From the NCBI GenBank assembly GCA_938002835.1, contig CALKZS010000175.1:1-37632 (forward strand): DNA of 37,632 bases. The letters are read 5' to 3'. Under the pieces are notes generated by a model. The model was not told where the DNA came from and ran no database searches. It was given only the letters and a program-made list of their open reading frames with translations. The position numbers and the translations under genes were made by a program. Source of the stretch: an uncultured Dokdonia sp. GTDB taxonomy: Bacteria; Bacteroidota; Bacteroidia; Flavobacteriales; Flavobacteriaceae. Of this stretch, positions 1 through 37,632 are shown piece after piece (the first letter of the stretch is position 1; each line of letters opens with the position of its first letter).

Positions 1-159
1 ATCTATTGAAGAGTCATAATCTTTAGCTTTATATAATGATTCTGCTTTTTCATAATATGTATTTGCAGCAAGCGTATCTGCAGGTTTTTGTGCTAAGATC
101 CCTGTTGGATAAATAAACAATCCCAATAAAATAAGTAATAGAATAGTCTTTTTCAGCAT
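1..159 (-). CDS. Secreted TPR-like protein, N-terminal part only (runs off the window)
   Basis: An open frame reads leftward from ATG at 159-157 and is still open at base 1, giving 53 residues. It starts MLKKTILLLILLGLFIYPTG, a typical Sec signal peptide with likely cleavage after ILAQ. The mature start, around residues 34-53, reads as a helix of the type AxxYYEKAESLYKAKDYDSSI, which matches the first helix pair of a tetratricopeptide repeat. In flavobacteria such beginnings are common in exported TPR proteins, some with a C-terminal CHAT or histidine-kinase domain. The rest lies outside the window, so the domain it carries cannot be said. No clear promoter was found upstream. Confidence 0.6.
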   Translation of the reverse strand, partial: MLKKTILLLILLGLFIYPTGILAQKPADTLAANTYYEKAESLYKAKDYDSSID

Positions 160-436
160 ATTATTTTGAATTAAAAAATAGTGTCTGATATATTGTTGTT
201 TATTATTGTATTCCTTACCCTTATTTCTTGACACTTTATAAAACTACCTGTTTTTTAACCAGCAATAGCTCTATAAAAAATCTTCAAAATATTAATAATT
301 GTGATTAACATACAATAGCTACGTCCACCGTTTTCATTAATAGATTATTAATATCAAAAATGACTTCATCTACTAATAATTACTGTCATATGTATAGTAA
401 GGCCTAATTATTTACTGAAAAATAATATGAAAGTAT
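160..436. other. AT-rich intergenic region
   Basis: This stretch lies between the start of the partial TPR gene and the terminator of the beta-glucosidase gene. It must hold the promoter of the TPR gene, but I cannot pick out a convincing -33/-7 pair. An AT-only 11-bp inverted repeat (289-299 and 344-354) is the only structure seen and may be chance. No open frame of note. Confidence 0.4.
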
Positions 437-472
437 AAAAAAAGCCTGATTACAATACAGCAATCGGGCTTT
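437..472 (-). terminator. Intrinsic terminator of the beta-glucosidase gene
   Basis: Read on the minus strand, the hairpin AAAGCCCGATT / AATCAGGCTTT (one G-T pair, 10-nt loop) is followed by a run of seven T. It begins 18 bases after the stop codon of the GH3 gene. Confidence 0.8.
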
Positions 473-490
473 AACACTTAAAAAAACGTG

Positions 491-2776
491 TTATTTCATT
501 TCAAAAGACTTCATAAGAGTAGCATCAGAATCACCACCTACAAAGATGTTATATTGTCCTGGCTCTACTTGCCATACACCTTGGTTATCATAGAAGCCTA
601 ACTCTTCTCCTGTAAGGTCAAAGGTTATTTTTTGTTTTTCTCCTGCTTTAAGCGTTACAAGTTCATATCCTTTTAATTCTCTTACTGGACGCGTCACACT
701 TGCATATGGATCTTGAATATATAATTGTGCTATTTCTTTTCCTGTAACACTGCCTGTATTTTTAAGCGTTACTGTTACCGTTGCTCCTTGCTTAGTGGGT
801 TTTACTTTAAGATCACTATAGGCGAAGCTTGTATAACTCAACCCATAACCAAAAGCATATAAAGGCTCATTACTCTCATCTCCATAGTGTGACCAAAACA
901 CCATATTATCTGCTGCTTCATCAGGTCTTCCTGTACTTTTATGATTATAATATATTGGAAGTTGCCCCACACTACGCGGAAAAGACATAGGCAGTTTACC
1001 TGAAGGATTATAATCTCCATATAATACCTCTGCAATTGCGTTTCCTGCTTGTGACCCAAGTTGCCATCCTTCTACAATAGCGGGTACATTTTCTGCTGCC
1101 CAATCTATAGCTAACGGACGACCATTATTTAAAACCAGTACAATGTTTTTATTTACTTTATAAACTTCTTCTAATAGTTCTTGTTGTACCCCAGGTAAAT
1201 CAAGCTGTGCTCTACTTCTACCTTCTCCAGACATATAACCGTGCTCTCCTAAAACCATCACGACTACATCTGCATTTTTTGCGGTTTCTATCGCTTTCGC
1301 GAAAGCGGACCTATCATCTTCATTAATCGTTAGTTCTCTCACAAAAGTGGCTGGGCCTATCACAACATCTGCTCCTTTTGCATAGGTAAGTGTGTTACCA
1401 TCATATTTTTCCATTCCTTCCTTTACAGAGATAGCCGTTCCATCATCTGAAGCAATACGCCATCCTCCAAGCGGACTACTTTTATCTGCTGCCAATGCAC
1501 CAATTAAAGCTATTTTCTGTCCACTCTTTTTTAATGGTAAAAGGTTATTTTCATTCTTAAGAAGTACGATAGACTTGCGAGCCATATCTAGTACATCTTC
1601 TTGATATTTTGGATTGTAAATCACTTCTTTCTCACGTGCTTCATCACAATACCTGTATGGATCATCAAAAAGACCTAACTCATATTTTACCGTAAGAATA
1701 CGTCTAGCTGCATCATCAATAAGTGCCTCGTCTACTTTTCCTTCTTTAACTAATCCTGCCAGTTCTGTTACATATAGGTCTGACTCCATATCCATATCAG
1801 ATCCTGCTGTCACTGCTTTAAAAGTAGCATCTTTTCCATCTTTTGCATAACCGTGTGCCTTCATTTCTAAAATAGAACCCCAATCTGACACTACAAAACC
1901 ATCAAAACCCCACTTTTCTTTTAAGATCTCACGTTGCAAGAATTTATCTCCCGTTGCTGGCACACCGTTGAGTGTATTAAAAGAGTTCATAAATGTTTTA
2001 ACTCCTGCTTCTTTTGCTGCTTTAAATGGAGGAAAAACAACATTAAACAACGTTCCTGTTCCTACATCTGATGTATTATAATCTCTTCCTGCCTCTGCAA
2101 ATCCGTATGCTGCCCAGTGTTTTGCACAAGCTGCTACAGTTAGTGGATCACTTAAATCATCTCCTTGAAAACCTTGTACTCGTGCTCTGGCGATATCACT
2201 TCCTAAAAAAGGATCTTCTCCCGCTCCTTCCATCACTCTTCCCCATCGTGCATCACGAGAGATATCTACCATAGGAGCAAATGTCCAGTTTATTCCAGAA
2301 GCCGCAGCTTCTGCCGCTCCTACTTGAGCACTTCGTTTTATCGCTTCCATATCCCAACTTGCAGCTTCTGCCAGTGGTATGGGTGATATCGTTTTATAAC
2401 CGTGTATGACATCAAAGCCTATAATGAGTGGTATGCCTAATCTACTTTTCTCTACTGCTATTTTTTGCACAGCTCTTACTTGTTCTACTCCTCTCACATT
2501 GAGCATAGAACCTACATATCCTTTACTCAAATTATCATACTTGCGCTGTGCTCCTCCTCCTTTTGGGGCTGGCCCGGTCACATCATAAAAACCATTGTAT
2601 TGGTTCATCTGACCAATTTTTTCTTCTAAGGTCATCTTTGCAAGTAATGCTTCTACTTTTCCTGGAATTTCGCTTTTAGGAGTTATTGTATTTTGCCCCA
2701 TCATTACTGTAGTAATAGCAAATGCTATAGTTACTGGTAATAAAGAAAGATAACGAGCTGTTTTTTGAGTTTGCAT
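491..2776 (-). CDS. bglX: Periplasmic beta-glucosidase, glycoside hydrolase family 3 (BglX type)
   Basis: 761 residues, the usual length for BglX-type enzymes, which remove terminal beta-linked glucose from oligosaccharides. Residues 1-27 form a signal peptide. The GH3 N-terminal barrel (about 40-370) has the K219-H220 motif (AKHWAAYG) and the nucleophile D298 in VVSDWGS. The C-terminal sandwich domain (about 400-620) holds the likely acid/base E518 in SGEGRSR. A fibronectin-III-like domain covers roughly 670-755 (KNTGSVTGKEIAQLYI). It is monocistronic: it has its own promoter and terminator and no SusCD pair beside it. Residues 491-495 (AFAKA) are encoded by a copy of the palindromic repeat, in the region joining strands of the sandwich domain. 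The family call is secure; the exact substrate is not. Confidence 0.93.
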   Translation of the reverse strand: MQTQKTARYLSLLPVTIAFAITTVMMGQNTITPKSEIPGKVEALLAKMTLEEKIGQMNQYNGFYDVTGPAPKGGGAQRKYDNLSKGYVGSMLNVRGVEQVRAVQKIAVEKSRLGIPLIIGFDVIHGYKTISPIPLAEAASWDMEAIKRSAQVGAAEAAASGINWTFAPMVDISRDARWGRVMEGAGEDPFLGSDIARARVQGFQGDDLSDPLTVAACAKHWAAYGFAEAGRDYNTSDVGTGTLFNVVFPPFKAAKEAGVKTFMNSFNTLNGVPATGDKFLQREILKEKWGFDGFVVSDWGSILEMKAHGYAKDGKDATFKAVTAGSDMDMESDLYVTELAGLVKEGKVDEALIDDAARRILTVKYELGLFDDPYRYCDEAREKEVIYNPKYQEDVLDMARKSIVLLKNENNLLPLKKSGQKIALIGALAADKSSPLGGWRIASDDGTAISVKEGMEKYDGNTLTYAKGADVVIGPATFVRELTINEDDRSAFAKAIETAKNADVVVMVLGEHGYMSGEGRSRAQLDLPGVQQELLEEVYKVNKNIVLVLNNGRPLAIDWAAENVPAIVEGWQLGSQAGNAIAEVLYGDYNPSGKLPMSFPRSVGQLPIYYNHKSTGRPDEAADNMVFWSHYGDESNEPLYAFGYGLSYTSFAYSDLKVKPTKQGATVTVTLKNTGSVTGKEIAQLYIQDPYASVTRPVRELKGYELVTLKAGEKQKITFDLTGEELGFYDNQGVWQVEPGQYNIFVGGDSDATLMKSFEMK
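1292..1307. repeat. Palindromic repeat copy 1 (inside bglX)
   Basis: Exact CGCTTTCGCGAAAGCG. Read in the bglX frame it encodes AFAKA (residues 491-495). Confidence 0.9.
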
Positions 2777-2806
2777 AATCTATTTTTATAAAAAAGTTGC
2801 TTGTTG

Positions 2807-2835
2807 CAAATTACTAGAAATAGACTAATAAACAA
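2807..2835 (-). promoter_or_regulatory. Probable promoter of bglX
   Basis: On the minus strand TTG (2835-2833) is followed after 19 bases by TAATTTG (2813-2807), one base short of the Bacteroidota -7 consensus TAnnTTTG. It lies 31 bases upstream of the ATG. Confidence 0.45.
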
Positions 2836-2973
2836 CCTCTTATTGCTTAACAATTGCTACAACGTTTTCATTATCATTGTGGTATCTATAAAATGAAATA
2901 CTTTTTATTTTTTTCAAAAAAAGTGTATCTCCATTCATTTATTTTTATAATTTTACACACACAAATAAAAATA

Positions 2974-3039
2974 ATGAAACAAGTCAACACATATACATCC
3001 CTCTGGAAGCCTCAAAAAGGTTGGATTCATATGTTGTGA
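2974..3039 (+). CDS. Possible small ORF (21 residues) ahead of a terminator
   Basis: ATG at 2974 opens a 21-residue frame containing two Trp (residues 11 and 17), ending at TGA 3037-3039. A strong terminator follows 29 bases later. A TAATTTTA element (2948-2955) lies upstream and could be a -7 box, but no -33 partner is visible. It may be a tiny protein, a leader peptide of the MFS operon, or an accidental frame inside a small RNA. I do not recognise the peptide, and coding status is unproven. Confidence 0.2.
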   Translation: MKQVNTYTSLWKPQKGWIHML

Positions 3040-3068
3040 TTATGTTTATATAAAATATAACAATACAG

Positions 3069-3097
3069 AAAAGTCCGACCATCGTGTCGGACTTTTT
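3069..3097 (+). terminator. Strong hairpin terminator upstream of the MFS operon
   Basis: AAAAGTCCGAC / GTCGGACTTTT with a 6-base loop, followed by T. There is no annotated gene before it on the plus strand, so it implies a short transcript starting in 2850-2960: either a small RNA/small ORF or an attenuated leader of the operon at 3162. Confidence 0.7.
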
Positions 3098-3161
3098 ATA
3101 TTTAAAAGAAGAACGGCACAGCAAAAGACATTAGCTACAAATTACCAAAACCAAATGCCGT

Positions 3162-4394
3162 ATGAAATCTTTATTAAACAACTACTTAAATAGTTTTACA
3201 GGTCTGTCTCCAGAAATCTGGTGGTTATCATTAATCACTTTTATAAACCGTTGTGGTGCGATGGTGATTCCCTTTTTATCTATTTATCTTAATGAAAATC
3301 TTCATTTTACCTTAAGTGATGTAGGTTGGGTGATGACTTCTTACGGTCTTGGATCTTTTTGTGGAGCTTGGTTAGGTGGTAAACTGTCAGATGTTATAGG
3401 ATATTATAAAGTAATCTTATTGAGTCTTTTCTTTACTGGGATCAATTTTATGTGGGTAATGCACGTAGATAGTTTCTGGATGATGTGCTTCTCTTTCTTT
3501 ATTCTCATAGGTATTGCCGATATGGGAAGACCTGCCTTTTTTATTGCATTAAGTGCCTATTCAAAACCAGAAAACAAAACGAGATCACTCACTTTAATAC
3601 GACTAGCTATTAATCTAGGGTTTGCAGCTGGACCAGCTATAGGTGGTTTTCTCATTGCAAAAGTGAGTTACAATGCACTGTTTTATACAGATGGGATTAC
3701 GTGCATACTAGCTGCTTTGTTAATGACACAAGTATTAAACCCTAAAAAAGTAAAAGAGCTTGATAAAGAAATAATGATCACTAACCCTAAAAAACCACTT
3801 ACAGATACACCGTATATTTTATTTTTGATAGCACTCTCATTATTTGGGATCATTTTTGTGCAATACTTCTCTACGGTTCCTATTTTTTACAAAGATGTAT
3901 ATGGACTAAGTGAAGATACTATAGGCCTTGTTCTAGCAATGAATGGAGCACTCATTGTGATATTTGAAATGCCTCTTATTGCTTGGATGGATAAAAAAGA
4001 TTTTTCTAATATCAAAAACACGATCATAGGCCTTGTGATGACTGGTGTGAGTTTCCTTCTTTTACTGTGGGAATCTTGGGTAGGTGTTATCGTTATCGGG
4101 ATGGTAATCGTGACTTTTGGTGAGATGATCTCTTTTCCGTTTAGTAATAAGTTTGCACTCAATCGTTCAAAAATTGGTAGACAAGGTGCTTATATGGGGT
4201 TGTATAGTATGTCATTTTCTGTAGCTCATATTTTTGGTCATAATAGCGGAATGCAAGTTATTGAGCATTTTGGTTTTGACAGCACTTGGTTTTTCTTATT
4301 ATTTCTCACTATAATAGCTTGGTTGCTGTTATATATTGTAAAACGTATGTTGCAAAAAGAGTTTAAAGAACCAGTATCTTTGAGTGTAAAATAA
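3162..4394 (+). CDS. Major facilitator superfamily transporter (DHA1-like)
   Basis: 410 residues with about 12 hydrophobic segments. After segment 2 the loop reads GGKLSDVIGYYKV, a good match to MFS motif A (GxLaDrxGrkxxl). Segment 5 carries an AAGPAIGGF sequence like antiporter motif C (gxxxGPxxGG), which points to a proton-coupled exporter rather than a sugar importer. The substrate cannot be told from sequence. It is the first gene of a plus-strand operon: the next start codon lies five bases after its stop. A terminator stands 65 bases upstream, so transcription either begins in that short gap or reads through. Confidence 0.85.
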   Translation: MKSLLNNYLNSFTGLSPEIWWLSLITFINRCGAMVIPFLSIYLNENLHFTLSDVGWVMTSYGLGSFCGAWLGGKLSDVIGYYKVILLSLFFTGINFMWVMHVDSFWMMCFSFFILIGIADMGRPAFFIALSAYSKPENKTRSLTLIRLAINLGFAAGPAIGGFLIAKVSYNALFYTDGITCILAALLMTQVLNPKKVKELDKEIMITNPKKPLTDTPYILFLIALSLFGIIFVQYFSTVPIFYKDVYGLSEDTIGLVLAMNGALIVIFEMPLIAWMDKKDFSNIKNTIIGLVMTGVSFLLLLWESWVGVIVIGMVIVTFGEMISFPFSNKFALNRSKIGRQGAYMGLYSMSFSVAHIFGHNSGMQVIEHFGFDSTWFFLLFLTIIAWLLLYIVKRMLQKEFKEPVSLSVK

Positions 4395-4399
4395 AAAAT

Positions 4400-5152
4400 A
4401 TGAAGTTTATTTATAGTTTACTGCTATGCCTTATTATTTGCTCTTGTGATGATAACACATCTACGGTTATCACAGAAGAAGTTGATGTGGCTCATAACGC
4501 TTTCGCGAAAGCAAAACCCATACTAGACTCTGCTCGTTATAATGTGGCATTTTTAGTAATGAACGGCACGTATAATACTGAATTGACAGCGCCTTTTGAT
4601 ATATTTCAACATACACAATATCGCAATAACATTAAAGCGATGAATGTTTTTATGGTAGCAAATACACTTGAACCTATAAGAACTTTTGAAGGAATGTATC
4701 TCTTGCCTGATTATGACTATACAAAGGAAGAATTACCTAAGATTGATATATTAGTTGTTCCGAGTGCAGAACACCATCTAGATACAGATCTGGATGATAC
4801 CGTAATGATAGATTTTGTAAAAAAAGTAGCGCAAGACGCTATTTATGTTACTTCACATTGTGATGGAGCTTTTGTACTTGCTCAAGCTGGGCTGTTAAAC
4901 GATAAAGTATCTACAACTTTTCCTAGTGATATAGGTCTAATGCGAGAGAAATTTCCTAAATTAGATATACGTGAAGATGTACTTTTTGTGCACGATAAAA
5001 AATATATTACAAGTGTGGGAGGTGCAAAAAGTTTTGAAGCTGCACTCTATCTTACAGAACATTTATATGGTGCAGAAATTGCTAGATCCCTTGCCGGTGG
5101 TCTTGTAATAGATTGGAAGATAGAGGAAGTAAAACACATTATTATAGAATAA
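4400..5152 (+). CDS. DJ-1/PfpI-family lipoprotein
   Basis: 250 residues. The N-terminus has a signal peptide and a lipobox ending at C16 (ICSC), so it should be lipid-anchored in the envelope. Residues about 46-245 form a DJ-1/PfpI (class I glutamine amidotransferase-like) domain. The nucleophile-elbow Cys is C154 in TSHCDGAFVLAQAGLL, the arrangement seen in the AraC-N/ThiJ-like branch. A lipidated, stand-alone DJ-1 domain is less common than cytosolic ones. Residues 34-38 (AFAKA), in the linker between lipobox and domain, come from a palindromic repeat copy. It is tightly coupled to the MFS gene. Whether it is a glyoxalase, a chaperone or an amidase is unknown. Confidence 0.8.
   Translation: MKFIYSLLLCLIICSCDDNTSTVITEEVDVAHNAFAKAKPILDSARYNVAFLVMNGTYNTELTAPFDIFQHTQYRNNIKAMNVFMVANTLEPIRTFEGMYLLPDYDYTKEELPKIDILVVPSAEHHLDTDLDDTVMIDFVKKVAQDAIYVTSHCDGAFVLAQAGLLNDKVSTTFPSDIGLMREKFPKLDIREDVLFVHDKKYITSVGGAKSFEAALYLTEHLYGAEIARSLAGGLVIDWKIEEVKHIIIE
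4498..4513. repeat. Palindromic repeat copy 2 (inside DJ-1 lipoprotein gene)
   Basis: Perfect 14-bp core GCTTTCGCGAAAGC (4499-4512); the outer pair is C/A instead of C/G. It encodes AFAKA in the linker after the lipobox. Confidence 0.88.
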
Positions 5153-5178
5153 TATCTATAAATGAAAGTTATTTTTAT

Positions 5179-5808
5179 ATGACAAAAAAAATCACAACTA
5201 TTATTTTTGATTTAGGTGGCGTCTTGATAGACTGGAGTCCAGAATATGTATATCTCAAGGAGTTTAGAGGAGATCGTGAGCATATGCATTGGTTTTTAAA
5301 TCACGTGTGTGCTTGGGAATGGAATTTACAACAAGATGCTGGGTACTCTCTTGCCAAAGCTACAGAAGAACGCATTGCATTATTTCCAGAATATGAAGAA
5401 CATATTCGTATGTATTATGGTCGTTGGGAAGAAATGCTAGGGTATACTCACGAGGGTACTCTTAAAATACTCAGGCAGTTAGTAGACAATCCTAAATATA
5501 GAGTACTTGCTCTCACAAACTGGAGTGGCGAGACATTTCCCATTGCTTTAGAAAAATTTCCTTGGCTTCAATGGTTTGAAGGCATATTAGTTTCTGGAGA
5601 TGAAGGAATACGTAAACCTCATAAAGAAATATACGATTTAATGCTATCTCGCTATAATATAGATGCATCACAAGCTGTATTTATAGATGATAGTTTAAAA
5701 AATGTAGAAGGTTGCGAAGTTGTAGGTATAAAAGGAATACATTTTACAGATGCAAAAACACTAGAAATACAACTGAGAAGTCTAGGAATAACTATTGAAC
5801 GTATATAA
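5179..5808 (+). CDS. HAD-superfamily phosphatase (YihX-like)
   Basis: 209 residues from ATG at 5179, 26 bases after the previous stop. The frame is open further upstream to 5113, but that would overlap the DJ-1 gene and add residues unlike HAD proteins. Motif I is FDLGGVLID near residue 11, with the second motif-I Asp replaced by Gly as in the YihX glucose-1-phosphatase group. Motif II is LTNWS, motif III is the Lys of IRKPHKEIYDL, and motif IV is FIDDSLKNVEG. These fit a subclass-I cap HAD sugar-phosphate phosphatase in the cytosol. The substrate is unknown. Confidence 0.85.
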   Translation: MTKKITTIIFDLGGVLIDWSPEYVYLKEFRGDREHMHWFLNHVCAWEWNLQQDAGYSLAKATEERIALFPEYEEHIRMYYGRWEEMLGYTHEGTLKILRQLVDNPKYRVLALTNWSGETFPIALEKFPWLQWFEGILVSGDEGIRKPHKEIYDLMLSRYNIDASQAVFIDDSLKNVEGCEVVGIKGIHFTDAKTLEIQLRSLGITIERI

Positions 5809-5818
5809 ATTAACAGTA

Positions 5819-6169
5819 ATGATCACAATATATCACAATCCTAGATGTACAAAAAGCAGGCAAGGTCTTGATAAGATTGAAGCATCTGGAAAAAAATATC
5901 AAGTACATAAATATCTAGAAGACTTTCTTTCTGTAAGTGAACTTCAAGAAATTGTACAAAAATTAAACATAAACCCTATTGACCTCGTACGTAAAAACGA
6001 AAAAATCTGGAAAGAAAATTACAAGGAAAGACAACTTTCTGATCAAGAAATTATAGAGGCGATGGTAACACACCCTAAACTTATAGAACGTCCTATCGTA
6101 ATTTCAAAAAAAAATGCCGTCATTGGCAGACCTACAGAGTTAATAATAGAATTACTGAACAAATCTTAA
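5819..6169 (+). CDS. arsC: ArsC/Spx-family thioredoxin-fold protein, probable arsenate reductase
   Basis: 116 residues from ATG at 5819; an earlier ATG at 5795 lies inside the previous gene and is less likely. The N-terminus MITIYHNPRCTKSRQGL carries the single catalytic Cys (C10) of the glutaredoxin-linked arsenate reductase fold. ERPIVISKKNAVIGRP near residues 92-107 matches the conserved Arg-Pro segment of ArsC. Proteins like this are usually annotated arsenate reductase (glutaredoxin), but there is no arsB or arsR here, so the true substrate is open. It starts 10 bases after the HAD gene stop. Confidence 0.8.
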   Translation: MITIYHNPRCTKSRQGLDKIEASGKKYQVHKYLEDFLSVSELQEIVQKLNINPIDLVRKNEKIWKENYKERQLSDQEIIEAMVTHPKLIERPIVISKKNAVIGRPTELIIELLNKS

Positions 6170-6189
6170 TCTAAAATATATCTAATATT

Positions 6190-6552
6190 ATGAAAGCTAT
6201 TTTCACACTCGCACTTATTACTCTTTTTGCTTTTACTGTGCAAGCACAACAAAAAGAAAGCCCAAAGAAAAAACAAACCAAAGAAGTACAAAAATTTTCA
6301 ACTCACGACAAAAAAATGGAGTCGCTTACAAAGGAACTTAAAATGGATGATACACAAAAAGCTAATGTTTCAAAAACAATAAAAGCTTTTGACCAGAGAA
6401 TTTCAGAAATCAATACTTCAAATCTCTCTGCTGATGAAAAAAAGAAACGACTTACAAAAATCGTAACCCAAAAAGAAAAGAATATTGAATCTTACCTCTC
6501 TAAAGAGCAGTTTAGCAGTTATAAAAAATTAAACACTACATCTAACTTATAA
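6190..6552 (+). CDS. Small secreted, highly charged helical protein (unknown function)
   Basis: 120 residues. A signal peptide ends at about AQA (residue 19). The mature part is very rich in Lys and looks all-helical: two amphipathic stretches (about 45-75 and 80-115) around LKMDDTQKANV and LSADEKKKRL, ending YLSKEQFSSYKKL. The spacing of Leu and the sequence around SKEQF are loosely like Spy/CpxP periplasmic helpers and like small flavobacterial exported proteins of the DUF4890 kind, but I cannot assign either. It is the last gene of the operon, 20 bases after arsC and followed by a terminator. Confidence 0.7.
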   Translation: MKAIFTLALITLFAFTVQAQQKESPKKKQTKEVQKFSTHDKKMESLTKELKMDDTQKANVSKTIKAFDQRISEINTSNLSADEKKKRLTKIVTQKEKNIESYLSKEQFSSYKKLNTTSNL

Positions 6553-6580
6553 TATCAATAATTCTAAATAACCAATCACG

Positions 6581-6606
6581 CCAGATCTTTATGATCTGGT
6601 TTTTTT
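6581..6606 (+). terminator. Terminator of the 3162-6552 operon
   Basis: Stem CCAGATC / GATCTGG with a 5-base loop, then seven T. It lies 28 bases after the last stop codon of the operon. Confidence 0.85.
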
Positions 6607-6687
6607 ATTGAAAATAGTAACATCCTATAACACATTTCTTCTATATAAAAACGATATATTGGCGCACTTATAGACACTCCTTTATTT

Positions 6688-7107
6688 GTGAGTATAAAAC
6701 CTTTTAGTGTGTTAGGGATAGGTGTCACTTTCTCACCTAATCTCAAAGCAAATCTTTATGAAGCTTCAAGACTTTGCTTATTTTTTAACGCAAAACTTAT
6801 CGTAATACACGTAGGTAACCATACACAAAAAAGTATGATGACTTTGAAGAAATACTCCATTACTTTAAAAATAAAAATCTTGACTATGAGATTGTATTTA
6901 CACCTGGAAATCCAGTAGATGTTATTTTTAAAACTGTAAGTACATTTACTATAGATCTATTAATTATAGAGGCTTTACAACGCGAGAAACTAGTAAATTA
7001 CTATGTAGGTTCTATTGCTATAAAAATCACTTGTAAAGCTACTTGTTCTGTACTACTTCTTATAAACCTTAACATAGAGCGGGTTACTTGCGAACATATT
7101 GTTGTAA
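6688..7107 (+). pseudogene. Universal stress protein (UspA) gene remnant, frameshifted and truncated
   Basis: From GTG 6688 the frame reads a UspA start (FSPNLKANLYEASRLCLFFN then AKLIVIHVG). Near 6830 the reading must shift frame to continue as FEEILHYFKNKNLDYEIVF, DLLIIEA and VNYYVGSIAIKITCKATCSV, ending ERVTCEHIVVNG. This is the order of one UspA domain in the two-domain Bacteroidota proteins: the Rossmann-like first strand, then GS..RKI..KA.CSVLL. The second domain is missing, and the sequence runs directly into unrelated coding remains at about 7108. One frameshift plus loss of half the gene make a functional product unlikely. Confidence 0.7.
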
Positions 7108-7501
7108 ATGGAATTTATTGCAAAAGAAACTATAAGATCTACAATGATTTCAATAGATCTTCCTTTTAATATCCCAACATTTACAGTAGATAAAGAAGGA
7201 TTATTAGAAAAATTCTATGCCATTGCTGGCAGGAAAGATATCAATTTTGAAAATCATCCAGATTTTTCTAAAAGGTTTTATCTCGTAGGAAAAAGACCTG
7301 AGTAAATCACAGCATTCTTTAATAGTGACATCATACATTTCTTTGAGAGTAATCCATTATTATCTTATAGAGTCTAGAGCTCGTCAATTATTAATTTTCA
7401 ATAAAGAGCGACTTGCCACTATACTAGAGATTACAGCACTCTTAGATTTTTCTAAAAGGTTACAAAAAGTGATTACTGAGAGTAGTATTCAATATGCTTG
7501 A
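7108..7501 (+). pseudogene. Remnant of an unrecognised gene, broken by a stop and a frameshift
   Basis: The first part (7108-7305) reads EFIAKETIRSTMISIDLPFN through PDFSKRFYLVGKRPE and stops at TAA 7303. In the same frame the next 22 codons continue as ITAFFNSDIIHFFESNP, then a shift of frame near 7350 gives LIESRARQLLIFNKERLATI and LEITALLDFSKRLQKV, ending at TGA 7499-7501. The protein-like continuation across both breaks shows that this was once a single coding sequence, probably missing its 5' part. I do not recognise the family. It ends seven bases before a palindromic repeat copy. Confidence 0.6.
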
Positions 7502-7507
7502 TAATAT

Positions 7508-7523
7508 CGCTTTCGCGAAAGCG
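7508..7523. repeat. Palindromic repeat copy 3 (intergenic)
   Basis: Exact CGCTTTCGCGAAAGCG between the pseudogene end and the 3' end of the PepSY-like gene. No T-run follows in either direction. Confidence 0.9.
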
Positions 7524-7564
7524 TAATTACCATACTTTTATAACTATTACTGAATACCGTATTA

Positions 7565-8014
7565 TCAATTAAGAATTTCTCCTTTTGTGTTAAACTCTAC
7601 ATCTTTATTTTTACCTTTTCGTTTGAATTCTACATCAAAAAAGAGCCCTTTTTCTGCACTCTCTACACGTTCTATTTCTGTAATTTTTTCGTGATCAAAA
7701 TCTTTTTTTAAAGCATCTCTTATTGCTTTAGGCAACTCCTTTTTTTTGATACTCACTTCTGTTTCTATCCATTTGCCATCTGGGCTAAAGTCTGCTCTAT
7801 GACGCACTCCATTTATTCTAAAACGAGATTCATAATTTCCATTTGAATCAATATGCCAGTCTGGATCATTCTCTTCTGGATATTTATTTTGAAATGTAAT
7901 TTTGACCGCCTCTGGAGCATACCCCTTTTTAGGGTTTTGACTCTCTGCTTTTTGATTACAACTCATCACTATGATAAGAATGAGTAGCGTTGCTATAAAC
8001 TTATTTTTTTGCAT
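7565..8014 (-). CDS. PepSY-like lipoprotein
   Basis: 149 residues. The start ATG at 8014 gives a signal peptide with lipobox VMSC (C19), so this start is well supported. The rest reads as a PepSY-like (PF11396-type) fold: ..AVKITFQNKYPEENDPDWHI, then RADFSPDGKWIETEVSI, then ELPKAIRDALKKDF, ending in a KGEIL strand. Such proteins are periplasmic or surface lipoproteins of unknown role, related in fold to beta-lactamase inhibitor-like proteins. Odd feature: the ATG is preceded directly by seven T and an 18-bp inverted repeat that looks like a terminator (see 8015-8065). No terminator was seen after its stop. Confidence 0.8.
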   Translation of the reverse strand: MQKNKFIATLLILIIVMSCNQKAESQNPKKGYAPEAVKITFQNKYPEENDPDWHIDSNGNYESRFRINGVRHRADFSPDGKWIETEVSIKKKELPKAIRDALKKDFDHEKITEIERVESAEKGLFFDVEFKRKGKNKDVEFNTKGEILN

Positions 8015-8065
8015 AAAAAAATCTTTACAATCTATCTAATATTAATCTAGATAGATTGTAAAGAT
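8015..8065 (-). terminator. Perfect 18-bp inverted repeat with T-run, abutting the PepSY gene start
   Basis: Arms 8021-8038 and 8048-8065 are perfect complements (ATCTTTACAATCTATCTA and its reverse complement) around a 9-base loop. On the minus strand the second arm runs into seven T and then immediately into the ATG of the PepSY gene. It lies 57 bases after the SPFH stop, so it could end the fabG-VWA-SPFH transcript, act as an attenuator of the PepSY gene, or be a dimeric-regulator operator. Confidence 0.6.
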
Positions 8066-8122
8066 ATGTCCTTCTATGAAAATGTAATCATAACACCTTC
8101 ATATTATTATAAAATTTTACTT

Positions 8123-8938
8123 TTAATTATCTCCTAAAATAAGTGGTAATCCAGAGTCACCAGATCCTATTACAACTACTTTAGAATTAGGAGATTCAGA
8201 TAGTTTAATAGTAGCATCTATACCTTTATCTTGAAGAATTTTATCTGTAAGCGAGGCACTTAAAATTTTATTTGCATCTGCCTTACCTTGTGCCTCTATA
8301 CGTACTTTCTCGGCTTCTTTGGAAGCCGTCACAAGACGGAACTCATACTCCAAAGACTCTTGCTCTTGTCTTAATTTACGTTCAATCGCTTCTTTAATAG
8401 TATTAGGCAAAGTTACATCTCTTACTAAAACCTCGTTGAGCTGTACATATTGTTTAGAAAGTATTGTCTTAGTCTCTGCAAATATCTCATCTTGTATCGC
8501 ATCTCTCTTACTAGAATACAATTGTTCTGGGGTATATCTACCTACTACACTACGTGCTGCAGATCTTATTGCTGGCTGAATTACTCGCTGTAGGTAATCT
8601 TGCCCAAGTGATTGATGTAAATTACCTAGTTCATTGTATACAGGCTCATACCAAGCAGATGCATCAATCTGTATTTCTAATCCATTAGAAGAAAGTACTT
8701 TCATTTTTTCAAAAAGCTCTTGTTGACGTACTTCATAAACATACACTTTATTCCAAGGTGCTACTATATGAAATCCTTCGCTCATAGGTGGTTCATCGGT
8801 AACAACTCCATTACCAAAGGTTTTAAACAAAACTCCTGCTTCTCCTGAGTCTATTGTAACTGCACTTTTTACTATAAGTACAAGCAGTATAATGATTCCT
8901 ATAACAATAGGAATACCAATCTTAGGTAATCTTTCCAT
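8123..8938 (-). CDS. SPFH/prohibitin-family membrane protein
   Basis: 271 residues. One N-terminal membrane segment (about 8-26) is followed by the SPFH domain: TIDSGEAGVLFKTFGNGV, then EGFHIVAPWNKVYVYEVRQQ, and the prohibitin-type segment IQPAIRSAARSVVGRYTPEQLYSSKRD. A charged coiled coil (about 185-235, RKLRQEQESLEYEFRLV...) precedes a short tail. Length and order match bacterial prohibitin homologues, which form membrane-attached rings or scaffolds that often modulate FtsH-type proteolysis. It is 24 bases downstream of the VWA gene and probably co-transcribed with it. Confidence 0.88.
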   Translation of the reverse strand: MERLPKIGIPIVIGIIILLVLIVKSAVTIDSGEAGVLFKTFGNGVVTDEPPMSEGFHIVAPWNKVYVYEVRQQELFEKMKVLSSNGLEIQIDASAWYEPVYNELGNLHQSLGQDYLQRVIQPAIRSAARSVVGRYTPEQLYSSKRDAIQDEIFAETKTILSKQYVQLNEVLVRDVTLPNTIKEAIERKLRQEQESLEYEFRLVTASKEAEKVRIEAQGKADANKILSASLTDKILQDKGIDATIKLSESPNSKVVVIGSGDSGLPLILGDN

Positions 8939-8962
8939 AATTTATTTCTTTAGTTGTTTATA

Positions 8963-10996
8963 TTAAGTGAGTCCGTTGTATTTACGCATAAACCACTCTA
9001 CTGCAAGCAATAAAGCTAGTAACCCTAATAGCCATTTCCAATCTATGAGAGGAACTATGTTTTCTGTACTCTTTTGCACAGGCAAATAGCGTCTATCTTC
9101 TGTAAGGTTTTTTATTAATGTCTCAATTTGATTAGGAGTATATATACTTCCCGATGTATTAGACGCAAGAATAGCTAGTGGTGTTACACTTGCATTGAGA
9201 AATTGTTGTTCTATCTCAAAAGGAACAATAGTAAACGCTCCAGAACGAGCAAGACCTTGATCTTCTACAGCCACAGTAAATGTATAGTTACCAGGAGATA
9301 AATTATTCATTGCGACTTGATATGTATTCTTTTTAAGTAATAAGGGAATATCTGTAATCTCCTTCGTTTCTGTGTTACTAACTTTTATAGAGAGACGTGC
9401 TCTACTATCAAACACATAATTTTTATCAAAATATTGAGCATATAAAGTCACGTCACCATTACCATAATAAAAAGATTCGTAATCTAGATTAAGTCTACTC
9501 TTCTTTTTATTAGATGCTGTATATTGAATAAGGTTATCTATAAAATTATCAAACGGCTCAAAACTTCTCTTATCTATAAAACTTTGAGCTCTCCATCTCC
9601 AAAGCCCCTCTCCTAAGATATACAGACCGCGTCTTCCATTATAGTCTGTCGTTACAATGAGTGGTTTTTCTGTATTTAGTGCTCCTATGCGTTGTGTCAA
9701 AGCAACATCTATTTCTGCATTAAATTGTACATCTCCAAAGGCTGCTTCCAAAGGTGGAAAGCTTGAAAAACCAATATCTTCTATTACAAAAGCAGAAAAA
9801 TTTGCATTAAGTTCTCCTTGAACATCTTCTAGTTGACCAGTAATTTCTTGCGTGATTATCTCTTGATAGGTATTTATCATATTCCAGTCTGTAGCACTTC
9901 CAGCAATAGTAATACTGTTTTTATTGAGAGATTCTAATTCTTCATAAACCTTTTTAAAACTTCTATCTGGTTGATATAAAAGAACAAGCTCATAATCATT
10001 AAGTATTTCAATACTTTCTAGAGGCTTTTTAAAAGTGACTGTACGCAATTTATTGCTTTCAATACTCTTTTTGAGCATCCCAATATCTGGATGCACAATA
10101 CTACTCACAATAACAATCTTTGTTTTTTGATCTATAACTTCAATAGCAAAGTTTTTAAGATTATTTTTTGTGTTCTTTTCTTGATTGACTGGACTTAAAC
10201 TTACTGTATACTGTCTCACTCCAACAGTACTTGCAGGGATCAATGCATTTACTATTTGAGAAGATCGATTTTTTGAAAATTGCAAATTCTCACTATAAAC
10301 AACGGTATTCCCAGATCTAATAGAAAACTTTGTTGTAACCTCATTCTCTCCATTATATGAGGTAAAAACCTCAACTGGAAATTTATTATTTATATAAGCA
10401 TATCTGTTTACATTTACTTGACTTATTTTAAGATCATCATAGGTTATGGTATCTCCCAAAACTACTGGATATACTTGTTGTTTATAGTTTTTAGAAGTAT
10501 ATTGATATGCTTCGCCATATGTTTGGTTACCATCAGAAAACAAAACTATAGGAGCTGTATCTGTACCATAAATCTCGTCTAAACCTCTAAGTGCTTCAGA
10601 AATATTAGTCTGTTTATCTTCAAAAGACAAACTATCTAATTCTTTAAACTCTTGACCAAAATGATAAAATTGCACATCAAATGCATTGTTAAGAGATTCG
10701 CTTTCGCGAAAGCGTGCTACTCCAGAAATAACCTCATCATCATATCCTAAGTTTTTTATACTAGCAGAATTATCTATCGCAATGGCAAGAGATGGTTTTT
10801 CTGTGAGATATGAAACCTGCTTATATTTTGGGTTTATGAGTAATAATAACAAACAAAATATAGTTAAAAACCTTAAACCAGTATATAATGTATTGCGCTT
10901 TGTTTTATACTTTGACTTGTAATAATATTGAAACACAGCTATTCCTAATGCAAGAATCGCAGCGCCAATAATTAATAAAAGATCTTGAGTTGTCAA
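8963..10996 (-). CDS. VWA-domain membrane protein (hypothetical)
   Basis: 677 residues. There are two N-terminal membrane segments (about 5-24 and 38-55), then a von Willebrand A-like domain starting at LAIAIDNSASI, where D75-S77-S79 form the first part of a MIDAS site. TAPIVLFSDGNQT supplies the next VWA strand, with an Asp. The middle (about 170-640) looks like beta-rich Ig-type modules with a glutamine amidotransferase-like stretch. The C-terminus is one more membrane segment (about 652-668). The layout resembles bacteroidotal proteins related to the BatA/BatB group, with most of the chain periplasmic. RFRES (95-99) is encoded by a palindromic repeat copy. It sits between fabG and the SPFH gene, with short gaps. 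Confidence 0.75.
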   Translation of the reverse strand: MTTQDLLLIIGAAILALGIAVFQYYYKSKYKTKRNTLYTGLRFLTIFCLLLLLINPKYKQVSYLTEKPSLAIAIDNSASIKNLGYDDEVISGVARFRESESLNNAFDVQFYHFGQEFKELDSLSFEDKQTNISEALRGLDEIYGTDTAPIVLFSDGNQTYGEAYQYTSKNYKQQVYPVVLGDTITYDDLKISQVNVNRYAYINNKFPVEVFTSYNGENEVTTKFSIRSGNTVVYSENLQFSKNRSSQIVNALIPASTVGVRQYTVSLSPVNQEKNTKNNLKNFAIEVIDQKTKIVIVSSIVHPDIGMLKKSIESNKLRTVTFKKPLESIEILNDYELVLLYQPDRSFKKVYEELESLNKNSITIAGSATDWNMINTYQEIITQEITGQLEDVQGELNANFSAFVIEDIGFSSFPPLEAAFGDVQFNAEIDVALTQRIGALNTEKPLIVTTDYNGRRGLYILGEGLWRWRAQSFIDKRSFEPFDNFIDNLIQYTASNKKKSRLNLDYESFYYGNGDVTLYAQYFDKNYVFDSRARLSIKVSNTETKEITDIPLLLKKNTYQVAMNNLSPGNYTFTVAVEDQGLARSGAFTIVPFEIEQQFLNASVTPLAILASNTSGSIYTPNQIETLIKNLTEDRRYLPVQKSTENIVPLIDWKWLLGLLALLLAVEWFMRKYNGLT
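10699..10714. repeat. Palindromic repeat copy 4 (inside the VWA gene)
   Basis: Exact CGCTTTCGCGAAAGCG. In the gene frame it encodes RFRES (residues 95-99), a different frame from copies 1 and 2. Confidence 0.9.
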
Positions 10997-11042
10997 GTGT
11001 TATTGTTTGATATTAAATAATTATTAAATAGTAAGGTAGATA

Positions 11043-11789
11043 TTAAGTAAGCATTCCTCCATCTACATTAATTACTTGACCTGTAATATATGCACTAAGG
11101 TCACTTGCCAAAAACACACACGCATTTGCAATATCTTCTGGAGAACCTCCTCTTTTTAAAGGGATAGATTGTCTCCAACCGTCTACTGTTGTTTCATCTA
11201 GCTTTGCAGTCATCTCTGTTTCTATAAATCCAGGAGCAATTACATTGGTACGTATGTTACGAGAACATAATTCTAAAGCCATAGATTTTGAAAAACCTAT
11301 CATTCCTGCTTTTGAAGCGGCATAGTTTGCTTGACCAGCATTACCTTTTACACCAACAACAGAACTCATATTTACGATACTTCCCTTACGAGCTTTGAGC
11401 ATTGTGCGTTGTACTGCTTTAGTCATATTAAAGATAGACTTTAGATTTACTTCTATTACTTTATCAAAGTCTCCTTCAGACATACGCATTAACAGATTGT
11501 CTTTTGTAATTCCCGCATTATTAATAAGTATATCGATAGCTCCAAAATCTTCTAATACATTTTTTACAAGTTCTTGCGCTTGCTCAAAATCTGCAGCATT
11601 ACTCTTATATCCTTTTACTTTAACTCCAGTTTTTGATAATTCTTTTTCTAACTCTTCGGCTGCATTTGAAGATGAGCTATATGTAAAAGCAACATTAGCT
11701 CCGTGTTGTGCAAATACTTGAGCGATTCCTTTTCCTATTCCTCTACTAGCTCCAGTGATAATGGCTATTTTACCTTCTAATAATTTCAT
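11043..11789 (-). CDS. fabG: 3-oxoacyl-[acyl-carrier-protein] reductase
   Basis: 248 residues from the ATG at 11789 (MKLLEGKIAIITGASRGIG); an ATG three codons upstream at 11798 is also possible, but the shorter form matches FabG starts. It is an NADPH-dependent short-chain dehydrogenase of the fatty acid elongation cycle, in the cytosol. Visible motifs are the cofactor loop TGASRGIG (12-19), NNAG (90-93), catalytic Ser 142/143 (NMSSVVG), and Y156-K160 in NYAASK. The ending ITGQVINVDGGMLT is typical. Other fab genes are not adjacent. It probably heads a transcript running into the VWA gene 46 bases downstream. Confidence 0.95.
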   Translation of the reverse strand: MKLLEGKIAIITGASRGIGKGIAQVFAQHGANVAFTYSSSSNAAEELEKELSKTGVKVKGYKSNAADFEQAQELVKNVLEDFGAIDILINNAGITKDNLLMRMSEGDFDKVIEVNLKSIFNMTKAVQRTMLKARKGSIVNMSSVVGVKGNAGQANYAASKAGMIGFSKSMALELCSRNIRTNVIAPGFIETEMTAKLDETTVDGWRQSIPLKRGGSPEDIANACVFLASDLSAYITGQVINVDGGMLT

Positions 11790-11894
11790 AATAATCAAGT
11801 TATAATGTAGGTTGTAATGTTAGTTTACCTATTATGTTATTTATAGATATATGTTGTTTATGAATAATTAAAATCTTACTAATTATTTCCATCT

Positions 11895-11902
11895 CAAATA
11901 TA
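11895..11902 (-). promoter_or_regulatory. -7 promoter element for fabG
   Basis: Minus-strand TATATTTG is a perfect match to TAnnTTTG. The -33 region is weak (ACTG, 18 bases upstream). It lies just downstream of a terminator that closes the preceding gene, so a new promoter is expected here. Confidence 0.5.
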
Positions 11903-11923
11903 AGGATTACGGTATCGATACAG

Positions 11924-11956
11924 TATAAAAAAACCTCTCGATAGTTGAGAGGTTTT
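11924..11956 (-). terminator. Terminator of the coiled-coil/HTH gene
   Basis: Minus-strand AAAACCTCTC / GAGAGGTTTT hairpin with a 7-base loop and a run of seven T, four bases after the stop codon. Its stem is nearly the same as the terminator at 12531-12560. Confidence 0.85.
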
Positions 11957-11960
11957 CTTT

Positions 11961-12485
11961 TTATTCTAGGTAGGCATCAAACTCGGGAAGTGGTTTTCCG
12001 TCTTTACCCATCCACTTATGAAGTAATACATATTTATCACGTGTTCCTGTTTTATTTTCTGTATGTACTTTACCACCTGCCTTTCTTAGTTGAAAAACAG
12101 CTGCAATAAGAGCTTTTCTAATTTTATCAAAGTCTTTTTGCTCTAGATTTTTTGTGACGATAGCGTGATTTGCTAGATCGTTATAAGTAAGAGGTCTGTT
12201 TACAGATTTTAGACGTTTTAAAATAAAATCTCCCCAAACTGACTTACGTCCACGTCTTTTTGAACGCTTTTTGTATGCTCTTTTTGGTTTTAAATTTTGT
12301 TCAGATGTGTTCGTTTCTGGTGATTTTAAATCAAGAGCTACTGGTGCTTCAGTAGTACTACCTACTGTAACTCCTGAAAGTTCTTCAAGTACAGATTCGA
12401 TCTCTTTTAATTTACGAAGTGTTTTTTGATACTCCTCCGTATAATGTAATTTAATTTGCTGTAGGGTTTGGTCTGTTATAATCAC
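11961..12485 (-). CDS. Coiled-coil protein with basic linker and C-terminal winged-helix-like domain
   Basis: About 174 residues from GTG at 12485. The frame extends to an ATG at 12542, but that codon lies inside the sucD terminator, so the GTG (VIITDQTLQQIKLHY) is the better start. Residues about 5-40 are a predicted coiled coil (EEYQKTLRKLKEIESVLEEL). A Lys/Arg-rich linker follows (KPKRAYKKRSKRRGRKSVWG). The C-terminal part, SVWGDFILKRLKSVNRPLTYNDLANHAI through the KYVLLHKWMG strand-turn-strand, resembles a HARE-HTH/winged-helix domain. It probably binds DNA or RNA as a dimer; this is inferred from the layout. It is isolated between two similar terminators. Confidence 0.65.
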   Translation of the reverse strand: MIITDQTLQQIKLHYTEEYQKTLRKLKEIESVLEELSGVTVGSTTEAPVALDLKSPETNTSEQNLKPKRAYKKRSKRRGRKSVWGDFILKRLKSVNRPLTYNDLANHAIVTKNLEQKDFDKIRKALIAAVFQLRKAGGKVHTENKTGTRDKYVLLHKWMGKDGKPLPEFDAYLE

Positions 12486-12502
12486 AACACTATGTTTTTT
12501 TG

Positions 12503-12529
12503 CTAATATAGTTTTATTATTTAAACAAA
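12503..12529 (-). promoter_or_regulatory. Possible promoter of the coiled-coil/HTH gene
   Basis: Minus-strand TTTG (12529-12526) and TATATTAG (12510-12503), one mismatch to TAnnTTTG, separated by 15 bases, which is short. It lies right after the sucD terminator and 17 bases before the GTG start, which supports the choice of that start. Confidence 0.35.
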
Positions 12530-12530
12530 A

Positions 12531-12560
12531 AAAACCTCTCAAGAAATGAGAGGTTTTTTT
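12531..12560 (-). terminator. Terminator of sucD
   Basis: Minus-strand AACCTCTCA / TGAGAGGTT hairpin with a 5-base loop and flanking A and T runs, about 20 bases after the sucD stop. The flanking A/T runs make it potentially bidirectional. Confidence 0.85.
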
Positions 12561-12577
12561 TATAAAATTTATATAAA

Positions 12578-13450
12578 TTAACCGAGAACCTCAGCTACTT
12601 TCTTTCCTATTTCTGCTGGGCTATCTACTACGTGTATTCCACACTCACGCATAATTGCCTTTTTTGCTTGTGCAGTATCATCAGATCCTCCTACAATTGC
12701 CCCTGCGTGACCCATTGTACGTCCAGCTGGCGCTGTTTCTCCTGCAATAAAACCTATTACTGGCTTTTTGCTACCGCTTTCTTTATACCATTTTGCAGCG
12801 TCACCTTCTAACTGACCTCCTATTTCCCCTATCATTACAACAGCTTCTGTTGCAGGATCATTGATGAGCATCTCTACAGCTTCTTTTGTTGTTGTTCCTA
12901 TAATAGGATCTCCTCCAATACCAATTGCTGTAGTAATACCAAGACCTTGTTTTACAACTTGATCTGCTGCTTCATATGTAAGTGTTCCTGATTTTGAAAC
13001 AATACCTACTTTACCTTCTTTAAAAACAAAACCTGGCATAATACCTACTTTTGCTTCTCCTGGTGTAATAACACCTGGACAGTTAGGACCTATTAAACGA
13101 CAGTCTTTAGAACTAATATAGTTTGAAGCTTTAATCATATCTGCCACAGGAATACCTTCTGTAATCGTAATAATTACTTTTATTCCTGCATCTGCAGCTT
13201 CCATAATTGCATCGGCAGCAAACGCTGGTGGTACAAAAATAATAGTTGTATCTGCTCCTACTTTTTCTACAGCTTCTTCTACTGTATTAAAAACTGGCTT
13301 ATCTAGATGTGTCTGCCCTCCTTTTCCTGGAGTTACACCACCTACTACATTTGTTCCATAATCGATCATTTGACCAGCGTGAAATGTTCCTTCACTACCT
13401 GTAAATCCCTGTACAATTATCTTTGAATCTTTGTTGACTAAAACACTCAT
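12578..13450 (-). CDS. sucD: Succinate-CoA ligase, alpha subunit
   Basis: 290 residues, standard length. It joins CoA and succinate with ADP or GDP phosphorylation in the TCA cycle, as a partner of SucC (not in this window). The N-terminal CoA-binding Rossmann part is clear ([20 protein letters not shown] and GGVTPGKGG). The ligase part has [11 protein letters not shown], and the phosphorylated His is H248 in [11 protein letters not shown]. It lies downstream of an NTF2-like gene, with a 72-base gap that contains its own -7 element, and it is closed by a strong terminator. As often in Bacteroidota, it is not next to sucC. Confidence 0.96.
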
Positions 13451-13475
13451 TAGTTTAATTTAAAATTATGTTATG

Positions 13476-13483
13476 CAAAAATA
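13476..13483 (-). promoter_or_regulatory. -7 promoter element for sucD
   Basis: Minus-strand TATTTTTG matches TAnnTTTG, 25 bases upstream of the ATG. No convincing -33 TTG at the right spacing was found. Confidence 0.4.
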
Positions 13484-13522
13484 ACTGTTTGATTATGTAA
13501 AAAGAAGTAAAAACAAGATATT

Positions 13523-13924
13523 TTACTTCCAAGATTGCATTGCTATTTTATCTTCTTCTACAGGTAAACTCATTTGATACCCTTTATATAATAAACCGTC
13601 TTTAAGTTCCCATATTGCCATAAAATGAGCGATAGGATCTTCTCTTTCTGGTCTTTCAATGGTTGTTACAAAATATGTAAAACGTATAACAACTTGATCT
13701 TCTTTTGAAAAAAGATGTGTAATTTCAGGACGTACAGCATCAAAAGATTTACCTGCTTCTGTAGCCATTTCTCGTAATCTCTTAATATTTAAATGACTAT
13801 ATCCAGTTCCTGCATTCCAATATAATTCCATATCGGGATGTAAAAACTTATCTATATTTTTAGATTCATTAAAAAAATCAGAATTATAAAAATCTAAAAC
13901 TATTTTTTTATTACTCTTAGCCAT
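13523..13924 (-). CDS. NTF2-like/SnoaL-type small protein
   Basis: 133 residues with the cone-shaped NTF2 pattern: an N-terminal helix (KKIVLDFYNSDFF), HPDMELYWNAGTGYSHLNI, then the curved sheet VVIRFTYFVTTIE and HFMAIWELKDGLLYKGYQMS. Members of this family are either small enzymes or binding domains, and nothing here marks a catalytic pair with confidence. Its ATG shares one base (13924) with the stop of the upstream lpxD-like gene, so translation is coupled. Genomic pairing with an LpxD-like protein suggests an envelope link, but that is inference. Confidence 0.75.
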   Translation of the reverse strand: MAKSNKKIVLDFYNSDFFNESKNIDKFLHPDMELYWNAGTGYSHLNIKRLREMATEAGKSFDAVRPEITHLFSKEDQVVIRFTYFVTTIERPEREDPIAHFMAIWELKDGLLYKGYQMSLPVEEDKIAMQSWK

Positions 13925-14859
13925 TAGTTTTGCTTTAATTTATCTAGTAACTCTTGAACTTGGCGTAAGGCAGCTAGCTCTTTGTATTTTGTTCTAAAAT
14001 CTCCAGCAGGTGAACCAAAATAACTTTTACCTCCTTCTAAAGATTTACTTATTCCACTCTGGGCAGAGACAATTGCTTTTGATCCTATAGTAATACCACT
14101 GGTAACTCCTACCTGTCCCCAAAGTGTTACTTCATCTTCTATAACAACACATCCTGCAACTGTAGTTTGTGCTGCAATGAGTACTTTTTTACCTAAAACA
14201 GTATCGTGACCTATATGTACTTGATTATCTATTTTAGTTCCTTTGCCTATAGTGGTATCTGCCGTTACTCCTTTATCAACGGTTGTACCTGCTCCTATAT
14301 CTACATTATCTTTTATAACAACACGACCACCAGACTTTAGCTTATCAAAACCTTCTGGACGTTTTTTGTAATAAAAAGCATCGGCACCTAGAATAACTCC
14401 TGCGTGAATTACAACATTATTTCCTATAATAGTATCATCATATATAGTGACATTGGAGTGTATCACACAATTACTACCTATCTTAACATTATTACCCACA
14501 AATACATTAGGTTGTATAATAGTTCCTTCCCCTATAATTGCAGAAGAGGCTATACTCACATTAGATGACTTAAATGGCCTAAAATGATCTGTAAGCTTAT
14601 TAAAGTCACTAAAAGGGTCTTGAGAAATAAGAAGCGCTTTCCCTTCTGGACAATCTACTTTTTTATTAATCAATACAATAGTAGCGTCACTTGCTAGTGC
14701 CTTATCGTAATATTTAGGATGATCAACAAAAACAATATCTCCATTCTCTACTACGTGTATCTCATTCATTCCGGATACAGGAAAAGCATCGTCTCCCACA
14801 TATGGGACATCTAATAGGGTTGCAATTTCTCTGAGCGTATGTGTTCTATAAAATTTCAC
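13924..14859 (-). CDS. Second LpxD-like acyltransferase (left-handed beta-helix)
   Basis: 311 residues. It has an N-terminal uridine-binding-like domain (1-100, GDIVFVDHPKYYDKAL) and a long hexapeptide-repeat beta helix (about 100-270, such as IGEGTIIQPNVFVGNNVKIG). The LpxD catalytic His position is kept as H218 in HIGHDTVLG. This paralogue is shorter than the lpxD at 17889-18911 and diverged from it. LpxD transfers 3-hydroxyacyl chains to UDP-3-O-acylglucosamine; whether this copy does the same with another acyl chain is unknown. It overlaps the NTF2-like gene by one base and lies downstream of the efp terminator, so it needs its own promoter. Confidence 0.85.
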   Translation of the reverse strand: MKFYRTHTLREIATLLDVPYVGDDAFPVSGMNEIHVVENGDIVFVDHPKYYDKALASDATIVLINKKVDCPEGKALLISQDPFSDFNKLTDHFRPFKSSNVSIASSAIIGEGTIIQPNVFVGNNVKIGSNCVIHSNVTIYDDTIIGNNVVIHAGVILGADAFYYKKRPEGFDKLKSGGRVVIKDNVDIGAGTTVDKGVTADTTIGKGTKIDNQVHIGHDTVLGKKVLIAAQTTVAGCVVIEDEVTLWGQVGVTSGITIGSKAIVSAQSGISKSLEGGKSYFGSPAGDFRTKYKELAALRQVQELLDKLKQN

Positions 14860-14913
14860 GACTACGAATATAATACCATTTCTAACGTTAAAAAAACCAA
14901 ATAATTAGTTTAC

Positions 14914-14950
14914 TAAAAAACAGAAATCCTGCTATGTTTGCAGGATTTCT
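14914..14950 (-). terminator. Terminator of efp
   Basis: Minus-strand AGAAATCCTG / CAGGATTTCT stem with a 9-base loop, then TGTTTTTT. It separates the lpx-efp block from the lpxD2-NTF2-sucD block. Confidence 0.85.
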
Positions 14951-14976
14951 ATGTATTTCTATTATAGATATAAGTG

Positions 14977-15540
14977 TTATTTAACTCTTTCTTTATAAGT
15001 TCCTTTGGTCGTTTCGACTTTAACCTTATCACCTTCATTTATAAAAAGCGGCACATTTACGGTAGCTCCTGTCTCTAAAGTTGCAGGTTTTGTAGCATTA
15101 GTTGCTGTGTTTCCTTTTACCCCAGGCTCTGTATGAGTCACTTCAAGAACTACAGATGCTGGCATATCTACAGAAAGAGGTGAACTATCTTCAGAGTTTA
15201 TAAGAACAGTTACTACTTCTCCTTCTTTTAAAAGATCTGGACGATCTAATGCTGTTTCTTGCAAAGCGATTTGAGAGTAATCTTCTGTATTCATAAAATG
15301 ATATCCTTCTCCATCATTATATAAAAATTGAAATTTGTGTGTCTCTACTCTTACCTCATCTATCTTATGACCTGCAGAAAACGTATTATCAATTACTTTC
15401 CCTGAGGTAACACTTTTTAATTTTGTACGAACAAAAGCTGGACCTTTTCCAGGCTTTACGTGTAAAAATTCTATTACTTTAAATATATCGTGATTGTAAT
15501 GAATACAAAGTCCGTTACGTATGTCTGATGTTGTTGCCAT
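14977..15540 (-). CDS. efp: Translation elongation factor P
   Basis: 187 residues, normal length. It relieves ribosome stalling at polyproline. Domain I carries the modified-residue loop KPGKGPAFVRTKLK with K32 at the tip; a Lys tip means either EpmA-type lysylation or another modification, with no modifying gene seen here. Domains II and III follow (YNDGEGYHFMNTEDYSQI and VLEVTHTEPGVKGNTATNAT, ending ETTKGTYKERVK). It lies downstream of lpxA across a 167-base gap that contains a palindromic repeat copy. A possible -7 element TACATTTA is at 15565-15558. Confidence 0.96.
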   Translation of the reverse strand: MATTSDIRNGLCIHYNHDIFKVIEFLHVKPGKGPAFVRTKLKSVTSGKVIDNTFSAGHKIDEVRVETHKFQFLYNDGEGYHFMNTEDYSQIALQETALDRPDLLKEGEVVTVLINSEDSSPLSVDMPASVVLEVTHTEPGVKGNTATNATKPATLETGATVNVPLFINEGDKVKVETTKGTYKERVK

Positions 15541-15673
15541 ATCTGTTATCTAATTTCTAAATGTATAGAAATATTTGTTTAAATTAATTAGTTATATGCT
15601 CTTGCGAAAATAGGAAAAATTATCAATCTCCTTTTTTATAAAATCACCGTTAGTAGTATCTTTTTATTTATGA

Positions 15674-15693
15674 TACGCTTTCGCGAAAGCGTA
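15674..15693. repeat. Palindromic repeat copy 5 (lpxA-efp gap)
   Basis: Perfect 20-bp palindrome TACGCTTTCGCGAAAGCGTA. It lies just after the lpxA stop on the minus strand, without a following T-run, so it is not a standard terminator. Confidence 0.92.
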
Positions 15694-15707
15694 CTACAAT
15701 ATCCTTC

Positions 15708-16490
15708 CTATGAACTAAAGTAACCTTTCATTATGCCTCGTTGAGAATTGCGAATAAACTGTAAAATTTCATCACGCTCTGCCGTTGCTTCCATCTCTGC
15801 TTCGATAATTGTTACCGCTTGTGTATTATTATAATTTTTTTGATAAAGTATTCTGAAAATATCTTGAATCTCGCGAATTTTATCTGTGCTAAAACCACGA
15901 CGCCTTAGTCCTATAGAGTTGATACCTACATAACTTAATGGCTCACGACCTGCTTTTACAAAAGGGGGAACATCTTTACGTACAAGTGATCCTCCTGTTA
16001 CAAAAGCGTGACTTCCGATAGTACAAAATTGTTGAACCGCTGCCATACCTGCAAGAACAACGTATTCTCCTACTGTAATATGACCTGCTAGAGTACTGTT
16101 ATTAGAAAAAATACAATGATCTCCTACAATACAATCGTGTGCTATATGGCAATAGGCCATAATCCAACAATTATTTCCTACCTGCGTTTTCATACGGTCT
16201 GAAGTACCGCGATTAATAGTCACACACTCACGTATCGTGGTGTTGTCTCCTATGATAGTGACCGTATCTTCGTCATTAAATTTCTTATCCTGGGGTACTG
16301 CCGAAATCACAGCTCCCGGAAAAATATTTACGTTCTTTCCTATTCGGGCACCTTCCATAATGGTCACATTAGATCCTATCCAACTTCCCTCACCTATAAC
16401 AACATTATTATGTATCGTTGTGAAAGGTTCAATAACGACATTTTTTGCAATTTTTGCACCTGGATGCACATATGCCAGTGGCTGATTCAT
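15708..16490 (-). CDS. lpxA: UDP-N-acetylglucosamine acyltransferase
   Basis: 260 residues, matching LpxA. It performs the first acyl transfer of lipid A synthesis, moving a 3-hydroxyacyl chain from ACP to UDP-GlcNAc. Hexapeptide repeats fill residues 8-180 (for example IGEGSWIGSNVTIMEGARIG). The catalytic His is H118 in HIAHDC. The C-terminal helical part with IRNSQRGIMKGY is typical. It starts two bases after the lpxC-fabZ stop, so it is part of one operon with lpxD and lpxC-fabZ. Confidence 0.95.
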   Translation of the reverse strand: MNQPLAYVHPGAKIAKNVVIEPFTTIHNNVVIGEGSWIGSNVTIMEGARIGKNVNIFPGAVISAVPQDKKFNDEDTVTIIGDNTTIRECVTINRGTSDRMKTQVGNNCWIMAYCHIAHDCIVGDHCIFSNNSTLAGHITVGEYVVLAGMAAVQQFCTIGSHAFVTGGSLVRKDVPPFVKAGREPLSYVGINSIGLRRRGFSTDKIREIQDIFRILYQKNYNNTQAVTIIEAEMEATAERDEILQFIRNSQRGIMKGYFSS

Positions 16491-16491
16491 A

Positions 16492-17892
16492 CTAGTTATT
16501 TTTTACTTTTACTATTTGTGCCATTATTTCTGCTTCAGAAACAAGTTTTCCATTTGCATATGCACGTGCTTGCATTTGGCAAATTCCTCTTCTAATAGGA
16601 ACCATCAAATCTAATTTAAAGATAAGTGTATCTCCAGGTACAACTTGATGCTTATAACGTACATTATCTATTTTAAGTAAGTAAGTAAGATAATTTTCTG
16701 GATCTGGCACTGTACTTAATACTAAAATACCACCTGTTTGTGCCATTGCTTCTATTTGTAGTACTCCAGGCATTACCGGAGCTCCAGGAAAATGTCCTAC
16801 AAAAAACGGCTCGTTCATTGTGACATTTTTTATACCTATCACATAGTCTTCTGTGAGTTCAAGAATCTTATCTACTAATAAAAATGGAGGTCTGTGAGGT
16901 AACATCTCCATTATCTGGTTAATATCTTTTACGGGCTTTGCGTGTAAGTCTACGTCAGGAACATAGTTGCGACGTTCATTTTTAATGATTTTTTGAAGCT
17001 TTTTTGCAAACTGAGTATTTACATAATGGCCAGGCTTATTTGCAATAATCTTACCTTTAATTCTTGTTCCTACAAGAGCAAGATCTCCTATTACGTCTAA
17101 TAACTTATGTCGCGCTGCTTCATTTGCGTGATGCAATGTGAGGTTGTCTAATATACCGTTTGGTTTTACTGCAATATGCTCTTTATTAAAAGCCACTCGT
17201 AGTTTTTCCATTGTACTATCTGATAATTCTTTATCTACATATACAATAGCATTATTAAGATCTCCTCCTTTAATGAGACCGTGCTCTAGTAGCATTTCTA
17301 TTTCGTGTAAGAAACTAAATGTCCTACTATCAGATATTTCTTTTTTAAACTCAGAGATATGTTCGATACTTGCATTTTGAGTTCCTAATACCTTTGTCCC
17401 AAAATCTACCATTGTAGTTACCTGGTACTCATCAGAAGGCATTAATATAATCTCACTTCCAGTTTCTTCATCTTTATAAGTAATAATTTGCTTTACAACA
17501 TACTCATCTCTATCTGTTTCTTGTTCTTCTATTCCTGCATTTTCTAGAGCCTCTACAAAAAACTTAGAAGATCCATCCATAATGGGAGGTTCTGAAGCAT
17601 CAAGTTCTATTAATAAATTATCTATCTCAAGACCTACACAGGCAGCAAGAACGTGCTCTGTTGTTTGAATAGATACTCCATTTTTTTCGAGATTAGTCCC
17701 TCGCTGTGTATTTGTTACTAAAGAAGCATCTGCATTAATTACAGGTTCTCCTTCTAGGTCTACCCTTTTAAATTTATATCCGTGATTTTCTGGAGCTGGC
17801 CTAAAAGTCATAGTCACATTAGATCCTGTGTGTAAACCTACTCCCGTAAGTGTTACATCATTCTTTATGGTACGTTGTTGAGCTTTGCTCAT
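16492..17892 (-). CDS. lpxC-fabZ: Bifunctional UDP-3-O-acyl-GlcNAc deacetylase / 3-hydroxyacyl-ACP dehydratase
   Basis: 466 residues, a natural fusion seen in Bacteroidota. The LpxC part (about 1-310) has zinc ligands H80 (TTEHVLAA), H262 and D266 (HHANEAARHKLLDVIGD). The FabZ hot-dog part (about 320-466) has MLPHRPPFLLVDKI and catalytic H367 and E381 (FVGHFPGAPVMPGVLQIEAMAQ). The fusion links committed lipid A synthesis to the fatty-acid cycle that supplies 3-hydroxyacyl-ACP. It overlaps lpxD by four bases (ATGA). Confidence 0.96.
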   Translation of the reverse strand: MSKAQQRTIKNDVTLTGVGLHTGSNVTMTFRPAPENHGYKFKRVDLEGEPVINADASLVTNTQRGTNLEKNGVSIQTTEHVLAACVGLEIDNLLIELDASEPPIMDGSSKFFVEALENAGIEEQETDRDEYVVKQIITYKDEETGSEIILMPSDEYQVTTMVDFGTKVLGTQNASIEHISEFKKEISDSRTFSFLHEIEMLLEHGLIKGGDLNNAIVYVDKELSDSTMEKLRVAFNKEHIAVKPNGILDNLTLHHANEAARHKLLDVIGDLALVGTRIKGKIIANKPGHYVNTQFAKKLQKIIKNERRNYVPDVDLHAKPVKDINQIMEMLPHRPPFLLVDKILELTEDYVIGIKNVTMNEPFFVGHFPGAPVMPGVLQIEAMAQTGGILVLSTVPDPENYLTYLLKIDNVRYKHQVVPGDTLIFKLDLMVPIRRGICQMQARAYANGKLVSEAEIMAQIVKVKNN

Positions 17893-18911
17893 TGTTTGCT
17901 TTGTTTTTCGAGTTGATTTAATGTTTGTACAATTTTAGGTAAATTTTTAAAATGTACATATGATCTATTCCAGTCTGAATAACCAAATGATGGAGAACCT
18001 TGTAAAACTTCTTCATCTTTTATATTACGACCTATTCCTGATTGCGCTTGTATGCGCACTCTATTACCTATCAATAGATGTCCTGCTATACCTACTTGAC
18101 CTCCTATAAGACAGTGCTTTCCTATTTTTGTAGAACCTGCAACACCTGTTTGAGCTGCAATAGCTGTATGAGCTCCTATCTCTACATTATGAGCAATTTG
18201 GATTTGATTATCAAGCTTTACACCTTGACGTATAATAGTAGACCCTAGCGTAGCTCTATCTATTGTTGTACCTGCTCCTATATCTACATTATCTTCTATA
18301 ATTACATTCCCTATTTGCGGTACTTTAGAATACTCACCTTTATCATCAGGAGTAAAACCAAATCCATCTGCTCCTACTATGGCACCACTATGAATATACA
18401 CTGTATTACCAATCACAGAGTCTGAATAAACTTTAGAACCTGCAAATAACACACAGTTATCACCTATAGTAACATTATCACCTATATACACATTAGGATA
18501 GATCTTTACATTATTGCCTATAGTCACATTTTTACCTAAATATGAGAAAGCACCTAGATAAAAACCTTCCCCATAGGTTGCAGTTTTAGCAATGAAACAA
18601 GGTTGCTCTATCCCTAGTTTATTGAGCTTTACTTGATTGTAATATTCAAGCAATTTTGAAAATGATTTATAGGCATCTTCTACACGAATGAGCGTAGGAG
18701 CAACTTTACTTTCAGCTTTAAAATCATTATTAACAATAACAATACTAGCTTCAGTATTATAAATATGAGGTGTATACTTTGGATTTGCTAAAAAAGTGAG
18801 AGAACCTGTAGATCCTTCTTCTATTTTTGCAAGTTTAGAAACTTCTATCTCAGGATTACCTTCTACGGTACCTTCAAGAATTCCTGCTATTTGGGAGGCG
18901 GTAAATTTCAT
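17889..18911 (-). CDS. lpxD: UDP-3-O-acylglucosamine N-acyltransferase
   Basis: 340 residues from the ATG at 18911 (MKFTASQIAGILEG), the usual LpxD start; the frame opens three codons earlier at 18920. It adds the second 3-hydroxyacyl chain in lipid A synthesis. The N-terminal uridine-binding domain is at 1-100 (GSLTFLANPKYTPHIYNTEA), then the beta helix from 105 to 300. The catalytic His is H241 in IQIAHNVEIG, and ADGFGF at 181-186 is the classic LpxD signature. It is upstream of and overlaps lpxC-fabZ, and follows the HD gene by 21 bases. Confidence 0.96.
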   Translation of the reverse strand: MKFTASQIAGILEGTVEGNPEIEVSKLAKIEEGSTGSLTFLANPKYTPHIYNTEASIVIVNNDFKAESKVAPTLIRVEDAYKSFSKLLEYYNQVKLNKLGIEQPCFIAKTATYGEGFYLGAFSYLGKNVTIGNNVKIYPNVYIGDNVTIGDNCVLFAGSKVYSDSVIGNTVYIHSGAIVGADGFGFTPDDKGEYSKVPQIGNVIIEDNVDIGAGTTIDRATLGSTIIRQGVKLDNQIQIAHNVEIGAHTAIAAQTGVAGSTKIGKHCLIGGQVGIAGHLLIGNRVRIQAQSGIGRNIKDEEVLQGSPSFGYSDWNRSYVHFKNLPKIVQTLNQLEKQSKQ

Positions 18912-18932
18912 TAACAGCAAAAATAGGAAAAA

Positions 18933-20156
18933 TTAATTTCTAGCTTTTGGGTAACACAAATAGTTTTTAACGACTTCTTTTGTGAGCGATTTAAGACTTA
19001 ATTGATCACTAGCTTTTACCACATCTACAATCTTACCATTAGACAATAATATATTAATCCCACCTTTACTGTAGTTATAGCCTTGATTTGAAATTACTCC
19101 TGTAAAAACAAAGTATGACGCCTCGTGAGCAGTAAGTTTACGTCGCTCCATAAGTGCTTCTGTATGCTTATTGATTTTTTGAGTATTAAATGGCTTTTTC
19201 TTAATCTTTACCTTGAGCAAATCTCTATTAATCACACATTTTGATAACTCAGAAAGCACAAAATCTGGATGCGAGCACCATTCCTTCATCCCAGAAATGA
19301 TATCATAATCGTCTAGTTGAGAAAAATTATCTAGAGATTGCTTAATTGTTTTATGATCTATTTTATTTTTTAAAAAGAAAGAAAGTGCAGTACTTGAAGG
19401 CAGTTCTTCTCCATTTGCAGAGAGTTCTTTTGCTCGTTTTAACACCCTCGTAATTAACTGTTCTGCAACAATTCCTGTTTTATGCAGGTATACTTGCCAG
19501 TACATTAATCGTCTAGCAACTAAGAACTTCTCAACGGTATATACGCCTTTTTCTTCTACAACAAGTTGGTCATCTTTTACATTAAGCATCGCAACAATAC
19601 GTTCTGTATTAATATTTCCTTCTGCCATACCAGTATAAAAACTATCTCGTTTAAGATAGTCTGTACGATCCATATCAAGTTGACCAGAGACTAATTGATT
19701 TAAGAAAGATCGTTTATATGTTCCCTTAAAGATATCTATGGCTAGCGTTAAACTTCCGTTAAACTCAATATTAAGTTCCTCCATAAATAGTGTAGATATA
19801 TGCTCGTGACTCACCCCTTCTACAATGCTATGTTCCATTGCGTGAGAAAATGGACCGTGACCTATATCGTGCAATAAAATAGCAATTAACACCCCTTCCT
19901 GCTCTTCTGCACTTATAATAACCCCTTTATTTACAAGTACTTTAAGTGCTTTTTGCATCACTCCCAAACACCCTATAGCGTGTTGAAATCTCGTATGATG
20001 TGCTCCAGGATATACAAGATAAGAAAGTCCCATTTGTGAGATGCGACGCAATCGCTGAAAATACTTATGCTGTATTAGATCAAAAATGATCCCGTTAGGA
20101 ATAGTAATAAACCCGTAAATTGGGTCGTTAATAATTGTAACTTTGGATATAGACAA
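18933..20156 (-). CDS. HD-domain phosphohydrolase (dNTPase-like)
   Basis: 407 residues. The start codon is TTG (20156-20154); no ATG exists until residue 42, and the N-terminal sequence INDPIYGFITIP is conserved in relatives, so TTG is accepted. The HD site is visible: H59 (FQHAIG), H96-D97 (LLHDIGHGPFSHAMEH) and a later Asp in LDMDRTDYLKRD. It resembles the SAMHD1/dGTPase-like group found in many bacteria, whose substrate is often unknown. It heads the lpx operon in the sequence order HD-lpxD-lpxC-fabZ-lpxA. A perfect -7 element lies 55 bases upstream. Confidence 0.88.
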   Translation of the reverse strand: MSISKVTIINDPIYGFITIPNGIIFDLIQHKYFQRLRRISQMGLSYLVYPGAHHTRFQHAIGCLGVMQKALKVLVNKGVIISAEEQEGVLIAILLHDIGHGPFSHAMEHSIVEGVSHEHISTLFMEELNIEFNGSLTLAIDIFKGTYKRSFLNQLVSGQLDMDRTDYLKRDSFYTGMAEGNINTERIVAMLNVKDDQLVVEEKGVYTVEKFLVARRLMYWQVYLHKTGIVAEQLITRVLKRAKELSANGEELPSSTALSFFLKNKIDHKTIKQSLDNFSQLDDYDIISGMKEWCSHPDFVLSELSKCVINRDLLKVKIKKKPFNTQKINKHTEALMERRKLTAHEASYFVFTGVISNQGYNYSKGGINILLSNGKIVDVVKASDQLSLKSLTKEVVKNYLCYPKARN

Positions 20157-20183
20157 AAGAAAACTATTTTAAGTTTTGATGGG

Positions 20184-20203
20184 TACGCTTTCGCGAAAGC
20201 GTA
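20184..20203. repeat. Palindromic repeat copy 6 (divergent HD/porX gap)
   Basis: Perfect 20-bp palindrome TACGCTTTCGCGAAAGCGTA. It lies just downstream of the predicted -7 box of the HD-lpx operon, at about the start of the transcript. Confidence 0.92.
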
Positions 20204-20210
20204 TTTCCCA

Positions 20211-20239
20211 CAAATATAACATTTAATACGGCTGCCACA
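20211..20239 (-). promoter_or_regulatory. Promoter of the HD-lpx operon
   Basis: Minus-strand TATATTTG (20218-20211) is a perfect -7 element. TGTG (20239-20236), 17 bases upstream, is a partial -33 match. Transcription should start near 20204, beside the palindrome. Confidence 0.5.
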
Positions 20240-20283
20240 TCGCTTAAAACAGTGGTATCTTTAACACAATACATAGCACTTTT

Positions 20284-21831
20284 ATGAGCAACATACATAT
20301 ACTTTGGGTAGACGATGAAATCGATCTTTTAAAGCCGCACATTTTATTTTTAGAAAAGAAAAACTATAAGGTAACCACCTGTGATAATGGTGCCGAAGCT
20401 GTAGACCTTATAGACGAGCAAAATTTTGACATCATCTTTTTAGACGAAAATATGCCTGGACTCTCTGGCCTTGAAACACTAAGCGAAATCAAAAATAAAC
20501 GAGAAAGTGTCCCTATTGTAATGATCACAAAAAGTGAAGAAGAATATATTATGGAAGAAGCCATAGGCTCTAAAATAGTAGACTACTTGATCAAACCTGT
20601 AAACCCAAATCAGATATTATTAAGTCTTAAAAAAAATCTAGATCACAGTAGACTCATTAGTCAGAAAACAACTTCTTCATACCAACAAGAGTTTCGTAAA
20701 ATAGCAATGGATCTATCTATGACAAATAGTTATGAAGAGTGGATGGAACTCTACCAAAAACTCATTTACTGGGAGATGGAGCTAGAAGGAATAGAAGATA
20801 CGGGTATGTTTGAGATTTTAGAATCTCAAAAAGTCGAAGCAAACAATCAGTTTTGCAAATTTGTAGATAATAATTATGCCGACTGGTTTGATGGTCACGA
20901 AAACCCTACAATGTCACACACATTGTTTAAAAATAAAGTAGCTCCTCATATTAAAAAAGGAGAACCAACACTATTTGTTGTGATAGACAACTTACGTTAT
21001 GACCAGTGGAAAGCCTTTGAACCTCATTTACAATCATATTATAAAAAAGAAAGTGAAGAACCTTACTTAAGTATCCTTCCTACAGCTACTCAATATGCTC
21101 GAAACTCGATTTTCTCTGGTCTTATGCCTGCAGATATGAAGAAAAAGCACCCTACTTTCTGGCTAGACGATACCGATGAAGGCGGAAAGAATATGCACGA
21201 AGCAGATTTTCTAGAAGCGCAACTCAAACGTCTTAACCTAGACATACAATGGGAGTATCATAAAATCACTAATTTAAAAAACGGAAAAAAGCTAGCAGAT
21301 AATTTTAAATCTCAAAAAGAAAACGATCTCACCGTGGTAGTGTATAATTTTGTAGATATGCTCTCCCATTCTAAAACAGAAATGGAAGTTATAAAAGAGC
21401 TTGCCAGCAATGACAAGGCATATAGATCGCTTACAGAAAGTTGGTTTAAAAACTCTCCATTATTAGAAATGATACAAAGTGCTCAAGAAATGGGTATGAA
21501 GCTCATTATTACTACAGATCACGGGACTATCAATGTTAAAAACCCTTCGAAGGTAATAGGTGATAAAAACACAAGTCTCAATTTACGTTATAAGACAGGA
21601 AGAAGTCTTACTTACGAAAATAAAGAAGTACTCGCCGCCGAAGATCCAAGGTCCATACACTTACCCTCTATTAATATGAGTAGTTCTTTCATTTTTGCAA
21701 AGAGTGATTATTTCTTTGCATATCCAAATAACTATAATCATTATGTGAGTTATTATCGCAATACCTATCAACACGGTGGTGTGAGTCTTGAAGAAATGAT
21801 CATCCCTTTTGTCGTTATGGATCCTAAATAA
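20284..21831 (+). CDS. porX: PorX, response regulator with alkaline-phosphatase-like output domain
   Basis: 515 residues. The receiver domain (1-125) has the acidic pair D10-D11, phospho-acceptor D54 (IIFLDENMPG), T82 and K104. A linker is followed by a PglZ-type alkaline-phosphatase-superfamily domain (about 200-515) with VVIDNLRYDQWKAF, FVDMLSHSKTEME, IITTDHGTI and a closing YQHGGVSLEEMIIPFVVM; Asp/His residues in these motifs are likely metal ligands. PorX works with the kinase PorY and controls the type IX secretion system in Bacteroidota. It is divergent from the HD gene, with a 127-base gap, and is followed by a terminator. Confidence 0.93.
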   Translation: MSNIHILWVDDEIDLLKPHILFLEKKNYKVTTCDNGAEAVDLIDEQNFDIIFLDENMPGLSGLETLSEIKNKRESVPIVMITKSEEEYIMEEAIGSKIVDYLIKPVNPNQILLSLKKNLDHSRLISQKTTSSYQQEFRKIAMDLSMTNSYEEWMELYQKLIYWEMELEGIEDTGMFEILESQKVEANNQFCKFVDNNYADWFDGHENPTMSHTLFKNKVAPHIKKGEPTLFVVIDNLRYDQWKAFEPHLQSYYKKESEEPYLSILPTATQYARNSIFSGLMPADMKKKHPTFWLDDTDEGGKNMHEADFLEAQLKRLNLDIQWEYHKITNLKNGKKLADNFKSQKENDLTVVVYNFVDMLSHSKTEMEVIKELASNDKAYRSLTESWFKNSPLLEMIQSAQEMGMKLIITTDHGTINVKNPSKVIGDKNTSLNLRYKTGRSLTYENKEVLAAEDPRSIHLPSINMSSSFIFAKSDYFFAYPNNYNHYVSYYRNTYQHGGVSLEEMIIPFVVMDPK

Positions 21832-21892
21832 TAAATCGTATAAGTTTTCTTTTATAAAAAGCATATTCTACTTTAGAATTCATAAATAATAT

Positions 21893-21926
21893 AAAGCTTT
21901 AGGTATACATATTTAAAGCTTTTTTT
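21893..21926 (+). terminator. Terminator after porX
   Basis: AAAGCTTTA (21893-21901) pairs with TAAAGCTTT (21914-21922), then a T-run to 21926. It lies 61 bases after the porX stop and 29 before tsaE. Confidence 0.6.
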
Positions 21927-21955
21927 ATCTTAGTGTTTTTCAAATAAACTCATTA

Positions 21956-22363
21956 ATGCAAAGGATCTATACACTATCTCAAATTGAGATAATTGCACAA
22001 GAAATCATATCTAAAGCCGTGAGCAATATATTGTTATTTAATGGAGAGATGGGTTCTGGAAAAACCACACTTATTAAAAGTATTTTAAAACAATTAGGAG
22101 TAAAAGAAGTTATAAGTAGCCCTACATTTTCTATTGTAAATGAATATATCTCTACTACTAATAAACAGATATATCATTTTGACTGTTATCGTCTAGAGCA
22201 TCAAGAAGAAGCCCTAGATCTAGGTTTTGAGGAGTATATTTATACTGGAGATTGGGTTTTTATAGAGTGGCCAGAAAAAATTAGTAGTTTAATACCCCAT
22301 AAAACACATACCATTACAATAAAGACTATAGACGAAGAGACAAGATCTATTGTATTGCAATAA
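21956..22363 (+). CDS. tsaE: tRNA threonylcarbamoyladenosine biosynthesis ATPase
   Basis: 135 residues. The Walker A sequence GEMGSGKTTLIK is at residues 30-41. SSPTFSIVNEYIS and IYHFDCYRLEHQEEALDLGFEEY are hallmark TsaE (YjeE) segments, and DWVFIEWPEKI supplies the final strand. The protein works with TsaB and TsaD to make t6A37 on ANN-decoding tRNAs; those genes are not in this window. Its 3' end faces the ferredoxin gene across a shared bidirectional terminator. Confidence 0.95.
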   Translation: MQRIYTLSQIEIIAQEIISKAVSNILLFNGEMGSGKTTLIKSILKQLGVKEVISSPTFSIVNEYISTTNKQIYHFDCYRLEHQEEALDLGFEEYIYTGDWVFIEWPEKISSLIPHKTHTITIKTIDEETRSIVLQ

Positions 22364-22384
22364 TTTATAAAAATTAAGAAAGCA

Positions 22385-22419
22385 TAAAAAAGCTTAACAA
22401 AGTATGGCCAGCTTTTTTA
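22385..22419. terminator. Bidirectional terminator between tsaE and the ferredoxin gene
   Basis: TAAAAAAGCT (22385-22394) and AGCTTTTTTA (22410-22419) form a stem with a 15-base loop and A/T tracts on both sides. The genes converge on it. Confidence 0.75.
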
Positions 22420-22439
22420 GTTTGATATATAAATAAACA

Positions 22440-23959
<1,520 letters not shown>

Positions 23960-23982
23960 TAAATAAATTATTAATTTCTTTC

Positions 23983-24012
23983 TTGATTTTTCTTTGCTTT
24001 TAATCATCTTTG
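23983..24012 (+). promoter_or_regulatory. Probable promoter of serC
   Basis: TTG (23983-23985) and CATCTTTG (24005-24012; one mismatch to TAnnTTTG), spacer 19. It lies 22 bases before the serC ATG. Confidence 0.5.
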
Positions 24013-24034
24013 CAATGTTCTAAAAAGCATACTA

Positions 24035-25099
24035 ATGAAGAAGCATAATTTTAGCGCAGGTCCTTGCGTTTTACCACAAGACGTTTTTAAAGAAGCCTCG
24101 CAGGCAGTTCTAGATTTTAACAACTCAGGTCTTTCTATTTTAGAGATCTCTCACCGCAGCAAAGATTTTGTAGATGTGATGGATGAGGCTCGCAATCTTG
24201 CTCTTGAGCTTTTAGGCCTAGAAGGAAAAGGATATAAAGCACTTTTTTTACAAGGTGGAGCGAGCACTCAGTTTTTAATGGTTGCTCATAATATACTACA
24301 AAATAAAGCTGGTTATATCAATACCGGAACTTGGAGTGATAAATCTATTAAGGAAGCAAAACTTTTTGGAGAAGTCGTAGAAGTTGCATCAAGTAAAAAT
24401 GCAAACTATAACTACATCCCAAAAGGATATAGTATTCCTGAAGGATTAGATTACCTTCATATCACAAGTAACAATACTATTTTTGGCACACAAGTAAAGG
24501 ATTTTCCTACAACAGATTGCCCGCTTATATGTGATATGAGTAGTGATATTTTCTCAAGAGAATTAGATTTTTCTAAATTTGATCTTATTTATGCAGGTGC
24601 TCAAAAAAATATGGGTCCAGCAGGAGCGACGCTTGTTATTGTAAGAGAAGATCTTTTAGGGAAAGTAACACGTGTGATTCCTTCTATGTTAGATTATCAA
24701 ACTCATATTAGTAAAGGAAGTATGTTTAACACACCTCCTGTGTTTTCTGTATATGTATCTATGCTCACACTACGTTGGTTAAAAAACCTAGGAGGTATTA
24801 AAGCCATAGAAGAGATTAATACGCGAAAGGCCACATTATTATATAGTGAGATAGAATTAAATCCATTATTTAATGGATTTGCTGCTAAAGAAGATAGATC
24901 ATCTATGAATGCTACCTTCTCGCTTGCAGATGGAGATTTAAAAGAAACTTTTGACGCAATGTGGAAAGAGGCTGGAATAAATGGTCTTAATGGTCACCGT
25001 AGTGTAGGTGGCTACAGAGCTTCTATGTACAATGCATTATCTATGGATAGCGTAGGTGTTCTAGTAGATGTAATGAGTGAACTAGAAAGAAAAGCATAA
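24035..25099 (+). CDS. serC: Phosphoserine aminotransferase
   Basis: 354 residues, standard length. It converts 3-phosphohydroxypyruvate to phosphoserine (and can serve PLP synthesis). FSAGPCVLP at the start is the family signature. GGASTQF (74-80) binds PLP phosphate, and K191 in AGAQKNMGPAG is the Schiff-base Lys. The ending LNGHRSVGGYRASMYNAL is also diagnostic. It is followed by serA after 98 bases, making a serine-synthesis pair; serB is not in the window. Confidence 0.96.
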   Translation: MKKHNFSAGPCVLPQDVFKEASQAVLDFNNSGLSILEISHRSKDFVDVMDEARNLALELLGLEGKGYKALFLQGGASTQFLMVAHNILQNKAGYINTGTWSDKSIKEAKLFGEVVEVASSKNANYNYIPKGYSIPEGLDYLHITSNNTIFGTQVKDFPTTDCPLICDMSSDIFSRELDFSKFDLIYAGAQKNMGPAGATLVIVREDLLGKVTRVIPSMLDYQTHISKGSMFNTPPVFSVYVSMLTLRWLKNLGGIKAIEEINTRKATLLYSEIELNPLFNGFAAKEDRSSMNATFSLADGDLKETFDAMWKEAGINGLNGHRSVGGYRASMYNALSMDSVGVLVDVMSELERKA

Positions 25100-25155
25100 A
25101 CAAAGGATAGATGATATAATAACATCTGTTTAAAATGATAAATTAATAGGTTTTT

Positions 25156-25171
25156 CGCTTTCGCGAAAGCA
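25156..25171. repeat. Palindromic repeat copy 8 (serA leader)
   Basis: Perfect 14-bp core at 25157-25170, flanked by T-rich (left) and A-rich (right) tracts so that pairing can continue outward. It is 27 bases upstream of the serA ATG, followed by a small CCGC/GCGG hairpin (25181-25191). A-rich rather than T-rich sequence follows it, so it is not a plus-strand terminator. Confidence 0.85.
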
Positions 25172-25197
25172 AAAAAATACCGCAAAGCGGCATAAAA

Positions 25198-26148
25198 ATG
25201 AAAGTACTAGCAAACGACGGAATATCTCAAACTGGAGTAGATGCTCTAGAAGCAGCTGGTTTTGAAGTGAGCACTACTAATGTAGCTCAAGACCAACTAG
25301 AAAGTTATATTAATGACAATGAAATCACAGTAATACTCGTAAGAAGTGCAACAACGGTGCGCAAAGAACTTATAGATGCTTGTCCTTCTATAAAAGTGAT
25401 AGGACGTGGTGGTGTAGGTATGGACAATATTGATGTACAATATGCTCGCGATAAAGGACTAAGTGTCATAAACACGCCTGCAGCCTCATCTGCATCTGTA
25501 GCAGAACTTGTTTTTGCACATTTATATAATGGTGTACGTTTCTTATATGATTCTAACCGTAATATGCCACTTGATGGAGATACTAAGTTCAAAGCACTTA
25601 AGAAAGCATATGCAAAAGGCACAGAGTTACGTGGTAAAACAATAGGTATTATAGGTTTTGGACGTATAGGACAAGAAACTGCAAAAATTGCATTAGGTGT
25701 TGGAATGAAAGTTATTTACAGTGATCCATTTATGGAAAAAGCAACTGTAGATGTTGCCTTCTTTGATGGACAATCAGTATCATTTAATCTATCATCTATT
25801 TCAAAAGAACAACTCCTTAAAGAAGCAGATTTTATCTCTTTACACGTTCCTGCTCAAAAAGAGTATGTTATTGGGAGAACAGAATTTGCTGCTATGAAAG
25901 ATGGTGCAGCTATCGTAAATGCAGCTCGTGGAGGTGTTATAGATGAAGTCGCTTTAGTAGAAGCTCTAGATAGTGGTAAACTTTCTTTTGCAGGTCTTGA
26001 TGTATTTGAAAACGAACCAACACCTGCTGTAAAAGTTCTTATGAATCCTAAAGTAAGTCTTACACCTCATATAGGTGCAGCGACTGGAGGAGCTCAAGAT
26101 CGTATAGGAACCGAACTTGCTGAGCAAATTATAAGCATCTTAAAATAA
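25198..26148 (+). CDS. serA: D-3-phosphoglycerate dehydrogenase (short form)
   Basis: 316 residues, with the substrate and NAD domains but no C-terminal ACT domain, so it is probably not allosterically inhibited by serine in the classical way. The cofactor loop is GFGRIGQETAK (around 153-163). Catalytic residues are an Arg in NAARGGVIDE, the Glu of FENEP and the His of LTPHIGAATGGAQDR. It catalyses the first step of serine synthesis from 3-phosphoglycerate. It follows serC on the same strand, with a palindromic repeat copy in the gap; the two may share a transcript. Confidence 0.95.
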   Translation: MKVLANDGISQTGVDALEAAGFEVSTTNVAQDQLESYINDNEITVILVRSATTVRKELIDACPSIKVIGRGGVGMDNIDVQYARDKGLSVINTPAASSASVAELVFAHLYNGVRFLYDSNRNMPLDGDTKFKALKKAYAKGTELRGKTIGIIGFGRIGQETAKIALGVGMKVIYSDPFMEKATVDVAFFDGQSVSFNLSSISKEQLLKEADFISLHVPAQKEYVIGRTEFAAMKDGAAIVNAARGGVIDEVALVEALDSGKLSFAGLDVFENEPTPAVKVLMNPKVSLTPHIGAATGGAQDRIGTELAEQIISILK

Positions 26149-26181
26149 TCGATGTAACACACAAAAACATCGATATAATAC

Positions 26182-26208
26182 AAAAACCGTCCTAGTGATG
26201 GTTTTTTT
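26182..26208 (+). terminator. Terminator after serA
   Basis: AAACCGTC / GATGGTTT stem (one G-T pair) with a 5-base loop, then a run of T, 33 bases after the serA stop. Confidence 0.8.
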
Positions 26209-26215
26209 ACTTGTA

Positions 26216-26248
26216 TTTGTAAATGTGCTTTTAATTTTTGTACCTTGA
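26216..26248 (+). promoter_or_regulatory. Probable promoter of the DUF937 gene
   Basis: TTTG (26216-26219), 21-base spacer, TACCTTGA (26241-26248). It lies 32 bases before the ATG and follows the serA terminator. Confidence 0.45.
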
Positions 26249-26280
26249 AAACATTCAATAATTAAAAAAATAAAAATACA

Positions 26281-26916
26281 ATGGCAGGATTAATGGATCT
26301 TTTAAATAGTGATATTGGAAAATCTCTAATAAGCGGTGCTAGTGCAAAGTCTGGAGCTTCTGAAGGAGACACAGCAAGTGTACTTAGTATGGCGCTTCCC
26401 GTACTTATGGGAGCAATGAAAAAGAATGTACAAACAGAAGAAGGTGCTTCAGGGCTTTTAGGAGCTTTATCTGGAAAGCATAATGGTGGTATATTAGATA
26501 CTATAGGAGATCTTATGGGTAACGGAGGTCCAGATGATAATACTGTAAATGATGGTGCTGGTATATTAGGACATCTACTAGGAAGTAACCAATCTAATGT
26601 TGAGAATGCATTAAGTTCTAAATCTGGTGTAGATGCTGGATCTATAGGACAAATTCTTAAAGTAGCAGCTCCTATCTTAATGGGAGTTATTGGTAAACAG
26701 ACGCAACAAGCTGGTATAAACAATGCTTCTGGTATGAATAGTCTTTTAGGAAGTTTACTAGGTGGAGAATCTCAAGGTAACCAAAGTCTTATCACTTCAT
26801 TATTAGACTCAGACGGTGATGGAAGCATCTTAGATGATGTTGCTGGAATGGTTATGGGAAGCAATAAATCTAGTGGTGGTCTAGGAAGTCTTCTTGGAGG
26901 CCTTTTCGGAAAATAA
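26281..26916 (+). CDS. DUF937 family protein
   Basis: 211 residues, Gly- and Ser-rich, with no signal peptide. It shows DUF937 features in two related halves: MAGLMDLLNSDIGKSLISG then VLSMALPVLMGAMKKNV, and later QILKVAAPILMGVIGKQ. The C-terminal third is a run of short helices divided by GLLG/GSLLGG turns, including LLDSDGDGSILDDVAGM, which resembles a calcium-binding DxDxDG loop. The biochemical role is unknown. It is a single-gene unit with its own promoter and terminator. Confidence 0.8.
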   Translation: MAGLMDLLNSDIGKSLISGASAKSGASEGDTASVLSMALPVLMGAMKKNVQTEEGASGLLGALSGKHNGGILDTIGDLMGNGGPDDNTVNDGAGILGHLLGSNQSNVENALSSKSGVDAGSIGQILKVAAPILMGVIGKQTQQAGINNASGMNSLLGSLLGGESQGNQSLITSLLDSDGDGSILDDVAGMVMGSNKSSGGLGSLLGGLFGK

Positions 26917-26937
26917 ATCCCATTTAACGTACAAAAC

Positions 26938-26971
26938 AAACGCTTTATCAAATGGTTAGAGCGTTTTTTTT
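26938..26971 (+). terminator. Terminator of the DUF937 gene
   Basis: AAACGCT (26938-26944) pairs with AGCGTTT (26960-26966), followed by a T-run to 26971. Confidence 0.8.
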
Positions 26972-27108
26972 ATCCCCTCAATGAGATCAAGCAATTACTC
27001 ATTTTAGATTGTAAAAAGACAATAACAATCTTAATTTCATACGTATATACGTTAAGACTGATTTAAAAATGACTGAAAATTCGTCAAAAAAAAGTATATT
27101 TAATTGCT

Positions 27109-27522
27109 ATGAAAAATCTTCTCTACACATTATTACTAGCTGCAATCATAATAGGTTGCGCAACTACAAATCCTTCTAAAGAAAAAAGCAACAATGAAAT
27201 AACTCAGGTTACTAATGACACAATACGTATTGCAAATGATAGTCTAGAATACGAAATACTTATTATTGAACCTGGATTCAATGCCTGGCTGGTCACACAA
27301 CCACCTCGTCAATTTTACAATCAGACATTTTTAGAAATACGCAATAAAATATCTGTTGTAAATTATAATAATAGAGTTTTACAACCTAGTCGTTTTGATC
27401 CTAATATTTATATCCAACAAATCAATTATGACAATTTTATAGACTATGGATATGAAGTAAATTATTTACTTTTTAATTGGTTTGAATTTTTCCAAAAACG
27501 ATACAAGCAAAAACTGCGATAA
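27109..27522 (+). CDS. Lipoprotein, DUF6146-like
   Basis: 137 residues. The signal peptide ends in lipobox IIGC (C17). The mature part is of the small flavobacterial family with FNAWLVTQPPRQFYNQTFLE around residue 65 and a C-terminal aromatic stretch INYDNFIDYGYEVNYLLFNW; I believe this is DUF6146. Function unknown, probably outer-membrane associated. The next gene starts 18 bases after its stop. Confidence 0.7.
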   Translation: MKNLLYTLLLAAIIIGCATTNPSKEKSNNEITQVTNDTIRIANDSLEYEILIIEPGFNAWLVTQPPRQFYNQTFLEIRNKISVVNYNNRVLQPSRFDPNIYIQQINYDNFIDYGYEVNYLLFNWFEFFQKRYKQKLR

Positions 27523-27540
27523 TTGTATTTTTGCAGTGAT

Positions 27541-28059
27541 ATGGAACATTTTAAAAAACGCTGGGAGATTACAAAAAACTGGCAACTCATCCACTTTATC
27601 TTAGGTCTTCTGGCAACAGTCTTTTCTTCATACTTATTAGGAAGAGGTATCACAAAATGGTTTACTAGCTATAACACAAAACTGTATTATATTGTTTTAA
27701 CATTTATTACACTCATCATAAGTTATATAATTATTAAAATTACACTCTGGTTATTTACAAAATTATATAAACGTTGGAAAGTTACTTATAGATGGGAACT
27801 TGTCGCTATTTTTTTAGTATTTGCCTTAACAGGTTCATTTTCAGGAAGATTATCTAACCCATTAATGGAACTTATAGGTCTTGATCGCGAGCTCACAAAT
27901 GGGTGGATATATTGGCCTGTTAGAATTCTGTTAATATTTCCAGTATACCAAGTTCTTTTAGTATTTTTCGGCTGGATTTTTGGCCAATATACTTTTTTTA
28001 AAGCTTTTGCTATAAAAATGGTGTCTCGTATGGGATTGGGCTTCTTATTCTCAAAATGA
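27541..28059 (+). CDS. Multi-pass membrane protein, DUF6787-like
   Basis: 172 residues from ATG at 27541 (MEHFKKRWEITKNWQLIHFI); an ATG six codons upstream is less likely. There are about four membrane segments. Two KRWxxTxxWxL motifs (residues 5-14 and about 78-87) suggest an internal duplication of the membrane-entry element. The second half with ALTGSFSGRL, WIYWPVRILLIFPVYQVLLVF and GQYTFFKAFAIKM matches the common flavobacterial family I recall as DUF6787. Function unknown. It ends one base before the start of the His-rich gene. Confidence 0.7.
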   Translation: MEHFKKRWEITKNWQLIHFILGLLATVFSSYLLGRGITKWFTSYNTKLYYIVLTFITLIISYIIIKITLWLFTKLYKRWKVTYRWELVAIFLVFALTGSFSGRLSNPLMELIGLDRELTNGWIYWPVRILLIFPVYQVLLVFFGWIFGQYTFFKAFAIKMVSRMGLGFLFSK

Positions 28060-28060
28060 T

Positions 28061-28393
28061 TTGAATAAAAACAAACCACATATCATTCATAGAAGTCTTG
28101 CACTATTAGTGCTTGCCGCTTTTCTACTGCCTGCTCTTATTAATTTTGTGCACGCAACAGAAGGTCATCACCATTTTGATATCTGCACAGAGTCAAACAC
28201 TCACGTGCACGAATCAAAATTAGACTGTCATCTAGATGATATGCAAATGGTAGATGTAGGGTTTTACGCTTTCGCGAAAGCGTACTCACTCTCCTCTAAT
28301 ATTTTTACTCAAACTACATTTTTCTTACCCACATCTAGTTATACTCAAATAGCTAAGAATATTTCAGATCGCGGTCCTCCTGCTACTTGTTAA
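28061..28393 (+). CDS. Secreted His/Cys-rich small protein, possible metal binder
   Basis: 110 residues from TTG at 28061, directly after the previous stop, which supports coupled translation. The signal anchor or signal peptide is at 10-31. The mature part is rich in His and Cys (HATEGHHHFDICTESNTHVH, then LDCHLDD), ending GPPATC, so it could bind zinc or copper. Residues 70-74 (AFAKA) are encoded by a palindromic repeat copy. It is 39 bases ahead of a TonB-dependent receptor gene; in flavobacteria such small exported proteins often precede metal-related receptors. No family name is claimed. Confidence 0.6.
   Translation: MNKNKPHIIHRSLALLVLAAFLLPALINFVHATEGHHHFDICTESNTHVHESKLDCHLDDMQMVDVGFYAFAKAYSLSSNIFTQTTFFLPTSSYTQIAKNISDRGPPATC
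28265..28284. repeat. Palindromic repeat copy 9 (inside His-rich gene)
   Basis: Perfect 20-bp palindrome TACGCTTTCGCGAAAGCGTA. In frame it reads YAFAKAY. Confidence 0.92.
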
Positions 28394-28432
28394 TTATTGA
28401 TATTTCTTCAATTAGAAACAAAATTAACTTTT

Positions 28433-30829
28433 ATGAAATTCATTGTATGGCTCAACGCATTGTTGTTGAGTACTGTAATGTTTGGGCAAAACTGTTCAAA
28501 TACACTTACAGGGTATGTGATCGATCTACACGATAGTAGTGTATTAACTGAAGTCACATTAATTATTGCAGGTTCTGAGATATCTACTATTACTGATAAA
28601 GAAGGTAAATATAGCATCTCTAACTTGTGCGCGAGAACTTATACTTTACAGGTATCTCATCCAGAATGTGAGACTCAGGTTGTAAAAGTCGTAGTAAATG
28701 GCAATACAACTCGTAACATTAATATGGAACATCACTTAGAATCTCTAGGAGATGTAGAATTAGTAGCGCACGCTCACAAAGCAAAAAGCCGTACAGCGAC
28801 AGAACAAATAGTAGCTCACGATATTTTAGAACAAAATAGTTCAGGTTCTTTAGGTGATGCATTAAATAACTTAAGCGGTGTGACTTCATTAAATACTGGA
28901 AATACGGTTGTAAAACCTGTTATACAAGGTCTTCATAGTAGCCGTATTGTATTAATTACAGACGGCACTAGATTACAAGATCAAGAATGGGGAGTTGAAC
29001 ACGCACCCAATATTGATATCAATGCTGCTGGGGAAGTTACTGTCATAAAAGGAGCTGCAGGTCTTCAATACGGAGGAGACGCTGTAGGTGGTACTATCAT
29101 TATTGAACCAGAAAAAGTCCCTGTAAAGGACACACTCTTTGGAAGAACAATATATACAGGAGCAAGTAATGGACGTGGTGGAACAATAACCTCTTCACTC
29201 ACGAAGTCATTTAATAATGGATGGTATGCTAGTATAAATGGAACATATAAGCGTTTTGGAGATTTTGAAGCTCCAGATTATGTGTTAAGTAATACTGGAA
29301 TTGATGAAAAAAATATTTCAGCCCGTATAGGAATAAACAAATATCTATTCGGTCTAGAAGCTAGCTATTCTCTAGTGGATAAAGAATCTGGGATTCTTCG
29401 TTCTTCTCATTTGGGAGGAGCAGAAGATCTTGTAATTGCTATAAATAGTGATCGTCCTTTTATTGTAGAAGATTTTACATATAAAATAGACGCTCCAAGA
29501 CAAGATGTAAAACATCAGGTATTAAAGGTTAATGGGTTTTATCGTTTTGAAAATTTTGGAAAGTTGAGTTCCCAGCTCAGCTACCAACGTAATAACAGAC
29601 TAGAATTTGATATCCGCCGAGATAGTGAAGATACTAGGCCGTCTATAGATTTACAATTAGAATCTACCAGTGGTCAAATAGATTTTGAATATACCGCAGA
29701 CAAAACAATTACCGCAAAAGCTGGAATTTCTGGAACATTCCAAGAACACTTTCCAAATCCTTCTACAGGAGTTAGAAGACTAATTCCTGATTATGAAGCA
29801 TATCATTTTGGACTCTATACATTAGGGTCTAAAGATTTTGGTGCGCTTACAATAGAGGCAGGATTTCGATATGATTATAATCGAATAGAAGCAGAAAAAT
29901 TTTATACAACCTCCTTTTGGGAAGAACGAGGGTATGATATAGAATTTGCAAACTTTGAAGTAGAAGAGTCTGGTAATCAAATTTTTGTGACTCCTGATTT
30001 TGATTACCATAACTTCTCTGCAACTATAGGTACTGCATATGAATTTAATACAAACAACAATATTGCTTTTAACTACTCTCTAGCGTCAAGATCACCCAAT
30101 GTATCAGAACTTTTTAGTGATGGTTTACATCAAAGTGCTGCGCGTATTGAACTAGGAGATTTAAGCTTTAAGCAAGAGGTAGCTAATAAATTTTCTATAA
30201 ACTTCGAGCATAATACTAAAGATTGGGGTTTTAAAATCGCCCCATTTGCAAATTTTATAGACAATTTTATACTTATAGAGCCTACAGGAATTCAACAAAC
30301 CATTCGTGGTAATTTCCAAGTATGGGAATACAGACAGACACAAGCAAGATTACTTGGTTTTGACATAGATAATCGTATACAATTATATAAAAACCTAGAA
30401 CTCAACAGTCAGTTTTCAATTGTAAAAGGAAAAGATATAGCATTAGACAATACAATTATAGACATTCCTTCGGCAAGTACTCGTAATGCAATAACCTATC
30501 GTATTCCAGAGGTTAATAATTTAAACTTAAAATTAGAGAGCAACTTTGTTTTTAGACAAAATGAATTTCCTGATAATAATTTTGAAGTCTTCCTTGTAGA
30601 AACTGAAACTACAGAAATTGTAGATATAAGTACTCCTCCTGATGCTTATCATTTGATCAATTTTAGAGGAGATATTGATTTTGCGATAAACAAAAAAAGC
30701 ACACTCAATCTCAGTCTAATGGTAAACAATATATTCAATACAAAATATCGAGAGTATCTTAATAGACAGCGTTTTTTTGCAGACGACCTAGGTCGTAATA
30801 TATTATTACAATTAAAAGTAAGCTATTAA
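28433..30829 (+). CDS. TonB-dependent outer-membrane receptor, possibly for zinc or another metal
   Basis: 798 residues from ATG at 28433 (the frame opens 12 codons earlier). The signal peptide ends near FGQ (19). A carboxypeptidase-regulatory-like domain is at about 24-105 (TLTGYVIDLHDSSVLTEVTL). The plug is at about 120-235, with KPVIQGLHSSRIVLITDG and a GAAGLQYGGDAVGGTI signature. The barrel runs to the C-terminal ILLQLKVSY. The linker before the plug is His-containing (VAHAHKAKS), as in ZnuD-type receptors. The His/Cys-rich protein before it and the acidic lipoprotein after it support metal uptake, but this is inference and no metal operator was found. Confidence 0.85.
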   Translation: MKFIVWLNALLLSTVMFGQNCSNTLTGYVIDLHDSSVLTEVTLIIAGSEISTITDKEGKYSISNLCARTYTLQVSHPECETQVVKVVVNGNTTRNINMEHHLESLGDVELVAHAHKAKSRTATEQIVAHDILEQNSSGSLGDALNNLSGVTSLNTGNTVVKPVIQGLHSSRIVLITDGTRLQDQEWGVEHAPNIDINAAGEVTVIKGAAGLQYGGDAVGGTIIIEPEKVPVKDTLFGRTIYTGASNGRGGTITSSLTKSFNNGWYASINGTYKRFGDFEAPDYVLSNTGIDEKNISARIGINKYLFGLEASYSLVDKESGILRSSHLGGAEDLVIAINSDRPFIVEDFTYKIDAPRQDVKHQVLKVNGFYRFENFGKLSSQLSYQRNNRLEFDIRRDSEDTRPSIDLQLESTSGQIDFEYTADKTITAKAGISGTFQEHFPNPSTGVRRLIPDYEAYHFGLYTLGSKDFGALTIEAGFRYDYNRIEAEKFYTTSFWEERGYDIEFANFEVEESGNQIFVTPDFDYHNFSATIGTAYEFNTNNNIAFNYSLASRSPNVSELFSDGLHQSAARIELGDLSFKQEVANKFSINFEHNTKDWGFKIAPFANFIDNFILIEPTGIQQTIRGNFQVWEYRQTQARLLGFDIDNRIQLYKNLELNSQFSIVKGKDIALDNTIIDIPSASTRNAITYRIPEVNNLNLKLESNFVFRQNEFPDNNFEVFLVETETTEIVDISTPPDAYHLINFRGDIDFAINKKSTLNLSLMVNNIFNTKYREYLNRQRFFADDLGRNILLQLKVSY

Positions 30830-30832
30830 TAG

Positions 30833-30854
30833 ATATGCTTTCGCGAAAGCATAT
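30833..30854. repeat. Palindromic repeat copy 10 (after the TonB receptor gene)
   Basis: Perfect 22-bp palindrome with the 14-bp core GCTTTCGCGAAAGC (30837-30850), but the flanks are ATAT / ATAT instead of TACG / CGTA. The flanks changed together, keeping the inverted symmetry. Confidence 0.88.
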
Positions 30855-30945
30855 AACTATCTAATTAAAGAACACATAGAAAACATTTAAACTTTTTATT
30901 TAACACAAACAAATTTAAACAACGGCTTAAAAGCAAAAATTAATT

Positions 30946-31506
30946 ATGAAAAATCTAACAAAACACCTTGTAATCGCTCTAACAACTCTTTCTTTATTTT
31001 CTTGTGGAGATGATGATGATAGTACTCCAGACATAATAAACGAAGAAGAAGTAATTACCACACTCATCGCAACTTTTACAGACCCTGCAACTTCAGAAAC
31101 TATCACTTTACAATCTCAAGATCTTGATGGAGATACAGGTGATGCTCCTGTAGTAACGGTTTCTGGAAGTTTTAGTGCAGATACTACATATGAAGGAACT
31201 GTACAATTTCTTAATGAAACAGAAAGTCCTGCAGAAGACATTACAGAAGAAGTAGAAGAAGAAGATGATGAGCATCAAGTTTTCTATACATTTTCTAGTG
31301 ATCTAGACGGATCTATAACATATACAAGTTTTGATGGTGATGGAAACCCATTAGGTACTACTGCAGATCTTGACGCTGGAGATGCTAGTATGGGAACTCT
31401 TACAATCACTTTACGTCACGAGCCTACAAAACCTAACGATGGTACTCTTGCTGACGCAGGTGGAGAAACAGATATTCAAGTTTCATTTCCTGTTACTATA
31501 GAATAA
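30946..31506 (+). CDS. Acidic outer-membrane lipoprotein of a metal-uptake-like cluster
   Basis: 186 residues. The lipobox is LFSC (C20), followed by a run of Asp residues. The middle is strongly acidic (EDITEEVEEEDDEHQVFYTF, about 97-116). Ig-like beta strands surround it (TSETITLQSQDLDGDTGDAP, YTSFDGDGNPLGTT and the final TDIQVSFPVTIE). I recall such proteins beside flavobacterial TonB receptors, where they may capture metal at the surface, but their role is unproven. The gap of 116 bases from the receptor holds a palindromic repeat copy; no terminator is seen in it, so co-transcription is likely. Confidence 0.7.
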   Translation: MKNLTKHLVIALTTLSLFSCGDDDDSTPDIINEEEVITTLIATFTDPATSETITLQSQDLDGDTGDAPVVTVSGSFSADTTYEGTVQFLNETESPAEDITEEVEEEDDEHQVFYTFSSDLDGSITYTSFDGDGNPLGTTADLDAGDASMGTLTITLRHEPTKPNDGTLADAGGETDIQVSFPVTIE

Positions 31507-31524
31507 ATAAAAATATTATTATCT

Positions 31525-31560
31525 AAAAAAGGCTAAGAGTATATACTCTTAGCCTTTTTT
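31525..31560. terminator. 36-bp perfect palindromic bidirectional terminator
   Basis: Six A, then GGCTAAGAGTAT and its exact mirror complement, then six T. It stands between the convergent acidic lipoprotein gene and the NAD(P)HX repair gene. Confidence 0.9.
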
Positions 31561-31676
31561 TATTCTTTAGACAGTAGACTCTACATTCATTAAAAAAGGC
31601 AACCTATAAAACTCATTTTAGATTAAATTGAGATCTGTGTTTACTTAAAATAATACTTAACATAGAATCTTATATT

Positions 31677-33224
31677 TTAAACACCTTGTTCCTGTGGCTG
31701 CTCTTCTTCTGGTTTTGCAAATAACTCCATCACCGCTCTTCCTAAAAAGGCTGTCACGTCACTTGCTATGAGGCCTTCTATTCCATATTGATTTACAGCG
31801 ATGTCTCCAGCTAGACCGTGTAAATACACTCCCATCATAGAAGCTTCTACTGGATGATATTGTTGGGCTAGTAGGCCGGTGATCACTCCCGTGAGTACAT
31901 CTCCTGTTCCTGCAGTAGACAATCCTGGATTCCCAGAGGTATTTATATAGTATCTCTCATCATATACAGTTACGGTATGAGCACCTTTAACAACTATAAC
32001 GACATTATGCTTTTTTGCAAACTGGGAGGTTTTTTTAAGTTTATCAAAATCATCATCCCACTTCCCTATCAAACGTTCTAACTCTCCTGGATGTGGTGTA
32101 AGAATAGAAAGCTCGGGAACTTGCTCCATTAATGCTGGACGTTTTGCTATGCAGTTTAAAGCATCTGCATCTATTACAATAGGACTTTTTTGAGTCTTTA
32201 AGAAGGCTCCCATTGCAGTCACCGTTTTTTCATCGGTTCCCATTCCTGGACCTATACCTATGGCAGTGGCTTCTGTTTGAAAATCTATCTCTTCAAAACA
32301 TTTTCCATTAAAATTATCGGTTTCTACCATTACTTCAGGAAGTGCCGTTTGTAAAATAGGCACTCCTATTTGAGGCACATATGCAGTAACAACACCACTA
32401 CCTGCTCTTAAGGCAGCTTTTGACGCAAGAGTAACAGCTCCCATTTTTCCAAAGCTACCTCCTATAATAAGGCTGTGGCCAAACATTCCTTTATGGGTAT
32501 ACTGTGATCTCCCTCTATACATTTGTTGTATATCTGGTTTTCCTATGAGCTGCGCATTTACAGGCAAACTTCCCAAAAATTCTTGATCAAGACCTATATC
32601 TATAGTATCCCACATATTTATAAATCTCCCTGTATTAGGAAGGAAAAATGCAAGTTTAGGAGACATAAAGCTCAACACAAATGCTGCATTAACTACTACA
32701 TCATCTTTATCTAATCCTTTTTCTGGATACATTCCAGAAGGAATATCTATGGAAAGTGTATATGCCTTAGATTCATTAATTTTCAAAATGAGATCTTGCA
32801 CCCATTTTTCTGGACGACGATTTAATCCTATCCCAAAAATAGCATCTACTACAATATCTTGGGGATTTATTTCAGGTAGTACTGTAGTGCTCTTTATAGT
32901 TTCTGGCCACTTTTTTACTTCGCTCTTTAATGCGTCATAAGCTTTAAGAAAATCTGGCGAGCGTTTATCACCACAGTTTACTATATAAGTATCTACATTA
33001 TATCCATTTTTGAGTAGCAATCTTGCAATCACAAGACCATCTCCTCCATTATTTCCTATTCCGCAAAAGACTTTTATAGGTACAGGTTGTCCTTGCAATC
33101 GATGGTGCATCCACTCATAGACATAACCGCCAGCACGCTCCATTAAATTATATGAAGGGATTCCTTCTTTTTCTATCGTTGCTTTATCGGCGGCATAAAT
33201 CTGTTGCGTGTTATATATTTTCAT
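31677..33224 (-). CDS. nnrDE (bifunctional nnr): Bifunctional NAD(P)HX epimerase / ADP-dependent NAD(P)HX dehydratase
   Basis: 515 residues. The N-terminal YjeF_N epimerase domain (1-215) has GIGNNGGDGLVIARLLL and VVDAIFGIGLNR. The C-terminal ribokinase-like dehydratase domain (about 230-500) has GSFGKMGAVTLASKAALRAGSG, IDADALNC, LTPHPGE and NPGLSTAGTGDVLTGVITGLL with the ATP-site Asp. It repairs damaged NADHX and NADPHX back to NAD(P)H. It is a single gene on the minus strand; a palindromic repeat copy lies 42 bases upstream of its ATG, just after a probable -7 (CTAAATTA on the plus strand, 33294-33301). Confidence 0.95.
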   Translation of the reverse strand: MKIYNTQQIYAADKATIEKEGIPSYNLMERAGGYVYEWMHHRLQGQPVPIKVFCGIGNNGGDGLVIARLLLKNGYNVDTYIVNCGDKRSPDFLKAYDALKSEVKKWPETIKSTTVLPEINPQDIVVDAIFGIGLNRRPEKWVQDLILKINESKAYTLSIDIPSGMYPEKGLDKDDVVVNAAFVLSFMSPKLAFFLPNTGRFINMWDTIDIGLDQEFLGSLPVNAQLIGKPDIQQMYRGRSQYTHKGMFGHSLIIGGSFGKMGAVTLASKAALRAGSGVVTAYVPQIGVPILQTALPEVMVETDNFNGKCFEEIDFQTEATAIGIGPGMGTDEKTVTAMGAFLKTQKSPIVIDADALNCIAKRPALMEQVPELSILTPHPGELERLIGKWDDDFDKLKKTSQFAKKHNVVIVVKGAHTVTVYDERYYINTSGNPGLSTAGTGDVLTGVITGLLAQQYHPVEASMMGVYLHGLAGDIAVNQYGIEGLIASDVTAFLGRAVMELFAKPEEEQPQEQGV

Positions 33225-33596
33225 AAAAATCTATTATAGAGAATGTTTTAAAGAATTTGTTAGTCCGCTTTCGCGAAAGCGTAAAACATACCACTAAATT
33301 AGAAAAAAGTAATACAGCAATCACATTATAGATTAGAATTCTTACAATGAAAACAAACTTTATCGATCTTCTTAAAACTTTTTTACTCAAAAAATAAAAC
33401 AATCTATAGCATATTACTTATGTATAATATTTAATAAAAAAGAGTAAAAAAGATAAATATTTTAAAAAGCGGCATTTAGATTATCACTTCCATATTTAAA
33501 ATCCTTTTGCGCATACTATATTGAAATATCCTCAAAAGTTATTTCATCACGTTGTATCGTTCTATAAATATCTTAATTTTAACCATTCATTAACAT
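33225..33596. other. Divergent intergenic region, NAD(P)HX repair gene / thr leader
   Basis: AT-rich. It contains palindromic repeat copy 11 and a probable minus-strand -7 box at 33294-33301 (TAATTTAG). The thr-operon promoter must lie in the right part (about 33480-33590), but I could not identify it with confidence. Confidence 0.5.
33266..33281. repeat. Palindromic repeat copy 11 (upstream of the NAD(P)HX repair gene)
   Basis: Exact CGCTTTCGCGAAAGCG. It would fall within the first 25 bases of the minus-strand leader if the -7 at 33294-33301 is real. Confidence 0.9.
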
Positions 33597-33668
33597 ATGG
33601 AAATAACACAAAATATATCTATTTTCTTCATTACCATTACAGGTATTATTACCCCTATGGGGTATTAG
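33597..33668 (+). CDS. thrL: Thr/Ile-rich leader peptide of the thr operon (attenuator)
   Basis: A 23-residue frame from ATG 33597 to TAG 33666-33668, ending 83 bases before thrA. Four Thr (residues 4, 13, 15, 19) and seven Ile (3, 7, 9, 12, 14, 17, 18) make up almost half of it, with the core FITITGIITP. This is the pattern of classical thr leader peptides, where ribosome stalling at scarce Thr or Ile tRNA controls transcription. Downstream structures are a CCCC-TAT-GGGG hairpin (33652-33662) overlapping the end of the frame and a GCTCG-TAGAT-CGAGC hairpin (33692-33706) followed by TTTCAATTT. The regulation is inferred and not proven by sequence alone. Confidence 0.6.
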   Translation: MEITQNISIFFITITGIITPMGY

Positions 33669-33691
33669 TTGTTTCATATCGTCCATTTTGC

Positions 33692-33719
33692 GCTCGTAGA
33701 TCGAGCCAGCTTTCAATTT
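33692..33719 (+). promoter_or_regulatory. Candidate thr attenuator hairpin
   Basis: GCTCG / CGAGC stem (33692-33696, 33702-33706), 5-base loop, then CAGCTTTCAATTT, a poor but possible T-tract. An alternative, weaker terminator pairs GGGTATT (33660-33666) with AAAACCC (33726-33732), before TTTT. Which one is used is unclear. Confidence 0.4.
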
Positions 33720-33751
33720 ATATATAAAACCCTTTTCCAAAACTGCATTAT

Positions 33752-36193
33752 ATGCGTGTATTAAAATTTGGCGGTACTTCGGTAGGAAGTATTGAAAACA
33801 TAGAAAAAGTAATTGCCATTGTGGCACAACAATCTCAATCTCATCCTGTAGCTGTAGTAGTTTCGGCTGTAGGAGGTGTGACCGATTTATTACTTAAAGC
33901 AGGAACACTTGCTGCTCATAAAGATCCATCTTATAAAGATATTTTTAATGAGATTAGTAAAAAACACCTTGAATTTACAGAGAGTCTTACAAGTAAAAAC
34001 ACTGAAGTTATCGCTAAGGTTTCAGAATTAATGTCTAACCTAGATGATCTTCTTAAAGGTATTTTTTTAATAAATGAATTATCTCCTAAAACAATAGACA
34101 AGCTCTCTTCTTTTGGAGAACTCACCAGTAGCCATATTATAAGTGCTGCTTTTAAGCATAAAAATATAGCCATTGCTTTAAAAGATAGTCGCAAACTTAT
34201 TATCACAGATAGTAAGCATACTAAAGCAAGTGTAAACTACGATCTTACTAATAAAAACATACAAGAATATTTTACCACTTCTTCTCACAAAATCACTATT
34301 TTAGGAGGTTTTATAGCGAGTACAGAAACGGGAGAAACAAGTACACTAGGCCGTGGTGGTTCTGACTTTACAGCAGCAATTATTGCAGCGGCATTAAATG
34401 TAGATCAACTAGAGATCTGGACAGATGTGAGTGGTATGTTTTCTGCAAATCCTAAACTCGTAAAAGAAGCACAACCCATAAGTGAGATATCTTATCACGA
34501 GGCAATGGAGTTATCACATTTTGGGGCAAAAGTGTTGTACCCTCCTACCATTGTTCCTACATTGAGTAAAAACATTCCTATTTATATCAAAAACACAATG
34601 GCTCCTGAAGAAGCAGGAACACGCATTGCACAACAGGAAAAAGAAAACGGTACACCTATAAAAGGAATCTCACACATAAGTGATATTGCACTTCTTACAT
34701 TAGAAGGTGCTGGTATGGTGGGAAATTCTGGAATCTCAAAACGTCTTTTTGAAGTACTATCACTACAACAGGTAAATATCATATTAATCACGCAAGCCTC
34801 TAGCGAACATAGTATTTGTATCGGTGTGATGAAAGCAGATGCCTTAAGAGCAAAAACAGCAATAGAAACTGAGTTTGCATACGAAAGGTCTTTACATAAA
34901 ATAGATCCTGTTCTTGTAGAAGCTGGCCTTGCTATAATTGCACTTGTAGGTGAATCTATGAAGAGCCATCAAGGTATTTCTGGAAAAATGTTTAGTACGC
35001 TGGGTAAAAACGCAGTAAACATTAGGGCTATTGCTCAAGGTGCTAGTGAGAAAAACATCTCTGCAGTCATTGCAGAAAAAGATGTAAAAAAAGCACTTAA
35101 CAGCCTACACGAAGTTTTCTTTGAAGGCAACCGTAAGCAACTTAATTTATATATAATGGGCGTAGGTAATGTAGGGAGTAAGCTCATAGAGCAGATCAAA
35201 CAGCAGGACATTTATTTACGTGATAACCTCAATCTTAATTTACGTATAATGGGGCTTTCTAATAGTAGAAATATGCTTGTCTCTGAAACTCCAATTGATC
35301 TAGATAAATGGAAAGAACAACTGGATGATGGAGAGACTGCTGATATTTTACGCTTTCGCGAAAGCGTAATTACCTCAAATCAACGCAATGCTGTTTTTGT
35401 AGATGTTACTGCAAATGAAACTGCTGCATTGAGTTATGATAACTATTTACGTAATAGTATTTCTGTAGTAGCGTGTAATAAAATTGCAGCAGCGGGATCA
35501 CAAGAGTATTACTCTAATCTTAAATCATTAAGTCGTAAATACAATGCTTCATTTATGTTTGAAACAAACGTAGGGGCTGGATTACCCATCATAGACACAC
35601 TGCAAAACCTCATTGCTTCTGGTGATAGAATCACAAAGGTACAAGCGGTACTTTCTGGAAGTCTCAATTTTGTGTTTAATAACTTTAAGACAGGAGGGAG
35701 TTTTCACGATGTAGTACAAGCTGCAAAATCTGAAGGATATACAGAACCAGATCCTCGTATTGATTTGAGTGGTGTAGATGTGGCTCGTAAAATATTAATT
35801 CTTGCTAGAGAGAGCGGTCTTAAACTCGAACTTGCAGATATTAAAAACACACCTTTCTTGACTAAAAATAATCTTGAGAGTACCGATGTCCCTCATTTCT
35901 TTGAGACACTCAAAGAAGATGCAGATCACTTTGAGAAACTTGTGAGTGAAGCTACAGCAAAAGGAGAGCGACTTAAATATGTTGCTCAATTAGAAAATAA
36001 TGAAGCGAGTGTAGGATTACAATCTGTAGGTAACGATAGTCCTTTTTATAACCTAGAAGGATCTGATAATATTGTATTATTCTATACAGAACGCTATCCA
36101 GAACAACCTCTTATTGTAAAAGGAGCTGGTGCCGGTGGAGAAGTAACCGCAAGCGGATTATTTTCAGATATTATACGTCTAAGACAAGATTAA
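33752..36193 (+). CDS. thrA: Bifunctional aspartokinase / homoserine dehydrogenase
   Basis: 813 residues, full-length fusion. The aspartokinase part starts with KFGGTSVGS (5-13) and includes GFIASTETGETSTLGRGGSD; ACT-type regulatory segments lie at about 310-460 (LEGAGMVGNSGISKRLFEVL, QGASEKNISAVI). The homoserine dehydrogenase part begins at about 468 with the NAD(P) motif MGVGNVGSK and contains ACNKIAAAGS, MFETNVGAGLPIID and PDPRIDLSGVDVARK. It catalyses the first and third steps toward threonine and methionine. Residues 534-538 (RFRES) in the dehydrogenase domain are encoded by a palindromic repeat copy. It is preceded by the Thr/Ile leader and followed by thrB after 58 bases. Confidence 0.96.
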   Translation: MRVLKFGGTSVGSIENIEKVIAIVAQQSQSHPVAVVVSAVGGVTDLLLKAGTLAAHKDPSYKDIFNEISKKHLEFTESLTSKNTEVIAKVSELMSNLDDLLKGIFLINELSPKTIDKLSSFGELTSSHIISAAFKHKNIAIALKDSRKLIITDSKHTKASVNYDLTNKNIQEYFTTSSHKITILGGFIASTETGETSTLGRGGSDFTAAIIAAALNVDQLEIWTDVSGMFSANPKLVKEAQPISEISYHEAMELSHFGAKVLYPPTIVPTLSKNIPIYIKNTMAPEEAGTRIAQQEKENGTPIKGISHISDIALLTLEGAGMVGNSGISKRLFEVLSLQQVNIILITQASSEHSICIGVMKADALRAKTAIETEFAYERSLHKIDPVLVEAGLAIIALVGESMKSHQGISGKMFSTLGKNAVNIRAIAQGASEKNISAVIAEKDVKKALNSLHEVFFEGNRKQLNLYIMGVGNVGSKLIEQIKQQDIYLRDNLNLNLRIMGLSNSRNMLVSETPIDLDKWKEQLDDGETADILRFRESVITSNQRNAVFVDVTANETAALSYDNYLRNSISVVACNKIAAAGSQEYYSNLKSLSRKYNASFMFETNVGAGLPIIDTLQNLIASGDRITKVQAVLSGSLNFVFNNFKTGGSFHDVVQAAKSEGYTEPDPRIDLSGVDVARKILILARESGLKLELADIKNTPFLTKNNLESTDVPHFFETLKEDADHFEKLVSEATAKGERLKYVAQLENNEASVGLQSVGNDSPFYNLEGSDNIVLFYTERYPEQPLIVKGAGAGGEVTASGLFSDIIRLRQD
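35348..35369. repeat. Palindromic repeat copy 12 (inside thrA)
   Basis: Perfect 22-bp palindrome (TTACG core CGTAA ends). It encodes LRFRESV within the homoserine dehydrogenase domain. Confidence 0.92.
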
Positions 36194-36251
36194 TTGCGTG
36201 TAGAAAGTTATATTTTTGAGTACACTTTAAAGTATTAGAAATAAGAGATCG

Positions 36252-37184
36252 ATGAGTTCAAATACTGATATTAAAATATTCTGTCCTGCCACAGTTGCAA
36301 ATGTAAACTGTGGTTTTGACGCTTTAGGGTTTGCACTAGAAGGGATAGGTGACGAAATGGTTTTTAGAAAAACTAAGACTCTTGGTGTAACGATCACTAA
36401 AATCACGGGAGACACATTACCTATGGAAGCTCATAATAATGTTGCTGGTGTTGCTGGCAATGCTTTATTAGAAGCCGTTGGGGCAGATTTTGGAGTCGAA
36501 ATGGAAATTCATAAAAAAATACGTTCTGGCTCTGGAATAGGTAGTAGTAGCGCAAGTGCTGCTGGTGCTGTTTTTGGTATTAATCAATTATTAGATACTC
36601 CTGTTTCTAATCTTGAACTCACCCGCTTATCAATGAAAGGAGAAGCACTTGCCAGCGGTAATGAGCACGCAGATAATGTAGCTCCTTGCATTTATGGAGG
36701 GACTACACTTGTTACAGGCTATGATCCTTTTAAAGTGATTGCCTTACCTCCTATGGATACCGTATATGTTGGTATTTTACACCCACACATTCAAATAAAA
36801 ACCAAAGAAGCTAGAGAGATTTTACCAGAAAAAGTACCTATGAAAGATGCCATTGCTCACTCCCAACATCTTGCTAGTTTTGTAGCCTCGCTCTATGAAT
36901 GGGATAAAGCACTTTTTGCAGATAGTCTCAAGGATGTACTCGTCACTCCATATCGCAAGCAATTAATCCCACATTTTGATACTATAGAGACAATTTCAAA
37001 AAAGAATGGTTGTATTGCTTTTGGAATTTCTGGAAGTGGTCCCAGTATGTTTTGTCTTGCTTTTTCAAAAGACAACATAGACTCTTACTTATCAGAAAGT
37101 ATCGATCTTTATAAGGATAACGGCCTAGAAGTAGATGGATATTCTAGTAAAATTTCTAGTGAAGGATGTAGGGTGATTGAGTGA
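36252..37184 (+). CDS. thrB: Homoserine kinase
   Basis: 310 residues of the GHMP kinase superfamily. FCPATVANVNCGFDALGFAL (11-30) is the N-terminal substrate segment. RSGSGIGSSSASAAGAVFG is the ATP-binding GHMP motif (PxxxGLGSSAA type). GISGSGPSMFCLAF is the third conserved motif. It phosphorylates homoserine for threonine synthesis. It follows thrA in the usual order, but thrC does not follow on this side. Confidence 0.95.
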   Translation: MSSNTDIKIFCPATVANVNCGFDALGFALEGIGDEMVFRKTKTLGVTITKITGDTLPMEAHNNVAGVAGNALLEAVGADFGVEMEIHKKIRSGSGIGSSSASAAGAVFGINQLLDTPVSNLELTRLSMKGEALASGNEHADNVAPCIYGGTTLVTGYDPFKVIALPPMDTVYVGILHPHIQIKTKEAREILPEKVPMKDAIAHSQHLASFVASLYEWDKALFADSLKDVLVTPYRKQLIPHFDTIETISKKNGCIAFGISGSGPSMFCLAFSKDNIDSYLSESIDLYKDNGLEVDGYSSKISSEGCRVIE

Positions 37185-37632
37185 TATTAAAAGACATACT
37201 TAGGCTCTTAAAGGAAAAGACAGATTACTTGCACTAGCGCCCAAATAATCCATTTTTAAAACTTTACCAATCTGAAAAAAAGCTGAGGCAACAAAAAATG
37301 TTATTAGACAGTATCCAAAATTTTGTGTAAATAGAATTTCAGCGAGTTTTATTTTTTATAGTTGAACCCGTTTTTCAAATATAGTTAACGTGAGTTCGAT
37401 ATAAAATTTACTGTATATCAATTAGTTATAAAATAAATCAACTTACAAGCTGGTGTTACGCAATCAGAGAAGTGTTTTTTCTCATTTTAATAAAAAACTG
37501 TTGATAAGTCCCTTTTTCTTAAAAAAAATAGCTTTTTTAATCGTTTTAGCCATTAAATATGTCAACTGTTATCTAATCGATTAATAAATCTAAGTAGACA
37601 TTTATTTCTAAATTTTTAGTAATCAGCAGTTT
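37185..37632. other. Non-coding tail with an IS256-like end, no thrC
   Basis: No credible gene is seen. The segment 37307-37331 reads GACAGTATCC, then AAAATTTTGTGTAAA, which resembles the terminal repeat of IS256-family elements (GA...TTGTGTAAA reading inward). If real, the element would extend rightward, but no transposase frame follows within the window, so this could be a solo end or an element cut by the window edge. GTTAACGTGAGTTCGATATAA at about 37383-37403 is another unusual sequence that I cannot place. Compositional drift is visible relative to thrB. Confidence 0.4.

Follow-up and report, generated by a model that had tools for sequence, protein, structure and literature searches.

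The genome from which the window was taken (G000; 3.1 Mb, 196 contigs) contains 610 exact copies of a 14-bp palindrome, GCTTTCGCGAAAGC, and no copy of the reversed control word. Here, the window denotes the whole stretch of 37,632 nucleotides that was analysed. Exact copies numbering 369-905 were present in 18 of 18 Dokdonia genomes searched. We propose that the palindrome is a genus-level, uptake-type signal of self DNA kept by biased recombination, a reading which in our judgement stands evenly balanced. The repeat had been described earlier as a possible uptake signal or chromosome-organising site. Both possibilities still fit the copy number and the spacing, but palindromy and transformation genes that do not discriminate between genomes with and without the motif speak against a plain uptake sequence.

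Twelve sites in the window

The earlier note had listed twelve copies in the window. All were found at the positions given, 11 as exact 14-mers and one with an internal change (Table 1). When dinucleotide shuffles of the window were searched allowing up to 2 mismatches, 0 of 100 reached 12 sites (mean 0.07, largest 1). The earlier figure of nine exact 16-mers has to be corrected, as the flanks show eight, while the outer changes in three copies and the single internal change were just as described. By mechanical ORF calls, 6 of the sites in the window were inside ORFs and 6 between them, which bears out the reported presence in both coding and intergenic DNA.

Table 1. Copies of the palindrome in the window and their surroundings
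Positions	14-mer	Outer bases	Type	Location
1293..1306	exact	16-mer exact	palindrome	inside GH3-family ORF 491-2776 (minus)
4499..4512	exact	one outer change	palindrome	inside ORF 4400-5152
7509..7522	exact	16-mer exact	palindrome	intergenic
10700..10713	exact	16-mer exact	palindrome	inside ORF 8963-10996 (minus); exact at matching place in G016
15677..15690	exact	16-mer exact, extended TAC...GTA	palindrome	intergenic; adjoins end of ORF 15708-16490, itself beside lpxC-fabZ
20187..20200	exact	16-mer exact, extended TAC...GTA	palindrome	intergenic; exact at matching place in G016
23111..23124	one internal change, reads GCTTTCGCAAAAGC			inside ORF 22856-23959
25157..25170	exact	one outer base differs	palindrome	intergenic
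28268..28281	exact	16-mer exact, extended TAC...GTA	palindrome	inside short ORF 28061-28393
30837..30850	exact	both outer bases differ		intergenic; directly past stop of TonB-dependent receptor ORF 28397-30829
33267..33280	exact	16-mer exact	palindrome	intergenic
35352..35365	exact	16-mer exact, extended TAC...GTA		inside aspartokinase/homoserine dehydrogenase ORF 33752-36193

Copy number, clade limits and sharpness of the site

Among 59 genomes including G000, the 18 Dokdonia genomes were rich in the palindrome, one genome of genus g11 had 578 copies, one other had 6, and 39 had none. At least one copy was detected in 80 of 397 genomes of the family, and just six had more than 19 copies, namely G000 (610), G011, which matches Dokdonia sinensis (857), G027 (578), G281 (664), G433 (609) and G230 (408). 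The other 391 carried 0-19 exact copies, and such genomes are termed motif-poor here. Beyond Dokdonia, 408-664 copies were thus present in four sampled genomes of two genera (g11 and g210), and across 392 genomes of the phylum none except G000 exceeded 6 copies. Whole named records, several of which represent the same genomes as the G-numbered ones and are not independent of them, gave 288 and 478 copies in Nonlabens, 551 in BBFL7, 705, 685, 905 and 857 in Dokdonia, 369 in a MAG labelled Cytophagaceae and 3 in a Flavobacteriaceae genome. Matches to a 20-base pattern came from 14 stretches: six of Dokdonia, two of Nonlabens, one of BBFL7, two of Flavobacteriaceae and three from one MAG labelled Cytophagaceae. 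By identical parB coordinates, G011 corresponds to the D. sinensis record and G013 to a record of an uncultured Dokdonia. The genome-wide count, on which the earlier note had let its proposal depend, is far above random.

In a tree of an outer-membrane protein, three g11 genomes grouped with Flavobacteria bacterium BBFL7 (support 100/100). Since BBFL7 is, as we take it, a relative of Nonlabens, genus g11 is most likely Nonlabens. G230 of genus g210 (GC 0.448 in sampled stretches) stood beside Dokdonia in the LpxC-FabZ tree (94/89) and Nonlabens elsewhere; deep support in this tree is weak, so one gain or two gains of the motif are both compatible with it.

Copies with 0/1/2/3 mismatches numbered 147/9/18/15 in 460 kb of G016, a complete Dokdonia chromosome, 50/9/12/8 in 237 kb of G000 and 59/13/27/46 in 460 kb of G230, as against 0/0/0-1/7-21 in second-order Markov sequence used as control. 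In G000 and G016 the site tended to be extended as TAC...GTA, and its 5' flank was poor in C on both strands to about 30 bases. These flank features were weaker around the sites of G230.

Our search of the open-licence literature, which took in iterated and over-represented palindromes in Flavobacteriaceae, found no report on this 14-mer or its 10-mer core, and none of a DNA-uptake word in Bacteroidota; the site is not mentioned in the accessible part of PMC5217627. The site most resembles a label of self DNA for uptake or chromosome handling, and of such a label we found no earlier report in this phylum.

Islands, phages and viral DNA

Where other genera had a few copies, these were in some cases clustered on one contig. 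When 14 stretches were fetched from such low-count genomes, 11 shared DNA with one another, and the one that was annotated (L162) carried genes for heavy-metal efflux, a P-type ATPase and a multicopper oxidase. Site comparisons among 12 island stretches, in which the pairs are non-independent and each was selected because one partner has a site, gave 64 exact sites out of 120; where flanks were less than 85% identical (mean 75%), 40 of 92 sites were exact and mean site identity was 87%. From these sequence comparisons we infer that the islands probably once resided in motif-bearing hosts. Exact sites can label DNA that lived in Dokdonia- or Nonlabens-type hosts, whether they serve uptake or chromosome organisation, and related site-bearing islands, one with metal-resistance genes, are now present in other genera.

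The Nonlabens phages P12024S and P12024L, which are close relatives of each other, had no site in 71 kb, and no integrase was annotated among their listed features. At least 120 stretches of viral contigs contained the 14-mer. Phage genes occur in two IMG/VR records, a head protease and an endolysin in one and an integrase and a tape measure in the other, and these records of 39.8 kb and 23.9 kb have 4 sites each. As both were chosen for holding several sites, they are evidence only that the site can occur on phage-type DNA.

Placement and spacing

Intergenic sites were in large excess in Dokdonia, with 74 of 147 in G016 (13 expected) and 26 of 50 in G000 (5.6 expected). The excess was not significant in G230 (10 of 59 against 6.6 expected, p 0.11). 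Sites inside ORFs were most commonly read in the frame Ala-Phe-Ala-Lys (16/24 in G000, 37/73 in G016 and 28/49 in G230).

The density of sites was flat along the G016 chromosome, where between 3 and 9 sites fell in each of 23 stretches of 20 kb (variance/mean 0.28, p 0.0004). In G230, stretches of this length held 0-5 sites (variance/mean 0.60, p 0.07), a weak spacing signal. Random placement would give a coefficient of variation (CV) of gap lengths of about 1. It was 0.62 for 66 gaps in the first 230 kb of G016, with 2 gaps below 1 kb against 16.5 expected, and 0.65 for 99 gaps in 427 kb of one D. sinensis contig, with 2 against 20.5 expected. The mean gaps were 3.5 kb and 4.3 kb, respectively, with 3% and 2% of gaps below 1 kb, and those of D. 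sinensis ranged from 602 to 17654 bp. A stricter null for the G016 stretches kept the coding/intergenic split and limited each intergenic region to a single site. Even so, 7 gaps were below 1 kb against 27 expected and none was over 8 kb against 6 expected (p <=0.001 each), and count variance was lower than expected (p <=0.001). Since under-dispersion persists with the split kept, gene layout does not explain the even spacing.

The window itself, with a gap CV of 0.30, is an unusually regular piece of its genome. Parts of three other G000 contigs gave 0.52, 0.67 and 0.67 (p 0.01, 0.09 and 0.09). The value for G230, taken over its first 60 kb, was 0.71 (p 0.23). The regularity reported earlier for the window thus extends beyond it in the G016 and D. 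sinensis samples, where gaps were not random, and is weaker in the G000 contigs and G230.

Candidate readers and transformation genes

ParB_N matches were present in 40 of 40 genome entries, with three genomes counted twice. A ParB/Noc paralogue was rejected as the reader of the site, as motif-bearing genomes had one ParB_N match each (two in G010) and motif-poor ones had one to three. The Y1 (REP) transposase was likewise set aside, being absent from 11 of 17 motif-bearing genomes, including G003, G016 and G230.

All 26 genomes searched, of which 17 carry the motif and 9 are motif-poor, had ComEC and DprA. DUF5689 was present in 29 of 30 genomes, the exception belonging to another family, and a barrel-type neighbour clustered at 29 of 30 loci. 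Riemerella needs both a DUF5689 protein and its outer-membrane neighbour for transformation, and pilus homologues were not detected in two Riemerella species, according to the portion of PMC8459023 available to us. We equated DUF5689 and its partner with the Riemerella pair by family and position and not by direct comparison. The trees of DUF5689 and of the partner had no motif-bearing clade and three label changes each. Alignment columns separating motif-bearing from motif-poor genomes numbered 1 for DUF5689 and 0 for the partner, and 200 random labellings gave none. With so few separating columns and no clade, neither protein was favoured as a clade-specific receptor. As ComEC, DprA and DUF5689 are present with and without the motif, they fit the uptake reading but do not discriminate. 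The open-licence literature searched yielded no study in which Dokdonia or Nonlabens was transformed, a point against the uptake reading.

A proposed uptake-type signal

We suggest that a DNA-binding part of the flavobacterial transformation apparatus may prefer fragments with the symmetrical site, the preferred form being the 14-bp core with TAC/GTA arms and, in Dokdonia, also about 30 bp of C-poor 5' flank per strand. Site-bearing fragments would enter and recombine more often, so that new sites would spread and damaged ones would be repaired. The scheme would thus comprise a receptor that reads the site, biased uptake, and recombination that maintains the copies. A second site on the same fragment of a few kb would add nothing, so that close pairs should be scarce if the sites spread through uptake. 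The expected outcome would be hundreds of near-perfect copies, few close pairs, and sites on islands resident in the chromosome.

A toy model of such drive gave a gap CV of 0.56-0.61 over 15 settings. Six settings, in which fragments averaged 2 and 4 kb, produced mean gaps of 2.0-6.9 kb, a CV of 0.56-0.59 and 1-20% of gaps below 1 kb; in the four of these with mean gaps of 3.0-4.9 kb, 3-9% of gaps were below 1 kb. The model addresses sufficiency only, and suggests that drive could produce such spacing. According to the text seen of PMC7811141, a relatively even distribution of USS is what molecular drive should be expected to produce. Karlin and colleagues, as cited in the available portion of PMC1939737, took evenly spaced sites to point to a function in replication, repair or compaction.

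In favour of uptake we count the copy number, the intergenic excess in Dokdonia, the under-dispersion, the clade limits, the lack of sites in the two Nonlabens phages, and the transformation genes. The palindromic site and a putative surface pair almost devoid of motif-tracking change count against a plain uptake sequence, and none of the known uptake words is palindromic (for DUES, this is stated in the part consulted of PMC1939737). Uptake is further opposed by the equal presence of transformation genes in motif-poor genera, and by G230, with no significant intergenic excess and a weak spacing signal. Any process in which neighbouring sites interfere would result in even spacing, which is a further point against the uptake reading. 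Should the palindrome prove to act in uptake, Bacteroidota would have such a signal, one that is palindromic and works with an apparatus lacking known pili, and it would allow the receptor that takes up DNA in flavobacterial transformation to be approached directly.

Alternative readings

The main rival, second to uptake and in our view possible but doubtful, is a chromosome-scaffold site. A nucleoid or segregation protein would bind the palindromes as a symmetrical oligomer, the few-kb spacing would fold, condense or tether the whole chromosome, and selection would act directly on spacing. The long symmetrical site with its wide footprint, the flat distribution in G016, where both short and very long gaps are scarce, and the occurrence of sites on islands and not on the two Nonlabens phages agree with this. 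However, a scaffold would call for tighter gaps than the wide spread in D. sinensis, an additional ParB-type protein was not seen, and genera differ in site density by more than a factor of two (0.13/kb in G230 and 0.32/kb in G016). A scaffold site would be a whole-chromosome organising signal without a known protein.

The site might instead mark self DNA for an intracellular DNA-processing or defence machine, Chi-like in role, by stopping or redirecting a translocating nuclease so that DNA is spared or recombined. We regard this as unlikely. It is in keeping with the C-poor 5' flank within about 30 bases on both strands in Dokdonia and with the site-free Nonlabens phages, but the site is symmetrical and at least 14 bp long, unlike Chi sites, which are short and directional. 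We agree here with the earlier remark that KOPS and Chi fit a palindrome poorly.

A HIP1-like word whose short core is maintained through methylation or biased repair was judged very improbable. Outside the 14-mers, CGCG was at background level or below in G000, G016 and G230, and TCGCGA was at 1.1-1.9 times background (18 vs 9.6, 46 vs 32.9 and 108 vs 97.5 expected, respectively). In the same genomes TTCGCGAA occurred 8, 16 and 40 times outside 14-mers against 1.2, 3.4 and 10.5 expected, and TTTCGCGAAA 8, 16 and 18 times against 0.15, 0.35 and 1.1; every such TTCGCGAA in G000 and G016 reads TTTCGCGAAA. This modest excess could represent decayed sites. Nearly all the enrichment sits in the full 14-mer, and the unit is approximately the whole 14-mer. 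Thus a HIP1-like origin, which would account for a high-copy palindrome in coding and intergenic DNA and for some core excess (TTCGCGAA), is disfavoured by CGCG and TCGCGA being near background, by the small number of extra TTCGCGAA and by the two Nonlabens phages without a site. The near-background short cores also weaken the HIP1 parallel drawn in the earlier note.

The turnover of sites was followed by aligning the window with G016. Sites 10700 and 20187 were kept exactly although their flanks differ, and the counterpart of site 15677 had one mismatch; site 7509 fell in a poorly aligned, gapped stretch and was uninformative. Two sites of G016 aligned to non-site window sequence of equal length, ungapped through the 14-mer, with a 3-base gap beside the site in one alignment and with the polarity of change not given by the alignment. 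Near lpxC-fabZ, 9 of 9 Dokdonia genomes had a site, with no mismatch in four, 1 in three and 2 in two; these sites were matched by distance, similar in all nine, as the joint alignment there mixed orientations. In this small sample of aligned sequences, the copies appear to behave as a point-evolving motif and not as an inserted element. A mobile palindromic element of REP or MITE type, or a transcription terminator, would suit the intergenic position that roughly half of the sites have in G000 and G016 and the RNA hairpin possible from the sequence, but is scarcely tenable given that about half of the sites lie within ORFs, flank sharing is limited to a short consensus, the two G016-only sites face window sequence of equal length, the Y1 transposase does not track the motif, and no T-run follows 3' of the site.

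Other words in motif-poor relatives

Remnants of the palindrome were sought in 80 kb each of five motif-poor genomes, and copies with 0, 1 or 2 mismatches were absent from these samples; the whole genomes of some of the five had 4, 5 and 16 exact copies. No sharp, long palindromic dialect was seen in the five, and a shorter word was found. CTTCGGAA was over-used in 3 of 6 motif-poor genomes sampled (G116, 23 vs 0.4 expected; G118, 32 vs 5.9; G024, 35 vs 5.3), in both orientations and several frames, and was not over-used in G127, G026 and G241. Among the 397 family genomes it reached at least three times the reversed control in about 33, e.g. 2678 vs 245 in G318, and none of these had more than 19 palindromes. 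In the six palindrome-rich genomes it was below control (from 5 vs 60 in G281 to 75 vs 141 in G011), as it was in many others. The middle base of the word varied in 40 kb of G318 (28 G, 20 A, 12 C and 11 T), which makes CTTCNGAA the unit in that genome. Unlike that of the palindrome, the spacing of CTTCNGAA/CTTCGGAA looked random (CV 0.83-1.49). CTTCGGAA as a Chi-like, strand-biased word was discarded, since 20-kb stretches, with few sites each, had no clear bias.

DUS dialects are known in Neisseriaceae (PMC3630211, as far as the text was available). The CTTCNGAA enrichment is a lead to dialects and not proof of them. It is possible, and we put it forward tentatively, that Flavobacteriaceae use genus-specific words, Dokdonia, Nonlabens and one further genus GCTTTCGCGAAAGC and others CTTCNGAA, each read by pilus-less uptake, in which case self/foreign sorting would have evolved independently of Pasteurellaceae and Neisseriaceae.

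Comparison with known systems

REP/RAYT repeats are also palindromic and present in hundreds of copies, but here about half of the copies are inside ORFs and the motif is not tracked by a Y1 transposase. HIP1 of cyanobacteria (GCGATCGC) is likewise an iterated palindrome found in genes and between them; here, in contrast, cores of 4-6 bases stay close to background once the 14-mers are set aside, and most copies are perfect. The TTTC...GAAA arms of the site presumably resemble parS/Noc-binding sites, both being symmetrical, but hundreds of copies lie all round the chromosome and no ParB_N protein tracks the motif. Haemophilus USS and Neisseria DUS are asymmetrical words of 9-12 bp, whereas the Dokdonia site is a perfect 14-bp palindrome; with them it shares hundreds of copies of a clade-limited word, relatively even spacing, and placement in both coding and intergenic DNA with, in Dokdonia, an intergenic excess.

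Other enriched words

Some 33 of the 397 Flavobacteriaceae genomes had at least three copies of a word distinct from the palindrome, CTTCGGAA, for every copy of its reversed control (the same word read backwards); the sample was these family genomes together with the fetched stretches L269-L272, L277-L280, L285-L288 and L325-L327. The word reached 11 times the reversed control in genome G318, where its form is CTTCNGAA. Genomes rich in the palindrome, like many other genomes, had fewer copies of the word than of the reversed control. Its spacing looks random. CTTCGGC was likewise enriched in stretches of the window's own genome (G000), of Dokdonia G016 and of the palindrome-rich G027 and G281, as was AGCCGAAA in those of G016; both are perhaps the loops of terminator hairpins.

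Palindromes at particular loci

Features of the window and of related loci
Feature	Position or loci	Remark
ORF in the window	20284-21831	Response-regulator receiver domain and PglZ domain in one ORF
Second imperfect palindrome	L290, L291, L292, L294, L295	Near lpxC-fabZ loci
Island stretches	L159, L160, L162-L166, L168-L170, L172	Genomes G376, G118, G127, G254, G141, G029, G386
Palindrome downstream of DUF5689 gene	L248, L249, L252, L256, L261, L266, L267	

In five Dokdonia genomes the main site near lpxC-fabZ is accompanied, at a distance of roughly 100 bp, by another palindrome, imperfect and of GCTTTCGCGAAAAT type.

Related stretches common to several motif-poor genera (0-19 exact copies per genome) keep palindromes at the same places, and one annotated island stretch of this set bears heavy-metal resistance genes. 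Such palindromes are a possible tracer for DNA from Dokdonia- or Nonlabens-type hosts.

Of 12 motif-bearing loci, 7 also have a palindrome close behind the DUF5689 gene, at most about 100 bp downstream; this is a raw count in which G003 and G016 are near-identical. The gene and its outer-membrane neighbour are the pair equated, by family and position, with the Riemerella transformation pair.
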